Part shown: positions 1 to 64,000 of the stretch, in pieces
Position numbering within the stretch: position 1 is the first letter of the stretch
Layout: each line of letters opens with the position of its first letter
Assembly: GCA_015060905.1 (NCBI GenBank)
Contig: SUXQ01000004.1
Coordinates: forward strand, 62,001 to 126,000
Source of the DNA: Bacteroidales bacterium
Lineage (GTDB): Bacteria; Bacteroidota; Bacteroidia; Bacteroidales; Bacteroidaceae
Length of the DNA stretch: 64,000 bases
Direction of reading: 5' to 3'
Translations under genes and position numbers: made by a program
Notes under the pieces: model-generated
What the model saw: the letters and a program-made list of their open reading frames with translations, nothing else
Databases searched by the model: none
What the model was told of the DNA's origin: nothing

Positions 1-966
1 AGGCGAAAGTTCCCCTCGTTCGGTAAGGTCTACAAAGTGCGTAATTCCGAACTTTATGAAACGGGATAATTCCTTGCGACCCAATGTTTCGTTTGAGGTT
101 GCAGGGTATTCTCCTGCATATATTCTGTCGTCCACTTTGTAAGAATTGCGTATGGGAGCGTCGATTATCGGGTGGGCAAGAAAATGAAAAAATGCGTACA
201 TTCCGTTTATCATTCTTGCGGGCATCAGCGACAGACAATGTTGTTTTATATTTTCGGGGACTTTATATTGTGCAGAGGGGGTGGCTGTGGCTATGGAGCC
301 GGCTATTGCCGCCTGTGTATCAGCGTCGCCACCCAAAGAAATAGCCAAACGAATAACATCCTCGAAACTTTCGCCCTCTAAATATGCGATTATAGCCTCG
401 GGGACGCTGCCTGCACTTGTAACGTCGAAGCTGTACGATTCTCTAATATCTGCAATTTTTCTATTCAGATTGTAGCCGAATGTATCCTGAATATAATCGC
501 GGATTTTATCTTTTTCCTCGCCACTTTTCGCCAACCGGACGGCCGCCGCAACCGCCTGCGCACCTTTTATCGCATCGGGGTGATTATGAGTAATTTCGGC
601 CGATATTTTTGCCAACTGCAGAGCTTCTTCGAGCGACGAAGCATACAGCCCCACAGGACTTACGCGCATTGCGGCACCGTTGCCGTAACTGCCGTAAGGC
701 GTCGCCTTTTCGTCGTTCAGCCACCGGTGGAACATTCCCCCGTAGCCGGCATTTGGGAATTTGCGTCCCCACTTGCGCATATATTGCGAGAGGCCTTCGT
801 GCGTATGCTTTTCGTCCTCGACGAGCCACTCGGCAACCGCTAATGTCATCACTGTGTCGTCGGTGGGGCGCGCCTCTTTGCATAAAAGTTCAAAATTATA
901 TTCCTTTGTGGGACAATGCTCGTAACAAGAGCCTAAAATATCCCCGGCAATGGCACCTAACATCAT
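1..966 (-). CDS. ADP-ribosylglycohydrolase fused to a dual-specificity-phosphatase-like domain (partial)
   Basis: The frame is open from the double ATG at 966/963 down to the window edge, so the 3' end is missing. The first ~260 residues look like an ADP-ribosylglycohydrolase: they start GAIAGDILGS, have the metal-binding PTDDTVMT motif near residue 34, and a second GGDADTQAA acidic motif near residue 235. The family removes ADP-ribose from proteins or small molecules using two Mg ions. From about residue 280 a new domain begins (DDRIYAGEYP, then THFVDLTE), which resembles the start of tyrosine/dual-specificity phosphatases; its catalytic Cys loop would lie outside the window. The start overlaps the stop of the upstream lipoprotein gene (ATGA), so the two are probably co-transcribed. 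The hydrolase call is firm, the phosphatase call moderate. Confidence 0.85.
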   Translation of the reverse strand, partial: MMLGAIAGDILGSCYEHCPTKEYNFELLCKEARPTDDTVMTLAVAEWLVEDEKHTHEGLSQYMRKWGRKFPNAGYGGMFHRWLNDEKATPYGSYGNGAAMRVSPVGLYASSLEEALQLAKISAEITHNHPDAIKGAQAVAAAVRLAKSGEEKDKIRDYIQDTFGYNLNRKIADIRESYSFDVTSAGSVPEAIIAYLEGESFEDVIRLAISLGGDADTQAAIAGSIATATPSAQYKVPENIKQHCLSLMPARMINGMYAFFHFLAHPIIDAPIRNSYKVDDRIYAGEYPATSNETLGRKELSRFIKFGITHFVDLTERGELSP

Positions 967-1319
967 TTATTGAAACTATTGCTGACACCTTCGACGAATC
1001 CTTTAAGAGCGTCGCCAAATGCGCCAAAGATATTTCCTAAGTTTGTTGTAGCCCTTGCAGTGATTGCTCCAACGTAACGACCTTTAAGCTGTGAAAGTTC
1101 CTCTGATTCTTCGCTGTTGAGGTTACGCGATTCAAGTTCTTTGACAATTTCGGTGAAACGTGTGTGCATTTTTTCATATTCATCTTCTGTATATTCATTC
1201 TTTCCCTCTATTTTCTCGCATATTTTTCGCATTTCGTTGAATTTACAGGAGGTGGTTGCACAAGAGATAAAAGTGAGAGATATTAGTGCTGCAAAAATAA
1301 AAAATGCTATTTTTTTCAT
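963..1319 (-). CDS. small lipoprotein of unknown function
   Basis: 118 residues. The first ~20 form a lipoprotein signal (MKK, hydrophobic stretch, then LTFISC with the lipidated Cys at about residue 20). The rest is charged and helical, Glu/Lys-rich in the middle, ending in a Gly/Phe-rich segment (NIFGAFGDALKGF) that could touch the membrane. No family is recognised. It is probably tethered to the inner leaflet of the outer membrane or to the inner membrane. A promoter fits upstream on the minus strand (TTG, 19 bases, TACATTTG at 1357-1350). The next gene overlaps its stop codon, suggesting one transcript. Confidence 0.7.
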   Translation of the reverse strand: MKKIAFFIFAALISLTFISCATTSCKFNEMRKICEKIEGKNEYTEDEYEKMHTRFTEIVKELESRNLNSEESEELSQLKGRYVGAITARATTNLGNIFGAFGDALKGFVEGVSNSFNK

Positions 1320-1349
1320 ACTGATTAATTTTTATTGATAACTATTTGA

Positions 1350-1379
1350 CAAATGTAGTCAATTTGAAATTATTTTCAA
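1350..1379 (-). promoter_or_regulatory. Bacteroidetes-type promoter for the lipoprotein operon
   Basis: On the minus strand, ATTG is followed by 19 bases and then TACATTTG. It sits about 30 bases before the ATG at 1319. Motif match only. Confidence 0.45.
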
Positions 1380-1458
1380 TTACTTTTGCAGATGAATTTG
1401 CTATTCTATATTAGCAGAGAAACAATTTTGCAGATGTTTAACATTTAAGAATTTTACA

Positions 1459-2088
1459 ATGCCTTCTTTTGTAGACATTTTGGAGTTTGCCGGTACTTTT
1501 GCTTTTGCCATCAGTGGTATACGATTGGCGTCGGCAAAAAGATTCGATTGGTTCGGTGCTTACGTCGTTGGAGTGGTGACTGCTATCGGTGGCGGTACTA
1601 TTCGTGACGTATTGTTGGATGTTACTCCATTTTGGATGACAAATTCCATGTATCTTTTATGCTCGGGCCTTGCACTTTTTTGGGTTATTCTTTTTGGGAA
1701 GTATCTTATTCACTTGAATAATACCTTTTTTATATTTGACACGATAGGTCTTGCACTTTTCGTGGTTGTGGGCGTGGAAAAGACTTTGGCACTCGATTAT
1801 CCAATATGGGTGGCGGTGGTGATGGCTACGCTTACAGGCTCGGCAGGTGGTGTGATGCGTGATATATTCATCAACGAAGAGCCGCTGTTCTTCCGTAAGG
1901 AGATTTATGCAATGGCGTGTGTCATTGGCGCGCTTGTATATTGTCTTTGCGACAAAATGGGCATGGAGGTTCATATGACACAGATAATGTGCGGTATTGC
2001 TGTTTTTGTTGTTCGCACGCTGGCTGTAAAATATAATATTTGCTTGCCTGTGCTTAATGGGAGCGAGGAGGAAGATTCGGTAAAATAG
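1459..2088 (+). CDS. TRIC-type (YicG/UPF0126) cation channel family protein
   Basis: 209 residues, almost entirely hydrophobic, with about seven membrane segments. It is built as two repeats of the UPF0126 domain. The first contains GGGTIRDVLL (about residue 47) and the second GSAGGVMRDIF (about residue 131), the paired glycine-rich motifs of bacterial TRIC homologues, which are trimeric potassium-permeable channels of the inner membrane. Length is normal for the family. The physiological role in bacteria is not settled. The gene stands alone and converges on the terminase gene, separated by a strong bidirectional hairpin. Confidence 0.85.
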   Translation: MPSFVDILEFAGTFAFAISGIRLASAKRFDWFGAYVVGVVTAIGGGTIRDVLLDVTPFWMTNSMYLLCSGLALFWVILFGKYLIHLNNTFFIFDTIGLALFVVVGVEKTLALDYPIWVAVVMATLTGSAGGVMRDIFINEEPLFFRKEIYAMACVIGALVYCLCDKMGMEVHMTQIMCGIAVFVVRTLAVKYNICLPVLNGSEEEDSVK

Positions 2089-2103
2089 GAATAAAATATT
2101 TAT

Positions 2104-2148
2104 AAAAGTATGGTGGTGCAGTTTGAAAAACTGCACCACCATACTTTT
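2104..2148. terminator. bidirectional terminator between TRIC gene and terminase operon
   Basis: A perfect inverted repeat with 21-base arms around a 3-base centre (core TATGGTGGTGCAG pairing with CTGCACCACCATA), with A/T runs on both sides. It can end transcripts from both convergent genes. The terminase stop codon lies at its edge. Confidence 0.85.
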
Positions 2149-4171
2149 ATATGCTCGCCTCACTGATTATTCGGGTTTTCTTTTTTGCCACATTCCCTGT
2201 TTGCACTATTGAAGGCAATGGATGGTTGTAACAGATCCATATTAATATGGCTGTTGCCATCACTCGATCGTCGTGATTGCCCTCGACTGCGCCCATCTCT
2301 TTTCCATTCTCTTTAAGTTCGTAAAGGTCAAGTTCGTATGTTGTTTCAATGCAATGTTCTACATAAAGGCCGTCACGCATTGCTTTTATAAGGAAATTTA
2401 TAACCATCGGCTTTGTCGAGGAATTTGTGTGGAAGCCCCAACGTCGCGGACGTCCCTGACGTATCTCTTGCGTGGATGTTCGACTGTATAGGTTGCTGTA
2501 TTTGCCTGCAATTTCATTGAGTATATACTCGAAATTATCGCCCTCGGTGCCTTCTGTCTCAAGGGTGTTTGCCTCTATTACCAACAAGGCATTGTTGTAT
2601 GCTTTTGCAATTTCCACGGCTTTCCATGCAAGTTTGTCGTGCTCTATGTGACCGTGCCAACAGGCTGCAATTTCGGGCACGCCACCCTCGAGCATGGGCA
2701 GACGGTCGGCGACCATTATGCAGGAATAGTCGGCCTTGTCCGAGACACCGCCGACGTCTACTGTTACAATGTAGCGGTCGCGGTAATTAAGCTGTGTGTC
2801 GGGCATCAGCCACACTTTTAGTACATTCGTGTCGCTCGGCTCGCCCGGTTGCAAAGGCTCGAAGCTTATAACTTTTTTATTTGCTCTTTGTTCTTCGTCG
2901 AATTTTTCAACGCTTACAATGTCGCCTATCCACGTGGGAGGCACGCACGATTCTCGTATATTCTTGACGTATGATATTTTAAAGACTCGGCGACCTGTGC
3001 TCTGAAAAGCTTCGTTGGCAGTGGAGGGAAATTCCGAAAAGAGTCGCCACTCCTCGGGCATTTCCCTTCGTTTGTCGCGGTACCACGCTATTGCTTCGAG
3101 CGTTGCGCCCAATGAAAAAAGCTGATGTTCATACTCGTCCATACTCTCGATGAATGGAACATAGTCGTCGGAAGCTAATTTTTTGCTGTAAAGGTCGATA
3201 CTGTACCAGGGAACAAACACCGGAGTAAAATTATTTCGGCCGGCTGTTGCGTCTATCCATGTGCGATGAAAGAAATTACCGACGCCTTTGGCCGTAGATT
3301 CCATCACCTTTACGGTATATGGTCCGCCGGCAATGGAGCCGAAGATTGATTGTACAAGGTCTTCGGGTTTTCTTCCTGCCGTCGCCCTCCATAGACCAAC
3401 CTCGGTTAAATGGGCCATGCTTATATCCTCGCTACGCAAAGAGTCGGGTTTTTGCGACGAGCCGAGCGAATAACGGCTGTTACTCCAGCTTATCGTCCTT
3501 GTCTTTTGCGTACCTTGATAGGGGGTTGTCGTCAGTTTTTTACCGCCTGTCGCCCACAGTGGATAGTTGTTTATCACTTTTGCCATTATTCCTGCAACGA
3601 TAGAGGATTGTTTCTCAACGTCGCCACATATTACCGAATTCCAATTACGTTTGTGCACAAGCTGAATCCACAGCATATAAAGCTGGGTCAGTGTGGAGCC
3701 TCCCCACTGTCGGGCTTTACAAAGGATGATGTCTATCGGTTTTCCGGCAAGACGCAACTTTTCCATTTCACTAAGATAGAATCGTTGCGGACGGTTAAGA
3801 GTAAATGGAATGTCACGTCCACGACCCTTGTCCGAAATTACGGCCATTGTCTTTGCCCAGTATTCAAAATCGTATTTTATACGTTTGCGACAAAATTCGA
3901 GCCACAATGTTATAATGTTCTTGTGGCTCGGATGCTTGTTTCCGCGTGAGGCGAGGAACGCATGTGCACCTTTTTCGATAAGTTCGCTTACATGATTTTC
4001 ATGCAACATGTCTGTGGGAAGATTCATGCGTGTAAGCGGAAAGCCGTCAATTTCTATCCACTTACGCTCGATAGATGTGGAGCCTTCGCCGGTTACAGGA
4101 TTATAGACGGCCGAATTTTTCTTCAGTCGTCTATAATTTTCTTCAATCATGTTTTTTATTTTATCTGTCAT
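2147..4171 (-). CDS. terL: phage terminase large subunit
   Basis: 674 residues with both terminase activities. The ATPase part has a deviant Walker A (KARQWGGST, residues 152-160) whose lysine sits early, as in lambda gpA. A Walker B-like acidic segment (HLTEVG, about 254-259) and a coupling motif (MESTAKG, about 290-296) follow. The nuclease part has an RNase H-like triad: Asp in VTVDVGG (about 472), Glu in VIEANT (about 534) and Asp-Asp in NHDDRVMA (about 633). The family packages DNA into procapsids. No frameshift or missing catalytic residue is visible. It is the last gene of a four-gene minus-strand operon and overlaps the previous stop as ATGA. No small terminase or portal is recognisable beside it. 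Confidence 0.9.
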   Translation of the reverse strand: MTDKIKNMIEENYRRLKKNSAVYNPVTGEGSTSIERKWIEIDGFPLTRMNLPTDMLHENHVSELIEKGAHAFLASRGNKHPSHKNIITLWLEFCRKRIKYDFEYWAKTMAVISDKGRGRDIPFTLNRPQRFYLSEMEKLRLAGKPIDIILCKARQWGGSTLTQLYMLWIQLVHKRNWNSVICGDVEKQSSIVAGIMAKVINNYPLWATGGKKLTTTPYQGTQKTRTISWSNSRYSLGSSQKPDSLRSEDISMAHLTEVGLWRATAGRKPEDLVQSIFGSIAGGPYTVKVMESTAKGVGNFFHRTWIDATAGRNNFTPVFVPWYSIDLYSKKLASDDYVPFIESMDEYEHQLFSLGATLEAIAWYRDKRREMPEEWRLFSEFPSTANEAFQSTGRRVFKISYVKNIRESCVPPTWIGDIVSVEKFDEEQRANKKVISFEPLQPGEPSDTNVLKVWLMPDTQLNYRDRYIVTVDVGGVSDKADYSCIMVADRLPMLEGGVPEIAACWHGHIEHDKLAWKAVEIAKAYNNALLVIEANTLETEGTEGDNFEYILNEIAGKYSNLYSRTSTQEIRQGRPRRWGFHTNSSTKPMVINFLIKAMRDGLYVEHCIETTYELDLYELKENGKEMGAVEGNHDDRVMATAILIWICYNHPLPSIVQTGNVAKKKTRIISEASI

Positions 4172-4641
4172 ATTCCGGCGAGATTTGTGGGGCGTCGTCT
4201 TATTTTTTTGTTGCAGAAGCCGGCGAAAAGGTCCTTTACGCGTGAAAGAAGTTCACCGCGCATTGCAATATATTGTTGGCTCCAAGCAGGGTAGCGTATG
4301 AGCGTCCATTGTGTCATAAGTTCGTTTACAAGGTAGTCTGTTATTGCCTGCTTTAATATTGGTTGCAGATTACCGCACGACTCGTCACGACCGATGAAAC
4401 GAATATCTATATAATCGTTTTTTATTTTACCGCATATACTCTCGAAACGTCCCGATTGACCGGCTATAATCTCATTTATTGTCCTATTGATAAAGGTATC
4501 CAGCAGTTCTTCATCGTCGAAAGATGTTTCGCCAATGTCGGCGTTAAGGTCTTTTCTTTTTTCTGCATCAGCGTGGTAGTGGGTGAGCAAGTCCACACGG
4601 TGCCTCAATTCTTCTTTCTTTATAAGTATATTGTATTCCAT
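4168..4641 (-). CDS. phage-type protein, possible neck/connector protein
   Basis: 157 residues from the ATG at 4641; an upstream in-frame TTG at 4650 is less likely. No named family is recognised. It is mixed helical with a central strand segment (YIDIRFIG), then a helix with YLVNELMTQW, and a basic tail. The layout (helices, a short beta segment, a helix with an aromatic near an LxxW, a basic end) resembles the neighbour at 4647-5156 and the capsid-operon protein at 18598-19017, so these may be diverged copies of one neck or head-completion fold. That is inference from pattern only. It sits between two phage-type genes in the terminase operon with ATGA overlap to terL. Confidence 0.6.
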   Translation of the reverse strand: MEYNILIKKEELRHRVDLLTHYHADAEKRKDLNADIGETSFDDEELLDTFINRTINEIIAGQSGRFESICGKIKNDYIDIRFIGRDESCGNLQPILKQAITDYLVNELMTQWTLIRYPAWSQQYIAMRGELLSRVKDLFAGFCNKKIRRRPTNLAGI

Positions 4642-4646
4642 ACTTT

Positions 4647-5156
4647 TCAAAATTTTATATTATTATTTCTTCTTTTTACTCGTCGCGGTTTTACGCGGGT
4701 ATTCATAAGTTCGCGCAGTTGCAAGGTTACTTTCTCTGTTTCGGTTGCTGTTATTACCGCTTCGTCGGGCTTATGTTGCATCATCCATTGTTGCAACGTG
4801 CGCATAACAAGAAAATGCGTCATTGTATTTTGCAGTTCTGCGAACAGACCTCCGGGGAAATATTGCGGCGGTACCAGACTGAACATAAATATTTCGTACC
4901 CTTCGTGCGCCTCGTCATTTACGGGAATATATCTACATGGGCCGAAATAGCTGTTTATCATTTTAACAAGTTCGCTTGTTGCTACATTTATGTGATCGTA
5001 TATCTGAATATGGTCGTCGGAGGATGCTTGCATGCCTGCCGCCAACTTCAAAGGTGCGCCGCTGTTGCGTCGTGCCTCGCCCACATAATAGCTGTATGTG
5101 AATATACGTTGCTCAACCTCGTACAAGGATATTTTTATTTTTTCTCTATTCATCAT
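4647..5156 (-). CDS. phage-type protein, possible neck/connector protein
   Basis: 169 residues starting at a double ATG. No family is recognised with certainty. It begins with an amphipathic helix (EVEQRIFTYSYYVGEAR), has a middle segment with aromatic strands, then a helix containing FLVMRTLQQWM followed by a basic C-terminus (VKPRRVKRR). This order of elements is shared with the 157-residue neighbour and with the 139-residue protein of the capsid operon. Spacing to its neighbours is a few bases, so the operon is tight. A role in particle assembly is inferred from context; nothing catalytic is visible. Confidence 0.6.
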   Translation of the reverse strand: MMNREKIKISLYEVEQRIFTYSYYVGEARRNSGAPLKLAAGMQASSDDHIQIYDHINVATSELVKMINSYFGPCRYIPVNDEAHEGYEIFMFSLVPPQYFPGGLFAELQNTMTHFLVMRTLQQWMMQHKPDEAVITATETEKVTLQLRELMNTRVKPRRVKRRNNNIKF

Positions 5157-5161
5157 GATAA

Positions 5162-5602
5162 TTAAATTTTACAGTATGCAAATTCGTGATTTCTTTCTCG
5201 CAGAGCTTTATAGAGCAGGCAACGGAAAGTTTCTGTATCGAGATAAAATGACGGTGCAGGCTCTTCTATTATTTTTTCGAGTAGGGTGTAATTTATTACC
5301 GGATTTGTAATATCCTCTTGCCTGTATTTTTTGTAGCGTCGGAAAAGCTCTTTGTATAGCTCGACCTTGTTTTTATTTACAAGCGGCAGTTTCTTTTTGC
5401 GCACCAACATTGAGACGAAACGTCGTGCATTTTCAAATGAGACGAAAAATCGCGGAGCTTTTGTGTTTGCCGCTTTTTCGATGATTTTTTCTAATGTTGC
5501 AAAAGGGTCTATTTTGCGACAATTTTTCAATGTTTCAAAAAAGGTGTCGATGATGGCCTGTTTGCGCATTTCACCGACGGAAAGGTCTGTCATTGTTTCC
5601 AT
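5162..5602 (-). CDS. small phage-type protein, first gene of the terminase operon
   Basis: 146 residues from the ATG at 5602 (METMTDLS). A longer frame reaches 5662, but a promoter with its -7 box at 5625-5618 lies inside that extension, so 5602 is preferred. The protein is helical and basic, with two related-looking segments: RFFVSFENARRFVSML near the middle and PSFYLDTETFRCLLY near the end, each an aromatic strand followed by a helix. I have an impression of similar small proteins in Bacteroides phages but know of no function. As first gene of the terL operon it could be a small terminase or a regulator; neither is shown by a motif. Confidence 0.55.
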   Translation of the reverse strand: METMTDLSVGEMRKQAIIDTFFETLKNCRKIDPFATLEKIIEKAANTKAPRFFVSFENARRFVSMLVRKKKLPLVNKNKVELYKELFRRYKKYRQEDITNPVINYTLLEKIIEEPAPSFYLDTETFRCLLYKALRERNHEFAYCKI

Positions 5603-5617
5603 AGTCTTTTTTGAATA

Positions 5618-5658
5618 CAAAAATATAATCAAAATATCCGGATTGCAATGCAGAATTA
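5618..5658 (-). promoter_or_regulatory. terminase operon promoter with shared phage-module motif
   Basis: On the minus strand TAATTCTGCA (5658-5649) is followed by exactly 23 bases and then TATTTTTG (5625-5618), 15 bases before the ATG at 5602. The same arrangement stands before the capsid operon, the gene at 19254-19631 and the lysis cassette. A plain -33 element (TTG, 20-base spacer) also overlaps it. Confidence 0.65.
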
Positions 5659-5861
5659 ACACTTTTTTTACGACGGTTGATAATTTTTCTTTTTTTCACA
5701 TAATCTGTTTATGCTTGATTAAGCTCGATATGTGTGTTGCATGGTGTATGAATAAAGCAACAGAATGTAATTTACGTTCCGAAATAAGATGATGCAAATA
5801 ACATCTTTACACTATTGTAACTACCGTTAGGGTAATGAACATTACGATAAAGCCTATAGAT

Positions 5862-6047
5862 ATGAGATTTTTTGATAGAGAACAAGAGTTTGAAAAAATT
5901 AGAGAAATTGAGGAATTGTTTCATTCTATCCCTAGAGTGGAACTCTTTTTTACACATTACAATAAAACGGAATTAATCAGCAAGCATCAACTGCATTGTT
6001 ATATAAATCAAATGAGGCTCACTCATAATGAGAATCACGAGAATTAG
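5862..6047 (+). pseudogene. possible remnant of an AAA ATPase N-terminus
   Basis: About 61 residues that start MRFFDREQEFEKIREIEE, the way many Bacteroidetes and archaeal AAA ATPases of the ATPase_2/DUF234 kind begin. After that similarity is lost and the frame stops before any P-loop. It lies in the otherwise gene-poor gap between the terminase operon and the restriction cassette, which fits a decayed gene. It could also be a chance frame. Confidence 0.3.
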
Positions 6048-6287
6048 TATTTATTGACAGTCATTTAGTTATAATGATTATATCGTGGTTTGGCAACAAA
6101 AACAATAACTCTTTGAAAACTAATTGCTTCAATATTCTTATTAAAAGTGAGTGTGTAGCAAAATAACCAGGCAGAAACAGACCCGATTTGGACTTTTTAT
6201 ATTATCTTTGCATATAAATAGGTGTTCTTTCTTGGAACTATAACATAAATGCAGATAAGGGTGTATGCAAATTATTGACAATGTTAA

Positions 6288-6464
6288 CAGGACATCACTA
6301 TTACTGAGGGCAAGAACGTCGCTGAGCAGATTGCCGAGGATGATGCACATGCCAAACTGATGAAGCAGATTGAACAGTTGGAGCAAAAGGCTCGCATCGA
6401 GAAACAACCTCGCAAGAAGTTGGAACTATTTGAGAAGTTGAAGGAATTGAAGAAAAAACTATGA
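6288..6464 (+). pseudogene. 3' remnant of a DUF4391-like gene
   Basis: An open frame of 58 residues without a start codon, preceded by a stop at 6285. It encodes a strongly helical Lys/Glu-rich end (AEDDAHAKLMKQIEQLEQK, then KLELFEKLKELKKKL) and stops in overlap with the ATG of the next gene. The coiled end resembles the C-terminus of DUF4391 proteins that often stand in type III restriction-modification operons. The overlap with the next gene suggests a former full operon member whose 5' part is gone. The family assignment is tentative. Confidence 0.45.
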
Positions 6465-8152
6465 CGAAGAAACATAAATATGTAGAACCAACTGTCCTCT
6501 TGAAACTATGTGATCTAAAGGAAGATGATGCTCCCGATTTACAGACACTAGTATATCAATTCTCGAGAATTGAATTAATATATTTTGCATTGGAATGGAT
6601 ATACAATCGAGAGTTGTCTATTGGTTATGTCAACTTTTGTAAACGAATCTCACCACAAGATGATGGGAAATTACTTATTGAACATATCAACAAGCATATT
6701 CAGGATAAATCCGTATTAGCAAACTATCATTTAGTTTGTGCCCAAACCGGAATAGAACTTCTTAAATATCTATTTTCTATCCCTGAAAAAAGTGTGCCTG
6801 TAGACTATTGTTCGTTAGAGAATGGTGGTATTATAAAAAGCATACATGTTATGCTTGTCGTATTGCACATAAATGAGCGCATCGTAAACGGATGTGTTCC
6901 AATGTCTGAGGATGATAATGCCAAAGACTCCATTGCGCACGCCGCGGTAATATCAACAATTGAGAATAATGATTTCTTAAACTATGATGTTGCCACAACG
7001 CCATATATTCATTTATACAAAGCATCAAAGTTTTTGAATTTCTGCGATGGAGATTCATACTTTGCAAAGCATAAAGCATCGCTATTGTCTATGTATGGCT
7101 GTGCCGATTCTAAAACATATTTGTCATTTGTAATATGGTTGTTATTAGAGAATTGGAAATATGACGAAGGATATTGTAGGCTTACATTCGACGATGATAA
7201 CTCTGTACCCCAAGCTATAGATAAAATCTCTATACCTATCAGCGAGATTATTAGTATAGATTCAAATAGCGATTACAAGGCATTTCGCGAAAGACCGCTT
7301 ATTAAGTTAGATAACACGCATTATGTAGTCATATGTGTACCATTCTTAATGGATAAGCTATACAATAGTTTAGTATTTGACCTGACAGAAGTTAGCGGAG
7401 ATGGTAATATAACTAGAACAAAAGCATCTTCAGAATTTACAGAACCTTTACTTCTGTACCCACTACTTCGCTCTATTGTTGAACCCCAAAGTCCAATACA
7501 TCTATCTGGTGACGATTGCAAGAAGATTGAACCAAAGCGAGCACCAGACTATTATGTACGGAATTGGAACGATGTGTTTCTATTTGAACTAAAGGATTAC
7601 AGTTTTAGAGCAGATATTAAATCTAATCCGACATTTGATGAACTCGTTGAATATCTACACAAGCAGTTCGTTACAAAAACTAACGGCAAAGATGGAGCAA
7701 TAAGGCAATTAGTTCATAATATCAAAGCCATTGTCAATAACGATTTCGCATGGGATAAAACTCTTCATAAACCTCGACGGATATATCCCATACTAATATT
7801 GGGAAATTCTACTTATATGACACTTGGCATGTCATATATGATTAATAAATTATTTCGAGAAGAACTTCAGAAGGAAGGAGTTTCGGATAGCAGAATTAGT
7901 GATTTGATAGTAATTGATATTGATACATTGATACTATATAAAGGTGTATTCTCTAATCGTAGATATAAGTTTAAAAAAGTATTAGATGACTATTTGACGC
8001 ATATCAATAAAGATTATAGCAAATCAAAAAATCTTGAATTGCGGTTGTATGCTTTTATGCAAACGCTACCAATGTTCTTAAGAAAGTATTATCCAACAAC
8101 CGAAGATTATCTTGTGAATGAATTAAAAAGTATAGATATATGGAAAGATTAA
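6461..8152 (+). CDS. PD-(D/E)XK nuclease-like protein in a type III R-M operon
   Basis: 563 residues, not a member of any family I can name. Residues 1-340 are mostly helical with no motif. Near residue 362 is PDYYV, followed after 12 residues by FELKD (Glu376, Lys378), and a helix with GAIRQLVHNI near 415. This is the order of a PD-(D/E)XK nuclease core with the later Gln-containing helix. The last 130 residues again look structural. It starts in overlap with a gene remnant and its stop overlaps the Mod start by 13 bases, so it is translationally coupled to the methyltransferase. It may add a second nuclease or effector to the system. Low GC and codon use match a horizontally acquired block. 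Confidence 0.7.
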   Translation: MTKKHKYVEPTVLLKLCDLKEDDAPDLQTLVYQFSRIELIYFALEWIYNRELSIGYVNFCKRISPQDDGKLLIEHINKHIQDKSVLANYHLVCAQTGIELLKYLFSIPEKSVPVDYCSLENGGIIKSIHVMLVVLHINERIVNGCVPMSEDDNAKDSIAHAAVISTIENNDFLNYDVATTPYIHLYKASKFLNFCDGDSYFAKHKASLLSMYGCADSKTYLSFVIWLLLENWKYDEGYCRLTFDDDNSVPQAIDKISIPISEIISIDSNSDYKAFRERPLIKLDNTHYVVICVPFLMDKLYNSLVFDLTEVSGDGNITRTKASSEFTEPLLLYPLLRSIVEPQSPIHLSGDDCKKIEPKRAPDYYVRNWNDVFLFELKDYSFRADIKSNPTFDELVEYLHKQFVTKTNGKDGAIRQLVHNIKAIVNNDFAWDKTLHKPRRIYPILILGNSTYMTLGMSYMINKLFREELQKEGVSDSRISDLIVIDIDTLILYKGVFSNRRYKFKKVLDDYLTHINKDYSKSKNLELRLYAFMQTLPMFLRKYYPTTEDYLVNELKSIDIWKD

Positions 8153-10044
8153 AGCTACAAACCACAGATATGGCAGAGCGAAATGTTGAACTGTTGGGAC
8201 AGATGTTCCCGAACTGCTTGACTGAGACGATAAATTCAGATGGCAAGTTGGTGCGTGCTATCGACTTCGATAAGTTGCGTCAGGAGTTGGCGTGCGAGGT
8301 TGTCGAGGGTGCTGATGAGCGTTATCAATTCACTTGGCCCGATAAGCGTGCTGCTATTCGCTTGGCTAATGCCCCCACGAACAAGACGCTGCGTCCTTGC
8401 CGTGAGGAGAGTGTGGATTTCGACAATACCGAGAACCTCTATATCGAGGGCGACAACTTGGAGGTGCTGAAGTTGCTCCGTGAGAACTATTTGGGTAAGG
8501 TGAAGATGATTTATATCGACCCACCATATAACACAGGCAACGACTTTGTCTATAACGATGCCTTTGGAATGAGTAATGATGAGTTTAAGCCACAAAGTGG
8601 TCTTTTCGATGAAGAAGGCAATCGTATGGCAGACCCAATGGTGCAGAATACCGAGAGCAATGGTCGTTTTCACACCGATTGGCTCAATATGATATATCCA
8701 CGTCTTAAAGTAGCAAAAGACCTGCTTTCTGATGATGGAAGTATATTCATTACATTAGATGACCACGAATATTCCAATGCAAAAAAGATATGTGATGAAA
8801 TATTTGGTGAGTCTGATTTCATTGCAACCATTATATGGGAAAATTTTTACGGACGAAGTAATGCTGCTGCTATATCACCATCTCACAACTATATTTTAGT
8901 TTATTCAAGGGCAGGAGAAAATTGGAAAAATATTAGAAATTTATTAGAAAGAAATGAAAAGAGTATAAGCAATTATAAGAATCCTGATAATGACCCTAAG
9001 GGGCCTTGGCGATTAGGGCCAATATTCGCAAGTGGCGAAAGACATCAAGGTTTAATGTATACTATCAAGACTCCTAATGGAGATTTAATCACACCTCCCA
9101 AAGGTAGTCATTGGAGAATGCTCGAAGACGATTTTTGGAAACGAGTAGAAGAAGGTAGTATTGTATTTGGTATGGATGGTAAAGGTTCTCCTGCTACCAA
9201 ATTATATTTATCAGATGTTCAATCGGGATTAGTGCCAAGGTCTCTATGGCTACACGATGAAGCAGGTCATACACAGGATGGAAAAAGGGAGGTTATGTCA
9301 TTATTCCCTGAAGCATCAGTATTTGACACTCCAAAACCTACAAAATTAATTAGACAAATAGTAAAAATCGCTTGCTGTGATAACGATACCATCCTTGACT
9401 TCTTCTCTGGTTCTGCAACAACAGCACACGCTGTAATGCAGTTAAATGCCGAGGATGAAGGCAGTCGCCGTTTTATTATGGTGCAGTTACCCGAACTTAC
9501 CGATGAAAAGAGCGATGCTTACAAGGCGGGATACAAGAACATCTGCGAGATAGGCAAAGAGCGTATCCGTCGTGCAGGAAAGAAAATCAAGGAGGATAAC
9601 GCTAACAAAGCGGGTATCGAGCGACTTGATACAGGCTTCCGTGTATTGAAACTCGACACATCTAATATGGCGGATGTATATTACACTCCTGCTGATACAC
9701 CCATACAGACTACATTGAACTTTGATGCGTTGGTGGATAATATCCGTGAGGGTCGCACCGCCGAAGACCTTTTGTTCCAAGTATTACCCGAATGCAACTT
9801 GCCTTTGTCGAGCAAGATTGAGATACGAGAGATACACGGCAAGAAGGTATTCGTGGTGGAGGATGGCTATTTGATGGCTTGCTTCGACAGCGACATCAAC
9901 GATGCTGTGATTACCGCCATAGCGAAGGAGAAGCCATACTACTTTGTGATGTGCGACCGCTCGATAGCATCCGACAGCGTTGCCGACAACTTCGACCAAA
10001 TCTTTGAGGCGTATAGTAGAGAAACAGTAAGGAGGATATTGTAA
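8140..10044 (+). CDS. type III restriction-modification system methyltransferase subunit (Mod)
   Basis: 634 residues. DPPYNTG (about 127-133) is the catalytic motif IV of N6-adenine methyltransferases, and FSGSATTAHAV (about 421) is the SAM-binding motif I. Motif IV before motif I is the beta order of type III Mod proteins. The ~190 residues between them hold the variable target-recognition region, which has lower GC than the conserved flanks, as expected where specificity domains are exchanged. Mod reads the recognition site and methylates one strand. An alternative start at 8170 is possible. It overlaps the upstream gene by 13 bases and ends one base into the DUF2971 gene start. No simple-sequence tract typical of phase-variable mod genes is seen. 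Confidence 0.9.
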   Translation: MERLKLQTTDMAERNVELLGQMFPNCLTETINSDGKLVRAIDFDKLRQELACEVVEGADERYQFTWPDKRAAIRLANAPTNKTLRPCREESVDFDNTENLYIEGDNLEVLKLLRENYLGKVKMIYIDPPYNTGNDFVYNDAFGMSNDEFKPQSGLFDEEGNRMADPMVQNTESNGRFHTDWLNMIYPRLKVAKDLLSDDGSIFITLDDHEYSNAKKICDEIFGESDFIATIIWENFYGRSNAAAISPSHNYILVYSRAGENWKNIRNLLERNEKSISNYKNPDNDPKGPWRLGPIFASGERHQGLMYTIKTPNGDLITPPKGSHWRMLEDDFWKRVEEGSIVFGMDGKGSPATKLYLSDVQSGLVPRSLWLHDEAGHTQDGKREVMSLFPEASVFDTPKPTKLIRQIVKIACCDNDTILDFFSGSATTAHAVMQLNAEDEGSRRFIMVQLPELTDEKSDAYKAGYKNICEIGKERIRRAGKKIKEDNANKAGIERLDTGFRVLKLDTSNMADVYYTPADTPIQTTLNFDALVDNIREGRTAEDLLFQVLPECNLPLSSKIEIREIHGKKVFVVEDGYLMACFDSDINDAVITAIAKEKPYYFVMCDRSIASDSVADNFDQIFEAYSRETVRRIL

Positions 10045-11009
10045 TGGCAAATATAGGATACAAATATAGGGCTAACCTTGCTGATGAAAAAGGGAATCGT
10101 AGAGATACAATTTCACTAGTCAGAGGAGAGTTATATGCCCCTAAGTTGAAAGACTTAAATGATCCATTTGAAGGTTCGGTTGATTTGCCAAATGCGGAGA
10201 GTGAATCTTATTGGGTTACTCCACTGCTTCAACAAAGTTATAAAGTTGGTGTATATTCGATGTCGAAACAAAAAGAAGAAAACTTCCCTTGTAATGAGTT
10301 ACTATGGGCGCATTATGCTAATTCGCACCAGGGATTCTGTATTGAATATGACTTAGACAAACTCGATACTAGCATTACTGACATTATTGATTATAGAATA
10401 GATGTGAAGTATCAAGAAAATAAGCCAACCATTTTACCAAATGATTCAATAGAGGAAAAGATTAAAAAAGCATTTTCTACAAAGTCGTTGCCATGGGCAT
10501 ACGAGAATGAATATAGGCTAGTATTCGGTTCTAGCGGAGTAAAGAAAGTTGCTTATGAGGCTATTAGAGCAATATACTTTGGCTTAAAAATGTCATTGAC
10601 AGAAAGGAATGCAATCATTAATGGTTTGAAGCATAAAGGTGTCAAGTTCTATCAAATAGAACGAGTAGCCAAAGACTATAAGTTGAGTGCAAGCAAATTG
10701 TTGTTTGATTATACCCATGAGATTGTAAATATTGAAAATTTACCAACCGTAACCAATTACATTATTTGGTATAAGTCTCCTAACAAGGATAAAAGTAGTG
10801 TAGAAGACTTTATGTGTCAAATAAGAAAGAAATTGAAGCCAAAGAGTAATATCACTTTGATAGATGATATGAAAGCATTACCTATCTTAGTCAATTATAG
10901 GCCACATACGATTACAGCAGAGGAGACAGAAATAAAGGCTAAACATTGGATTGCGTATTCCACATTTGGATCTCCTGAATGCGTTTGGATGTACCCAGAA
11001 AGGATATAG
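10044..11009 (+). CDS. DUF2971 family protein within the R-M operon
   Basis: 321 residues. The N-terminal ~170 match the DUF2971 pattern: early YKYR, then LYAPKLKDLNDPFEG, CNELLWAHYANSHQGFCIEY near residue 95 and WAYENEYRLVF near 155. The remaining ~150 residues are not recognised. The biochemical function of the family is not established. It stands between mod and res, reusing the last base of mod and ending two bases before the res start, so it is a true operon member rather than a bystander. Such inserted genes are often accessory defence factors; that is inference. Confidence 0.7.
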   Translation: MANIGYKYRANLADEKGNRRDTISLVRGELYAPKLKDLNDPFEGSVDLPNAESESYWVTPLLQQSYKVGVYSMSKQKEENFPCNELLWAHYANSHQGFCIEYDLDKLDTSITDIIDYRIDVKYQENKPTILPNDSIEEKIKKAFSTKSLPWAYENEYRLVFGSSGVKKVAYEAIRAIYFGLKMSLTERNAIINGLKHKGVKFYQIERVAKDYKLSASKLLFDYTHEIVNIENLPTVTNYIIWYKSPNKDKSSVEDFMCQIRKKLKPKSNITLIDDMKALPILVNYRPHTITAEETEIKAKHWIAYSTFGSPECVWMYPERI

Positions 11010-11011
11010 TT

Positions 11012-14000
11012 ATGAAATTCAAATTTAAGATACAACAATATCAGACCGATGCGGTAGAACGCACTGTGGAGGTGTTTGCAGGACAGCCATCCGTTGATAG
11101 TCTTGCGTATCGCCGAGACCTCGGTAAGCGTGCGGCGACTCTCTATGATGATGAGTTGGAGATGGGTTATCGCAATAGCGACGTGCAACTAACATCGTCG
11201 CAGTTGCTTGAGAATATCCACAAAGCACAAGCCGCCGGGGATATTAAACTGTCAAGTTGTCTTGCCCCAAGCATAGGAGCGTGTAGCCTTGATATTGAGA
11301 TGGAGACAGGAACGGGTAAGACCTATGTGTATATCAAGACGATGTTCGAGTTGAACAAGCGTTATGGTTGGAGCAAGTTTATCGTTGTTGTGCCAAGCAT
11401 TGCTATCCGTGAGGGTGTAGGCAAAAGTTTCGCTATGCTCGAAGGCCACTTTATGGAGCACTACGGCAAGAAAGCTCGTTGGTTTATCTACGATAGTAGT
11501 CGTTTGAAGAGTCTTGATGACTTTTCGAGTGATGCAGGTATAAATGTGATGATTATCAATACTCAGGCTTTTGCATCATCGTTGAAAGAAGGAGCAAAGA
11601 ACAAAGAGAGTAAGATTATTTACTCGAAACGTGATGACTTTGCGAGTCGCCGTCCGATTGATGTGATTGCAGCGAACCGTCCGATTATCATTATGGACGA
11701 GCCACAGAAGATGGAGGGAGAGGCTACACAGACCGCTCTCAAACGCTTTATGCCATTGTTCATCCTTAACTACTCGGCAACACACAAGACCAAGCACAAC
11801 ACCGTATATGCTCTTGATGCTCTCGATGCCTACAACAAGAAACTCGTAAAGAAGATTCAGGTTAAGGGCTTCGAGGTAAAGAACCTAAAAGGAGCATCAA
11901 GTTATCTCTATATTGATAGCATCATCCTATCAAAGAACGACCCACCGATGGTTAAAATAGACCTTGAGATGAATACAGCATCAGGAATACGCCGTAAGTC
12001 TGTGAAGTTCGGCAAGGGAGATAAATTATATAGTGCCAGCGGTCTTAAACAATACGAAGGCTTCGATATTGCAGAGATTAATCCATATACAGACACCGTT
12101 ACATTCCTCAATGGCATAACACTCCGTAAGGGTGAAGTATTCGGCGACAGTAGTGAGTTGGCAATGCAGCGTGTTCAGATTCGTGAGACCATCGTTTCGC
12201 ACTTTGAGAAGGAGCGTGAATTGTTTGCACGAGGCATTAAGACACTTTCGCTGTTTTTTATCGACGAAGTAGCAAAATACAAAAGTTATAACGCCGAAGG
12301 AGAGACCGAGCAGGGCGTATTTTGGAAGATATTTGAGGAGGAGTATGTCAATATCCTCAATGAAAATCTATCGCTGTTTGACTCCGATTATCAGCAGTAT
12401 CTACGCCGATTCGATGTGAGCGAAATACATAATGGATACTTCTCAATCGACAAGAAAGGTCGTTCGGTAAATAGTGAAGTGAAGCGTGGTCGTGATACTT
12501 CGGACGATATATCGGCTTACGACCTTATCCTAAAGAACAAGGAGCGTCTGTTGAGCTTTGACGAGCCTACACGATTCATCTTCTCACATTCAGCACTGCG
12601 TGAGGGTTGGGATAACCCCAATGTATTCCAAATCTGCACGCTCCGACACGCTAATTCGGCAACAGCCAAGCGACAGGAGGTGGGACGAGGTTTGCGTATC
12701 TGTGTGGATGCAAATGGTAATCGTATGGACTTTGAGACTCTCGGAGAGAATATCCACGAGTTGAACAAACTGACCGTGATTGCCAATGAGAGTTATAGCA
12801 ACTTCGTAGGCGACTTGCAGCGTGAAACCCGTGATGTGCTCCGCGACCGTCCTACCAAGGCTGATGAGGCATACTTCACAGGCAAACTCGTATTTGTGGG
12901 TGATGAAAAGCGTGCCATTACAGCAGAGGAAGCAAATTCTATCCGTGCATATCTCTGGGATAACGATTATATCGACGATAAGGGGCAGGTTACAGAGCAG
13001 TATAAGACAGATTTGGCAGAAGGCAGCCTCGCTCCTATGTCCAAGAAGTTGGCTCCTATGGCTGACAGCATACAGTTATTGATTCGTGCATTGTATGATG
13101 AGTCTGTGGCTATTGATTCAATGTTTGAGGATGGTAATGCTACCGTTGTCAAGGAGAATAAGTTGAACGATAACTTTGCCAAGGAGGAGTTTCAAGCACT
13201 ATGGAAGGAGATTAACCATAAGTATGCCTACACAGTTCACTACAACAGTCAAGAGTTGATTGAAAAGGCTGCACTGCACATAAACGCGGACCTCGAAGTA
13301 AATCAGTTGCGTTATGTTGTGGTTACAGGCGAGCAGGATAGTGTTGATGCTTTCGGTAGCACATCTTCTACCTCAAAACGAGTTGGAACCATATCAACTT
13401 CTACTGTTAAATACGATCTGGTTGGAGAAATCGCACGAGGGGCAACACTTACCCGCAGAACTGTTGTCGAGGTATTGAAGAAACTAACTCCTTCAACATT
13501 GGTTAAGTTCCAAAACAATCCTGAGGAGTTTATCCGTAATGTGATTAAGATTATCAAGGAGCAGAAAGCTACAATGATTGTCGAACACATATCGTATAAC
13601 TTGATCGAGGGACAGTACGACAGTACAATCTTTACACAAGAGAAATCCTCACAGTCACTTAGCAAAGCATATTCTGCAAAGAAGCACATTATGGACTATG
13701 TTTTCAGTGACTCTGATGTAGAACGAAAATTTGCTTCTGCTCTTGATGATGCACCAGAGGTGTGCGTATATGCGAAGTTACCTCGTTCATTCCAAATTCC
13801 TACACCAGTAGGTAATTATGCTCCCGATTGGGCAATTGTTTTCAAGAGTGGAGATGTAAAACATATATTCTTCATTGCTGAAACTAAAGGCTCATTGGAT
13901 TCTATGGAGCTAAGAGGAGTTGAGAAGGCTAAAATTGCGTGTGCTAAGAAGTTGTTTAATGAGACCTCATCTGGCAAGGTTAAATATAATGCTGTTGCTA

Positions 14001-14038
14001 ACTTTGAGGAACTACGTGATGCCTTGATAGGCAGATAA
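11012..14038 (+). CDS. type III restriction-modification system endonuclease/helicase subunit (Res)
   Basis: 1008 residues from the ATG at 11012, preferred over the frame's earlier start at 10979 because it follows the DUF2971 stop directly and has AAGGA upstream. Superfamily 2 helicase motifs are in order: METGTGKTYV (about 97), DEPQ (about 228), YSAT (about 255) and QEVGRGLRI (about 556). At the C-terminus PDWAIV (about 937) and FIAETKG (about 953) form the PD-(D/E)XK nuclease site that cuts DNA in type III enzymes. All key residues are present, so the enzyme looks intact. It works with Mod after ATP-driven sliding between two opposed sites. A hairpin terminator follows immediately. Confidence 0.9.
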   Translation: MKFKFKIQQYQTDAVERTVEVFAGQPSVDSLAYRRDLGKRAATLYDDELEMGYRNSDVQLTSSQLLENIHKAQAAGDIKLSSCLAPSIGACSLDIEMETGTGKTYVYIKTMFELNKRYGWSKFIVVVPSIAIREGVGKSFAMLEGHFMEHYGKKARWFIYDSSRLKSLDDFSSDAGINVMIINTQAFASSLKEGAKNKESKIIYSKRDDFASRRPIDVIAANRPIIIMDEPQKMEGEATQTALKRFMPLFILNYSATHKTKHNTVYALDALDAYNKKLVKKIQVKGFEVKNLKGASSYLYIDSIILSKNDPPMVKIDLEMNTASGIRRKSVKFGKGDKLYSASGLKQYEGFDIAEINPYTDTVTFLNGITLRKGEVFGDSSELAMQRVQIRETIVSHFEKERELFARGIKTLSLFFIDEVAKYKSYNAEGETEQGVFWKIFEEEYVNILNENLSLFDSDYQQYLRRFDVSEIHNGYFSIDKKGRSVNSEVKRGRDTSDDISAYDLILKNKERLLSFDEPTRFIFSHSALREGWDNPNVFQICTLRHANSATAKRQEVGRGLRICVDANGNRMDFETLGENIHELNKLTVIANESYSNFVGDLQRETRDVLRDRPTKADEAYFTGKLVFVGDEKRAITAEEANSIRAYLWDNDYIDDKGQVTEQYKTDLAEGSLAPMSKKLAPMADSIQLLIRALYDESVAIDSMFEDGNATVVKENKLNDNFAKEEFQALWKEINHKYAYTVHYNSQELIEKAALHINADLEVNQLRYVVVTGEQDSVDAFGSTSSTSKRVGTISTSTVKYDLVGEIARGATLTRRTVVEVLKKLTPSTLVKFQNNPEEFIRNVIKIIKEQKATMIVEHISYNLIEGQYDSTIFTQEKSSQSLSKAYSAKKHIMDYVFSDSDVERKFASALDDAPEVCVYAKLPRSFQIPTPVGNYAPDWAIVFKSGDVKHIFFIAETKGSLDSMELRGVEKAKIACAKKLFNETSSGKVKYNAVANFEELRDALIGR

Positions 14039-14049
14039 CCAAATAACTA

Positions 14050-14085
14050 AAAACGGCTAACTCTGAATTGTGAGTTAGCCGTTTT
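14050..14085 (+). terminator. terminator of the type III R-M operon
   Basis: 14-base perfect stem (AAAACGGCTAACTC with its complement), 8-base loop and a T-rich tail, 11 bases after the res stop. Confidence 0.8.
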
Positions 14086-14128
14086 GGTTTTATATAAACA
14101 AGTTGGGGTATTTTCTAACTGCAATTAA

Positions 14129-14177
14129 ACAACAACGGGAACTTTATGTAGTGATACTATAAAGTTCCCGTTGTTGT
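14129..14177. repeat. long perfect hairpin in the R-M/capsid spacer
   Basis: 19-base perfect arms (ACAACAACGGGAACTTTAT and complement) around an 11-base loop. It lacks a clear T-tract, so it may be a terminator relic, a boundary hairpin or a site bound as a palindrome. Confidence 0.55.
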
Positions 14178-14257
14178 ATGTGTGATTATCAGAGTGATAA
14201 ATTTATTATTTCAGTTCAAATGTTAAATCAACAACCGCTACTTTAATAATAAAAAAA

Positions 14258-14314
14258 AGAAAGCTAAACCTTAAATCCCTACAAAGTCCGCAGGGGTTTA
14301 AGGGGTAGCTTTCT
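14258..14314 (-). terminator. imperfect hairpin with minus-strand U-tract
   Basis: Arms AAGAAAGCTA and TAGCTTTCTT with an inner CCTTAAA/TTTAAGG pairing. On the minus strand it is followed by eight T, as an intrinsic terminator. No minus-strand gene is seen to its right, so it may block antisense transcription or end a small RNA. The rest of 14039-14535 shows only the neighbouring hairpins and the capsid promoter. Confidence 0.45.
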
Positions 14315-14469
14315 TATACAATCCTTTACACTAATGCTATTTTTCGGTGCATCAATGTTATCCATTTAAATTACCATCATTGCTTTTTTCATAAATAATG
14401 TACGCGAGAATACTACCTCGCAGCATGGTTATTTGTGAAAATTTTATCCCCTTCGCATTCTCAAAATGT

Positions 14470-14510
14470 TAATTCTGCAACCTTCAACGGGACATTCTGC
14501 TTTTACTTTG
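14470..14510 (+). promoter_or_regulatory. capsid operon promoter with shared phage-module motif
   Basis: TAATTCTGCA (14470-14479), 23 bases, then TTACTTTG (14503-14510), 25 bases before the scaffold-like ATG. This is the same spacing as the terminase operon promoter. Confidence 0.65.
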
Positions 14511-14535
14511 CCGACGAAACAAAAATCTTATATGT

Positions 14536-15336
14536 ATGAACAAAAATTATCAAAATCAAGAACAAATGCCGCTCGATGGCTACAATGCCGAGCAGCAACA
14601 GGTGCAGCCGGTAGCCGGCGAATCGGTACAGACTGATGGTGGTGCGACTAATCCTTACGCGAGACTCGAGGAGTGGTTGCAGAATTTTTTCGGAGAATCG
14701 TTTAAGCTCGATGCTCCTGAGTCGCAAGAGATGTTGAAGAATTTTTTCCGTAGCAATGTAGAGCAGAATGAGCGTCTGGCCTCGGTGCTCGAGCTTGACC
14801 CGCGTCTGGCGCAACTGTTGGCGGACGTCGTGCAGGGAAAGCGCAGTGCTCATGCTGCAATGGCACGATACTATGGAAAATCGTTCTTTGACCATGAAGA
14901 GGGTTCGCCCGAGTATGAGGAGATGTTGCGCATGGATGAGGAGCGACGCAACGAGGCTTACGAAATGGCAAATAATCGCCGAGAGTATGAGGCTAACCTC
15001 GAAAGAAGCCGTCCGATAATCGAAAATTTCTGTCGCGAGCATGGTTACGAGCCTGCCGAATTTATGGACCGTGTGTGGGAGCAGCTTGTGTTTCCTATTC
15101 TTTCGGGAACTTACACCCGGGAAGTTTGTCAGGCATTGGAGCATGCGATAAACTATGAGCAGGATGTTGAGGATGCTTTTGCTGCAGGAAACATCAAGGG
15201 ACGCAACACTAATATTCGTCGCATGCAAGAGGAATTTGGCGACGGCCTTCCCAAAGGCATGAGCAGTGTAGCCCCGGTACAGGAGCAGCGTCGCCCGAAA
15301 GGTAACAGCCTGATTGATGCGGCTCTAAAGGCTTAA
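14536..15336 (+). CDS. putative capsid scaffolding protein
   Basis: 266 residues, very acidic and helical, with a Gln-rich disordered start (QQQVQPVAGE), a middle dominated by helices (EEMLRMDEERRNEAYEMANN) and a basic tail ending RRPKGNSLIDAALKA. No enzymatic motif. A charged helical protein directly upstream of the capsid-like gene is the usual position and make-up of a phage scaffolding protein, which guides procapsid assembly and is then removed. This is inferred from composition and position, since scaffold sequences diverge quickly. It is the first gene of the plus-strand capsid operon. Confidence 0.6.
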   Translation: MNKNYQNQEQMPLDGYNAEQQQVQPVAGESVQTDGGATNPYARLEEWLQNFFGESFKLDAPESQEMLKNFFRSNVEQNERLASVLELDPRLAQLLADVVQGKRSAHAAMARYYGKSFFDHEEGSPEYEEMLRMDEERRNEAYEMANNRREYEANLERSRPIIENFCREHGYEPAEFMDRVWEQLVFPILSGTYTREVCQALEHAINYEQDVEDAFAAGNIKGRNTNIRRMQEEFGDGLPKGMSSVAPVQEQRRPKGNSLIDAALKA

Positions 15337-15398
15337 AAGCTGTTTTAAATTTCTTTCAAAAAAACATGCATTTTTTTAATCTTTTAAATAATTAATTT

Positions 15399-17018
15399 AT
15401 GAAAAAATTCATTTTGTTTGTTAAGAAGAATCCTATGTTTGTTCTTCTTTCATTGGTAAGCATTGCTTTGTGTCTCTTCGAGGAGAACGCGGGAGGTGTG
15501 TTAATGGCGATGGCAACGGTTGTTGCTCCCGGCTCGCCGGTTGCGTCAAAGGGTATTGCCGGTTATGCGACACATGGTAGCGGTGAGGCTACAACCGTTT
15601 CAAATGCGTCGGAGCTTGGTGGTGAGTTTATTCAGCCGGAGATTGACTCGAAGATTACGATGATTGCGAGCGATGAGAGTATCATCGACACTATCAAACG
15701 TAAAATTACTCGTCAGGTACCTGTTACCTCTTTCGAGGTTGATCACTATCTTATCGACGAGAAGCGTTCAAAGGCTACTACAAGTGCCGAGTATGAGGGA
15801 ATGAATTCCACTCGTGCCGAGATTCCTTTTGCTACCACTGCCGACCGTAAGATTTTCCAGGAATATTACACTGCTATTTGCAAGGGTGTCAATGGCTACG
15901 ACTCGACCGGACAGACTGAGCTTCCCGGCGTAGACCTTATGCTGTTCTTTGTCAGCAAGAATAGTACAACCGAGGCTCCTATTGCAATGGCGGTGAATGG
16001 TCCCAAAGTAAACGCGACCGATGATTATTGTGTGGTTCCCACAATTCCTGCCGGCACCGAGGTTATACTTTTGTCGTCGGCTGCGTACGAGACTCAGAAA
16101 TTTATTGCTCCCAGCACCATTGTGCCTGTTCCCGAGCGTATGTACTTGCAGAAACAGTTGTGCAACAGCATTGTGAGTGATTACTTCAAGGCTCAGAAAA
16201 AGCGTTTGCCTTTCAGTCAGTCGCAGATTGCCGAGGCTGTTCTTCGTCAGTTCCGTCTGGAGTCGTGCCGTACAGCGTGGGTCGGTCAGCCCGGAAAGTT
16301 CAAGGTGCAGGCAATGGATGCTGCAATGGGTTATCAGTGGGATTATTTCTCAAAGGGATTGCGCTGGCAGTTCAAACGTCAGTATGACCTTTCGTCTACA
16401 ATTACTTTTGCCGACCTTATTAACCTGTCTATGGTTAAGTTCACAGGTTACAACTGTTCGAAAAAAGCTATCTGGTTGTTGGGTAAGCAGTTGCTGAACG
16501 ATATTCAGAAGATTGACCTTACACTGCACAAAAATATCACTGTTACCGGCAGTAAGGTGTTCGACCTTGAGTGTACAAAGATACATACTGTATTCGGAGA
16601 TATTGACCTTGTTCACGACCCCACACTCGATGCGCTTGGTTACTCGCACTGCGGTGGCCTTATCGACGAGAATGGCCTTGTGCGTTACTGGATGAAGAAC
16701 GAGGATTGCAAGAGCGAGAATGTCGAGGGCGAGGAGGCTAAACGCGAGGTTGTAATGACAATCGACTGTTTGTGTTTGAAGGGTTACTCGCACATTTGGG
16801 TGAATGGTGCAAATGCTGCAGCGAGAAGTATTCCCGGTGCTTCGCGCGTGATAAGCTCGGATACCTTGCCCGAATCGCCTGCGGTGAATGATGTTGTTAT
16901 TCTCACTGCCGATGTTCTTAAGGAGGATGGACAGACTGTGAAGTTTGCTGCGGGTACTGTTGTTACCTACACAGGCAGCAGTTGGATTGAGTTTACCGGC
17001 GAAATTATGGCTGCATAA
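15399..17018 (+). CDS. putative major capsid protein
   Basis: 539 residues. I place it as the major capsid protein from its position after the scaffold-like gene, its size and its mixed composition with long beta stretches; no catalytic motif is visible. The first ~45 residues are unusual: Lys-rich, then a strongly hydrophobic stretch (VLLSLVSIALCLF) and a second weaker one, before a Gly/Ser-rich start of the main domain (about residue 50). This could be a cleaved delta-like domain, a membrane contact or a wrong start. An internal ATG near residue 37 exists. The last ~55 residues (from SRVISSD) look like an added small beta domain. Head fold prediction would settle the call. Confidence 0.65.
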   Translation: MKKFILFVKKNPMFVLLSLVSIALCLFEENAGGVLMAMATVVAPGSPVASKGIAGYATHGSGEATTVSNASELGGEFIQPEIDSKITMIASDESIIDTIKRKITRQVPVTSFEVDHYLIDEKRSKATTSAEYEGMNSTRAEIPFATTADRKIFQEYYTAICKGVNGYDSTGQTELPGVDLMLFFVSKNSTTEAPIAMAVNGPKVNATDDYCVVPTIPAGTEVILLSSAAYETQKFIAPSTIVPVPERMYLQKQLCNSIVSDYFKAQKKRLPFSQSQIAEAVLRQFRLESCRTAWVGQPGKFKVQAMDAAMGYQWDYFSKGLRWQFKRQYDLSSTITFADLINLSMVKFTGYNCSKKAIWLLGKQLLNDIQKIDLTLHKNITVTGSKVFDLECTKIHTVFGDIDLVHDPTLDALGYSHCGGLIDENGLVRYWMKNEDCKSENVEGEEAKREVVMTIDCLCLKGYSHIWVNGANAAARSIPGASRVISSDTLPESPAVNDVVILTADVLKEDGQTVKFAAGTVVTYTGSSWIEFTGEIMAA

Positions 17019-17063
17019 TAAAAAGGTGATTGTAAAAGTTAGTAAATAAAGGATTGTTATTGC

Positions 17064-17120
17064 GCCGCAGTTTGTGTGTCGGGTCCGTTTGAGTGCGCGA
17101 TTCATAGACTGCGGCATTTT
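17064..17120 (+). terminator. hairpin after the capsid-like gene
   Basis: GCCGCAGT (17064-17071) pairs with ACTGCGGC (17108-17115), then ATTTTT. The 36-base loop is long. It may partly terminate transcription and so lower expression of the downstream minor genes relative to the capsid gene. Confidence 0.6.
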
Positions 17121-17134
17121 TAAAAAGAGATATT

Positions 17135-17563
17135 ATGAAAAGAAAAGTTACTTACGAAATAAGAGGTCAGATTGAGCGTAGTTGTTATTTCCGCGTGGGA
17201 AAGGCACTGTTGCGTGTGGATTTTACGGGTGGGTCTATTAATTCGGCGGGAATGACGCCTGCCAATTATACTACCGACAATGCTCTTTATCAGAAGGCTA
17301 TCGAGAATAGTGAACAGTTTCGCTCGGGCGAGATTGTGATTGGCGCTACCGAGAAGATTGTCGAAAAGGAGCCTGCCGACAATGTTGCGTCTGCCGAGAA
17401 TAAGGGTAACAAAGAGGTTTTTGTCAATGTGACAAATATGCAGCAGGCACGCAGTATGCTTATGGCCGAGCCTTATAATGTTTCTCTTTCGGAGCTTCAG
17501 AATAAGCAGGCTGTGCGTGGCAAGGCCGAAGAATTGGGTGTATCTTTTCCTAATTGGTTATGA
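17135..17563 (+). CDS. phage-type protein of the capsid operon
   Basis: 142 residues. It begins with a beta-rich part (KVTYEIRGQIERSCYFRVGKALLRVDFTGG) and continues with a low-complexity Glu/Lys/Asn region and a short helical end (AEELGVSFPNWL). No family or catalytic motif is recognised. It is separated from the capsid-like gene by a hairpin and its stop overlaps the next start (ATGA), which couples it to the 209-residue protein. Head decoration or head-tail joining would fit the position. Confidence 0.55.
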   Translation: MKRKVTYEIRGQIERSCYFRVGKALLRVDFTGGSINSAGMTPANYTTDNALYQKAIENSEQFRSGEIVIGATEKIVEKEPADNVASAENKGNKEVFVNVTNMQQARSMLMAEPYNVSLSELQNKQAVRGKAEELGVSFPNWL

Positions 17564-18189
17564 TTGCCCGGAGTGTGCTTGTAGATAAGGTCCGCACGTT
17601 GCTGAACGAGGTGCGGGGCGAGGGTGGTGTTTCGCTTATAACCGACGATACTCTGTTGCTCGACACGTATATTACAGAATTGTTACCCGAGGCTGTGCTT
17701 TTCATTCAGATGAATAGGGGACGAGGGGTGGTGAACGGTAAAAACTTCGCAGATTGCAATGTTTCTGTCACGAACGATGGGAAAGGGGTGATTGTATTGC
17801 CCGAGGATTATGTTCGTCTCGTTTCGCTTAAGTTGGATACGTGGAAAAAGCCTTGCTCGGCAACTGCCGAGGTAAATTCGCCGACAGATTGTGCGCAGCA
17901 TAATAAATATATGCAGGCGGGAGTATATTCCCCTGTGTGTGTCGAGGTTTCAACCGACGAGGGGGTGCTATTGGATGTCTACCCTGTGGATGCAGACACT
18001 GCGCCTGTGGTGGAGTATTTAATTTACGAGGCTCGCTACGATGGCAGCAAAGGGCTTGCGACGAGAAACGAGTATCTTATTCAGGCTGTTGCTTATCAGT
18101 GTGCCGGACTTGTATGTAATGTTTTTGAGAAGTATGAGGCTGCAAACTCTTTCTTGGGATTGGCAGCGGCTTTGTGTAACAATAAATAG
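17560..18189 (+). CDS. putative head-completion/neck protein
   Basis: 209 residues from the ATG at 17560; an in-frame TTG two codons earlier is less likely because ATG overlaps the previous stop as ATGA. The start (VDKVRTLLNEVRGEGGVSLITDDTLLLDTYITELLPEAV) and the later strand pair plus a helix containing LIQAVAYQCAGLV resemble gp6/gp15-type head-tail connector proteins in layout. There are no motifs to confirm it. It sits in the third position after the capsid-like gene, where connector genes commonly lie. Confidence 0.55.
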   Translation: MIARSVLVDKVRTLLNEVRGEGGVSLITDDTLLLDTYITELLPEAVLFIQMNRGRGVVNGKNFADCNVSVTNDGKGVIVLPEDYVRLVSLKLDTWKKPCSATAEVNSPTDCAQHNKYMQAGVYSPVCVEVSTDEGVLLDVYPVDADTAPVVEYLIYEARYDGSKGLATRNEYLIQAVAYQCAGLVCNVFEKYEAANSFLGLAAALCNNK

Positions 18190-18197
18190 ATTTTAAT

Positions 18198-18479
18198 ATG
18201 GCAGTAGTGAATGTTTCATTCGATAAAAATGGGGCTGTGTGGGAGACTGCCCCTATAATATCCACCGGCGGCGACATAAGGGTGCGCGTACATAAGGCGG
18301 GACCTTATCCGGTGGAGGTGTTTGTGAGCATTGACGGGGTAGAGGAGTATCTTTTTCACGACGATTTTGGAATCGATGAAAATAAATGCGAAATTACCCT
18401 GCTTGGAGTGATGCCCGGGCAGCATATTAAGCTGTGCTGTAACAGTGAACTTGAACTTGTGAAAATACTCGAGGCGTAA
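18198..18479 (+). CDS. small beta-rich phage-type protein
   Basis: 93 residues, predicted almost all beta: alternating strands such as VVNVSFDKNGAVWETAP and VEVFVSIDGVEEYLF, with Ile/Val/Gly-rich turns. There is no Cys pair, no catalytic motif and no signal. It starts 9 bases after the preceding stop. Small beta sandwiches in this position in phage operons are often head decoration or fibre-like proteins, but nothing in the sequence proves that here. Confidence 0.55.
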   Translation: MAVVNVSFDKNGAVWETAPIISTGGDIRVRVHKAGPYPVEVFVSIDGVEEYLFHDDFGIDENKCEITLLGVMPGQHIKLCCNSELELVKILEA

Positions 18480-18498
18480 TTAATTTATTGTTTGACGG

Positions 18499-18582
18499 GA
18501 GAGACGGCATTTTTACGAACCGACAGAATTATTGGGGTCGTTGTTGTTGCAGGGTTTTGAAAAATGTCCGTTTCTCTTTTTT
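18499..18582 (+). terminator. structured hairpin between capsid-operon genes
   Basis: GAGAGACGGCATTTTT (18499-18514) pairs imperfectly with GAAAAATGTCCGTTTCTC (18559-18576) and is followed by a T-tract. It lies inside the operon, 20 bases before the next gene, so it is more likely an attenuator than a full terminator. Confidence 0.5.
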
Positions 18583-18597
18583 CATTATTAGTTTATT

Positions 18598-19017
18598 ATG
18601 AATATACAGATTGATAAAAAAAGTGTGATTGATGGGGTGCATCGTCAAACGGCGTTACTTGCTCTGAAGAATGAAAATGGAGAGACTATTGCTTACAGCG
18701 AAGATGATGAGGTCAGGGTAGAGCCTTTGTGGGTGGCTGCGCTCGATGAACTGTTGCAGTTGTTGTTGCCGTATGCCCGTGTGTCGGTTGCCGATGATAC
18801 TGCCGATTTTTTACTTTCTCTTCCGGCTAATTGGGACGATGCGCAGGTGGAAGCGTTGCAGCAACTTGCGAAAAACTATGTGACAACTGCGCTTACTGCA
18901 CGTTGGCTCGACAATATTAAGCCCGACTCGGCTATGCTCTTGCGGTCGTTGAACAGTAGCACCGGTACTGCCATCAACGAATTGTTGTTTGCGAGGAAAA
19001 AGCCCTTAAGGGAATAA
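18598..19017 (+). CDS. phage-type protein, last gene of the capsid operon
   Basis: 139 residues. An initial basic part with short strands is followed by helices: LWVAALDELLQLLLPY, then AQVEALQQLAKNYVTTALTARWLD and a final helix ending in ARKKPLRE. The series acidic/Leu helix, ALTARWL helix, basic end is like the two small proteins of the terminase operon (4168-4641 and 4647-5156), suggesting a shared origin. The function is unknown and a neck role is inferred. It ends the plus-strand run, and a bidirectional hairpin follows 180 bases later. No tail genes appear downstream. Confidence 0.55.
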   Translation: MNIQIDKKSVIDGVHRQTALLALKNENGETIAYSEDDEVRVEPLWVAALDELLQLLLPYARVSVADDTADFLLSLPANWDDAQVEALQQLAKNYVTTALTARWLDNIKPDSAMLLRSLNSSTGTAINELLFARKKPLRE

Positions 19018-19193
19018 TATACATGTTCTTTTTTTTAAAGTTGTTTGGATTTTCCCTTCTATTATTGTGGTTGTCAGACTGTGATGATGGAAGGGAAAAT
19101 TTTGTAATTATCTTTTTTGTTATACGAAATAAAAGTGTGTTTCAATAATTGTTTTTTTGCGCTTCGCTTGCGCAATACAAAATAAGCTTTAGA

Positions 19194-19232
19194 CAAAATG
19201 CCCTCTCACATGATACGCGAGAGGGCATTTTG
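19194..19232. terminator. bidirectional terminator between capsid operon and the 19254 gene
   Basis: 14-base perfect arms (CAAAATGCCCTCTC and complement) around an 11-base loop, A/T-rich on both outer sides, between two convergent genes. Confidence 0.8.
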
Positions 19233-19253
19233 CTGCTTAACATCAATAGTTTC

Positions 19254-19631
19254 TTATTTGTCAAACGACCAGAAAATAATATTTTCCCCCGTAAGCGGTT
19301 TACGAATTTTCAGTGTCGCCTCGTGTATGTACCTGCCTTTGTTGTACAGCAACACTTTTCCCACGACACAATCGTTGCAATCGTCGGGAATAACATTGAT
19401 GACCATGCGGTGTTTGTTGTTGGAGAGAATATTCCTGCGCTCCTCGAGAAAATCACGAACAAACCTCTGCTCGTGAAATTTTCTGTGAATACAATAATAC
19501 TCGACAAGGTGACTGCACCATTCCTTTTCTCTTCTGAAGAGTTTGTCGCGCAAATATTCGTACCATTCGAGACATTTTTCGATAATTCGCTCACGCAATG
19601 ACGCTTTCCGGCATAATTCTTTTTCGTTCAT
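19254..19631 (-). CDS. unknown small basic protein co-regulated with the phage-type operons
   Basis: 125 residues, no family recognised. The first 70 residues are helical and rich in Arg, Glu and Tyr/Trp (RERIIEKCLEWYEYLRDK); the last 50 are beta-rich (VINVIPDDCNDCVVGKVLLY). A Cys pair (DDCNDC) is visible but no full zinc motif. Its promoter carries the same TAATTCTGCA-N23-TACATTTG arrangement as the terminase and capsid operons, and the repressor gene is divergent from it. These facts make a regulatory or particle-related role plausible but unproven. Confidence 0.55.
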   Translation of the reverse strand: MNEKELCRKASLRERIIEKCLEWYEYLRDKLFRREKEWCSHLVEYYCIHRKFHEQRFVRDFLEERRNILSNNKHRMVINVIPDDCNDCVVGKVLLYNKGRYIHEATLKIRKPLTGENIIFWSFDK

Positions 19632-19684
19632 AATTTTTTAGTTGTGTTTATTTTGTTGTTATTGTATTTTATAGTAAGTTTGTG

Positions 19685-19725
19685 CAAATGTAGATACGGA
19701 ACTGACCATTCAAGTTGCAGAATTA
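19685..19725 (-). promoter_or_regulatory. promoter of the 19254 gene with shared phage-module motif
   Basis: On the minus strand TAATTCTGCA (19725-19716), 23 bases, TACATTTG (19692-19685). The bases after TGCA (ACTTGAATGG) also resemble those of the capsid promoter (ACCTTCAACGG). Confidence 0.65.
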
Positions 19726-19777
19726 TCACTTTTCGTTTACAAATATAATTCCTAATTTAAGAAAATGAATGGAAAAT

Positions 19778-19795
19778 ATAGCCAAATTTGGCTAT
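19778..19795. promoter_or_regulatory. candidate repressor operator palindrome
   Basis: ATAGCCAAATTTGGCTAT, a perfect 18-base palindrome, lies between the divergent 19254 gene and the S24-type repressor gene, 108 bases before the latter's start. It has the form of a site for a dimeric HTH repressor, probably autoregulation. Confidence 0.5.
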
Positions 19796-19903
19796 TTGTA
19801 ATCAGTCTAAATAAGACAAGGAAGTAATATGTATCTTATTGCTTTGATTGTAAAGGACAAAAAAGATTTTTGCAACGTCAGACGTAGAAATTATTACTAA
19901 ACG

Positions 19904-20536
19904 ATGGAACAAATAAAGAAACGCATATTGAGTTTACTGTCCGACAAAGCCTTAAACGTAAACAGGGCATGTGTGATGCTGGATATGCCGCAGCGCACGT
20001 TGAACAGACAGTTGAACGAGGGAGGCAATGTCTCTATGGAACTTATATATGCTATTAACAAATATTTTCCGGAAGTGTCTATCGAGTGGATTCTTAACGG
20101 GAAAGGCAATATGTATAGAGGCGAGGAAGATGCTGCTGAAAATATTAAGAATGTATCGCCATACTTCAATTCTATAACCGTAAGCGCCGGCGTACGCGAT
20201 GCAATTAATGATGATTGTGAATTACCTGATGCATTTGTAAGTATTCCCGGGAAAAAGGCCGATTTTTTCTTTCCTGTGGTTGGAACATCAATGCAACCCG
20301 AGATTAATCCCGGAGATATTATAGGGGTTAATAAAATGGATTCATTTTCCGAACTTGATGGGGAAAAGGTGTATATGATTATTACTCGCGACGCACGCAT
20401 GATTAAGTATTGTTCGACTAATGACAACGACAAAGATGAGATTCTCTGTACATCGCCCAATTATCCGTCGTTCACTTTAAGGAAAGAGGAAATTATTGCC
20501 ATGTATAATGTTGTTGTAAAAATTTCAAATGTTTGA
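19904..20536 (+). CDS. CI/LexA-like transcriptional repressor with S24 peptidase domain
   Basis: 210 residues. Residues 1-65 form a helix-turn-helix (ACVMLDMPQRTLNRQLNEG), with the IEWILNGKGNM ending typical of phage CI-type XRE domains. Residues ~110-210 are an S24 peptidase: catalytic Ser in VVGTSMQPEINPGDII (about 127) and Lys in RDARMIKYC (about 166). Such repressors cut themselves with RecA during DNA damage and release phage promoters. An Ala-Gly cleavage pair (VSAGVRD, about 103-109) lies in the linker. The gene is divergent from a gene with the phage-module promoter and next to a palindromic operator candidate, so it may control that regulon and tie it to the SOS response. Confidence 0.85.
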   Translation: MEQIKKRILSLLSDKALNVNRACVMLDMPQRTLNRQLNEGGNVSMELIYAINKYFPEVSIEWILNGKGNMYRGEEDAAENIKNVSPYFNSITVSAGVRDAINDDCELPDAFVSIPGKKADFFFPVVGTSMQPEINPGDIIGVNKMDSFSELDGEKVYMIITRDARMIKYCSTNDNDKDEILCTSPNYPSFTLRKEEIIAMYNVVVKISNV

Positions 20537-20554
20537 TTTTCCAAATATCTAAAT

Positions 20555-21646
20555 ATGAAAAAAATTTTATTATTATTATCAGCATGCGTATGTCTTGCAG
20601 CATGCAACAAATGCAAATACACAGTAAACGGCACAGTAGGTGAGGGGGTAAGCATTGGCGACAGTGTTTACTTGCAATATATAGAAGAGGGCAGAGTATA
20701 CACTCTTGCTCGCGATGCTGTGAAAAATGGTGTTTTTTCTTTCACAGGCGAAAATTGCGAGCCTCGTTTGTGCTACATTGTATCCATAATAAACAATAGG
20801 CCACGTTCAAAAGCCGAGCTATTTTTGGAGCCGGGAGATATAAACATTAATATCGGCGACAAACACTCTACACTTGCGGGCACATTCCTGAACACACGTC
20901 TGCAAGAGTATAATGACTCTATCTTTTTAATAGAACAGATGTTTAAAACCTTTTACGAGAAGAGTAAAAGAAAAAAACTTTCGGTCAAGGGTGCCGAAGA
21001 GGCTGATAAAGGCATGAAAGTATTAAGCATTGTACGCAAGGATTATCTTAATCGTTTCCTTGAGAAGAACATCGACAACCCTTTATGCAGCTACATTTTA
21101 ACAAACAACTACGAATATATTGACCCGAAAGATGGAATTGAGATTATATCGCGTATGCCACAGGAAAATAAATGCGATACAACAATCAGACATATTGAGC
21201 ATACTTTCCGAAACAGAATATTGACTGCCGAAGGACTGTGTTTCACAGACTTTGACGCTTATTCAAATGACGGCAAGCGCGTAAAGCTATCAGATTATGT
21301 AGGTAAAGGAAAAATAACAGTATTGAACATTTGGGGTTCCAACGGACGCAATGCACAATCAGACGTTGCCGAGTTTAAGGCGCTGGCCGATACATACAAG
21401 GATAAAGTGGAGTTTGTAAGCTTTGCAATCGATAAAGACACGACAGCGTGGAACGATGCAATAAAAAAATATGAAATGTGGTGGAACAACATTTCGGACA
21501 TGCAAGGGTGGAACAGTAAAGCTCTTTTCTCGTACGGAATAAACAGCTTTCCTTATAATATTATATTCGATGCTTATGGTACTATTCTGCACAAGGGCAT
21601 AAACGTTGAAAATGTATATTCTGCACTTGACGAAGCTCTTAAGTGA
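20555..21646 (+). CDS. thioredoxin-like lipoprotein (DUF4369/TlpA type) lacking the active-site cysteines
   Basis: 363 residues. A lipoprotein signal (LSACVCLAAC, lipidated Cys about 17) is followed by a DUF4369-like beta domain (to about 115), a helical linker, and a thioredoxin fold from about 230 (FTDFDAYSNDGKRVKLSDYVGKG). Where TlpA/ResA proteins have WCxxC, this one reads NIWGSNGRNAQ, so both redox cysteines are absent. The later cis-Pro region is kept (NSFPYNIIFD). The protein therefore cannot act as a disulfide reductase and may bind or scaffold instead. It starts 18 bases after the repressor gene and could be read from the same transcript. Confidence 0.8.
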   Translation: MKKILLLLSACVCLAACNKCKYTVNGTVGEGVSIGDSVYLQYIEEGRVYTLARDAVKNGVFSFTGENCEPRLCYIVSIINNRPRSKAELFLEPGDININIGDKHSTLAGTFLNTRLQEYNDSIFLIEQMFKTFYEKSKRKKLSVKGAEEADKGMKVLSIVRKDYLNRFLEKNIDNPLCSYILTNNYEYIDPKDGIEIISRMPQENKCDTTIRHIEHTFRNRILTAEGLCFTDFDAYSNDGKRVKLSDYVGKGKITVLNIWGSNGRNAQSDVAEFKALADTYKDKVEFVSFAIDKDTTAWNDAIKKYEMWWNNISDMQGWNSKALFSYGINSFPYNIIFDAYGTILHKGINVENVYSALDEALK

Positions 21647-21662
21647 TTGTGGTACAATAAAT

Positions 21663-21691
21663 AAAAAATCTCCCGGCAAGGGAGATTTTTT
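21663..21691. terminator. bidirectional terminator
   Basis: 12-base perfect arms (AAAAAATCTCCC and complement) with a 5-base loop, between convergent genes. Confidence 0.9.
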
Positions 21692-21692
21692 A

Positions 21693-22340
21693 TTATAGCA
21701 AGAATCTGTTATATTGTTTCTCGAATCCTATGGTTGTGTGGTCGCCGTGCCCGGGAAAGACGAGGGTGGCATCGGGTAAAGAGAGCAATTTCTCTTTTAT
21801 ACTGCTTATGAGCGTATCATAGTCAGCATCGGCAAAATCTGTGCGTCCTATGCTCCCCCGAAAAAGTGCATCGCCCGAGAAAAGCATATTTTCCTCGGCC
21901 ACATAATATGCAAGGCTGCCGGGTGAGTGGCCGGGTACATGCAAGGCTTTAATTACATTATTTCCGAAAGTAACAGTATCACCATCATGCAACACAGAGC
22001 CTATTGCCGGAATTTTCTCGTTGTATTTTAGTCCGAAACGTGCCACACGTTCGCCTATAGTTTCGGCCCAAGGCCAATCTTTGTCATTAGCTGCAGACTT
22101 TATTCCAAACGCTTGTTCGATAAACGGATTGCCAAATATATGATCAAAATGAAGATGGGTGTTCAGATGGTATTTAACTGTGAGCCCATTGTTTTTTATA
22201 AAGTTCTTAAGTTCCTCTTTCTCTTCATCGAAAAGCACAGCCCCGTCGATAATAACAGCCTCTTTACTTTCGTTCCACAAAATGTAACAATTTACATCGA
22301 CAGGATTGAATATAAATCTTTTAAGTTCCATACGACACAT
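21693..22340 (-). CDS. metallo-beta-lactamase fold hydrolase (glyoxalase II-like)
   Basis: 215 residues, or 212 from the second ATG at 22331 (MELKRFIF), which is the more usual start for the family. The metal site is complete: NTHLHFDH (HxHxDH, about 58-66), GHSPGSLAYY (about 136) and the final FPGHGDHTTIG. GDALFRGSIGRTD gives the bridging Asp. YcbL/GloB-type enzymes hydrolyse thioesters such as S-lactoylglutathione; without the C-terminal glyoxalase II domain the substrate here is open. It follows rsmG within a few bases and is likely co-transcribed with it. Confidence 0.85.
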   Translation of the reverse strand: MCRMELKRFIFNPVDVNCYILWNESKEAVIIDGAVLFDEEKEELKNFIKNNGLTVKYHLNTHLHFDHIFGNPFIEQAFGIKSAANDKDWPWAETIGERVARFGLKYNEKIPAIGSVLHDGDTVTFGNNVIKALHVPGHSPGSLAYYVAEENMLFSGDALFRGSIGRTDFADADYDTLISSIKEKLLSLPDATLVFPGHGDHTTIGFEKQYNRFLL

Positions 22341-22341
22341 A

Positions 22342-22965
22342 TTAATTTATAGGCACATAAACAACTTTTTTACCCTTGAAAAATTCCTCGGCAAAGTAAT
22401 TATGCAGTTCAATCATGTCCACACACTTTTTAAACGGCTGAATTTCGGCATTAAGGTCACCACCTTTCAGGCATATAATTCCGTTGGGCAAGGCATTATG
22501 CTGCTCCTTATTTACATTTTTATGGCATATTTTTACAAGGTCGGCAAGAGGCATCACCGCGCGGCTGACCACAAAATTGAATTTCTCTTTTACGTCCTCG
22601 CCACGACTGTGGGCAAAAGTAATATTTTCGAGACCTATTGCCTCGGAAATCTCTCGTGCCACCCTTACTTTTTTCCCGATACTGTCTACAAGATGAAATT
22701 TCACCTCAGGAAAAAGAATGGCAAGCGGAACACCGGGAAAACCTCCGCCGCAACCAAAATCCATAACAGTTGTTCCACTGCGAAAGTTTATCATCTTGGC
22801 AATTCCCAAAGAGTGCAATACGTGATGAAGATAAAGATTTTCTATATCCTTGCGCGAAATTACATTAATCTTACTGTTCCAATCAAAATATAGGTCGTAC
22901 AACGCAGCAAACTGCTCTTTTTGTTTCTCGGTAAGGTTAGGAAAATATTTTAGAATCTGTTCCAT
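22342..22965 (-). CDS. rsmG: 16S rRNA (guanine527-N7)-methyltransferase
   Basis: 207 residues, full length. The SAM-binding motif MDFGCGGGFPGVPLAI is at about 68-83, NVISRKD at about 34-40 precedes it, and FVVSRAV (about 131) is the conserved motif after the SAM fold. RsmG (GidB) methylates G527 of 16S rRNA; its loss gives low-level streptomycin resistance in several bacteria. It lies between the DUF3298 gene and the MBL hydrolase on the same strand, with only two bases to the former's stop. Confidence 0.95.
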   Translation of the reverse strand: MEQILKYFPNLTEKQKEQFAALYDLYFDWNSKINVISRKDIENLYLHHVLHSLGIAKMINFRSGTTVMDFGCGGGFPGVPLAILFPEVKFHLVDSIGKKVRVAREISEAIGLENITFAHSRGEDVKEKFNFVVSRAVMPLADLVKICHKNVNKEQHNALPNGIICLKGGDLNAEIQPFKKCVDMIELHNYFAEEFFKGKKVVYVPIN

Positions 22966-22967
22966 TA

Positions 22968-23765
22968 TTATTTCATTATAGTTGATAATTCATCGTAAGT
23001 AAAGCCCAATATGGTTGTGCCGGCCGAACGAGGAGCAATTTCGTAAAGATTATAATAAAATAAGATGCTGTCTTTTTTCATTATAAAATTTTCAGTAGGG
23101 TAAATGTCGTTAAATGTAAGATACCCCTTTTCTTTTATCTCTTTGCGGCTGCCGGCACCAATCTTTGCCGCAAGAGCATCGGTCAGTCGGCCGGAAAGAT
23201 ACTCTTCGTAATTTTCTTTGAAAATATCGTTCAGTTTAATCTCGTCGCCCGTTTCTGCATCAAAGTTTATGATAATACAAGCACTATTGGGGTTTGCGCC
23301 ACCCGTATAACATTCATTGTTAATAATATAATTTATAACATCCTTGCGTCCATACTCAATCGTCGTATTTATGATGTATGAAAAATTAAGCCATGCAGCA
23401 TTTTCATTTATCTGTTTTTCATTGAAATATTCGGGACGCATAGCTACATACTCCTCGTGAACATTAGCAACAAAAGAATCTATCGCCGTCTCAACAGATA
23501 CATTCTCGTAACCGAATATAGCATTGAGAATAGAATTATTGATTTTTGTTTCACGTTCTTTATCATCGGACTGCACAAAGTCTATCGAAACATCAATTTC
23601 GCATTTTGGCGAATTTTTCTCGGTAGAGTCGAGCAGCCAAACAGTCTGTAATTTTTTCGTTACAAACTCATCTTTATTCTTATTGGCAGAGGTAACAACC
23701 GTACCGTTGCACGAAGATAATACCATTGCAATAATTAAAATCAGAAAATACGCGCACTTTTTCAT
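22968..23765 (-). CDS. DUF3298 domain lipoprotein
   Basis: 265 residues. The signal ends in MVLSSC (lipidated Cys about 19). The middle part corresponds to the DUF4163/PdaC-like fold seen before DUF3298 domains. The C-terminal ~90 residues carry the DUF3298 pattern with LFYYNLYEIAPRSAGTT near the end. The family is widespread in Bacteroidetes and related to the extracellular part of RsiV, which binds lysozyme in Firmicutes; whether this protein does so is unknown. Expression probably starts from a repeat-borne promoter at 23816-23846. Confidence 0.8.
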   Translation of the reverse strand: MKKCAYFLILIIAMVLSSCNGTVVTSANKNKDEFVTKKLQTVWLLDSTEKNSPKCEIDVSIDFVQSDDKERETKINNSILNAIFGYENVSVETAIDSFVANVHEEYVAMRPEYFNEKQINENAAWLNFSYIINTTIEYGRKDVINYIINNECYTGGANPNSACIIINFDAETGDEIKLNDIFKENYEEYLSGRLTDALAAKIGAGSRKEIKEKGYLTFNDIYPTENFIMKKDSILFYYNLYEIAPRSAGTTILGFTYDELSTIMK

Positions 23766-23815
23766 AACTTATTTGTTGTATAAAAGTCTTTGATAGCTGT
23801 TGCAATAACATATTG

Positions 23816-23953
23816 CAAAGATAGTGCAAGCCGAGAGCAATACAAAATAAACTTAGTTTATTTTTATTGCCGAGGCGCCGCCTATCTTATATAAAGATAG
23901 TGCAAGCCGCGTAAATGAAAGTTTATTTTATTGCCCATCTTACTATCTTTAGC
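23816..23953. repeat. promoter-bearing palindromic repeat, two minus-facing units and one plus-facing half unit
   Basis: Minus strand: two units about 76 bases apart, each ending TTGCACTATCTTT(A/G). The inner one is a full promoter (TTTG at 23846-23843, 19 bases, TATCTTTG at 23823-23816) for the DUF3298 gene. Between them is the near-palindrome AAATAAACTTAGTTTATTT. At 23920-23953 a diverged half unit (AGTTTATTTTATTG ... TACTATCTTTAGC) faces right toward the YtxH gene. Nearly the same sequence recurs at 60190-60290. Confidence 0.75.
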
Positions 23954-23996
23954 AATAACAGGTACAAAGCGTATTATTAATTTTAAAAGTTACATT

Positions 23997-24230
23997 ATGA
24001 TGAAAGTAGAAAATTTGTTGGCTTTTGCTTGCGGAATCATCGCGGGCGGTACCATGGTAATGATGCTTGCGCCAAAATGTCGGAAAGAGATGTGTGCAAA
24101 CCTCAAAAAAAAGATGGACGAAGCAAAAGAATGTGTAGGAGATGCGATGAATAAATGCCACACGCACTCTTGCGACTGCACAGAGAATAGCGTTGAAAAA
24201 AACAATGTTACATCATTGGAGGAACAATAG
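23997..24230 (+). CDS. YtxH-like small membrane-anchored protein
   Basis: 77 residues from the double ATG at 23997 (MMKVENLLAF). One membrane segment (LLAFACGIIAGGTMVMMLAP) with the glycine-rich pattern of YtxH proteins is followed by KCRKEM and a helical charged part, then a Cys/His-rich stretch (CHTHSCDC) that could bind a metal. Such proteins are common stress or envelope genes of unknown role. The upstream half-unit repeat gives a likely promoter, and the next gene starts seven bases after its stop. Confidence 0.75.
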   Translation: MMKVENLLAFACGIIAGGTMVMMLAPKCRKEMCANLKKKMDEAKECVGDAMNKCHTHSCDCTENSVEKNNVTSLEEQ

Positions 24231-24237
24231 TCTGTTT

Positions 24238-24624
24238 ATGAGAATAGAAGAGTTTTTCGATAATCTCACGGATAACCTCAAGGAATACGCAAACATTAAA
24301 ATCGTTTCCATAAAATTATCTCTTGTAGAGAAGTTATCTCTTCTCGCAAGAGATATTTTATCCACTCTTGTCATTTTTTTCTTAACAGCGGCAGCCCTAT
24401 TGTTTGCATTGATGGCCACAATGATATTAATAGCCCGATACATAGGATTCCTATACAGTTCGCTTCTCATATGCGCAATATTGGGCACAGTTGCATTTAC
24501 AGTCTATTTATTTAGAAAAAAACTCTTTATAAACATGTTTATAGCCTTATTCAGTAAAATGTTTTTCAACAATGATACAGCAGGCAATGAAAAGAATGAA
24601 TTATTCCAAGATAAACAACATTAA
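24238..24624 (+). CDS. putative membrane protein of the DUF1469/holin-superfamily type
   Basis: 128 residues from the ATG at 24238 (MRIEEFFDNLTDNLKEY), chosen because the longer frame overlaps the YtxH gene. An amphipathic helical start is followed by two membrane segments (LVIFFLTAAALLFALMATMI and LLICAILGTVAFTVYLF) and a basic end. This is the layout of Phage_holin_3_6/DUF1469 proteins, which despite the name are usually cellular envelope proteins next to YtxH genes, as here. It is not counted as part of the phage-type modules. Confidence 0.7.
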   Translation: MRIEEFFDNLTDNLKEYANIKIVSIKLSLVEKLSLLARDILSTLVIFFLTAAALLFALMATMILIARYIGFLYSSLLICAILGTVAFTVYLFRKKLFINMFIALFSKMFFNNDTAGNEKNELFQDKQH

Positions 24625-24886
24625 TGAACTACATTTTGCCCAAAAAGAAAATGACATACGCCTGAAATATATACAAAGCACATTACAGAAAAAAATTTCA
24701 TCCATAGGCGGGACGTTGCATACGGGAGTTTCTTTAATCAATCTGTGTAACGAATATTTATTGTTTGCATCACACATACGCTTCTACCATCGAGCATATT
24801 TGTGGTTGCGCACTATGTCCCTGAATTTCAGAAACAGAAACAACACAGAAAAAAAGAAAAACAAAAGAGACGGAAGCAAAAATTAA
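24587..24886 (+). CDS. small helical protein of the YtxH operon
   Basis: 99 residues from the ATG at 24587, or 104 from 24572; both overlap the end of the previous gene. The first part is charged and helical (HFAQKENDIRLKYIQSTLQKK), the end very basic. No family is named. A third small gene after ytxH and the DUF1469 gene is a common arrangement in Bacteroidetes, so I treat it as real. Confidence 0.5.
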   Translation: MKRMNYSKINNINELHFAQKENDIRLKYIQSTLQKKISSIGGTLHTGVSLINLCNEYLLFASHIRFYHRAYLWLRTMSLNFRNRNNTEKKKNKRDGSKN

Positions 24887-24984
24887 TTTTCTCATTTAAG
24901 AAATTGTTTCTAACTTTGCAAAATAAAATATGAGCGAGCATAAACACTATAAGCCAAATATATTAACAACCAAAATATCACACA

Positions 24985-25806
24985 ATGTCAAAATATATTG
25001 TTGATGACCCTCGAAAGGTTACCACCCATCGCTTGATAGAAATGAAGGCCAAAGGCGAAAAAATAGCAATGCTGACAGCCTATGATTATACAATGGCCTC
25101 TATCGTAGATGCTGCCGGAGTAGATGCAATTCTTGTAGGAGATTCCGCCTCGAATGTGATGGCCGGAAACGTCACCACACTTCCCATCACACTCGACCAA
25201 ATGATATATCACGCAAAATCTGTGGTACGTGCCGTCAAACGCGCCATTGTGGTAGTGGACATGCCTTTCGGAACCTATCAGGTAAATGCCGACGAAGCAG
25301 TAAAAAATGCCATAAGAATAATGAAAGAGAGCCACGCAGATGCATTGAAACTCGAAGGCGGCGAAGAGATTCTTCCCTCGGTACGCAAGATTCTTGACGC
25401 AGGAATCCCCATCATGGGACATTTGGGACTAATGCCGCAAAGCATCAACAAATTCGGAACATACACAGTGCGCGCACGCGACGAAGAGGAGGCCAACAAA
25501 TTAATAAAAGACGCAAAATTGCTTCAAGATGCAGGTTGCTTCGCAATTGTTCTTGAAAAAATTCCCGCCTCGTTGGCAAAAAAAGTATCCGAAACACTGA
25601 GTATCCCCATAATAGGCATCGGCGCAGGTGGCAATGTAGATGGTCAAGTTCTTGTTTGCGCAGACATGCTGGGAATGAGTGCCGGATTCAGCCCGCGTTT
25701 CCTGCGTCGATACGCCAATCTAAATGATGTTATCTGTGACGCAGTCGGGAATTATGTAAGCGATGTTAAAAGTCTCGACTTTCCCAACGAAAAGGAGCAA
25801 TATTAA
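24985..25806 (+). CDS. panB: 3-methyl-2-oxobutanoate hydroxymethyltransferase
   Basis: 273 residues, normal length. The TIM-barrel motifs include [13 protein letters not shown] (metal Asp, about 51), [17 protein letters not shown] and [17 protein letters not shown]. The enzyme adds the one-carbon unit from methylene-tetrahydrofolate to ketoisovalerate to make ketopantoate, the first committed step of pantothenate and CoA synthesis. It is a single gene with its own -7 box (TAACTTTG at 24911-24918) and its own terminator, with no other pan gene near. Confidence 0.95.
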
Positions 25807-25829
25807 TAAAAAATCATAATACCACTTAT

Positions 25830-25862
25830 CAGCGATGCTATATGAAGCATCGCTGTTCTTTT
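25830..25862 (+). terminator. panB terminator
   Basis: CAGCGATGCT pairs with AGCATCGCTG around a 6-base loop, followed by TTCTTTTT. Confidence 0.9.
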
Positions 25863-26051
25863 TATCCGCAAACAAAGTAATCCGAACGTCATTTTTTTTT
25901 ATTCAAACACTTATAAACAGTTTGGATTTTCTATACAAACATTCCTCGAACAATCACAAAATAAATTTCAAACAGCGTCTCAAAATCCATTTATTTATAG
26001 TATATTTGCATTAAATATTACTAAAACAAACAACCACAAATTACAAGTTGC

Positions 26052-26082
26052 TTGTTTTTACTTGTTTGTGATATTATCTTTG
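26052..26082 (+). promoter_or_regulatory. lon promoter
   Basis: TTG (26052-26054), 20 bases, TATCTTTG (26075-26082). A second -7-like TATATTTG lies at about 26000. The 394-base gap between panB and lon otherwise holds only AT-rich sequence and the panB terminator. Confidence 0.55.
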
Positions 26083-26200
26083 CAAAGAAATAGTCGCAAA
26101 AAAGAGTGTATACACTTTGCAGCCAATAATAAAATTTACGTTACGCTCATTTGCACTATCTATGCAAGAGTATTAATATTTTGCTGTTGAAACTAAATAT

Positions 26201-28675
26201 ATGCAACAAAATAAGAAAAGGATTAAGATTAAAGAAAGTAATAATTACGGCCTTGACCGTATTTCTATGATTGCCGAATTTGACGGAAACGAAGAAGAGT
26301 TGTTTAAACTTGATTTTGGGAGTGTTCTTCCTGTGTTGCCTTTGCGCAATATGGTCTTATTCCCTACGGCAGTACTTCCTGTATCGGTAGGAAGAGAAGC
26401 ATCATTGCAGCTCATACACGAAATGCAAGAGAAAAAAGGATATTTTGCAGTAGTTTGTCAGAAAGACCACAGAGTCGAAGAGCCAATATATAAAGATATT
26501 TATCCCACAGGCACCATTGCAAAAGTTATCAAAATTTTTGAAATGCCTGACGGACACGTAACAGCCCTATTGCAAGGCATGCAACGTGTCAGAGTAAAAA
26601 GATTCACAAGAACCGCCCCATATATACGCGGCTCGGTAGAACGCTTGGAGGAAATTCTGCCCAATAAAAATGACGACGAATACAATACATTATTGGACAC
26701 TTGTCGCGAAACGACTGTAAAGATAATGGAATTGACCGAAGGTGTTCCGGCCGAAGCAATCTATGCTATAAAAAATCTTCAAAGTGGAATTTCTCTTATA
26801 AACTATCTATGCATAAACAGCGAAATTCCGGTAAAAGAAAAAATAGCACTGCTCGAGGAGGACTCACTTGTTCAAAAAGCATACATTGTCTTGAAACACC
26901 TGAAAAAAGAATTGGCTATTGTAGAGCTTCGCGAAAAAATACGCAGCAAGACCCACATAGAGCTCGACAAACAACAACGTGAATACTTTCTCAATCAGCA
27001 AATAAAAAACATTCAGCATGAACTTGGAGCAGGAAACAGCGTCGAGCAAGATGCCAATGACCTGCGCCTTAAAGCCTGTGAAAAATATTGGGAAGAAGAG
27101 CCATCGGATGTATTCGAGCGCGAAGTACGCAAACTCGAGCGTCTGAACATACAGTCGCCCGACTATAATGTCCAACTCAACTATCTGCAAGTGATGCTGA
27201 GCTTGCCTTGGAGCTGGTACAGCGAGGACAACCTCGACATTAACAACGCAAAAATAGTCCTTGACAAAGACCATTATGGGCTAGAGAAAGTAAAAGAGAG
27301 AATTCTGGAACACCTTGCCGTAATCAAGCTTCGTGGAGATTTAAAATCACCCATCATCTGCTTGTACGGCCCCCCGGGTGTAGGAAAGACGTCATTAGGA
27401 AAATCAATAGCCAATGCCCTCAACCGTAAATACATACGCATGTCTTTAGGCGGCGTGCACGATGAATCGGAGATTCGCGGACACAGAAAAACATACATCG
27501 GCGCAATGCCCGGACGCATACTCAAAGGCATGATAAAAGCCGGCACAGGCAACCCTGTATTCATCCTCGACGAAATAGACAAAGTAGGTCAGGACGCAGT
27601 ACACGGAAGCCCCGCATCTGCACTGCTCGAAGTACTTGACCCCGAGCAAAATAACGCCTTCCACGACAATTTCCTAGACATTGATTATGACCTATCAAAA
27701 GTAATGTTCGTAGCAACGGCAAACAACCTGAACACAATACCCGCACCGCTTCTCGACCGCATGGAGATAATAGAAGTTAGCGGATATTTGACAGAGGAGA
27801 AAGTGGAAATTGCCCGCAGACACCTTATTCCCGAGGAAATGAAAGCCAATGGCATCTTTGATGAAAAAGTCACAATCAGCGACAAAGCCATCGAAAAAAT
27901 CATAGAGAACTACACACGCGAATCGGGAGTGCGCGAACTTAAAAAGAAAATTGGAAAAGTGTGCCGTCGCATAGCCTTCCAGCTTGCATCGGACAACGCC
28001 ATTAAATACAATGTAATTGAGCCCGAGCATCTTAAAGAACTACTCGGAACACAAGAATTCTCGCGCGAAAAATATCAAGGGAACGAATATGCCGGCGTTG
28101 TAGTCGGGCTTGCATGGACTGCAGTAGGCGGAGAAATTCTTTATATAGAAACAAGTCTCAGCAAGGGTAAAGAGGGTAAAATGAACATAACAGGTAACCT
28201 TGGCGACGTAATGAAAGAGTCGGCAATGTTAGCCCTGGAATATGTAAAATCACACGCCGACAAGCTCAATATCCCCATGGAAGTTTTCGGAAAATGGAAT
28301 ATTCACCTGCACGTACCCGAAGGCGCAATACCCAAAGACGGACCTTCGGCAGGAATAACAATGGCAACAGCTATTGCATCGGCACTGACCCAACGTCGTG
28401 TAAAAGCAAATATAGCCATGACCGGTGAAATAACATTACGCGGAAAAGTACTTCCTGTAGGTGGAATTAAAGAAAAAATCCTTGCAGCCAAACGAGCAGG
28501 AATAAAAGAAATAATCCTATGCGCAGAAAACAAGCGCAACATAGAGGCCATTCCCGATATTTACATAAAGGGACTTAAATTCCATTACGTTACAGATATA
28601 TCAGAGGTGTTCGACATTGCATTATTGGATACAAAAGTAGACAATGCCATAAATCTTATCGAAAGTGAAATTTGA
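26201..28675 (+). CDS. lon: ATP-dependent protease Lon
   Basis: 824 residues with the full Lon order: N-terminal substrate-binding LON domain ([11 protein letters not shown], about 49), AAA module with Walker [12 protein letters not shown] (about 391) and Walker [11 protein letters not shown] (about 450), then the protease domain with Ser in KDGPSAGIT (about 715) and Lys in [10 protein letters not shown] (about 757). Lon degrades misfolded and regulatory proteins in the cytoplasm. The first ~30 residues are a short basic extension. The stop overlaps the tgt start by 11 bases. Confidence 0.97.
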
Positions 28676-29795
28676 TTTATTACATACAGATAAAAATTCA
28701 AAAGCCCGAGCCGGAGTACTACACACGGCTCATGGCGACATTGAAACACCGATATTTATGCCGGTGGGAACCGTCGGCTCTGTAAAAGCCGTACAAATGC
28801 CCGAACTTAAAAGCGACGTTAAGGCACAAATAATTTTGGGAAACACGTACCATCTTTACCTGCGTCCCGGGCTCGACGTACTTAAAAATGCCGGCGGGCT
28901 CCACAAGTTCAACAGCTGGGACCGTCCAATTCTAACAGACAGTGGAGGTTTTCAGGTATTTTCGCTGAAAGAGATACGCAAATTACGCGAAGATGGGGTA
29001 GAGTTCCGCTCGCACATAGACGGATCGAAACATTTCTTCTCGCCCGAACGAGTAATGGACATTGAGCGCACTATTGGAGCTGATATTATGATGGCCTTTG
29101 ACGAGTGTCCCCCCGGAGATTCCGATTATAATTACGCCAAACGCTCCATGGAACTGACGCACCGTTGGCTCGACAGATGCATAGCCCGTCTGAACGAAAC
29201 AGAGCCGATGTACGGGTACGAACAAGCACTTTTTCCAATAGTTCAAGGCTGCGTATACCCCGAACTTAGAAGGCGTTCGGCCGAATATATAGCCTCGAAA
29301 GAGTGCGACGGAAACGCCATCGGAGGCCTTGCCGTTGGCGAGCCCACCGAAAAGATGTACGAAATGATAGAGGTTGTAAATGAAATACTTCCGGAAAGCA
29401 AGCCTCGCTACTTGATGGGTGTAGGCACCCCTGCAAACATTCTCGAAGGCATTGAACGAGGCGTGGATATGTTCGACTGTGTAATGCCCACACGCAACGG
29501 CCGCAACGGAATGTTGTTCACTAAAAACGGCATAATGAACATGCGCAACGAAAAGTGGAAACACGACTTTTCGCCGATAGAGGAGGACGGAGCATCGTAT
29601 GTCGATACAATGTACAGTCGTGCCTACCTGCGTCATCTTTTTGTTGCCGAAGAACTGCTTGCCTTGCAAATAGCATCGTTGCACAATTTGGCATTTTATG
29701 TATGGCTCACAAATGAAGCGCGTAAACACATATTGCTCGACGACTATGCTGCGTGGAAGAAAAACATGCTGGAAAGAGTAACACGACGACTATAA
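28665..29795 (+). CDS. tgt: tRNA-guanine transglycosylase
   Basis: 376 residues with a GTG start inside the lon 3' end; no later start keeps the conserved N-terminus. The base-exchange Asp is in LTDSGGFQVFSL (about 90) and the nucleophilic Asp in MFDCVMPTRNGRNG (about 265-278). It swaps guanine for a queuine precursor at position 34 of GUN tRNAs. The usual CxCx2C...H zinc site is absent: the region reads DFSPIEEDGASYVDTMYSRAYLRHL. From memory other Bacteroidetes Tgt proteins share this, so it is probably a phylum trait rather than damage. Confidence 0.95.
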   Translation: MKFDLLHTDKNSKARAGVLHTAHGDIETPIFMPVGTVGSVKAVQMPELKSDVKAQIILGNTYHLYLRPGLDVLKNAGGLHKFNSWDRPILTDSGGFQVFSLKEIRKLREDGVEFRSHIDGSKHFFSPERVMDIERTIGADIMMAFDECPPGDSDYNYAKRSMELTHRWLDRCIARLNETEPMYGYEQALFPIVQGCVYPELRRRSAEYIASKECDGNAIGGLAVGEPTEKMYEMIEVVNEILPESKPRYLMGVGTPANILEGIERGVDMFDCVMPTRNGRNGMLFTKNGIMNMRNEKWKHDFSPIEEDGASYVDTMYSRAYLRHLFVAEELLALQIASLHNLAFYVWLTNEARKHILLDDYAAWKKNMLERVTRRL

Positions 29796-29808
29796 ATTAA
29801 AGTAATAG

Positions 29809-30924
29809 ATGGGTATAAGTAATCTCAAAGGCCGTTTCATAAAAAGGCTCGACCTGTATATAATATCAAAGTTCCTGGGAACGTATTTTTTCGCTATTGC
29901 GTTGATAATCTCTATTGTAGTAGTATTCGACTACAATGAAAATATCGATGACTTTACAAATTACAATGTTCCTTTCAAGGCCATCGTGTTTGATTATTAT
30001 ATGAATTTCGTACCGTATATAACAAACATGTTCAGTGCGCTGTTCGTCTTTATTGCGGTTATATATTTCACATCAAAATTGGCCGAAAATTCAGAAATTA
30101 TTGCAGCCTTTGCCTCGGGCGTAAGTTTTAAACGATTGTTACGTCCCTACATGATTTCTGCAGGAATTATAGCCATACTGACGTATATATTGGGTGCATA
30201 TGTAATCCCCCTCAGCAGTCAGACGCGAATAGATTTTGAGATTCAATATAAAGGAAAAAAAGAGGTTGAAACTGCTAAAAACATTCAGTTGGAAATTGAT
30301 GCAAATACCATTGCGTACATCGAACGTTACGAAAGTCGCAACAAGACAGGCTATCGTTTCTCGCTCGACAAATTCGAGGACAAAAGGCTTGTATCGCACA
30401 TGACTGCACGCACAATAACCTATCACCCCGAAAAGCGATACAAATGGACAGCAAAGAATTGGAGTATACGCGAATTTTATGATGATAAAGAGGTTATACG
30501 CTCGGACATGCGCCAGCCACTAGATACTATAATAAAATTCGAGCCTACCGACTTTCTTATTACCCGAGGCATGCAAGAGACAATGACAAGCCCCAAACTG
30601 ATGAGCTACATAAAGAAACAGAAAGAGCGAGGAATGGCAAACATCAAAGAATTCGAGGTTGAATATCACAAACGTATAGCAATGTCGTTCGCAGCATTCA
30701 TCCTAACCTTAATCGGAGCATCATTATCCTCGAAAAAGACAAAGGGAGGAATGGGCCTCTCATTGGGAATAGGCTTAGGATTAAGTTTCTCATACATCCT
30801 TTTCCAGACAATATCCTCGACCTTTGCACTTAACGGAAATACACCGGTTGCACTTGCAGTGTGGTTGCCCAACATTCTATATAGTATAATTGCAGCGTAT
30901 CTCTATTGGAAAGCACCTAAATAA
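29809..30924 (+). CDS. LptF/LptG-family permease
   Basis: 371 residues. It starts with a basic stretch and membrane helix (LDLYIISKFLGTYFFAIALI), two more helices by about residue 120, a ~150-residue extracytoplasmic beta-jellyroll-like part (about 140-270) and three C-terminal helices (AAFILTLIGASLSS, SYILFQTISSTF, ILYSIIAAYLYW). This is the YjgP/YjgQ layout. The family forms the membrane part of the Lpt exporter that carries lipopolysaccharide to the outer membrane. Sequence alone does not separate LptF from LptG. It follows tgt by 13 bases. Confidence 0.85.
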   Translation: MGISNLKGRFIKRLDLYIISKFLGTYFFAIALIISIVVVFDYNENIDDFTNYNVPFKAIVFDYYMNFVPYITNMFSALFVFIAVIYFTSKLAENSEIIAAFASGVSFKRLLRPYMISAGIIAILTYILGAYVIPLSSQTRIDFEIQYKGKKEVETAKNIQLEIDANTIAYIERYESRNKTGYRFSLDKFEDKRLVSHMTARTITYHPEKRYKWTAKNWSIREFYDDKEVIRSDMRQPLDTIIKFEPTDFLITRGMQETMTSPKLMSYIKKQKERGMANIKEFEVEYHKRIAMSFAAFILTLIGASLSSKKTKGGMGLSLGIGLGLSFSYILFQTISSTFALNGNTPVALAVWLPNILYSIIAAYLYWKAPK

Positions 30925-30930
30925 AATATT

Positions 30931-32259
30931 ATGGATTTTTACGAACTTGATTTTGAGGACGAGGTGCTCGATGCTCTCGATGCAATGAATTTCAGGGAGT
31001 GCACCCCCATACAAGAAAAAACAATCTTACCCCTGATGGAGGGACGGGACCTTATAGGTGTTGCACAGACAGGCACCGGAAAGACAGCCGCCTATCTGCT
31101 ACCCGTACTTAACAAATTGTGTCGCGGAGGATACCCCGATAAAGCCATAAACTGCATCATCATGGCCCCCACTCGCGAGCTTGCCCAACAAATAGACAGG
31201 CAGCTCGAAGGCTTTACATACTTTATGAGTGTATCGAGCGTTGCCGTATACGGTGGCAACGACGGTGTACGTTACGGGCAAGAACTTAGAGGAATGTCGC
31301 TGGGCGCAGATATTCTGGTAGCCACTCCCGGACGACTGATAAGCCACATTACCCTGGGCAATGTAGACCTCTCAAAAGTATCCTTTTTCATTCTCGACGA
31401 GGCCGACCGTATGCTTGACATGGGTTTTTACAACGACATTATGACAATAGCCAAGCAGTTGCCACAAGATAGACAAACAATGCTCTTTTCGGCAACAATG
31501 CCCGAGGATATACGCAAGTTGGCAAAGAACATTCTAAAAAATCCCATACAAGTAACACTCTCGCTTGCAAAGCCGGCCGATGGAATAACCCAACAAGCCT
31601 ACATCTGTCACGAAGCACAAAAGATGGCAATCATAAAAGATATGTTCGCCAAAGAGAGCGCCGAACGAGTAATACTCTTTGTCTCTAAAAAAAGCAAAGT
31701 AAAAGAGGTCGCCATTGCTCTGCGACGCATGGGACTCAACGTAGGGGAAATGCACAGCGACCTCTCACAGGCCGAACGCGATGACATTATGTACCAATAT
31801 AAAAGCAGAAAAATAGACCTTCTTGTTGCCACAGACATTCTTGCGCGAGGAATAGACATCGACGACATACGCATCGTCATCAACTACGATGTTCCCGGCG
31901 ACTGCGACGATTATATCCATAGAGTAGGGCGCACAGCACGTGCAAATACCACAGGTCGCGGAGTAACCCTCGTAAGCGAAAAAGACCAGACAGCCTTTAA
32001 ACGAATAGAGGACTTTATAGGAAAGTCAATAGAAAAAATGCCACTGCCCGAAGGCATCGGCGACGCACCCGAGTACAACCCGCAAAAAACCACGAAAAAG
32101 AACAATCGCCCGCACTCATCGAGAAACAGCCGGGGCAACAGAAAGCGTGGCCAAAAGCCCACAAACAAAAATGCGAAAAATTCTAAAAAGGCAGCCGCAA
32201 ACACAAATTCTTCGGTAAAAAAAAGAAATAATTCACAAACAATAAAAGAAAAACAATGA
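30931..32259 (+). CDS. DEAD-box RNA helicase (RhlE-like)
   Basis: 442 residues. Motifs: PIQEKTILPL (Q motif), AQTGTGKTAAY (I, about 48), PTRELAQQ, DEADRMLDMGF (II, about 156), SAT (III, about 189), ARGIDID and HRVGRTAR (VI, about 330). The last ~70 residues are a basic Asn/Lys/Ser tail (KKNNRPHSSRNSRGNRKRGQK) that likely binds RNA. It unwinds RNA in ribosome assembly or decay. It starts 6 bases after the LptF/G gene and its stop overlaps the GH2 gene start, so the lon-tgt-lpt-DEAD run may be one transcript. Confidence 0.93.
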   Translation: MDFYELDFEDEVLDALDAMNFRECTPIQEKTILPLMEGRDLIGVAQTGTGKTAAYLLPVLNKLCRGGYPDKAINCIIMAPTRELAQQIDRQLEGFTYFMSVSSVAVYGGNDGVRYGQELRGMSLGADILVATPGRLISHITLGNVDLSKVSFFILDEADRMLDMGFYNDIMTIAKQLPQDRQTMLFSATMPEDIRKLAKNILKNPIQVTLSLAKPADGITQQAYICHEAQKMAIIKDMFAKESAERVILFVSKKSKVKEVAIALRRMGLNVGEMHSDLSQAERDDIMYQYKSRKIDLLVATDILARGIDIDDIRIVINYDVPGDCDDYIHRVGRTARANTTGRGVTLVSEKDQTAFKRIEDFIGKSIEKMPLPEGIGDAPEYNPQKTTKKNNRPHSSRNSRGNRKRGQKPTNKNAKNSKKAAANTNSSVKKRNNSQTIKEKQ

Positions 32260-34127
32260 TGAAAAAAACTTTATTATCTATTCTGGCAATGGTATTTACG
32301 CTTGTTACATACGCGCAACAACAACCAAGAGCCGAATACCCCCGTCCGCAGTTTGAGCGTCAAGAGTGGGTAAATCTGAATGGTCAATGGAGCTACACCT
32401 TCGACTTTGTCGGTTCCGGCCTCGAACGCAAACTTTACAACAGCAAAGGCTTCGACAAAGAAATCACCGTACCTTTCTGTCCCGAGAGCAAACTCTCAGG
32501 CGTACAATACACAGACTTTATCAACCACATCTGGTACCAGCGTACAATCACCATGCCCCAAGAATGGGCCGGACGCAACATAAAGCTGAATTTCGGAGCC
32601 GTATATTACAACTCCGAAGTCTACATTGACGGCCGTCTCGCCGGACGTCACTTCGGCGGCAGCACATCATTTGCCATCGACGTAACAAAATTTATCAGTG
32701 ACGGTAAACCTCACTCGTTGGTGGTACACGCCTACAGCGACACCCGCACCGCCAAACAACCCGCCGGAAAGCAAAATATGCGCTACGCACCATTCGAGTG
32801 CATGTACACCCGCACCACCGGCATTTGGCAAACAGTATGGATGGAACCCGTAGACAAAAACGCCATTGAGCGCACACAGGTCACAACCGACATTGACCAG
32901 AAAATCATCACTGTGCAACCCAAATTCTACACCCAAACAAAGGGAACCTTCACAGTTACCGTAAAAGACGGCAAAAAAATTGTGGCAACAAAAACTGTTC
33001 CCGCACACGACGGTACCAATGTAGTACTACCCATTAAGAAGCCCAAACTATGGAGCCCCTCATCGCCCTTCCTTTACGACGTTGTTTACGAGGTAAAAAA
33101 CAGCGAAGGCAAGACTACCGACGTAGTAAATTCATACATCGGAATGCGCAAAATACATGTAGAAGGCAACAAAGTCTACCTGAACAATCAACCCTTCTAC
33201 CAGCGTCTGGTGCTCGACCAAGGATTCTACCCCGACGGAATATGGACAGCACCCAGCGACGAAGCCCTCAAGCACGACATTGAACTATCAATGGCAGCAG
33301 GCTTCAACGGTGCACGCCTGCACCAAAAAGTGTTCGAAGAACGTTTCCACTATTGGGCCGACAAGTTAGGATACATCACTTGGGGCGAGGCACCCTCGTG
33401 GGGAATGAACGCCAACGACCCCGAGGTTGCACGCAACTTCATGAGCGAATGGGCCGAGGAAATTATCCGCGACCGCAACCACCCCTCAATCGTCACATGG
33501 ACACCCATGAACGAAGAATGGTGGCCCGACCGTGTGCAGTATCCCCGCTTCGTCTGCGACTTATATGACATGACAAAAGCCCTGGACCCCACACGCCCTG
33601 TTTGCACTGTCAGCGGTGGCGTAAATATAAAAAGCGATATTTGGAGCACACACAACTACGAACAAGACCCCAAGAAACTCACCGAAATTGTATACAACGG
33701 AGAACGCTGGTTTCAGACACCAAATGCCGTACAGGACATTCCTCGCCTTAACGTAGGCTTTAACCGCGCAAAAGACAACAATCTATATGAATTCCCCACA
33801 TACACAAAGCCGGATATGCCCTACATCCTCGATGAGTTTGGCGGCATCAAATGGGTAAAGGGTCAGGATAAAATGACCGGAAACAGCCAGCAATCATGGG
33901 GCTACGGCGCACCCCCTCACTCATTGGAAGAGTTCTACGCTCGTCTCGAAGGTCAGGTGGACGGACTAATGAGTATTGCCGAAAATGTTTGGGGCTACTG
34001 TTATACACAGCTAACCGATGTTGAACAGGAACAGAATGGAATCTATTTCTACGACCGTTCGGCAAAATTTGACATGAAGCGCATAAAAGCTATCTTCAGC
34101 AAGCGTCCCCAATCAAGCAAAGAATAG
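32256..34127 (+). CDS. secreted GH2-family glycoside hydrolase (beta-galactosidase/glucuronidase-like)
   Basis: 623 residues. Signal peptide ends near VTYAQQQ (about 20). Sugar-binding jelly-roll (WVNLNGQWSYTFDF, IWYQRTITMP), Ig-like domain, then the TIM barrel with acid/base Glu in WTPMNEEWWPD (about 419) and nucleophile Glu in ILDEFGG (about 526). It is short for the family: the barrel is followed by little more than YFYDRSAKFDMKRIKAIF. Sugar specificity cannot be read from the sequence. It is not beside susC/susD genes, so it is not in a classical polysaccharide locus. The start overlaps the helicase stop by four bases. Confidence 0.85.
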   Translation: MMKKTLLSILAMVFTLVTYAQQQPRAEYPRPQFERQEWVNLNGQWSYTFDFVGSGLERKLYNSKGFDKEITVPFCPESKLSGVQYTDFINHIWYQRTITMPQEWAGRNIKLNFGAVYYNSEVYIDGRLAGRHFGGSTSFAIDVTKFISDGKPHSLVVHAYSDTRTAKQPAGKQNMRYAPFECMYTRTTGIWQTVWMEPVDKNAIERTQVTTDIDQKIITVQPKFYTQTKGTFTVTVKDGKKIVATKTVPAHDGTNVVLPIKKPKLWSPSSPFLYDVVYEVKNSEGKTTDVVNSYIGMRKIHVEGNKVYLNNQPFYQRLVLDQGFYPDGIWTAPSDEALKHDIELSMAAGFNGARLHQKVFEERFHYWADKLGYITWGEAPSWGMNANDPEVARNFMSEWAEEIIRDRNHPSIVTWTPMNEEWWPDRVQYPRFVCDLYDMTKALDPTRPVCTVSGGVNIKSDIWSTHNYEQDPKKLTEIVYNGERWFQTPNAVQDIPRLNVGFNRAKDNNLYEFPTYTKPDMPYILDEFGGIKWVKGQDKMTGNSQQSWGYGAPPHSLEEFYARLEGQVDGLMSIAENVWGYCYTQLTDVEQEQNGIYFYDRSAKFDMKRIKAIFSKRPQSSKE

Positions 34128-34155
34128 TCACATATTAAATAAAAAATAAAGAACT

Positions 34156-35403
34156 ATGAAACATATTTTAAAATCAACCTGCGTCCTATTGACGCTGGTT
34201 GCCTTGTTCAGCCTGACGGCAACAGCGCAGAAAAAAGCAAAGGATTCAAAAACCACTTTTGCTAAAGAAGCGTTACAACCCTATGTGGACAATGGACAAC
34301 TTTCGGGTGCCATCAACGTATTTTATAAGGATGGCGTTCAGGAAACATGCTGCATCGGTTACGCCGACGTTGCAGCCAAACGCAAGATTAATATGGACAA
34401 CGCCTTTATGCAGTGCTCACAGACCAAAGGCTTCTGCGGCGTAACCATCGCCAAACTTGTTGAAGAAGGCAAGCTAACTCTCGACGACCCTGTTTCAAAA
34501 TATCTTCCCGAGTTTAAGGAACTGTGGATTCAGGAATATGATAAAGATGGTGTGCGCATTCTCCGCAGAGCAAAGAACGTGCTTACCGTACGCATGGTAC
34601 TTAACCACACAGGAGGCTTCCCTTTTGAAATTAGCGCAAAGCGCAACGACGTCAGAGGTGGCGGTTGGAGCGGTGGTGCCCCCATTCGTCAGGTAGCTTC
34701 CATTGCAGCCGCTTCGCCCATCCTGTTCGAGCCCGGAACACGCGAGACTTACTCAAACACAGGTATCGACATTGGCGCAGCCATTGTGGAAGCAATCACC
34801 GGCATGAGATGGGAGGATTATCTGAAGAAAGAAGTTCTCGACCCATTGGGCATGAAGGACACATGGTTCTGGCCCACTGATAAGCAAATTGAGAATAAGA
34901 TTGAGCTTTACGCCTTTAAAAAGGATGCTCCTGCCGAATGGCGCGAGGAAATGGCATGGCAGCAGCGTCCATACAATGACTCACATGTGTTTGCATCGGC
35001 CGGTGCGGGTCTGTGGACAACGGCCAACGACCAACTTAAGTTCTACAAGATGCTTATGAACCTTGGTGTTGGCGAGAATGGCGTGCGCATCCTTAAGGAA
35101 GAGACTGTAAAGTCCATCCTTGCATGCAGCACACGTCCCGAAAATATGAGTGGTTATTCATTGGGCTTGGCTGCTCCCGTAAAGGACAGTGAAGATGCGT
35201 GGTTCGGTCACGGTGGCGCATGGGGCACCAACTGTTATGTAAATTGGCACAAAAAGGAACTTAAACTTTGGGTTATCCAGTGTGCCGGAGGACCCCAGCC
35301 TTGGCTCTCAGAAGTTAACAAGGCAGCCGAGAAATTCTTTGCACAGCCTTTCGAAAAGTCCGAGGATAAGTACACAGGCAGAATCGGCGAGAATAAAAAA
35401 TAA
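34156..35403 (+). CDS. secreted serine hydrolase of the beta-lactamase (class C-like) family
   Basis: 415 residues. The signal peptide ends near LTATAQKK (about 25). The active site has Ser-x-x-Lys in CSQTKGFCG (Ser about 88), the Tyr motif in TYSNTGIDIG (Tyr about 199) and HGGAWGTN near the C-terminus in place of the KTG triad. Relatives are penicillin-binding-protein-like esterases and peptidases; true antibiotic resistance is not implied. It follows the GH2 gene by 28 bases and probably shares its transcript, which ends at the strong terminator at 35421. Confidence 0.85.
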   Translation: MKHILKSTCVLLTLVALFSLTATAQKKAKDSKTTFAKEALQPYVDNGQLSGAINVFYKDGVQETCCIGYADVAAKRKINMDNAFMQCSQTKGFCGVTIAKLVEEGKLTLDDPVSKYLPEFKELWIQEYDKDGVRILRRAKNVLTVRMVLNHTGGFPFEISAKRNDVRGGGWSGGAPIRQVASIAAASPILFEPGTRETYSNTGIDIGAAIVEAITGMRWEDYLKKEVLDPLGMKDTWFWPTDKQIENKIELYAFKKDAPAEWREEMAWQQRPYNDSHVFASAGAGLWTTANDQLKFYKMLMNLGVGENGVRILKEETVKSILACSTRPENMSGYSLGLAAPVKDSEDAWFGHGGAWGTNCYVNWHKKELKLWVIQCAGGPQPWLSEVNKAAEKFFAQPFEKSEDKYTGRIGENKK

Positions 35404-35420
35404 TATTTTATACAATATCA

Positions 35421-35458
35421 AATATGGTCAGAGAGGCTTTCTCTGACCATATTTTTTG
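35421..35458 (+). terminator. terminator after the serine hydrolase gene
   Basis: 14-base perfect arms (AATATGGTCAGAGA and complement), 5-base loop and T6. Confidence 0.92.
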
Positions 35459-35509
35459 TCTGTCAATTTGTTGAAGCACTCTTTAATAATATAAAATGTC
35501 AAACTTGAT

Positions 35510-35540
35510 TTTGATATTCGCTCTTTTGTCGTTATATTTG
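35510..35540 (+). promoter_or_regulatory. thioesterase gene promoter
   Basis: TTTG (35510-35513), 19 bases, TATATTTG (35533-35540), 30 bases before the start at 35571. It matches the Bacteroidetes consensus exactly. Confidence 0.75.
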
Positions 35541-35570
35541 CACAATGATTGAAATTTGTGCAAAAGAAAT

Positions 35571-36041
35571 ATGAAGAAAATCAAAAATCCTTGGATAGGA
35601 AAAGAGGGCTATCAATGTATCGGATGTTGCCCTACAAACGAAGCAGGCCTTAAAATGGAATTCTACGAAGATGGCGATGATATTGTATGTCATTGGCATC
35701 CTCAAGCAAGATATCAAGGTTGGACAGATGTACTGCACGGCGGCATTCAGGCTTTGTTGCTCGACGAAACAAGCGGATGGGTAGTGTCGCGCAAACTACA
35801 GACAGCAGCCGTTACGGCAAAGATGGAATTGCAGTTTAAAAAGTCAATTTCGACAAATGAAAAGTGCTTGGAAATTCGCGGTCGAGTGTTGAGCCAACGT
35901 CGTAATCTTGCCGAAATTGAAGCTTGCATATACGACAGTAATAAGGACCTATGCTGCCGTTCGGTAGCAACATTCTTCTGTATGACTAAAGAAAAAGCCG
36001 CAGCCGAAATGGGATTCGTGCCATTTGAACTTGAAGAGTAA
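35571..36041 (+). CDS. PaaI-type hotdog-fold thioesterase
   Basis: 156 residues from the ATG at 35571 (MKKIKNPW), placed well after the promoter. The hotdog core has YQGWTDVLHGGIQALLLDETSGW (about 55-77), the HGG(I)xxxLxDE pattern of PaaI/YbgC-like acyl-CoA thioesterases, and a later strand VRSVATFF-like segment. The N-terminus has a CIGCCP motif, seen in some members. Its substrate is unknown. A decayed copy of its last ~24 codons lies at 39976-40048, so the two flank a 4-kb segment. Confidence 0.85.
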   Translation: MKKIKNPWIGKEGYQCIGCCPTNEAGLKMEFYEDGDDIVCHWHPQARYQGWTDVLHGGIQALLLDETSGWVVSRKLQTAAVTAKMELQFKKSISTNEKCLEIRGRVLSQRRNLAEIEACIYDSNKDLCCRSVATFFCMTKEKAAAEMGFVPFELEE

Positions 36042-36059
36042 TTACCGAGTTATAATAGT

Positions 36060-36103
36060 AAACTCCTACCTATCATTAAAATAATTAATAGGTAGGAGTT
36101 TTT
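36060..36103 (+). terminator. thioesterase terminator
   Basis: 14-base perfect arms (AAACTCCTACCTAT and complement), AT-rich loop, T6. Confidence 0.9.
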
Positions 36104-36120
36104 TACCTGAGTTATTAGTA

Positions 36121-36510
36121 TTAATTTAACCTTAGTTCGATATAATTTTAAATGTTTCTTTTATTATGGTGATTGAGGAAAAAGTTACCTTATTCGTTGC
36201 TGACTTTTGTATTCTACGGTAGTTTTTACCCTTAATCATTGGTTGCTAATTTATTGGTAGTGGTTTCTATTCTAACTTTTTGTCGCACAAAAAGTTAGCA
36301 AAAAGGCACAGCGCAGCCGAAGTTAGCCGAAGGCAAAGATCTTTCCGTGTGCCGGGGTTTTTGCTTCTTTTGCCCGGCAAAAGAAGAGAATAGAAAAAGA
36401 AGCCTTGCAAATTGCAACTACAATTAAGGGTGAAATAGACTACAAATATAAAATCCTCAATCACCATAATAAAATACGAATTTTATATCGAACTGACGTT
36501 AATTTATGTT
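36121..36510. repeat. MITE-like ~390-bp element with long imperfect terminal inverted repeats
   Basis: Outer arms: AGTTCGATATAA at 36134-36145 and its complement at 36483-36494. Next inward, a perfect 21-base pair of arms (core TTTATTATGGTGATTGAGG) at 36159-36179 and 36454-36474, then a looser pairing of ACCCTTAAT...CTATTCT with its complement. The centre holds GC-rich hairpins (AACTTTTTGTCGCACAAAAAGTT). No credible gene lies inside. It looks like a non-autonomous mobile element or a very long structured noncoding repeat. Confidence 0.6.
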
Positions 36511-36516
36511 ATACTG

Positions 36517-36808
36517 AAGTTTTGTTTTCTCGCTCGCTTGTTACTATTTTTGCGATAAACGCGAATATAGACTGCGCTCGCTTTGAAAAATATTGAAGTA
36601 AACTTCATATTTCTCGCTCGCTTGTTACTATTTTTGCGATAAACGCGAATATAGACTGCGCTCGCTTTGAAAAATATTGAAGTAAACTTCATATTTCTTG
36701 CTCGCTTGTTACTATTTTTGCGATAAACGCGAATATAGACTGCGCTCGCTTTGAAAAATATTGAAGTAAACTTCATATATCTCGCTCGCTTGTTACTATT
36801 TTTGTAAC
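36517..36808 (+). repeat. 84-bp tandem promoter-like array upstream of umuDC
   Basis: CTCGCTCG-containing units start at 36529, 36613, 36697 and 36781, an exact 84-base period: three full units and a partial fourth. Each unit has a -7-like TATTTTTG, a GCG-ATAAA-CGC mini-hairpin, CGCTCGC and the palindrome TGAAGT-AA-ACTTCA. Units are nearly identical, so the array arose recently by duplication. The last -7 box (36797-36804) lies 8 bases before the umuD ATG. Confidence 0.85.
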
Positions 36809-36812
36809 TGTT

Positions 36813-37241
36813 ATGAAAAAGTTTGTACCACATAAGATTAATAGTGAGTCTTCATTCGGAAGTGAACTCTTGGGTGATGTTAAGGCCGGATTTCCTTCTC
36901 CGGCCGGAGAGATTAGTGAGAGTTTAGACCTTGTGAAATTATTGGTTAAGCATAGGGCATCGACATTCTTTTTTCGTGTCAGTGGTGTTTCTATGGTTGA
37001 TGCGGCACTGGATGAGGGGGATATTATTATTGTTGACCGCGCTATAGACCCATATAATAATTGTAAGGCCGTCTGTTTTATTGATGGTGAGTATACGGTG
37101 AAGCGTGTGGAAATGGGTGGAAGTTGTATTCGGTTGATGCCTGCCAATGAAAATTGTGCTGTATATAAGCCTATAGAAGTGGCCCCGGATAATGAACTTA
37201 TTATTTGGGGTGTTGTAACTTACGTTATAAAGAAGATGTAA
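36813..37241 (+). CDS. umuD: UmuD-like S24 peptidase, translesion polymerase partner
   Basis: 142 residues. The self-cleavage site is AGFPSPAG (about 25-32), the catalytic Ser is in VSGVSMVDAALDEGDIII (about 60), and the Lys in EYTVKRVE (about 97). After RecA-stimulated cleavage UmuD' joins UmuC to form a mutagenic polymerase. The start follows the last -7 box of the repeat array so closely that the mRNA would have almost no leader. It is followed 2 bases later by umuC. No LexA-type box is recognised; the array palindrome is the obvious candidate operator. Confidence 0.9.
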   Translation: MKKFVPHKINSESSFGSELLGDVKAGFPSPAGEISESLDLVKLLVKHRASTFFFRVSGVSMVDAALDEGDIIIVDRAIDPYNNCKAVCFIDGEYTVKRVEMGGSCIRLMPANENCAVYKPIEVAPDNELIIWGVVTYVIKKM

Positions 37242-37243
37242 CG

Positions 37244-38509
37244 ATGTTTGCCCTTGCCGACTGTAATAATTTCTTTGTTTCTTGTGAACGTGTCTTCAGG
37301 CCCGATTTACAGGGTAAGCCTGTGATTGTTCTTTCGAGCAATGATGGGTGTGTAGTTGCACGCAGTAATGAGGCAAAGGCTCTCGGCATTAAGATGGGTG
37401 CCCCTTTTTTCAAGATTAAGTATCTTGTAGAGAAACATAATGTAGCGGTTTTTTCTGGAAATATGGCCCTGTATGGTGATATGTCGCAGCGTGTTCGTTG
37501 GGTGCTCGAGGAGTTTGCTCCGTCTATCGAGGTTTATTCGATTGATGAGGCGTTTCTTGACTTGCGGGGAATGACAAATGTGGATTTTGATATGTATGCG
37601 AAATATATTTCGCAGCGTTGCTGGAAACTGACTTATATTCCTGTGTCTGTGGGAATTGCGCCTACGAAAACTCTTGCAAAGATTGCTTCTAAACTATGCA
37701 AATTGTATCCAAAATTGAATGGAGGTTGCTATATGCATCGTCCCGAGGATGTTGAGAAGGTGCTTCGCAATTTTCCTGTTGAAGATGTTTGGGGTATTGG
37801 TCGAAAGTCGGTACCGAAATTAATGGCACTGGATGTAAAAACAGCTTTTGACTTTACTCGTTTGGGAGAGGGGGTTATAAGAAATATATTAGGTGTGACC
37901 GGCGTAAGGACTTGGAAGGAACTGCAAGGAATACCTTGTATTGAGTTTGAGGAAGGGTTCGAGGCGAAGCAGTCTATATGTGTTTCTCGTAGTTTTTCGT
38001 CGGAAATCTATGATGTTGGAGAATTGCAGGAACAGGTTGCAAATTTTGCTTCCTCTATGGTTGTAAAGTTACGCCAACAGTATTCTGCAGTATGTGAAAT
38101 GGTGGTTTTTGCTTATACTAATCGTTTCAAAGATGAACTTCCGCAGACGCGTGCAAATCTTCTTGTGAGTTTTGAAACTCCTACCTCTGACCATAGGTGT
38201 ATAATCACTAAAGCTGTGGCTGCTACAAGGGAACTTTTCGAGGATGGCTATGGATATAAAAAGGCGGGGGTGATTGCAACGAAAATTGTTGCCGAAAAAA
38301 ATATTATGCACACTCTGTTTGAAGATACAGAGGCTATCGAGCGTGAACGCAAGATAACCTCTGCTTTAGATGCTATAAACAGTACCTTTGGGCGAGGTAC
38401 TGTAAAATTGGCTGTTCAAGGTAGTGGAAATATTAAGACATCGAGCGAGAATCAGTCTCCGCACTATACTACTTTGTGGCGTGATATTCCAAATGTTACT
38501 GTAAAATAG
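37244..38509 (+). CDS. umuC: Y-family translesion DNA polymerase subunit UmuC
   Basis: 421 residues from the ATG at 37244 (MFALADCNNFF), two bases after the umuD stop. The polymerase motifs are intact: ADCNNFFVSCERVF at the start and EVYSIDEAFLDL (about 97-108) with the catalytic Asp-Glu. The fingers/thumb region has GIGRKSVPKL. The C-terminal ~60 residues correspond to the UmuC-specific tail. It copies past lesions with low fidelity. Together with umuD this is an SOS mutagenesis operon of plasmid/integrative type common in Bacteroidetes. Confidence 0.95.
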   Translation: MFALADCNNFFVSCERVFRPDLQGKPVIVLSSNDGCVVARSNEAKALGIKMGAPFFKIKYLVEKHNVAVFSGNMALYGDMSQRVRWVLEEFAPSIEVYSIDEAFLDLRGMTNVDFDMYAKYISQRCWKLTYIPVSVGIAPTKTLAKIASKLCKLYPKLNGGCYMHRPEDVEKVLRNFPVEDVWGIGRKSVPKLMALDVKTAFDFTRLGEGVIRNILGVTGVRTWKELQGIPCIEFEEGFEAKQSICVSRSFSSEIYDVGELQEQVANFASSMVVKLRQQYSAVCEMVVFAYTNRFKDELPQTRANLLVSFETPTSDHRCIITKAVAATRELFEDGYGYKKAGVIATKIVAEKNIMHTLFEDTEAIERERKITSALDAINSTFGRGTVKLAVQGSGNIKTSSENQSPHYTTLWRDIPNVTVK

Positions 38510-38510
38510 T

Positions 38511-38542
38511 ATGTGCGGGTATTTAATAGTGTACCCGCACAT
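38511..38542. terminator. hairpin between convergent umuC and DUF1080-PHP genes
   Basis: ATGTGCGGGTA pairs perfectly with TACCCGCACAT around a 10-base loop; the tail is only weakly T-rich. Confidence 0.65.
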
Positions 38543-38554
38543 TTGGAAAAATCT

Positions 38555-39931
38555 TTACTCTTTATTATATATTACTACGGGGCGTGTGCGCCTGATGCTC
38601 ATTGAGGGGAACCAAATATCCTCGGCTGTTATTCCGCATTTTTCTATTGCTTCAATGCAGTATTCGAGTTTGCCGAAATTGGCATCAACGTTGTTTGTGC
38701 CAAATGTGAATTTTAGACCACGCTCTTTGGCCATGCTTATTATTTTCAGGCCGGGGATTTTGTATCTTGGGTTTATTTCCAATGCTATGCTGTGACGCTC
38801 GAGTACGTCGAGTACTTTATTAATGCGTGCATCTGTCCAAAAATTGTCGTAATCGACGTTCATTTCATCGGGAATGTATGTGGGATTCGCAAATATATCG
38901 GCAGGCTCGTTGGTGAGTATTTTTACTGTCTGCTCCACAATGATGTCCATATATTCTTCTTTTGAAAGTCCATCGTAGTGAACCTCTTCGGCACGATAGA
39001 TACGAGAGTTGCGATTTTTGTGGTCTTTTATGGTCATTGCGTCGGTAAAAAGGTAGTCGAAGATTCCGAGTGCTTCTTGCGAAAAGGTTGATGTCCATCT
39101 GCGACCTTCGCCCTGAACGCCACACAGGAAGGGCAGGGGCTTTACTTCTTCGTAATATTCATAAACCTCTTTGTCGTTGGCGAGCATACGTCCGACGCCA
39201 CCCTCGCCGGCGTTGGGTGCTACTCCGTAGTTTATGCCGTAGTTCATGGACATTGCGTGTGCCATTTCTTTTGTAAGGCCGCCTTTGAGGTGTACGTGGT
39301 AATCTATCACCGGAAAGTTGCTTTGTTGCAGACGTATTATTGCGTCGCTCTGCTCGTCTATTGCGGGAAGAGTGTCATTCTCGTTACGTGCATCGTCAGC
39401 TAATGGGGTAATGTGAAGGTCGCGGAATTTGGTGGTACCGCTTTTTCCTATGAGCATGATGTTGCCCGAACTTATAAGACGTTGAGAGTATTCGGCGGTA
39501 CGGTAGGGCTTTACAGGCTCGGTGTAACATACTACATCTGTACCGTTGATGCTTATGGCGATATTTTTTCCGCGGACGGCTATCTGAAAGTCGAACCAGC
39601 AACTGTCTTGTGCTAATGAACGGTAGAGGTTGCGTACGGCTGTAAGGCTGCCGCTTTTTCGTGTGCCGTCGATTGCTCCGTTGCGGAAGATTACTTCGTA
39701 GCCGCTTGTGCCGTCTGTGTGGAACAGGAGCGTGGCTTCGGCATCTTTTTCGGTTAAGGCCTTGCCTTGCATGATGAAGTTTTTATACTCTCGGGTGGAT
39801 GTTAGTTTGTCGCCTGTGGCGAGTCTCATTTCTTCGTTTTTTACGATTGAGCCGTCGGTGTTTTTCCATCCGTCGGTTGCGTTGCACGAGAGGATGAGTA
39901 GTGATAGTAGTGATAAAATGTAGTTTTTCAT
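38555..39931 (-). CDS. lipoprotein with DUF1080-like lectin domain and PHP/amidohydrolase-like domain
   Basis: 458 residues. The signal ends in LLILSC (lipidated Cys about 16). Residues ~20-180 look like a DUF1080/3-keto-disaccharide hydrolase-type jelly roll (EATLLFHTDGTSGYEVIF, FRDLHITPL). From about 205 a metal-dependent TIM-barrel begins (VIDYHVHLKGG), with later ALEINPRYKIPG and FTFGTNNVDAN motifs resembling PHP or amidohydrolase enzymes. A secreted sugar- or phosphoester-acting hydrolase is plausible; the substrate is unknown. Its promoter uses bases of a decayed thioesterase fragment. Confidence 0.75.
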   Translation of the reverse strand: MKNYILSLLSLLILSCNATDGWKNTDGSIVKNEEMRLATGDKLTSTREYKNFIMQGKALTEKDAEATLLFHTDGTSGYEVIFRNGAIDGTRKSGSLTAVRNLYRSLAQDSCWFDFQIAVRGKNIAISINGTDVVCYTEPVKPYRTAEYSQRLISSGNIMLIGKSGTTKFRDLHITPLADDARNENDTLPAIDEQSDAIIRLQQSNFPVIDYHVHLKGGLTKEMAHAMSMNYGINYGVAPNAGEGGVGRMLANDKEVYEYYEEVKPLPFLCGVQGEGRRWTSTFSQEALGIFDYLFTDAMTIKDHKNRNSRIYRAEEVHYDGLSKEEYMDIIVEQTVKILTNEPADIFANPTYIPDEMNVDYDNFWTDARINKVLDVLERHSIALEINPRYKIPGLKIISMAKERGLKFTFGTNNVDANFGKLEYCIEAIEKCGITAEDIWFPSMSIRRTRPVVIYNKE

Positions 39932-39965
39932 TGTTGTCAGGAAGTTACTTAAATGTATATGATTG

Positions 39966-39996
39966 CAAAAATAGGAACATTTTTCTGTATATCAAA
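39966..39996 (-). promoter_or_regulatory. promoter of the DUF1080-PHP gene, partly inside a gene relic
   Basis: On the minus strand TTTG (39996-39993), 19 bases, TATTTTTG (39973-39966), 35 bases before the ATG. Confidence 0.65.
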
Positions 39997-40048
39997 GGAA
40001 AAAGCAGCAGTTGAAATAGAATTCGTCCCATTTGAACTTGAAGAGTAA
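39976..40048 (+). pseudogene. relic of the thioesterase gene 3' end
   Basis: Reads TFFCISKEKAAVEIEFV then PFELEE and stop, against TFFCMTKEKAAAEMGFV then PFELEE in the intact gene at 35571-36041. The similarity continues ~14 bases past the stop (CCGAATTATAAT against CCGAGTTATAAT) and then ends. Only the last ~24 codons remain. The relic and the intact copy are in the same orientation, 4 kb apart. Confidence 0.85.
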
Positions 40049-40204
40049 TTTCCGAATTATAATATCAAAAATTTATTGATTGGAATAGAGTTTTATTATG
40101 TTACACAAAAAAGCGAAGCATTTTGCCCCGCTTTAAGTGTTTTCACAACGGAATATCTTACATCAAAAACATGAATGATGTTGTTTCCATGTTGTCAAAG
40201 ATTG

Positions 40205-40443
40205 TCGAAAATCTTAGATATAAAAAATGACGATTAAAGCCTTTAGCCTCGGATGTGCAATCCGAACCAGTACTTTAATCATCATTTCTCACTGCAAATG
40301 TAGCACTATTTTTATAAACTCCAACAAAAAAGGGCATCTTTTTGGGGGTAGGGGAATTAATTTCCCTATCACTCCACCGGCGCAACCTTCCTTATCGCGC
40401 CAATCAGCGGGGGCAGCAAGCCCATCGGCGCCGACTGATATTA
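40205..40443. other. structured noncoding stretch downstream of the sigma factor gene
   Basis: Holds an inverted repeat (GATTAAAG at about 40230 with CTTTAATC near 40275, inner CGGAT/ATCCG) and, nearer the sigma gene, a small TAGGG/CCCTA hairpin in an unusually GC-rich block with GGCGCC. On the minus strand these could end the sigma factor transcript. No gene is supported. Confidence 0.4.
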
Positions 40444-40938
40444 CTATCTTACATAGTCTTTAAGCAGTTCCTGTAACTTTGTGCGTGCAGTATGTATGCG
40501 ACTTTTTACTGTACCAATGGGAACATTCAGTCCCTCGGCAATTTCGTGATATTTGTAACCATCGGCATACATTGAAAATGGCAAACAATATTCTATGGGC
40601 AGACTGTTTATTGCACATATTATTTCGTGCGCATCAATGTAACAGTCGCGATATTCGCCGTCGAAGATTGCTCCGTCGGCTATTGAAACACTGCGAGCGG
40701 AACGTACACGTTCATTTAGGAATATATTATACATTATCGTTGCAGCCCAGCCTTTGAAGTTGCCATTATACACAAAGCTATCGAAATTACACAACACTTT
40801 TACAGATGTATCTTGAAGAAGGTCGGCGGCACGCCCTATGTCACCGGTCAAACTAAAGGCGTAGGTCTTAAGAAGAGGCAGTATTGCTATTAACTTTTCG
40901 CCTATTGTTTCGTCATTAGGAGTATGTTGAGAATTCAT
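40444..40938 (-). CDS. ECF-family RNA polymerase sigma factor
   Basis: 164 residues. Region 2 contains DLLQDTSVKVLCNFDSF and NFKGWAATIMYNIFLNERV (about 40-80, -10 recognition and core binding). Region 4 has LPIEYCLPFSMYADGYKYHEIAEGL and PIGTVKSRIHTARTKL (about 112-155), the -35 helix-turn-helix. It directs RNA polymerase to a dedicated set of promoters. No anti-sigma (FecR-like) gene is next to it, so control is unclear. Whether it drives the unusual phage-module promoters cannot be told from the sequence. Confidence 0.92.
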   Translation of the reverse strand: MNSQHTPNDETIGEKLIAILPLLKTYAFSLTGDIGRAADLLQDTSVKVLCNFDSFVYNGNFKGWAATIMYNIFLNERVRSARSVSIADGAIFDGEYRDCYIDAHEIICAINSLPIEYCLPFSMYADGYKYHEIAEGLNVPIGTVKSRIHTARTKLQELLKDYVR

Positions 40939-41190
40939 GAATATTGTGTGTGTTTGTCAATAATTATTAAACTAAACAAAGAAGCAGGGGTTTTTGTTCA
41001 CAGAAAAAAAATTTTTATTGACTTTTTCTCACTAACGACGAAAATGGATGTTTTTAAGAATATAATTTGTTGGGAATATAAATATTGTTTAGTATTTGTG
41101 TAAAGTTTATAAAGGCAGGGTGTAATTATGGGGAATAATGAGAAAATTTGGCTCAACAACCCATTATAAGAAAGAAATATTTAAGAAACA
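40939..41190. other. AT-rich spacer without visible gene
   Basis: Between the sigma factor start and the tRNA terminator. Very AT-rich; it should hold the sigma gene promoter but no strong consensus match is seen. Confidence 0.4.
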
Positions 41191-41224
41191 CAAAAAAGAG
41201 TTGCGATTTTCGCAACTCTTTTTG
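41191..41224 (-). terminator. tRNA-Asn terminator
   Basis: 14-base arms (AAAAAGAGTTGCGA and complement) with a short TTT loop, directly at the tRNA 3' end. Confidence 0.88.
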
Positions 41225-41298
41225 CTCTTCCTCTTGGACTTGAACCAAGGACCCTCTGATTAACAGTCAGATGCTCTAACCGACTGAGCTAAGGAAGA
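41225..41298 (-). tRNA. tRNA-Asn (GTT anticodon)
   Basis: 74 bases fold as a cloverleaf: acceptor TCTTCCT/AGGAAGA, D arm GCTC...GAGC, anticodon loop CTGTTAA (GTT), T arm CTTGG TTCAAGT CCAAG, discriminator G. CCA is not encoded. A promoter (TTG, 20 bases, TACTTTTG at 41345-41338) precedes it on the minus strand. The gene lies beside the phage lysis cassette; tRNA genes are common integration sites. Confidence 0.95.
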
Positions 41299-41541
41299 AT
41301 TTTTGTCTGAAGATTTACTCTTCTTCGTTTGACGATGCAAAAGTAGTGCTTTGTTTTTAATTATCCAACTATTTTGCGTTTTTTTTTCGAGAAATCTACA
41401 TTTTCATATGAAACATATATAAAAAACAGGTATTTGACTGAAATAGATTTCCGAATCATCCAAAATACGCACGATAATTAGTGATAATTCTTCACGTTTC
41501 TTTTATAAGAATATACGAGTATTCCAGAGAATATATGAAAT

Positions 41542-41916
41542 TTATCTTTTAATAAAAATAATAATTCCCGCGAGCAGTGGCACAATCCACAATGCCGCGC
41601 CTCCAAGTTCCAGCTTCCTCTGCTGCCAAAAAGTTAGGGGCTTTTCCACCTCCACTATTTTTGCAACAGTGTCGCAGCGCACCACACTCACCGTGTCGCG
41701 CACAATCCTGTCACGATAAACATACTTTAAACACTGTTTAAAAACTGTGTCAGCCTTTGTTTCCACAAACACACTGTCGCGCTCATAGATGCTGTCGCGC
41801 ACTACTTTTGCAATAAACACGCTATCCACTCGCACCGTCTCCACAGGCACGTACCTTGTAGAGGTGCAGCCTCCAACCAACAGCGCAAATAAAAAAACAA
41901 CAAACAGACGCATCAT
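41542..41916 (-). CDS. unimolecular spanin-like lipoprotein of the lysis cassette
   Basis: 124 residues. N-terminal lipoprotein signal (LFALLVGGC, lipidated Cys about 17), an extended beta-rich repetitive middle (VRVDSVFIAKVVRDSIYERDSVF, then RDRIVRDTVSVV), and a C-terminal membrane segment (AALWIVPLLAGIIIF). Lipid anchor at one end and membrane helix at the other is the layout of u-spanins, which link inner and outer membranes and fuse them in the last step of phage lysis. The stop-start overlap with the lysozyme gene supports one lysis operon. The family itself is not named. Confidence 0.7.
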   Translation of the reverse strand: MMRLFVVFLFALLVGGCTSTRYVPVETVRVDSVFIAKVVRDSIYERDSVFVETKADTVFKQCLKYVYRDRIVRDTVSVVRCDTVAKIVEVEKPLTFWQQRKLELGGAALWIVPLLAGIIIFIKR

Positions 41917-42377
41917 TGCTCACTTAAAAACATTTCACACTCACGCCGGCGACGCTTCACAAGCCCCGGCAATTTCTCTTTCTTCCCGCCGACGGTACCA
42001 TACACCCATTTGCCAAACTCCCGGGCAACCTCCTCAGCCGAAGCACCCATGCACAATTTTTTGCGCATCGTCGAGGTCTGAAAAGCCCCGGTACCCACGT
42101 TGAAAATAAAACTCACAAGAGCATCGAACATCCCTTGCGTCAATATTTTTGCAAACGACTGCCTGTTCAGGTAACGCTCGAAACGCCCAACATCCTCGCG
42201 CAGCAACGCCATCGCCTGTTCCTCAGTGATTATCAACCCCCGGCTGATGGGAAGGCCATCGACACCACCCGTATGCCCCACGCCAATCGTCCACACCCCC
42301 GCAGGGCACTTGTACGCCTTTAGTTCCAATCCCTCAAAGGCGATAATCATCTGCAACCCCTTATCACTTATCTGCAT
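41913..42377 (-). CDS. phage lysozyme (GH24 endolysin)
   Basis: 154 residues from the ATG at 42377 (MQISDKGLQMI); the longer frame from 42416 adds a basic stretch overlapping the holin gene. The T4-type catalytic spacing is present: Glu in AFEG, 8 residues to Cys, 5 residues to Thr (TIGVGHTGG). NVGTGAF and the late LPGLVKRRRRECEMFL are conserved in phage GH24 enzymes. It cleaves peptidoglycan between MurNAc and GlcNAc. No signal peptide, so it needs the holin to reach the wall. Second gene of the holin-lysozyme-spanin operon. Confidence 0.92.
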   Translation of the reverse strand: MQISDKGLQMIIAFEGLELKAYKCPAGVWTIGVGHTGGVDGLPISRGLIITEEQAMALLREDVGRFERYLNRQSFAKILTQGMFDALVSFIFNVGTGAFQTSTMRKKLCMGASAEEVAREFGKWVYGTVGGKKEKLPGLVKRRRRECEMFLSEQ

Positions 42378-42849
42378 TTCTATCCTCCTTTCTCTGTTTG
42401 ATAATTTCCGCCACAAACGGCAAGGTCTTTACGAACGCCAACGTCAGCGCGTTGTAAAGTAGGTCCACTGCCTTGTAAGCAGGCGTTTCGTTACGTAGCA
42501 CACTGCGAATGTTGCGCACAATATTGGTCGAGTAGCAATATACAAGAATCCAGCAGAATGATGACACACATTGGTTAAGCACCTCCTCGCACATATTCTG
42601 AAAATAGCCTATTCCATAGAGCGACGCACACAGCGTAAAAAACATTGTCGCATGTGTGATACAGGTAATCGCCTTTCGCATGGAAAAATCCTTGCCACGC
42701 AACACATCCGCCAACAATCCGAATAAAAAGTTCAGCCCGAAAAGCCACACAAGAGCAATAAAATTACTCTCTATGGGAGCAAAAAAAGCGAGCATTTCCG
42801 AAAGTATCCCGATGATTGCCGCTTTTACGAAAGTTATAAAATCGTTCAT
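42364..42849 (-). CDS. phage holin
   Basis: 161 residues with about four membrane segments: IIGILSEMLAFFAPI, ALVWLFGLNFLFGLLADVL, ATMFFTLCASLYGIGYF and VSSFCWILVYCYSTNIV, then a charged C-terminal tail. This is the Bacteroidetes phage holin type found before lysozymes. It would make membrane holes to release the endolysin. It is the first gene of the lysis operon and overlaps the lysozyme start by 14 bases. Its promoter shares spacing and the TAATTC core with the terminase and capsid promoters. Confidence 0.8.
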   Translation of the reverse strand: MNDFITFVKAAIIGILSEMLAFFAPIESNFIALVWLFGLNFLFGLLADVLRGKDFSMRKAITCITHATMFFTLCASLYGIGYFQNMCEEVLNQCVSSFCWILVYCYSTNIVRNIRSVLRNETPAYKAVDLLYNALTLAFVKTLPFVAEIIKQRKEDRNADK

Positions 42850-42864
42850 ATTTACTTTTTACTG

Positions 42865-42905
42865 CAAAGAAAATAACATATGCGTCGAACGAGTTTGTTG
42901 AATTA
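42865..42905 (-). promoter_or_regulatory. lysis cassette promoter with phage-module motif
   Basis: On the minus strand TAATTCAACA (42905-42896), exactly 23 bases, TTTCTTTG (42872-42865), 15 bases before the holin ATG. The motif is weaker than at the other three promoters (TAATTC kept, TGCA changed to AACA) but the spacing is identical. Confidence 0.5.
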
Positions 42906-42970
42906 ATATTCTCTATTTTAGCAGCTTATATTTGTATTATTCTTTCATAGTTTGTTATAAAATAGCATAT

Positions 42971-43018
42971 TTTATTATGGCGATTGAAGGACTTTTTACC
43001 TTCAATCGCCATAATAAA
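42971..43018. repeat. solo palindrome related to the MITE-like arms
   Basis: 20-base perfect arms (TTTATTATGGCGATTGAAGG and complement) around an 8-base loop. The arm differs at only two or three positions from the inner arm of the 36121-36510 element, and ACTTTTTACC follows in both in similar form. It may be a terminator or a deletion product of that element. Confidence 0.65.
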
Positions 43019-43034
43019 TAATCCACCTCTTATA

Positions 43035-43071
43035 ATAAAAAAAGCGCAGATTGCTTTTATGCAACCTGCGC
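43035..43071 (-). terminator. htpG terminator
   Basis: On the minus strand GCGCAGGTTGC pairs with GCAATCTGCGC around a short loop, followed by seven T. Confidence 0.85.
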
Positions 43072-43093
43072 AACAATCATCATATAATTGATT

Positions 43094-45142
43094 TTATTTC
43101 ATCAATTCAATGCTGCGTTTAACAAAATTGTTCAATGCTTCACCCGTAAGCATATTATTCTGCAACAGTGTAATATCTATCAACTGACGCACATACTTAT
43201 CGCCCACAGCATACTGGGCAAGAAGAGCCTCTTTGTCGCTCTTGAGTTTTGTAATCTTCTGCTCAACATCGGAAAGTTCGTCCTTCTCGGCCTGAGGAAT
43301 TTCATCATCCTTCTTATCCTTGCGAGCATCGTAAAGTTCTTTGCGACGATTCTCAAGGGTAGCATTCTCGCTATCGAGAGGCTGCAGTTTATCGGCACAA
43401 CCGGCCTCGGCGTCGGCAAGCACACGTTTAATCAAAGGATGCTCCTCGTTAAGAACAACAGTGTACATATCTGCCATCTCTCCATAGAAGCTCATACCCG
43501 GCTGAATGGCTGCCATTTCTTTCATACGACGCATATACTCGGCCTGAGTAATCATCATTGGAGCACCATTCTCGCCCATTGCCTGCACCTGCACATAGAA
43601 CTCTTTTTTCTCCATCTTGGGCATCTGGCTCTGGAACATTCCTGTGAGAATATCACGCTCACTGTTTTTGAGCGCAGATTCTTTCTGCTCCTCCTTTACA
43701 ATGAGACGCTCGACAGTGTCACTATCGACACGTGTGAAACGTGTCTTTTCTAATTTACGCTCGAGCAGACTGATGAGAGCAACATCCAATTGTCCATCCA
43801 TCAAAAGAACATTGTAACCCTTTGCGGTAGCAGCCTCTATAAAGCCATATTCTTTATCTTTGTTGTTTGCGTAAAGATAGATTATATTTCCCTCTTTATC
43901 AGTCTGTTGAGCCGCAACAAGAGTCTTATACTCTTCGTATGTATATTTTTTGCCATCAGTGTCCTGCAACAGAGCATATTTGCTTGCCTTGTCATAAAAA
44001 TCCTCTTCTGTGAGCATTCCGTAACCGATGAAAATCTTAAGGTCGTTCCATTTTTCCTCAAACTCCGCACGGTCGTTCTTGAATATCGACTGCAAACGGT
44101 CAGATACCTTTTTAGAGATATATCCCGAAATTTTCTTTACGTTCGCATCGCTCTGCAAATATGAACGAGAAACATTCAAAGGAATATCAGGCGAGTCGAT
44201 TACTCCGTGCATGAGAGTAAGAAAATCGGGTACAATGCCTTCGACCTCATCTGTAACATACACCTGATTGCAGTATAGCTGTATCTTGTTTCTCTGCATG
44301 TCAATGTTGCTCTTAATTTTGGGGAAATAGAGCACTCCTGTAAGATGGAAGGGAAAATCGACGTTCAGGTGAATCCAGAAGAGAGGCTCGTCACTCATGG
44401 GGTAGAGTGTACGATAGAAATTCTTATAGTCCTCGTCTTTCAGCTCCGAGGGCTTGCGTGTCCACAGAGGGGTAGTGTCGTTGATTATATTATCTTCGTC
44501 TGTATCAACCTGTTTACCATCTTTCCACTCTTTCTTTTTGCCGAAAGCAATGGAAACGGGCAGGAATTTGCAATATTTGTTAAGGATGGAAGAGATGCGC
44601 GACTCCTCGAGGAATTCTTTGCTATCCTCGTCAATATACATTATAATATCCGTACCGCGCGACTCTCGTTCGGCGTCTGTAATTTCATATTCGGGGCTGC
44701 CGTCACAACTCCATTTTATAGCGGTTGCACCATCTTTATAGGACTTTGTTACAATCTCCACACGTTTAGACACCATGAAGGCCGAGTAGAATCCAAGACC
44801 AAAATGTCCGATAATGGAGTTTGCAGTGTCCTTGTATTTCTCGAGAAAATCTGTTGCACCCGAAAGTGCAATCTGATTGATGTATTTCTCAATCTCCTCG
44901 GTTGTAAGACCAATGCCATTGTCGCTGACAATAATAGCATCATCCTTCAATGTAACCGTTACTTTAAGGTCGCCAAGCTCGCCCTTAAACTCTCCCTTTT
45001 CGTACAAGGTTTTTAGTTTCTGAGTAGCGTCTATCGCATTTGAAACAATCTCACGAAGAAAAATCTCGTGGTCGCTGTAAAGAAATTTTTTAATTACGGG
45101 GAAAATATTTTCAGTTGTTACCCCAATGTTACCTTTCTGCAT
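43094..45142 (-). CDS. htpG: molecular chaperone HtpG (Hsp90)
   Basis: 682 residues. The GHKL ATP site is visible: EIVSNAIDA (about 36), DNGIGLT (about 79) and GHFGLGFYSAFM (about 112). The middle domain and a Lys/Glu-rich C-terminal dimer domain (RRKELYDARKDKKDDEIPQ) follow; the charged insert is longer than in E. coli, which accounts for the greater length. It refolds client proteins under stress. It sits downstream of clpC on the same strand but with its own gap and a terminator between, so it may be transcribed separately. Confidence 0.97.
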   Translation of the reverse strand: MQKGNIGVTTENIFPVIKKFLYSDHEIFLREIVSNAIDATQKLKTLYEKGEFKGELGDLKVTVTLKDDAIIVSDNGIGLTTEEIEKYINQIALSGATDFLEKYKDTANSIIGHFGLGFYSAFMVSKRVEIVTKSYKDGATAIKWSCDGSPEYEITDAERESRGTDIIMYIDEDSKEFLEESRISSILNKYCKFLPVSIAFGKKKEWKDGKQVDTDEDNIINDTTPLWTRKPSELKDEDYKNFYRTLYPMSDEPLFWIHLNVDFPFHLTGVLYFPKIKSNIDMQRNKIQLYCNQVYVTDEVEGIVPDFLTLMHGVIDSPDIPLNVSRSYLQSDANVKKISGYISKKVSDRLQSIFKNDRAEFEEKWNDLKIFIGYGMLTEEDFYDKASKYALLQDTDGKKYTYEEYKTLVAAQQTDKEGNIIYLYANNKDKEYGFIEAATAKGYNVLLMDGQLDVALISLLERKLEKTRFTRVDSDTVERLIVKEEQKESALKNSERDILTGMFQSQMPKMEKKEFYVQVQAMGENGAPMMITQAEYMRRMKEMAAIQPGMSFYGEMADMYTVVLNEEHPLIKRVLADAEAGCADKLQPLDSENATLENRRKELYDARKDKKDDEIPQAEKDELSDVEQKITKLKSDKEALLAQYAVGDKYVRQLIDITLLQNNMLTGEALNNFVKRSIELMK

Positions 45143-45190
45143 AATATCTGATTTTTAATTATTATTCAAATTCTCTATCATATTATAAAC

Positions 45191-45226
45191 AAAAAAAATG
45201 CCAGATGTATCACCATCTGACATTTT
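45191..45226 (-). terminator. clpC terminator
   Basis: On the minus strand AAAATGTCAGATG pairs with CATCTGGCATTTT around six bases, then a T-run. Confidence 0.8.
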
Positions 45227-45266
45227 GTCTGCTTATATGCTATTTATTCCGAATAGCAGGGCATTT

Positions 45267-47795
45267 TTATTCCTTTGTAACGTCGAAACGAAGTTTGTCA
45301 TTTTCGCCGTCGGCGGTGACGCTTATTGTATCGCCCTCGCCGATGCTCTGCGAAAGGATAAGCTCGGAAAGTTCATCCTCGATGAAATTCTGAATGGCAC
45401 GTTTCAACGGACGAGCACCAAACTGAACATCGTAGCCCTTCTTTGCAAGAAACTCTTTTGCCGAGGCGTCCAACTGCAGAGTATATCCCATCTCTTTTGT
45501 ACGCTTAAGCACCTGAGCAAGCTCAAGGTCCACGATGTTTACAATAGCATTCATGTCAAGCTGGTCGAAATTGATTATCTCGTCCACACGGTTGATAAAT
45601 TCGGGCGCGAAACGTTTGTTAAGAGCCTTTTGTATCACTCCGCGAGAATATTGCTTATTGTCGCTATTCTCGAATTTTGTAAAGCCGATGCCCGCACCAA
45701 AATCCTTAAGCTCGCGTGTACCGATGTTCGACGTCATTATTATCACTGTATTGCGGAAGTCCACTGTGCGACCGTAGCTGTCTGTGAGCCTTCCCTCGTC
45801 CATCACCTGAAGCAACAGATTAAATACATCTGTATGAGCTTTTTCAATTTCATCGAGAAGAACAATAGAGTAGGGGCGACGGCGCACACGTTCGGTAAGC
45901 TGTCCGCCCTCTTCGTAGCCGACGTATCCCGGAGGGGCACCCACCAAGCGCGACACTGTGAATTTCTCCATATACTCGCTCATGTCTATGCGTATGAGCG
46001 CGTCGGTCGTACCGAACATGAAACGTGCAAGTTCCTTGGCAAGCAGGGTTTTTCCCACACCTGTCGGGCCTAAGAACATAAACGTTCCTATGGGCTTATT
46101 GGGATTCTGAAGGCCTACGCGACTGCGCAAAATAGCTTTTGTCAGCTTGTCTATCGCCGAATCCTGAGCCACCACCTTATTTGTAAGCTCGCTCTTCATT
46201 GTTCGCAGACGCGCCCACTCATCCTGCTGCATACGCTGTACAGGAATTCCGGAAATCATCGAAACAACCTCGGCAACCTTCTGGTCATCAACAGTCTGAC
46301 GTTCGTTGCGTATGCTCTTTTCCCACTCGCTTTTCATTTCGGCGAGTCGCTCTTCCATCTTTTTCTCATAGTCGCGGTAGTTGGCTGCACGTTCAAAATC
46401 CTGACATTTTACAGCCTCGTGCTTCTCGTTGCGAGCAACCTCGACAAGCTTCTCCTGCTCTTCAATTTCGGGTGGCACCGAAATATTGCTCATGTGCATA
46501 CGCGCGCCAACCTCGTCCATTGCATCAATGGCCTTGTCGGGGAAGCATCTGTCAGTAACGTATCTATCTGTCAAAGTGACACACGCCTTCAATGCCTCGT
46601 CGGTGTATGTTACATTATGATGATTCTCGTATCTGTCCTTTATATTTATAAGAATATGCAAAGTATCATCGGCAGATGTTGGCTCGACAATGACTTTCTG
46701 GAAACGACGCTCGAGCGCGCCATCCTTTTCTATGCTCTTGCGATACTCATCGAGAGTGGTTGCACCTATACACTGCAGTTGTCCGCGTGCAAGGGCAGGC
46801 TTAAGGATATTCGCAGCATCCATCGAGCCGGGCGAAGAGCCTGCACCTACAATAGTGTGCATTTCGTCGATAAAAAGAATTATGTTGGGATTCTTTTCAA
46901 GCTCGTTGAGTATGGCACGCAGACGTTCCTCAAATTGTCCGCGATATTTTGTGCCTGCGACGACTGCAGTCATGTCAAGCGACACTACACGTTTGTCAAA
47001 AAGCACACGCGACACTTTTCGCTGCACGATACGCTGGGCGAGTCCCTCGACAATAGCCGATTTTCCTACACCCGGCTCGCCTATAAGCACAGGGTTGTTT
47101 TTCTTTCTTCGGCTCAAAATTTGCGATATACGCTCAATCTCTTTCTCGCGGCCGACAACAGGGTCAAGCAGGCCATCTTTTGCAGCCTGTGTCATGTCAA
47201 AGCCAAAATTGTCAAGAACGGGAGTGTCGTTCGACGAACGCTTCTGCTGAGTATCCGGTGCCGCTTGGCGCGAGCCGGAAAATCCGCCGCGTCCGCTCGA
47301 GCCGAAACTATCCTCCTCTTCATCATCCTCTTCGGTAAAACCAAAGCCGTCGCGCACGTCGGGCTTAATCTGCAAAGCCTCGCGAACATTGGAATAAGTT
47401 ACGTCGTTCTTCTCGAGTATTGCAGCCGCATTATTGTTTTTCTCCTTCAAGATAGCAAGCAAAAGATGCTCTGTATCAACTAAATTACTTTTCAACATAC
47501 GCGCTTCGAGTATACAAAATCGTAAAACCTTCGATGCATCCTCGTCGAGAATAACATCCGAAATATTATCTGAATTTTCCTCGTCCTTATGCGGAAAGAA
47601 ACTCTCTATTTCCTCCCTTAATTTAACAAGGTCTACGGACATACTGTTCAGTATGCTTGTCGCGTGTCCGTCAGTGTCGCGCAACAAGCCCAACAAAAGA
47701 TGCTCCGACCTAATGCTTTTACAACGCAGACGAGAAGCCTCTTCCTTGCTGAAAGTCATTATTCGGGACAAATTTTCTGAAAATTGGTTGTTCAT
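45267..47795 (-). CDS. clpC: ATP-dependent Clp protease ATP-binding subunit ClpC
   Basis: 842 residues from the ATG at 47795 (MNNQFSENL), the usual start; a second in-frame ATG is at 47816. Two N-terminal Clp repeats ([24 protein letters not shown]), first AAA with [10 protein letters not shown] and [10 protein letters not shown]-type Walker B, a UVR-like middle segment ([18 protein letters not shown]) that marks ClpC, second AAA with [12 protein letters not shown] and [11 protein letters not shown]. It unfolds substrates for ClpP. Residues ~160-190 form a Ser/Gly-rich linker. Next to htpG it forms a stress-protein pair. Confidence 0.95.
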
Positions 47796-48203
47796 AGTTC
47801 GTTCCTCCTCATTCAATATTCAAACAGTTTGTGAACACTAATCACACTGACAAAAAGTCAGTTGCAAAAAAACATAAGTCATGTATAAACGTTATTTCGG
47901 GTGCGAAATTAACACCGTACAAGCTGTTACACAACTATTTTCACATAACAAATACTACAAAAACCGTGCCAACCTATTAAAAAAATATAATTAAGACACA
48001 AATTCAATATCAGCTCCACAAAAAGCCATAAAGAAAGAAACATCAGGAAGGAAGAAAATATTTTTTTACATATAAATACAAATATTCTATCCATAAGAAA
48101 TTTAAACATCATATAAATATCGGGCAACAAACATTCAGAACCACCCGACAAGGTTAAAAATCAATAAAATCATCACCATTCGAGAGCATAAAAAGAGCTT
48201 TTT
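47796..48203. other. AT-rich divergent spacer between clpC and gyrA
   Basis: Contains a small perfect hairpin ACTGAC-AAAAA-GTCAGT (47846-47862) about 50 bases before clpC. No CIRCE-type heat-shock element is recognised. A 74-codon minus-strand frame at 47927-48151 is hydrophobic and AT-driven and is not called. Confidence 0.4.
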
Positions 48204-48235
48204 TTTGCCTATTTCGTGAATTTTGTGTAATTTAG
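48204..48235 (+). promoter_or_regulatory. gyrA promoter
   Basis: TTTG (48204-48207), 20 bases, TAATTTAG (48228-48235), about 70 bases before the start. Confidence 0.55.
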
Positions 48236-48307
48236 CACGTTTTTAAGCGGGTTTGTACGCAAATACAAAATAATCCGCTATTTGAATACAATAATAACTT
48301 ACATTAA

Positions 48308-50803
48308 ATGATTGACAACGACAGAATTATAAAAATCAATATAGAGGAACAGATGCGTTCTTCATATATTGACTACTCAATGTCGGTAATAGTAGCGCGT
48401 GCGCTTCCCGACGTTCGTGACGGTCTTAAACCCGTACACCGCCGTATACTTTACGGAATGATGGAATTAGGAAACACTTCTGATAAACCTTATAAAAAAT
48501 CGGCTCGTACAGTCGGTGATGTACTTGGAAAGTATCACCCTCACGGCGACTCATCAGTATATATGGCACTTGTGCGTATGGCACAAAACTGGGTGATGCG
48601 CTACCCGCTTATTGACGGCCAGGGTAACTTCGGTTCTATCGACGGTGACTCACCCGCAGCTATGCGTTACACCGAGGCCCGTTTGCGCAAGATAGGCGAG
48701 GACATGGCCGAGGACCTCTACAAAGAGACAGTGGACTTTGTTCCCAACTACGACAACGTAGAGGAGGAACCCACTGTGATGCCCACCCGCATCCCCAACC
48801 TCTTGATAAATGGTTCATCGGGTATTGCCGTGGGTATGGCAACAAACATCCCCACACACAACCTCAGCGAAGTAATAGACGCATGTATAGCATACATCGA
48901 CAACCCCGAAATAGACACTGACGGACTGATGCAATATGTTAAGGCCCCCGACTTCCCCACTGGATGCGATATTTACGGCCTTGCCGGTGTACGCGATGCC
49001 TACGAAACAGGTCGCGGCAGGGTAGTAATGCGTGCCGTATGCGAAATTGAGACAGGCGACTATCACGACAAAATCGTCGTAACAGCAATCCCTTACAATG
49101 TAAATAAGGAAGAGCTTATAAAGGACATTGCCGCAATGGTCAATGAAAAGAAAATTGAAGGCATCTCCAACATAAATGACGAGTCCGACCAATCGGGTAT
49201 GCGCATAGTGATAGATGTCAAGCGCGACGCAAACGCAAATGTATTGCTGAACAAGCTCTACAAGATGAGCGCACTGCAGACATCTTTCAGCGTAAACTGC
49301 ATCGCCCTTGTACACGGTCGCCCCCGTCTGCTCACATTGAAAGACTGCATCAGCAACTTCATAGAGCATCGCCACGAGGTAGTCATTCGTCGCACAAAGT
49401 ACGACCTTCGCAAAGCCGAAGAACGTGCCCACATACTCGAAGGCCTCATAATAGCCTCGGACAACATCGACGAAGTAGTACGCATAATACGCGCCGCAAA
49501 ATCTCCCGCCGATGCAAAAGCCGGCCTTATTGAACGCTTCAACCTCAGCGAGATACAAGCAAACGCAATCGTGGAAATGCGTCTGCGTCAGCTCACAGGA
49601 CTGTTGCAAGAGCAGCTCCACGCCGAGTACGAAGAGCTTGAAAGAAAAATAGCATACTACAACGAAGTACTTGTAAACGAAGAACTCTGCAAAAAAGTCA
49701 TCAAGGACGAACTTATAGAAGTAAAAGAGAAATATGGCGACGAGCGTCGTTGCCGCATCGAGTACAGCGCATCCGAAGACTTCAACCCCGAAGACTTCTA
49801 CGCCGACGATGAAATGGTAATTACAATCTCGCACATGGGCTACATCAAGCGCACCCCCCTCGCCGAATACCGAGCACAGCACAGAGGCGGCGTCGGCTCA
49901 CGCGGAAGCGACACCCGCGATTCGGACTTTATAGAGCACATATACACAGCCACCATGCACAACACCATGATGTTCTTTACACAACGTGGCCGCTGCTATT
50001 GGCTCAAAGTATACGAACTCCCCGAAGGCAACAAAAACTCTAAAGGTCGAGCAATACAAAATCTACTTAACATATCGCCCGATGACACACTTAACGCTAT
50101 TGTGCGCGTAAAAACACTTGCCGACAGCAATTTCATCAACAGCCACAACCTTGTATTCTGTACAAAGCAAGGAATTATAAAGAAAACAAGCCTCGAGCAA
50201 TACTCACGTCCACGCGCCAACGGAATAAACGCAATAACCATACGCGAAGACGACCGAGTAATATCCGTAGCCCTCACCGATGGCGACAGCGACATTGTGC
50301 TTGCCAACCGCAAAGGTCGCGCCGTACGTTTCAACGAAAATACAGTACGCACAATGGGCCGTACAGCAACCGGTGTACGAGGAATGGCACTCGACGAAGG
50401 CGATGAAGTAGTAGGAATGGTAGTGCTCAACAAAGAGACCCCCAAAACCATCCTTGTACTCTCCGAGCAAGGTTACGGCAAACGCTCCGAGAGCGACGAA
50501 TACCCCACAGTAAACCGAGGATGCAAGGGAGTAAAGACACTCAACATCACAGAAAAGACCGGAGCCCTTATTGCAATCATGGGCGTAACAAACGACAACG
50601 ACCTTATGGTTATCAATAAATCCGGCATTGCAATAAGAACAGCCGTTGAGCAGATACCAACCATCGGTCGCGCAACACAAGGAGTACGCATCATCGACCT
50701 CAAAAAGAAAAACGACACAATAAGTTCCGTATGCAAAGTAAGCCACGAAACAGAAGTCGAGGAAGAAACCGAAACAACACCAAATGAGAACACTAACGAA
50801 TAA
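48308..50803 (+). CDS. gyrA: DNA gyrase subunit A
   Basis: 831 residues. The catalytic Tyr is in MRYTEARL (about 121), after the quinolone-resistance region [17 protein letters not shown] (about 77-93), where Ser and Tyr occupy the key resistance positions. The C-terminal beta-pinwheel begins near 500 and has the GyrA-box-like HRGGVGSRG (about 522). The tail is acidic ([16 protein letters not shown]). With GyrB it introduces negative supercoils. It is followed by a TPR gene at 23 bases. Confidence 0.96.
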
Positions 50804-50826
50804 TTCATTTTTTAAACATTTATAAT

Positions 50827-52113
50827 ATGAAAAAAGCAATTTTATCATTAGCCTTAGTCCTGTCAGCAAGCCTTGTTTCAGGACAACAACTTACAAAAGA
50901 GCAGATAAAAGCACAGAAAAAAGAGCAGAAAGCACTTATGCTCAAAGCAAAAGAGGCAGACAAAGCCATCACAGCAGGTGACCCGGCAGGCGCGCTCAAC
51001 ACCATTCAACCCGCGATAAACAGCCCTCTTACCAACAAAAACGCCTATGTATGGTACGTTGCATGCAAAGCCAAAAAAGGAGTGATAGATGCCGAAAACT
51101 TCAAACGTTCACAAGGACAAGCTTTCAACGCCGACCTTCTCTACAACTCGAGCTACGACATTTTCGACTACCTTATCAAATGCGACGAACTTGACAAAGC
51201 ACCCAACGCAAAAGGCAAGGTAGCCCCCAAATACTCTGCAGAAATTATGCAAATGATGTACGAGAACCGCAACCAACTTTTCAACGGTGGCGCATACTTC
51301 TACAACGCAGAAAAATACAACGACGCCTTCAAACAGTTCGACATGTTCATAACAACAACAACACTCGAGCCGCTTGATACCATCCCCGCCGTAAAAGACA
51401 AAGAGCTCAACGCCAATGCCGCATACTACGCATCACTTTGCGGAATGCAGACCGAGAACTATGCAAACGTATTGAAGCACATCGACAGAGCAATGGACGA
51501 GCCCAGCTTCAAAGAGAATGCCACAAAATACAAAGCAATGTCACAGGTACAGCTTGGCGACACAGCTGCATGGTTGAACACCCTTAAAGATGGAGCAAAA
51601 AGTTTCCCCAACAACGCCTATTTCTATCAGAGCCTTATCGCATACTATCAGGAAAAAAATCAGCCCGAGCAGATGACAAAATTTGCCGACGAAATGATAG
51701 CATCGAACCCCGAGAACCCCTTGTTCTTCTTTGTTAAAGGTATGGTATTGCAAGAGAGCAATAAGCCTGCAGAAGCAGTAGAATGGTACAAAAAGACCTT
51801 GGAGAAAGACCCCAACTACGAGAGCGCACTCGCCAACCTCGGACTTTGCTACACACTGCTCGCACAGAAATACAGCCAGGAGAATGCAAGCACAAACATC
51901 AAAGACAAAGCAAAGATAAAGAAAGACAAAGAGGTACTCAACGGGTACTTCCAGCAGGCACTTCCTTTGTACGAGAAACTTCGTCAGTTGCAGCCCAACA
52001 AAGTAAACCTTTGGGGTACAGGTCTTTCAAACTGCTACTACAACCTCAATATGGCCGACAAACTCGAAGAAATAGAGAAGGTTATTCAGAAAGCAGCAGA
52101 CGCAGCAGAGTAA
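50827..52113 (+). CDS. secreted TPR-repeat protein
   Basis: 428 residues. A Sec signal (LSLALVLSASLVSGQQ, cut about 20) precedes a Lys-rich helix. At least five TPR-like helix pairs follow, for example FQNAYFYQSLIAYYQEKNQPEQ-type segments and AVEWYKKTLEKDPNYESALANL (about 318-340). It is likely periplasmic and a protein-binding scaffold. A TPR gene directly after gyrA is, from memory, a usual Bacteroidales arrangement. Ends at a strong hairpin. Confidence 0.85.
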   Translation: MKKAILSLALVLSASLVSGQQLTKEQIKAQKKEQKALMLKAKEADKAITAGDPAGALNTIQPAINSPLTNKNAYVWYVACKAKKGVIDAENFKRSQGQAFNADLLYNSSYDIFDYLIKCDELDKAPNAKGKVAPKYSAEIMQMMYENRNQLFNGGAYFYNAEKYNDAFKQFDMFITTTTLEPLDTIPAVKDKELNANAAYYASLCGMQTENYANVLKHIDRAMDEPSFKENATKYKAMSQVQLGDTAAWLNTLKDGAKSFPNNAYFYQSLIAYYQEKNQPEQMTKFADEMIASNPENPLFFFVKGMVLQESNKPAEAVEWYKKTLEKDPNYESALANLGLCYTLLAQKYSQENASTNIKDKAKIKKDKEVLNGYFQQALPLYEKLRQLQPNKVNLWGTGLSNCYYNLNMADKLEEIEKVIQKAADAAE

Positions 52114-52123
52114 TTTATCAAAC

Positions 52124-52171
52124 AAAAAAAAAGTGAATCTTCGGAAAAAATTCCGAAGATTCACTTTTTTT
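52124..52171. terminator. bidirectional terminator between TPR and TauE genes
   Basis: Arms AAGTGAATCTTCGGAA and complement around AAAA, with long A and T runs on either side. Confidence 0.9.
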
Positions 52172-52185
52172 CATTCTATTCACCA

Positions 52186-52914
52186 TTAAAATATAGCGAC
52201 ACAACCACTTATAATCATCATTACATACACAATCTTTTTCAGCAGTGAACTGCTTATATACTCGAAACAACGCGAGCCCAACCATGCACCGATAACAAGC
52301 CCCATAAGACCGACAGCCCAATAAAAGAGAGTATCTTCTCCGAAGAAACCCACATTTGCACGAAATATTGTATAGAAAATATTAAAAACCACAGAAAAAG
52401 CCTGTAAAGTCGCGATATACTCACGCTTGTCGCCGATAGCATTTATACAATAAAGCACTACGGGCGGACCGGGCATAGCAAACATTCCGCCCATCCATCC
52501 ACTCAAAGCCCCAACTACCGATTGCGACAATCGGGAACGGATAACCATCTTTATTTTACCGTCGCACAACATAAAATAGAGCGCGATAATCACAAGCAAC
52601 ACCCCCAGACAACGTTTAAGCACCTCGTTGCTGACAGACGCCATATACTCGATGGCAATATAAGAAACAACAACATTGAAAAGTACAATAATCCACATAA
52701 GCGACCATCTTATATGCTTAAAATTTCTCATTGCAATAAGCAAGGCCGTCGTCCCCGCCAAAAGCCCCGAGAGCGTTATTGACTCGCCGTATGATGGAAG
52801 AAAAAAAGGGAAAAACATCATCACAAAAATTCCAAATCCAAAGCCACTTACACGCTGAATGAAACTTGCGACGATAGTAAGAAAAAATATAAACAGCAGG
52901 GTAGTATCCATCAT
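52186..52914 (-). CDS. TauE/SafE-family membrane permease
   Basis: 242 residues with seven or eight membrane segments and the two-repeat layout of the TauE/SafE family; conserved GFGFGIF near residue 27 and GWMGGMFAMPGPPVVLY near 145. Members export or import sulfur-containing or organic anions such as sulfite or sulfoacetate. It lies directly downstream of the IbrB-like gene (10 bases), whose partner has a PAPS-reductase-like fold, so a link to sulfur is tempting but unproven. Confidence 0.85.
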   Translation of the reverse strand: MMDTTLLFIFFLTIVASFIQRVSGFGFGIFVMMFFPFFLPSYGESITLSGLLAGTTALLIAMRNFKHIRWSLMWIIVLFNVVVSYIAIEYMASVSNEVLKRCLGVLLVIIALYFMLCDGKIKMVIRSRLSQSVVGALSGWMGGMFAMPGPPVVLYCINAIGDKREYIATLQAFSVVFNIFYTIFRANVGFFGEDTLFYWAVGLMGLVIGAWLGSRCFEYISSSLLKKIVYVMMIISGCVAIF

Positions 52915-52923
52915 TATTTAAAT

Positions 52924-53445
52924 TTACTCTTCCACCCACTCCTCGGAACGTCCGAATTCTCCGTTTGCAAAAAGCTCGGCCAAACCCGAAATTTGCTTCA
53001 AACGCAAAAGTTCATCCTTGCTCATGCCTATGTTGCGTATAATCCATGCATCAGACATTCCCGACTTTGTAAGTTCGGCAACAATACTGCTCATAAGCTC
53101 GACCAGATGCGTACCACGCGCCCTATTGTGACGTATGGTCGATGCCATTCTCTCCGAAATATCCTTATCAATCACAGCTACCGGCAACAATCCCTTTTCG
53201 CGTTCATATATACGTTTGGAATTTTTCATTACCATGTAACGATGAAAGCCATCGACAATTTCGTAACGATCCTCGTCGCTGCGATAGTAACAAACACACG
53301 GCATTGTATAACCATCCTCCCATATTGAAAGTTCAAGCAGTTTCATTTCGGGCGGAGCAACAACATTAGGATTATAATCGTTGGCAACAACCTTTTCCAA
53401 CGGCACTGCTATAACATTATACACCGGACTTTTCTTCTCTTCCAT
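52924..53445 (-). CDS. IbrB-like ParB/sulfiredoxin-domain protein
   Basis: 173 residues. ParB-N type domain: VVANDYNPNVVAPPEM (about 19), IVDGFHRYMVM (about 62) and IRHNRARGTHLVELM (about 100-114), followed by a helix-turn-helix-like segment (IIRNIGMSKDELLRLKQISG). This matches IbrB, the partner of IbrA, described in E. coli as activators of prophage-borne eib genes. Its start overlaps the end of the IbrA-like gene by 29 bases, so the two are made together. The true biochemical role of the pair is not established. Confidence 0.8.
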   Translation of the reverse strand: MEEKKSPVYNVIAVPLEKVVANDYNPNVVAPPEMKLLELSIWEDGYTMPCVCYYRSDEDRYEIVDGFHRYMVMKNSKRIYEREKGLLPVAVIDKDISERMASTIRHNRARGTHLVELMSSIVAELTKSGMSDAWIIRNIGMSKDELLRLKQISGLAELFANGEFGRSEEWVEE

Positions 53446-54730
53446 CCCTCAACAATTTATATTTTCTAATAACCTCTTCTTTTAACTCTTTCTCCCTTTT
53501 TGTAATCGCAAAACCCATATATTTACAAAAATGGTCGTTCTTCAATATGCATATACACATACGCTTATACGTCGGAATCTCGCGAAACTCAGGAATATCA
53601 ATATCATCAAGATACTCCATCTTTACAGGCTTTTTATTAGTCTTGTACGAGGTTGATTCCCCAATGGTAAATTCAACGTTGGCACCACGTAACCTTTCAA
53701 TTGTCTCATTGCTTAGAACCCCACCTTTGTTACGCCAAAAATTAATGCTGACATTCAACTTTTCCAAATAATTACGTTTAACATCCTCGGGCAAAGTATT
53801 AAGCAAAAAATACATATATTCTTTCCACGAAAAACCCTCGGGGCATTTTATAGCTCGCCACCCCATAGCAGTACTAGCACCATAAATACTAGCAAAATTA
53901 ACACCATTCACGCGACTCACCATACGTCCCCACGTGTCCGGGTCTATTGCACGATAAATATCAAGCATATAAATTGCCTCGGAAATAAAAGGGCTTGCGA
54001 CACGCTGTCTGAAAAGCGGCACCCCCGCCTGATAATAAAGGTCATACAAGCGATTATAATCCCAAGAGAACTTTCCATTTGCAATCCAAATGTCGGTAGT
54101 TTTCCAATCGTATATAGGGTAGGCACTGCACGCTAAATTATCTATCACCCTTGTCCAACGATGATTACAAAAATGCTTATAATTCTTTTCGCTGTTAATA
54201 ACCCTCCATCGATTGTAACTCTCTTCGGTGCGTATACCCACAAGGCTACAGATATTTTTGACACCTTTGCGACGACGCAACCATTGAGAAAAAAGAATCT
54301 GAAAATCGTAATCCCACAAATTTTCACTGAAAAAATCAAAGTCATTCTTAGTGAAACAATTATCGGGACGGGGACGCACCCACAGTTCCTGCATACCCTC
54401 GTCCCAAGGTCGCCAATAAGCCTGATGCATGGAAGTGCAAGTTACAACCTTAAAAGGGACACAACAATGAAACACTTCAAGAATATCGCTGTTCGCAGCC
54501 AATGTACGCTGAACATATTCGGTGGTATATTTATACTGCGCTTCATAATCCATGTGAAAAACACCCATTTTACGATTAGGAGCATAGCGACGAATATATT
54601 CGATACACAAATTCAGCAGAACTCCACTATCCTTACCACCCGAAAAAGACACATAGACATAATCGAAACTATCGAAAATAATTTTCAATCGTCTCATTGC
54701 AGCATCATAAACATTCAATCGCTTAATCAT
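53417..54730 (-). CDS. IbrA-like DUF3440 phosphoadenosine phosphosulfate reductase-fold protein
   Basis: 437 residues. The N-terminal PP-loop is YVSFSGGKDSGVLLNL (about 28-43), the ATP-pyrophosphatase signature of the PAPS reductase family. The DUF3440 part follows with IRTEESYNRWR (about 167) and DWKTTDIWIANG. It is unlikely to be a sulfate-assimilation enzyme; PP-loop proteins of this type include the DNA-phosphorothioation protein DndC. With the ParB-domain partner and a GNAT gene it forms a compact minus-strand set. Confidence 0.85.
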   Translation of the reverse strand: MIKRLNVYDAAMRRLKIIFDSFDYVYVSFSGGKDSGVLLNLCIEYIRRYAPNRKMGVFHMDYEAQYKYTTEYVQRTLAANSDILEVFHCCVPFKVVTCTSMHQAYWRPWDEGMQELWVRPRPDNCFTKNDFDFFSENLWDYDFQILFSQWLRRRKGVKNICSLVGIRTEESYNRWRVINSEKNYKHFCNHRWTRVIDNLACSAYPIYDWKTTDIWIANGKFSWDYNRLYDLYYQAGVPLFRQRVASPFISEAIYMLDIYRAIDPDTWGRMVSRVNGVNFASIYGASTAMGWRAIKCPEGFSWKEYMYFLLNTLPEDVKRNYLEKLNVSINFWRNKGGVLSNETIERLRGANVEFTIGESTSYKTNKKPVKMEYLDDIDIPEFREIPTYKRMCICILKNDHFCKYMGFAITKREKELKEEVIRKYKLLRDGREEKSGV

Positions 54731-55125
54731 CGCTCACCCGTATATTCCATCTTATGATAATTCTTAAGTTCCAGGAATGTTATAAAACCATTCTCTATAA
54801 AATCCTTAACATGACGCTTGTGCACAACAGCAGTCAATACAAAAGAGCCACACAAGTCTGTTATTATATTATCAAGCAGAGTTCCGATAATCTCTTTATC
54901 ATCACCTTTTACATAGTAATTATCAATGCAATAGCCTTTATTTGCAGGCTTTAACGGAATAAAACCCACAACCCCATCATTATCAATTGCAAGATACCAT
55001 ATGTACTTACTCAAAGTCTTAAACGGATAATTATTATTTTGTCGTATGACAGCAGGATTCATCACAAGTGGTGCAACCAACTCGTAAAGCCTCTTATCCG
55101 TACCCCCTAAATTTATTATTTCCAT
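54727..55125 (-). CDS. GNAT-family N-acetyltransferase of the ibrAB-like operon
   Basis: 132 residues from the ATG at 55125 (MEIINLGG), preferred because a -7 box (TAAATTTG at 55141-55134) lies just upstream, inside the longer frame. It has the GNAT order of strands and helices, with YLAIDNDGVVGFIPLKP (about 52-68) and a C-terminal FIENGFITFLELKNYHKMEY. The acetyl-CoA loop is not of the classic RxxGxG/A form, so binding may be altered. Overlaps the IbrA-like start as ATGA. Substrate unknown. Confidence 0.65.
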   Translation of the reverse strand: MEIINLGGTDKRLYELVAPLVMNPAVIRQNNNYPFKTLSKYIWYLAIDNDGVVGFIPLKPANKGYCIDNYYVKGDDKEIIGTLLDNIITDLCGSFVLTAVVHKRHVKDFIENGFITFLELKNYHKMEYTGER

Positions 55126-55243
55126 AGTGACTGCAAATTTAAAAAATTTATCAAAATTTTTAAATTCCAAATAACATTAAAAATCTATTTTTAACTTAAA
55201 ATTTTAAGACTATTTTGGTTGTTTTCAAAAATCATTTTTGTTT

Positions 55244-55463
55244 GTGAAAAATATTCAAGCAAGCTTGATATTTCTCGCTCGTTTCTGGTTATATTTGAGA
55301 ATACTCGAATATTAACGGCACTCGCTGTGAAAAATATTCAAGCAAGCTTGATATTTCTCGCTCGTTTCTGGTTATATTTGAGAATACTCGAATATTAACG
55401 GCACTCGCTGTGAAAAATATTCAAGCAAGCTTGATATTTCTCGCTCGTTTCTGGTTATATTTG
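55244..55463 (+). repeat. 83-bp tandem promoter-like array upstream of sbcDC
   Basis: Units start at 55244, 55327 and 55410 (exact 83-base period): two full copies and a third cut after its -7 box. Each has the palindrome TCAAGC-AA-GCTTGA, CTCGCTCG, a -7 box TATATTTG, a GAG-AATA-CTC mini-hairpin and CACTCGCT. Same order as the umuDC array with different palindrome arms. The last -7 box (55456-55463) lies 40 bases before the sbcD ATG. Confidence 0.85.
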
Positions 55464-55502
55464 CAAATAGAGTTTGCAACAAATAAAAAGCAGTTTCTGA
55501 AA

Positions 55503-56708
55503 ATGAAAATAATACATACAAGCGATTGGCATCTGGGGCACAGTTTCTATGGCTACGAACGTACCGAAGAACACCTAAGTTTCTTAAAGCAACTGTGTCA
55601 AATTATATGCAACGAAAATCCCGATGCACTTATTGTCAGCGGAGATATTTACGACAGTGTCGTCCCAAGCATCACCGCACAGAAACTGTACAACAGAATG
55701 ATACTCGAATTGCGAGCAGCAGCCCCGACTATGAAAATAATCATTACTGCCGGCAACCACGACAGCAGTTCACGTCTCGAACTAAATGGGGAATTATGGA
55801 ACGCCTTCGACGTAAAAATCATCGGCAACATCGAGCGCATCGACAACAATGTAAACTACGAAAAACATATAATAAAAATTTCCGACAGCGACAATAAAAG
55901 CAAAGGTTACATTATAGCAGTACCATATATCTACCACGCAAACTATCCTGCCACCAACGACGAAACACACAGCAGGATGCGAAATTTCCATCAAGAACTC
56001 ATCAACCGCGTAAAAGAAAGAAACACAAGCAATCGCCCGATTATAATGACCGGCCATCTGGCAGTAAGCGGGGCAGACATTAAAGGGCACGAAACAAAGC
56101 ACACACGCCTTGTATACGAAAGCCTCGAAGAGTTTGGCGAGGGATACGATTATCTGGCATTAGGGCACATACACCGTCCGCAAGCAGTGACAGGCAACAA
56201 AAAAGCAAGATACTCGGGCAGTCCTATCCCCATGAATTTCGACGAAGATTACCCCCACACAGTCAGCATCGTAGAAATTGAAAATAACGGCTCCGTCCTC
56301 ATTGTACGCGAAATAAAAACAGACCCGTTGATACCCATCTGCACAATACCCGAAAAAGGAGGCGACATTAACGAAATATTGGAAAGAATAGCATCGCTAC
56401 CCAATGAAAAATCATACATCCGCATAAAATTAAAGGTCAAGGATGTTATTCCAATGAACGAAAGACTGCTTATAGAGAACAGTTTTTCCGGAAAAGAAGC
56501 CATCCTGTGCGAAATACAGCCCATACGCGAAACATCGGCCGACAGCGCGCAACGAAACATCGCAATAGAAGAGATAAAAAACATCTCGCCGCTTGAAATT
56601 GCAATGGACTACTATCAGCAACATTTTGGAAGCAAAATGGACGAGGAACTGCAACAAATGCTTCGGGAAAGCATAGACGCAGTAGAAAAAGAGCACAACA
56701 ACCAATAA
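55503..56708 (+). CDS. sbcD: exonuclease SbcCD nuclease subunit
   Basis: 401 residues from the ATG at 55503 (MKIIHTSDWHLGH); the longer frame runs back into the repeat array and is rejected. Metal-binding phosphoesterase motifs: SDWHLGH, SGDIYD (about 50), TAGNHDSS (about 86), MTGHLAV (about 180) and LGHIHRPQ (about 220). It is the Mre11-like nuclease that cuts hairpins and DNA ends with SbcC. It is 11 bases upstream of sbcC, one operon. Confidence 0.95.
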   Translation: MKIIHTSDWHLGHSFYGYERTEEHLSFLKQLCQIICNENPDALIVSGDIYDSVVPSITAQKLYNRMILELRAAAPTMKIIITAGNHDSSSRLELNGELWNAFDVKIIGNIERIDNNVNYEKHIIKISDSDNKSKGYIIAVPYIYHANYPATNDETHSRMRNFHQELINRVKERNTSNRPIIMTGHLAVSGADIKGHETKHTRLVYESLEEFGEGYDYLALGHIHRPQAVTGNKKARYSGSPIPMNFDEDYPHTVSIVEIENNGSVLIVREIKTDPLIPICTIPEKGGDINEILERIASLPNEKSYIRIKLKVKDVIPMNERLLIENSFSGKEAILCEIQPIRETSADSAQRNIAIEEIKNISPLEIAMDYYQQHFGSKMDEELQQMLRESIDAVEKEHNNQ

Positions 56709-56719
56709 AAGCAACCTTA

Positions 56720-59700
56720 ATGAAATTTATAAAACTCGAAATAAAAAATATAGCCTCCATCGGAGAAGCAACAATAGCGTTCGATTCGGCACCCCTTGCC
56801 ACCGAGCCGCTATTCCTTATAAGCGGAGCCACAGGCTCGGGCAAAAGCACCATTCTCGACGCCATCTGTCTGGCACTCTACGGCACAGCCCCGCGATTAG
56901 AAGGTTACGGAAACGAAAGCTACGAAGATAAAAGACTGAACCTCGCAGGCAACGACGAAAATGTAAGAATAAGCAACCCCTGCCAGCTTGTACGACGCAA
57001 CACTGGCGAAGCATACGCACGACTCACATTTATAGGCAACGACGAAAAACGCTACACAGCTACGTGGCACGCCACACGCGGAACAAAAAGAAAGCTCGAC
57101 GTAAAGTTGAAAGCCGAAAGCACACTCTACTGCGCAGACAGCGACACAACCATCAACAAACGCGTCGCCGAGGAAATATCACGCCCCGAAGTTGTAGGAC
57201 TGAAATTTGAAGAATTCTGCCGTACAACACTTCTTGCACAAGGAGCATTCACCCGCTTCCTCAACAGCAAAAGCAGCGAAAAAAGTGACATCCTCGAAAA
57301 ACTCACCGGAACAGAAATCTATTCCGAAATAAGCAAACAAATATACCGCACCTACTGCGAAAAGAACAAACTCTACGAAGAGAAAAAACAAATTATAGCA
57401 TCATATAAGCTACTATCCGCCGAAGAGAGAGAAAATAAAATCACTCTCCTCAAAGAGGAAGAAAAGAACATCGCCACCCATAAAGAAAAAAGCGAAAAAA
57501 TTGAAAAAAAGCTAACGTGGCTTAAAAATTATGCCGGCTACAACAACGCACTCCAAGATGCCGAAAAACGCTTTGTCGAAGCAACAGAAAAAGCACAATC
57601 GGCAACAGCCATACAAGAGCAACAGCTTATAAAAGAGTGGAAAGCAACCGAAGAGGTACGCCGCAACCACGCACAACACAATAAACTGCAACTCGAAAAA
57701 GAAAAAAACACCACCGAACAAAAAAATCTGCAAAAAACATACACACAACTCACCCACAGTTCACGCATCATTCAGCAACGAATCGAAGAAGAAAACCAAC
57801 GATTAAATGAACTGCAAACAAAGCTCACAAACGCCCAAAAAGATGTTCCCATGTACGAAAATGCAGGAACACTCATAGCACAGATGCAGGAACTTGCCCG
57901 CAAAATTCAAGAAGAGAGAAAAATAACAAACGAAATAAACGACAATCAAAAATTACTGCAACAAATAAACCGGCAACGCAAAGAAATATTAATCCTGCGC
58001 AACGAAAAAGAAGGACCGTATCAGGAAAAAATTAAAGAGCACAACAATGCAACAAAAGAGCTTAACAGTCAGCCATCGGCAACCGAAATAAGCAAACAGA
58101 AAGAAAAAATCGAAAAACTCGCCACCACGCTGAAAGATGCCGGGCAATCCGAAGAACGCTGCAACAAACTACAAGAAAAAATCGACAACATAAAAGCCGA
58201 GCTACAAAAAGCCAAAGACGAAGAAACAAAAACAGACAACGAAAGAAAAACAGCCGAAAGCGAGCGCAAAGAGCAAGAAAAACTCTACGAAACAATGCAT
58301 CTGCGCATCGACGACCACACAAAAGCCCTCCGCGCAAAGCTTAGGGTAGGGGACCAATGTCCCATATGCGGCGAAACAATCAACCACCTGCTACAAGACA
58401 GCGAAATTACAGCACTTCTGCAACCCATAAAAACAGAAGTAGAAAAAGCCATAAAAAAACACGAAGAAACGATTGCAGCACACAACAAAATAACAATCCT
58501 CATAAAATCACACAACGAGCTTCTCACAGAAACATCCAAACAACTAAAAACAGAAAAGGAAGAGAGCGAAAAACACATAAGTGAACTTAACGAGCAGTGC
58601 CTCAAATTAAGCATCACCGCAAAAGAGAGAAAAGAGATATACTCAATAATAGAAGCAGAGCGCGCAAGAATAGCCACACAGCAACAGACAAATGAAAAAC
58701 TGTCAAAGAAAGTACTTGCTCTCTACAACGAAATAGAAAACAGACGACAAGAACTAAATTCAATTATAGATAAAGAAGGTAAAGCCCTAAGCCTGCAAAT
58801 GCAGACAGAAAAAGCAATAGAAATACATAATCAACAGCTCTTTACACTGCAAAAAGAGACCGAACATCTGCGTAGCGAAATAAACAAGTTCGTAACAATA
58901 GAAAGGTGGGAAGAAAATATTCACGAATCGGGGCACAACCTACAACAACGCGCAACAGCCTACACAAAAGCAAAAGAAAAAAGCGAAACAATCAAACAAA
59001 ATATCACAAAGTTCAATGAACTATACAAACGCATAGCAAACTATCGCGACAATATCACAGCCTCCCAGCCGACGCTGCAAGAACAGCAGGACACCCCTGT
59101 TGCAGCACTCCCCGCAGAAACACTCGAAAAAGAGTGGAGCAAATTATCCGACAAATGTATAATATTAAGAAACAACACTTTGCGCACCGACAAAGAAATT
59201 AAAGAGTGCCAAACACATATTGAAGCATTTTACAACAACAACCCACAAATATCACGCGAAAGAATAAACATATTAAGCAGCTACACAGATGCGCAAATAT
59301 CATTTATAGAACAAAGACAAACAACGTTACTGCAAGAGGTTGAAAAGTCAAAAGCACTCGCCGGGGAGTGGGCACGAAAATGCAAGGAACTAACCCTGCA
59401 ACGCCCCGAAATTCAGGAAGAAGAAACAGAAACGTTTCTGATGGCACAAAAAGAGGAAACAGACAATCTGCGCTCCGAAGCAGAAAAAAGGGTAGGGGGC
59501 TACTACGCAGAATTAAAGCAAGATGCCGACAACAGCCGCCTTGTAGAAAAAGAACGCGCCGAGGCCGAGCTTTTCGAAAAAGAGACAAGCAAATGGAAAC
59601 GTCTCTCGGACATTTTCGGCAGTGCCGAAGGAAACAAATTCAAAGCAATAGCACAAAGCTACATACTGCTGCAACTGCTCGAAAATGCCAACCACTATCT

Positions 59701-60088
59701 GCGTCAATTTACCGCACGCTACGAACTTACCACACAGCCCGGCAGCCTTGTAATACTTATAAACGACAAAGACGAGGGAGAAGTCTCTCGTCCGGCAAAC
59801 ACACTCTCGGGTGGCGAAAGTTTCATGGTCTCTCTTGCACTTGCATTGGGACTATCATCGCTTAACCGCAACAACTTTACCCCCGACACACTCTTTATAG
59901 ACGAAGGATTCGGCACCCTCAGCGGCGACTGTCTGAACACTGTAATTGAAACTTTAGAGGTGCTGCACAGCATGGGAAACAGACGTGTAGGTATAATCAG
60001 TCACGTAAATGAACTTTACGAAAGAATAACCACTCGCATTGAGGTTAAAAAACGGGCGGGAATAAGCGAAATTAAAATTGTGGGGTAA
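56720..60088 (+). CDS. sbcC: exonuclease SbcCD ATPase subunit
   Basis: 1122 residues. Walker A is SGATGSGKSTILDAICLALYG (start about 35). Two long coiled coils flank the zinc hook DQCPICGET (about 546). The ABC signature LSGGESFMVSLALALGLS is at about 1030 and Walker B TLFIDEGFGTL at about 1056. It is the Rad50-like partner of SbcD; together they cut palindromic DNA and stalled forks. All motifs are intact. The coiled coils are very Glu/Lys/Asn-rich. Confidence 0.95.
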   Translation: MKFIKLEIKNIASIGEATIAFDSAPLATEPLFLISGATGSGKSTILDAICLALYGTAPRLEGYGNESYEDKRLNLAGNDENVRISNPCQLVRRNTGEAYARLTFIGNDEKRYTATWHATRGTKRKLDVKLKAESTLYCADSDTTINKRVAEEISRPEVVGLKFEEFCRTTLLAQGAFTRFLNSKSSEKSDILEKLTGTEIYSEISKQIYRTYCEKNKLYEEKKQIIASYKLLSAEERENKITLLKEEEKNIATHKEKSEKIEKKLTWLKNYAGYNNALQDAEKRFVEATEKAQSATAIQEQQLIKEWKATEEVRRNHAQHNKLQLEKEKNTTEQKNLQKTYTQLTHSSRIIQQRIEEENQRLNELQTKLTNAQKDVPMYENAGTLIAQMQELARKIQEERKITNEINDNQKLLQQINRQRKEILILRNEKEGPYQEKIKEHNNATKELNSQPSATEISKQKEKIEKLATTLKDAGQSEERCNKLQEKIDNIKAELQKAKDEETKTDNERKTAESERKEQEKLYETMHLRIDDHTKALRAKLRVGDQCPICGETINHLLQDSEITALLQPIKTEVEKAIKKHEETIAAHNKITILIKSHNELLTETSKQLKTEKEESEKHISELNEQCLKLSITAKERKEIYSIIEAERARIATQQQTNEKLSKKVLALYNEIENRRQELNSIIDKEGKALSLQMQTEKAIEIHNQQLFTLQKETEHLRSEINKFVTIERWEENIHESGHNLQQRATAYTKAKEKSETIKQNITKFNELYKRIANYRDNITASQPTLQEQQDTPVAALPAETLEKEWSKLSDKCIILRNNTLRTDKEIKECQTHIEAFYNNNPQISRERINILSSYTDAQISFIEQRQTTLLQEVEKSKALAGEWARKCKELTLQRPEIQEEETETFLMAQKEETDNLRSEAEKRVGGYYAELKQDADNSRLVEKERAEAELFEKETSKWKRLSDIFGSAEGNKFKAIAQSYILLQLLENANHYLRQFTARYELTTQPGSLVILINDKDEGEVSRPANTLSGGESFMVSLALALGLSSLNRNNFTPDTLFIDEGFGTLSGDCLNTVIETLEVLHSMGNRRVGIISHVNELYERITTRIEVKKRAGISEIKIVG

Positions 60089-60179
60089 CAAAATATATAG
60101 TGTCAAATATAGAATGACTATATATAATAAGGTGTGTTAAATATCAAATTAGGTATTTATATTAGGATTGAGGAAAATG

Positions 60180-60290
60180 TTTGAATTTTCGCTCAACTTG
60201 CACTATCTTTAGATAAGATAGGCGGCGCCTCGGCAATAAAAATAAACTAGTTTATTTTGTATTGCTCTCAACTTGCACTATCTTTGCAGC
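60180..60290 (+). repeat. promoter-bearing palindromic repeat, two units, upstream of the LRR gene
   Basis: CTCAACTTGCACTATCTTT occurs twice with a 75-base period (60192 and 60267). Upstream unit: TTTG 60180-60183, 20 bases, TATCTTTA. Downstream unit: TTTG 60256-60259, 19 bases, TATCTTTG at 60279-60286. Between them lies AAATAAACTAGTTTATTT, a perfect palindrome overlapping the -33 element, and GGCGGCGCC. About 90% or more identical to the minus-strand copy at 23816-23910. Confidence 0.85.
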
Positions 60291-60292
60291 AA

Positions 60293-60582
60293 TTCCGCGC
60301 ATTGTGGATGCGGGAAGAACATATTTTAAGAGCGTTTTGTTTTTATCCTGTACTGAAATCTGGACAATTTCAATCTTCATGGATAGTAAGCAAGGTGCTC
60401 ACGTCAGTGTTATATATACACCCGTTCGGGTGGCTATATATACATTTGGCGTGGGCTGTTGTTTATTATGTGAAGATGGGCAGTCCAGAGCCTCGGTACA
60501 GTATTAAGCAATAGTTCCCACGCCCTGTTTTATTTATCCGCACTCATCGGGGAATTGTGAGGGCAAAGAAAAACATTATTTT
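60293..60582 (+). promoter_or_regulatory. long structured 5' leader of the LRR gene
   Basis: From the predicted start at about 60293 there are ~290 untranslated bases. Hairpin 1: TATATATACACCC (60411-60423), then the GTTC tetraloop and GGGTGGCTATATATA. Hairpin 2: GGCGTGGG (60448-60455) pairs with CCCACGCC (60517-60524), followed by CTGTTTTATTT, the form of an attenuator. Overlapping short frames here are not supported as genes. Confidence 0.5.
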
Positions 60583-62607
60583 ATGAAAAAATTTTACTTA
60601 AAGAAAATGCTGATGGCAGTGGTTGCACTACTGTGCAGCGTAACTGCGAGTGCCCACGACTTCGAGGTTGGTGGAATTTTTTACAACATTACATCTGATA
60701 AGACCGTAGCAGTAACTTACCAAGGTAATACCGTAGGAGAGTATAAATACGCTGGAGATATAATAATTCCTGAAAGTGTTACTTATTATGGAATAGAATA
60801 CAATGTTACAAGCATAGGAGTAGCTGCGTTCGTTGGTTGCGAAAAGCTTACAAGTATTAAAATTGGTAATAATATTACAACAATTGAAGATAATGCATTT
60901 GCTTTTTGCAAAGGCCTTACAAGTATAGAAATTCCCAATGGCGTAACATCAATAGGCTCTATAGTTTTTTATTTTTGTAGCAATCTTGCTAATATAACAA
61001 TCCCGAATAGCGTTATAAATATAGACCCCCAAGCATTTGAGGGTTCTTTATGGTACGACAATCAACCTGATGGTGTTGTGTATGCAGGAAAGGTCCTATA
61101 TGAATACAAAGGTGAAATGACAAGTTTTACATCCATAGATGTTAAGGAGGGAACCTTAGGCATTGGATACGGTGCTTTTAATGATTGCTGGTATCTTACA
61201 ACTATTACAATTCCCGAAAGTGTAAAGATAATTGGAGGCTATGCTTTTAATAATTGCCCAAACCTCTCAAGTGTTACAATTTCCAACGGCGTGGAAAGTA
61301 TAGGAGAGTATGCGTTTAGAGGTTGTGAACGACTTAAAACTTTAACAATGGGCAATGGCGTTAAATATATTGGGGAATATGCATTTGACGGTTGTAGTGA
61401 ACTTGAAAATATCGTATTTCCAAATAGTATTATTAGTATGGGAGAGTGGGCACTTCATAATACAGGATGGTACAGAAATCAATCGAATGGTGTTATATAT
61501 GCAGGGAAAATACTATATTGCTACAAAGGAGAAATGCCAAGTAACACATACATAGAAGTAAAAGATGGTACTTTTGTCATAGGAGATGAGGCGTTCAATT
61601 ATTGCACCAGCCTTACAAGCGTTACAATTCCTAACAGCGTTAAAAACATAGGGAAGCGTACATTCAATAATTGCACCAGCCTTACAAACGTTACAATCGG
61701 TAACAGCGTAGAAAATATAGGAGATGAGGCGTTCAATTATTGCACCAGCCTTACAAGCCTTACAATTCCTAATAGCGTTACAAGCATAGGAGAGAGTGCG
61801 TTCAGTTGGTGCACCGGCCTTACAAATGTTACAATCCCTAACAGCATTACAAACATTGGAAGTGATGCGTTTCATGGTTGCAGCAGCCTTACCAGCGTTA
61901 CAATCCCTAACAGCATTACAAGCATAGGAAAGAGTGCGTTCTCTGGTTGCGAAGGTCTTACAAGCCTTACAATCCCTAACAGCGTTACAAGCATAGGAGA
62001 TGAGGCGTTCATTTTTTGCACCAGCCTTACAAACGTTACAATCGGTAACAGCGTAGAAAATATAGGAGATGAGGCGTTCAATTATTGCACCAGCCTTACA
62101 AGCGTTACAATTCCTAACAGCGTTAAAAACATAGGAAGTAGTGCGTTCCAACATTGCTACGGCCTTACAAGCGTTACAATTCCTAACAGCGTTAAAAACA
62201 TAGGAAGTAGTGCGTTCCAAAATTGCTACGACCTTACAAAAATCTATTTATTAAGAAAAAATCCAGCAAGCATAGACAATTCTGTTTTTCCACATTACGA
62301 TGCTACTTTATATGTTCCGCAAGGGTCGCTTGAAGCATATAAGGCTGCAGACGTTTGGGGAGATTTTACAAATATCGTAGAATTTGATGCAACTGCAATC
62401 GAGGATATTGAGGACGATGCTCCTGCGCTTAAAGTTACTGCCGGCGGCATTCAGTTTACCGATGCCGAGGGCAAGGCCGTTGCAGTTTACAACGCAGGTG
62501 GTGCGCTTGTAGAGAAGATTGACAACTACGCTGGAGAGGAAATTGCGCTCAATAAGGGTGTTTATATTATTCGCGTGGGGGGAAAGGCATTGAAAATAAA
62601 ATTGTAA
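60583..62607 (+). CDS. secreted BspA-like leucine-rich repeat protein
   Basis: 674 residues. Signal peptide MVALLCSVTASAHD (cut about 24). About 20 LRR_5 repeats of 23 residues follow, with the consensus SLTSVTIPNSVTSIGxxAFxxC; repeats from ~340 to 555 are nearly identical in DNA, the earlier ones diverged. Two copies are interrupted by a longer insert with DGVVYAGKVLYEYKGEM. The last ~65 residues are a beta C-terminal domain (GIQFTDAEGKAVAVYNAGG ... GVYIIRVGGKALKIKL) resembling type IX secretion sorting ends. Such proteins act at the cell surface in adhesion. Long leader and repeat promoter upstream. Confidence 0.92.
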   Translation: MKKFYLKKMLMAVVALLCSVTASAHDFEVGGIFYNITSDKTVAVTYQGNTVGEYKYAGDIIIPESVTYYGIEYNVTSIGVAAFVGCEKLTSIKIGNNITTIEDNAFAFCKGLTSIEIPNGVTSIGSIVFYFCSNLANITIPNSVINIDPQAFEGSLWYDNQPDGVVYAGKVLYEYKGEMTSFTSIDVKEGTLGIGYGAFNDCWYLTTITIPESVKIIGGYAFNNCPNLSSVTISNGVESIGEYAFRGCERLKTLTMGNGVKYIGEYAFDGCSELENIVFPNSIISMGEWALHNTGWYRNQSNGVIYAGKILYCYKGEMPSNTYIEVKDGTFVIGDEAFNYCTSLTSVTIPNSVKNIGKRTFNNCTSLTNVTIGNSVENIGDEAFNYCTSLTSLTIPNSVTSIGESAFSWCTGLTNVTIPNSITNIGSDAFHGCSSLTSVTIPNSITSIGKSAFSGCEGLTSLTIPNSVTSIGDEAFIFCTSLTNVTIGNSVENIGDEAFNYCTSLTSVTIPNSVKNIGSSAFQHCYGLTSVTIPNSVKNIGSSAFQNCYDLTKIYLLRKNPASIDNSVFPHYDATLYVPQGSLEAYKAADVWGDFTNIVEFDATAIEDIEDDAPALKVTAGGIQFTDAEGKAVAVYNAGGALVEKIDNYAGEEIALNKGVYIIRVGGKALKIKL

Positions 62608-62622
62608 GATTCTTGTATTTCC

Positions 62623-62668
62623 ATTTAAAAAGGTTGCGCCCATTTTTTCGGGCGCAACCTTTTTAAAT
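62623..62668. terminator. bidirectional terminator after the LRR gene
   Basis: 19-base perfect arms (core AAAAGGTTGCGCCC) around an 8-base loop, between convergent genes. Confidence 0.92.
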
Positions 62669-62700
62669 GCCGTTATTCTCGCAAGCAGTAGCAATGTTAG

Positions 62701-63291
62701 TTACTTTTTCAATAAACTATCAATAGCCTGCACAAGTTCTTTAAATTCCTGTTCGTTAAACAAACGAGTCAATTTTACTATACGTCCGTCGCGGTCGATA
62801 AGAATATTGCGTGTGATACCCGATTTTCTCTCGGCATACGAAGCAAAAACATCAGCATTGCTGTCAAGAGCAATAGGGTAGCTAATGCCCGTCGTCTGGG
62901 CGAATTTCTTAACATCCTCGATAGGCTCCTCACGGTCGATTCCCACAAGGACAAAATCCTTATTATCCTTATTGGGCAACCAAATGTCACGCTCGATAAA
63001 GGGCATTTCCTTGCGGCAAACACCGCACCAGCTTGCCGTAAACTGCAACATCACCACCTTTCCACGATTCTGCGAAAGAGTGAAAGTAGTCCCGTTGGTC
63101 AAGGGCAATGTAAAATCGGGAGCAACATCACCAACCTTTACAAGATAATTATTTTCATATACGACAGAAGTATCCTTAACCTCTTGTTTCTCAATAGAAT
63201 TATCGGATGTTTGCTCGGACTGTTGCGCAGCCTTGTTGCCGCATGATAGTAAAATAAAAGTAAAGAAAATAATTGAAATAAGATTTCTCAT
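62701..63291 (-). CDS. TlpA-family thiol-disulfide lipoprotein
   Basis: 196 residues. Lipoprotein signal ends in FILLSC (lipidated Cys about 17), a Gln/Ser/Glu-rich linker follows, then a thioredoxin fold from about 55 (VGDVAPDFTLPL). The active site is ASWCGVCRKEMPF (about 91-103), complete with both cysteines, in contrast to the relative at 20555-21646. It likely reduces disulfides in the periplasm, for cytochrome or other client proteins. Stands alone downstream of the partial gene at the window end. Confidence 0.9.
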   Translation of the reverse strand: MRNLISIIFFTFILLSCGNKAAQQSEQTSDNSIEKQEVKDTSVVYENNYLVKVGDVAPDFTLPLTNGTTFTLSQNRGKVVMLQFTASWCGVCRKEMPFIERDIWLPNKDNKDFVLVGIDREEPIEDVKKFAQTTGISYPIALDSNADVFASYAERKSGITRNILIDRDGRIVKLTRLFNEQEFKELVQAIDSLLKK

Positions 63292-63355
63292 TTTTTAAAG
63301 TTTTTAAATTGTTGAATATGCTTTTTGTGAGAACCCGGATGGTAGGGTAGAGAGG

Positions 63356-64000
63356 CTACTCTGTCACAGGTTGGAAAGGAGCATCCTTTGCACCGGTCCA
63401 TTTGTAAAGCTTCGCCGTACAACTTTGACGAGGCTTACTCGATGGGTGCGAAATATAAAAATAGCCATCGCCTAAGGGACAAAGCCCTGTTGTTCCCAAA
63501 TTGAAATACCACCCGTAAACTCCCGATTTTTCATCGTATAGTCCTTTGGAAGCAAGAGCTATCGTTTTTTGCACAACCTTTCCTTCGTGTCCTTTCAGTT
63601 GCATTTTCTTAGCCTTTTTACTCCAGTCGAACATAAAAAGAGAGTAGTTGGGAAATTCTCGCTTCTTTCCTTTGTACACAGCCGCAAAAGTATTGCCGGT
63701 TGCAGGGTCGTAAGCTAAATTCTGAATACCCCAATCGCTGTTTCCCGTATAAACAAAATAGAGGTCTTTACATTTTGTCGGGCCCAGTTTATGCATATTC
63801 TCTTGCGACAAAGGCTTTTCATATTTTCCCCATTTGCTTGTGTCATAAGCGCGTAGCACCTGATAATCATTGTCGCTACGCTTAAGGTCCCCATAAATGC
63901 CATAAGATACATAAAGAAGCATCTTGCCACCTTTCTTGCCAACTTTAGGCGCAAACGTCATTCCGTCAATGCCCGAACATCCGTAGCGATGCTCAAATTC
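63356..64000 (-). CDS. putative secreted propeller-like protein (5' end outside window)
   Basis: 215 residues to the window edge with no start; the frame enters as EFEHRYGCSGIDGMTFAPK. Repeated beta blades can be seen: VGKKGGKMLLYVSYGIYGD, WGIQNLAYDPATGNTFAAVY, LCPLGDGYFYISHPS. This suggests a beta-propeller or similar fold with Asp/Gly turns. No family is recognised. The missing N-terminus presumably carries a signal peptide. Confidence 0.6.
   Translation of the reverse strand, partial: EFEHRYGCSGIDGMTFAPKVGKKGGKMLLYVSYGIYGDLKRSDNDYQVLRAYDTSKWGKYEKPLSQENMHKLGPTKCKDLYFVYTGNSDWGIQNLAYDPATGNTFAAVYKGKKREFPNYSLFMFDWSKKAKKMQLKGHEGKVVQKTIALASKGLYDEKSGVYGWYFNLGTTGLCPLGDGYFYISHPSSKPRQSCTAKLYKWTGAKDAPFQPVTE

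Follow-up and report, generated by a model that had tools for sequence, protein, structure and literature searches.

A promoter element that probably joins dispersed particle operons into a gene-transfer-agent-like regulon in a genus of Bacteroidales

Introduction

In the gene transfer agent RcGTA, dispersed particle genes are kept by the host, and in this respect it resembles the Bacteroidales gene set described here. RcGTA differs from that set in its siphovirus-type genes, its alphaproteobacterial background and its control by GafA. According to the available part of PMC12946183, most of the detailed work on gene transfer agents concerns alphaproteobacteria. A regulatory parallel is offered by CcGTA of Caulobacter (GafYZ, IHF, RogA). 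As far as the accessible text of PMC11150451 describes it, one activator acts near -35 at about 18 promoters that use the housekeeping sigma factor, and the system is under a repressor. Among the matches listed in open-licence PubMed Central, we found none whose title or opening deals with a Bacteroidota gene transfer agent. Here we compare a Bacteroidales locus with these systems.

Results

The window is the whole 64-kb stretch of Bacteroidales DNA that was analysed. A previous, sequence-only reading had proposed four phage-type promoters with an identically spaced element, and we recovered all four where it had placed them; in each, the 8-base box follows the 10-mer at a distance of exactly 23 bases. 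Promoter 1 precedes the terminase operon (5618..5658, minus strand; TAATTCTGCA-N23-TATTTTTG; matrix score 14.8), promoter 2 the capsid operon (14470..14510, plus strand; TAATTCTGCA-N23-TTACTTTG; 42.3), promoter 3 the small gene p125 (19685..19725, minus strand; TAATTCTGCA-N23-TACATTTG; 31.5) and promoter 4, which has drifted, the lysis cassette (42865..42905, minus strand; TAATTCAACA-N23-TTTCTTTG; 25.2). The proposed 10-mer TAATTCTGCA is real but is only the commonest form within the clade; what is conserved is a core, GCAACCTT, preceded by TG-N-CA. Likewise, the spacing of 23 bases is identical in the four window sites but is 22-23 across species. Among 104 sites, 96 had 20 bases after GCAACY.

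The GCAACCTT core lies 18 bases upstream of a canonical Bacteroidetes -7 box. The sigma-ABfr consensus (-33 TTTG; -7 TAnnTTTG) was taken from the available part of PMC7366714. Here the layout in place of the -33 TTTG is TG-N-CA-N5-GCAACCTT, and the -7 box TAnnTTTG is canonical. The element thus occupies the sigma-ABfr -33 position, as had been suggested, but the replacement is not absolute because site 1 retains a TTG 20 bases before the box. The terminase promoter could be aligned with the promoters of four close relatives (L060, L061, L063 and L091), among which the upstream element was variable, and promoter 3 with those of L063 and L091. For the lysis site a better copy was present in G046, and no clear copy was seen in G002 or G031.

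The word TAATTC alone was not enriched in the window (42 seen versus 57.5 expected) and was rejected as a motif by itself. The weight matrix was trained on 47 non-redundant sites from relatives, with the window excluded, and its hits above 8 in the window were exactly the four named sites; the next best score was 7.0. In 200 simulated windows we obtained 58 hits above 8 and 8 hits above 14 in total. Since simulated windows also yield hits above 14, the terminase site is the weakest when taken alone.

Genome-wide recurrence of the pattern was borne out: in the genome of the window (a draft of 2.54 Mb in 31 contigs, 87.5% complete) there were 8 exact copies versus 1 reversed-pattern copy, and the TAWTTCTGCA version gave 11 versus 1. 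Across the genus, the strict motif had 125 matches versus 5 reversed, some of the 125 repeating near-identical inner sequence and possibly sitting within genes. It was absent from 8 of the 44 genus genomes, including the well-assembled G042, G002 and G017. Matches in 26 other Bacteroidales genomes were at chance level (5 versus 5 reversed), and the motif was rejected for other Bacteroidales families, none being found beyond chance. When viewed by eye, several particle genes of other Bacteroidales families had a different AT-rich upstream word.

The copies were not scattered at random. Most of those whose context we read precede particle genes; others lie in front of BspA-like genes, of an ATPase gene and, in one case, of a spot without a clear gene. 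On other contigs, the same element is located upstream of the operons for portal/ejection, for the tail muzzle and for the tail fibre. The proposal that one regulon unites physically separate clusters gained strong comparative support, and the element is conserved upstream of the same genes in related species; counts of promoters per gene carry some circularity, since those same loci were used to train the matrix. Hits to the element were also obtained in two IMG/VR contigs (best 27.2), and weak ones upstream of the portal gene in Bacteroides timonensis (9.4) and UBA7335 (10.2). The element may therefore be an inherited phage late promoter instead of host wiring.

The scattered operons encode a P22/SU10-like short-tailed particle, with terminase, capsid, portal, ejection proteins, tail muzzle, tail fibre and lysis genes. 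The terminase operon (minus strand) begins with a gene of 146 aa in the TerS position (5162..5602), a TerS candidate that matches phrog_27246 (1.5e-17; function unknown) and whose orthologues adjoin terL. It is followed by the conserved particle genes t169 (4647..5156; phrog_19255, 8e-6) and t160 (4168..4650; phrog_19255, 7e-4) and by the gene of the terminase large subunit, TerL (2147..4171; phrog_2, 6e-20). Three loci (L069, L080 and L082) have terminase genes without a capsid operon despite room on the contig. An ACGCG/TACGCG word between the divergent capsid and terminase promoters was dropped, as no more than 10 of 30 intergenic regions contained it.

The capsid operon (plus strand) opens with a scaffold-position protein, named for its position (14536..15336; phrog_22323, 1.7e-12), which adjoins the major capsid protein in all 34 loci that have both. 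The major capsid protein (15399..17018) is of SU10 type: PF17236 (SU10_MCP) matched 12 of 26 aligned members (best 4e-11), the window's own protein having no Pfam hit. We found no sequence match for the capsid in PDB, and its AlphaFold model was too poor for use (pLDDT 46.7). Downstream lie the conserved particle gene p142 (17135..17563), a weakly assigned SU10-adaptor-like head-tail adaptor (17554..18189; PF24175 at E=0.0068, below the cut-off; phrog_22135, 1.4e-14) and the conserved particle genes p93 (18198..18479) and p139 (18598..19017; phrog_19255, 9e-5); p142 and p93 are conserved in relatives. The lysis cassette (minus strand) comprises a holin-like protein (42364..42849; PF05105 at 3.8e-4, just below the cut-off), an endolysin of the phage lysozyme type (41913..42416; PF00959, 1.2e-39) and an Rz-like spanin candidate (41542..41916; phrog_456, E=0.037) whose position is conserved in relatives. 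An ECF gene is located nearby (40444-40938).

The small gene p125 (19254..19631, minus strand) is conserved in relatives, had neither a Pfam nor a PHROG hit and adjoins the gene of an S24 (LexA/CI-like) repressor candidate (19904..20536, plus strand; PF00717, 4.9e-9; A95-G96, S129). The predicted protein appears to have the features of the LexA/CI type, namely an HTH, which was assigned from reading the sequence and not by a model, an S24 domain, an Ala-Gly cleavage site and a Ser/Lys dyad; the cleavage site and both residues of the dyad were conserved in 8 of 8. The 16-bp palindrome TAGCC-N6-GGCTA (19779..19794), a candidate S24 operator, is the sole copy in the window and has the same place in relatives. 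In many relatives it also lies over the terminase promoter; the terminase promoter of the window itself lacks it. Compared with its reversed control, the palindrome was not enriched across the genus (own genome: 3 copies versus 0), so it was rejected as a genome-wide regulon operator and retained as a local candidate.

A TerL match was detected in 43 of the 44 genus genomes, own included, and the genome without one (G006) is 63% complete. The count of core TerL orthologues is 42 of 44, because the match in G016 is only 44% identical and lies within a prophage-like cluster. The portal was found in 41 of 44. The TerL gene of G018 and the portal genes of G045 and G013 contain stop codons; apart from the few genomes with stops, the phage-derived capsid, portal, terminase, tail and lysis genes are kept open. 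Trees were limited to the 30 genomes having all three genes, and those of gyrA and the particle genes had 17 of 27 splits in common, with ~0.2 expected by chance. Distances in 32 genomes correlated with those of gyrA (r=0.62 for TerL and 0.77 for portal; 0 of 2000 permutations as high). Conflict with gyrA concerned 3 of 18 well-supported TerL splits and 1 of 13 splits for portal. As judged from these comparisons, the particle set has been inherited vertically within the genus. Five pairs of TerL gave dN/dS values of 0.03-0.06; for portal, two pairs gave 0.02-0.06 and two further pairs were saturated. TerL and portal are under strong purifying selection, which suggests DNA packaging.

In the window's own genome, the particle operons are dispersed over at least four contigs. 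Five whole clusters were drawn from the 10 genomes in which TerL and portal share a contig, and in four of the five, two modules flank the host ATP synthase operon. The loci have moved, since the host genes beyond terL vary between species. A tyrosine recombinase adjoins a module in G052, G040, G039, G032 and G003, with a fragment in G013, and its presence in about six relatives counts against full immobility. We noticed neither replication nor integration genes in the window set, nor when reading the ORF listings of these five clusters by eye. The set does not qualify as a temperate prophage in that it is not contiguous, unlike the prophage of G009.

Effector-like DUF6973/DUF5675 cassettes have the same promoter. 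Of these, 21 loci were kept, two of which repeat another's upstream region, giving 19 distinct ones; eight loci with an unmatched 5' end and one that was too short were left out. By the matrix, 18 of the 19 distinct upstream regions scored at least 20. The 420 control windows from the same loci, some of them overlapping true sites, had a 95th percentile of -6.8 and a 99th percentile of 30.0. Enzyme domains (GDPD and a weak match to GDSL lipase) were seen in two of the relatives' tail-fibre-like proteins. Open-licence PubMed Central gave nothing useful on DUF6973/DUF5675.

Discussion

We consider it likely that the four promoters belong to the regulon of a domesticated, vertically inherited, P22/SU10-like, gene-transfer-agent-like system. 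The sequence-only reading had missed that the genes are best read as a domesticated genus-wide set and not as an ordinary prophage. Most likely, a dedicated activator would act at the element that replaces the -33 box and recruit RNA polymerase, as GafY does in Caulobacter. The S24 repressor probably keeps the system off via TAGCC-N6-GGCTA, which lies at the promoter of the repressor gene itself and in many relatives also over the terminase promoter. DNA damage would relieve this repression. Once on, the system would make particles, package DNA, including host DNA, by TerL and lyse the cells.

The motif could instead serve a dedicated ECF sigma factor as its -35 element. The GCAACCTT core, which resembles ECF -35 elements, is consistent with this, as are the rigid 20-base spacing after GCAACY and the ECF genes close to two sites, namely the one near the lysis cassette and, near the C19 site, two ORFs that read as ECF sigma genes. 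However, the downstream box is the canonical sigma-ABfr TAnnTTTG and not an ECF-specific -10 element, in a comparison that covers B. thetaiotaomicron only. In that species, two ECF regulons have been tied to a non-canonical promoter, one with TGTT near -10 (available part of PMC12596196). Reading the five clusters' ORF listings by eye, we noticed no ECF gene, and we regard an ECF promoter as possible, if on the unlikely side. Quite improbable is an ordinary or decaying prophage, that is, a temperate podovirus that had integrated and was then broken into pieces as the genome of this strain rearranged. Core copies in almost every genus genome, the agreement with the gyrA tree, low dN/dS, the ATP synthase operon inside the set in relatives and the lack of noticed replication genes in the five whole clusters argue against it, whereas the related complete prophage in G009, related Bacteroides phages (TerL ~40% identity), the tyrosine recombinase close to some copies and the element or a variant in IMG/VR contigs would fit.

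The particle might also be mainly a device for killing or protein delivery, tailocin-like or an effector-loaded capsid, and not for gene transfer. This is suggested by the effector-like cassettes under the common promoter and by the GDPD and weak GDSL lipase domains in tail-fibre-like proteins of relatives, but the effector proteins are not directly linked to the particle and TerL and portal are under purifying selection; we think this use unlikely. That the four sites merely share a chance likeness of AT-rich promoters is hardly credible. Neither the missing enrichment of TAATTC alone nor the low score of site 1 alone outweighs the enrichment over the reversed pattern in genome and genus, the conserved spacing, the aligned promoters of relatives and the finding of only four sites in the window by a matrix trained on relatives.

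A broader form of the preferred, gene-transfer-agent-like reading is tentative and rather doubtful. The system could be an ancient, order-wide podovirus-type Bacteroidales gene transfer agent, scattered among housekeeping genes and rewired in this genus to one activator-dependent promoter and a LexA-like switch. Its regulon would have taken in polymorphic effector-immunity cassettes, and an N-terminal module common to them would load them into the particles or release them together with the particles. If this were true, one burst would both transfer DNA and attack neighbours. Already on the preferred reading, a set that a whole genus of gut Bacteroidales keeps by vertical inheritance, and that has relatives in other families of the order, would provide one more way for genes to move within a dominant gut phylum. 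With the exact promoter word, much of the regulon can be listed from sequence, and the word could serve as bait for the activator.

In the phage collection, the Bacteroides phages BS-TP4, BF1-TP2 and BKO1-TP3 have the nearest TerL (39-40%) and capsid (24%), and the gene order of BS-TP4 is similar to that of the Bacteroidales particle set. Unlike the set, these are phage genomes of 64-68 kb, and BS-TP4 had only one weak motif hit (11.8; 42 of 64 kb scanned). The G009:C6 prophage resembles the set in TerL (60% identical), capsid (71%) and portal (56%). It differs in its integrase, antirepressor, helicase/methylase and 4176-aa internal protein, and it had no matrix hit above 8.

FpGTA of Faecalibacterium belongs to another phylum; particles and packaged DNA were shown there, according to the accessible portion of PMC12946183. 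The word 'promoter' is absent from the main text of that paper. Compared with FpGTA as described in that portion, the Bacteroidales set has more operons, effector-like cassettes and an S24 gene. Compared with CcGTA, as presented in the available sections of PMC11150451, it has a different element, a different sigma factor and a podovirus-type particle.

A common element precedes the particle operons

Four promoters had been proposed in the sequence-only reading to share one element with fixed spacing, and all four stand exactly where it placed them: before the terminase operon (5658-5618, minus strand), the capsid operon (14470-14510, plus), the conserved small gene p125 (19725-19685, minus) and the lysis cassette (42905-42865, minus). 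TAATTC by itself is common in the window. The genome-wide search which that reading had called for found the full pattern enriched over its reversed control, with many copies before phage-particle genes: the 2.54-Mb draft genome holds 8 copies of TAATTCTGCA-N23-NNNNTTTG (reversed: 1) and 11 of the TAWTTCTGCA variant (reversed: 1). A weight matrix trained on 47 sites of relatives, the window excluded, picked out, within the window, the four reported sites and no others, and gave no match in the 20 kb flanking it on either side; 223 kb from other families gave one weak match.

The 104 sites collected from this genome and relatives' loci (reversed-pattern control: 5) have the consensus TGtCAaTTCAGCAACCTTgt, then TAccTTTGC, and GCAACY lies 20 bases from the box in 96, 19 in 8 and 21 in none. 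Across the 44 genomes of the genus search (the window's own included), GCAACCTT-N18-TNNNTTTG matched 125 times (reversed: 5) in 36 genomes. A strict match is lacking in 8 genomes, among them the nearly complete G042 and G002, where the promoters hold variants. In 26 other Bacteroidales genomes the strict motif had 5 matches, as did its reversed form.

Matrix-scored promoters precede the scaffold gene in 29/33 cases, the first terminase-operon gene in 20/37 and the terminase-operon gene t169 in 24/37, and the genes t160 (0/37), p93 (0/23) and terL (0/43) in none; these counts are partly circular. The lysis promoter, drifted in the window, is closer to consensus in G046, and no clear copy was seen in G002 and G031. 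The IMG/VR contigs L243 and L244 also score with the matrix (27.2 before the scaffold gene), as do, weakly, the upstream regions of portal genes in Bacteroides timonensis (9.4) and UBA7335 (10.2); given these scores, the element may have originated as a phage late promoter.

Copies elsewhere in the genome

The window corresponds to C18:62001-126000 of the draft genome. Many exact or near copies on other contigs (C) lie upstream of phage-particle genes set among other genes; the two-mismatch list holds many more places than those whose context is described here. The C29 copy leads an operon for a portal protein (P22_portal, 2.8e-39), an internal protein of 1493 aa and two smaller proteins of 183 and 99 aa, and a further copy precedes a divergent 82-aa gene. 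On C25 the element precedes the gene for a 1009-aa protein; a model of its orthologue (mean pLDDT 67) resembles the phicrAss001 tail muzzle, the SU10 tail and P22 gp10. Other copies precede a tail-fibre gene on C31 (Phage_fiber_2, 3.7e-9) and a small gene with a sub-threshold GIY-YIG-like match (0.0016); after one C26 copy we saw no convincing gene.

Copies also occur in other settings. An AAA_15/AAA_21 ATPase gene, possibly of a defence type, has the element upstream (L039:10068-11372, plus). In BspA-like leucine-rich surface protein genes (loci L031, L036, L037 and L038; identity read by eye), a common upstream repeat carries it, with the box mostly drifted to TATCTTCG. A strong copy at L034:9941-9981 (minus; score 38.4) has no clear gene behind it, then a hairpin-like terminator, and is perhaps a small RNA or decayed cassette.

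Two DUF6973 cassettes on C14 follow two-mismatch copies, one cassette having two internal stops. The cassette query matched 21/44 genomes, in three of them only by the shared N-terminal part, and several copies are fragments or contain stops. The element lies at most 28 bases from the start in 18 of 19 distinct scorable upstreams, four of which belong to genes matched at the N-terminus alone. Read from the sequences, a RPSIFEIATAFEDG-like N-terminal stretch is common to DUF6973 and DUF5675 bodies, and some of these genes precede small lipoprotein-like ORFs. That such effector-like proteins load into particles is a guess.

Gene set and inheritance

TerL was matched in 43/44 genus genomes and counted as core in 42, because the G016 match is 44% identical and lies within a prophage-like cluster; the single genome without a match, G006, is 63% complete. 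Portal was found in 41/44. A stop breaks the TerL gene in one genome (G018) and the portal gene in two (G045, G013). The capsid gene is also present in 34/45 fetched TerL loci, three of them outside the core set (L094, L097, L098), and the scaffold and terminase operons are divergent in 34/34. The gap between capsid and terminase operons is 103-444 bases in 33 loci and 2053 in one. In 7 of the 11 loci lacking capsid the contig end was reached first; in L069, L080 and L082 the contig has room, yet the capsid operon is absent, and L104 is a distant Muribaculaceae copy.

In the window's species the stretch 6461-14038, with genes for N6/N4 methylase, DUF2971 protein and type III restriction enzyme, lies between the divergent operons; in relatives these operons stand next to each other. 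Both promoters are still recognisable. By eye, the beginning of the capsid protein (15399-17018) and of its relatives is hydrophobic and resembles a membrane segment, an apparently unusual trait in a capsid protein.

TerL and portal share a contig in 10 genomes, five of which were fetched whole. The host ATP synthase operon (seven genes identified by Pfam) separates the portal/ejection from the capsid/terminase module in four (G014, G055, G053, G003); in the fifth, G040, the two modules lie side by side.

Trees of TerL, portal and gyrA (30 genomes) had 17/27 splits in common whichever pair was compared; shuffled labels gave about 0.2. Of the well-supported TerL splits, 3/18 conflicted with gyrA; for gyrA and portal the figure was 1/13. 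Distance correlations over 32 genomes were 0.62 (TerL) and 0.77 (portal), reached by 0/2000 permutations. TerL dN/dS was 0.03-0.06 (five pairs) and portal dN/dS 0.02-0.06 (two pairs; two further pairs saturated). As judged from sequence, this agreement and the low dN/dS point to a function that the host has retained. We class the set as gene-transfer-agent-like rather than as an established gene transfer agent. By contrast, a genuine prophage related to it in G009 (TerL identity 60%) has genes for tyrosine integrase, antirepressor and helicase/methylase as well as one for an internal protein of 4176 aa, and no matrix match above 8. Two observations count against the reading: host genes beyond TerL vary between species, and a tyrosine recombinase, 60-75% alike, adjoins a module in G052, G040, G039, G032 and G003, while G013 has a fragment of it. 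This recombinase (copies at L174:3768-4961, L171:15628-16827 and L287:10849-11394) may be a relic integrase, an invertase or a later guest.

More widely, TerL relatives (39-46% identity) occur in 32/392 other Bacteroidales genomes sampled. Six were inspected (G302, G335, G071, G064, G131, G111): here the genes for TerL, portal, ejection, capsid or muzzle occur alone or a few together amid other genes; secA lies close by in G302 and G111, and rplU in G111. None of the six has the strict motif. Several particle genes of other families (L299-L310) share an AT-rich, GATTTTATAANTAT-like word upstream, perhaps the element of another regulon. In the public record of Bacteroides phage BS-TP4 (PQ571277.1), its TerL-like gene (20340-22436) is annotated as a tail spike protein.

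Candidate regulators

The S24 protein encoded beside p125 (19904-20536, plus) has Ala-Gly and Ser spaced as in LexA/CI repressors; the Ala-Gly is conserved in 8/8. Between S24 and p125 the window has a palindrome, TAGCC-N6-GGCTA, which also occurs there in strict form in L063, L091, G053 and G040; G014, G055 and G003 have a degenerate form only. The palindrome overlaps the terminase promoter in 19/37 relatives, not in the window, and shows no genome-wide enrichment across the genus. Taken together, these features and the placement, set beside the lack of genus-wide enrichment, argue with moderate strength for a predicted S24 repressor circuit. As to ECF genes, one sigma factor gene lies at 40444-40938 (minus), about 600 bases past the lysis cassette end, beyond a tRNA-Asn gene, and two ECF-like ORFs lie near the C19 site.

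The element had also been said to replace the usual -33 TTTG, and it does occupy the -33 position, before a canonical sigma-ABfr -7 box (-7/-33 consensus from PMC7366714). A serious rival to activator control is that the element is itself an ECF sigma promoter element. In B. thetaiotaomicron, according to PMC12596196, two ECF regulons are linked to a different, non-canonical promoter; with the canonical -7 box here, we therefore favour a predicted activator, which would work at the element together with the housekeeping sigma factor. The proposed activator would resemble GafY of Caulobacter, which PMC11150451 describes as acting with the housekeeping sigma factor at about 18 promoters.
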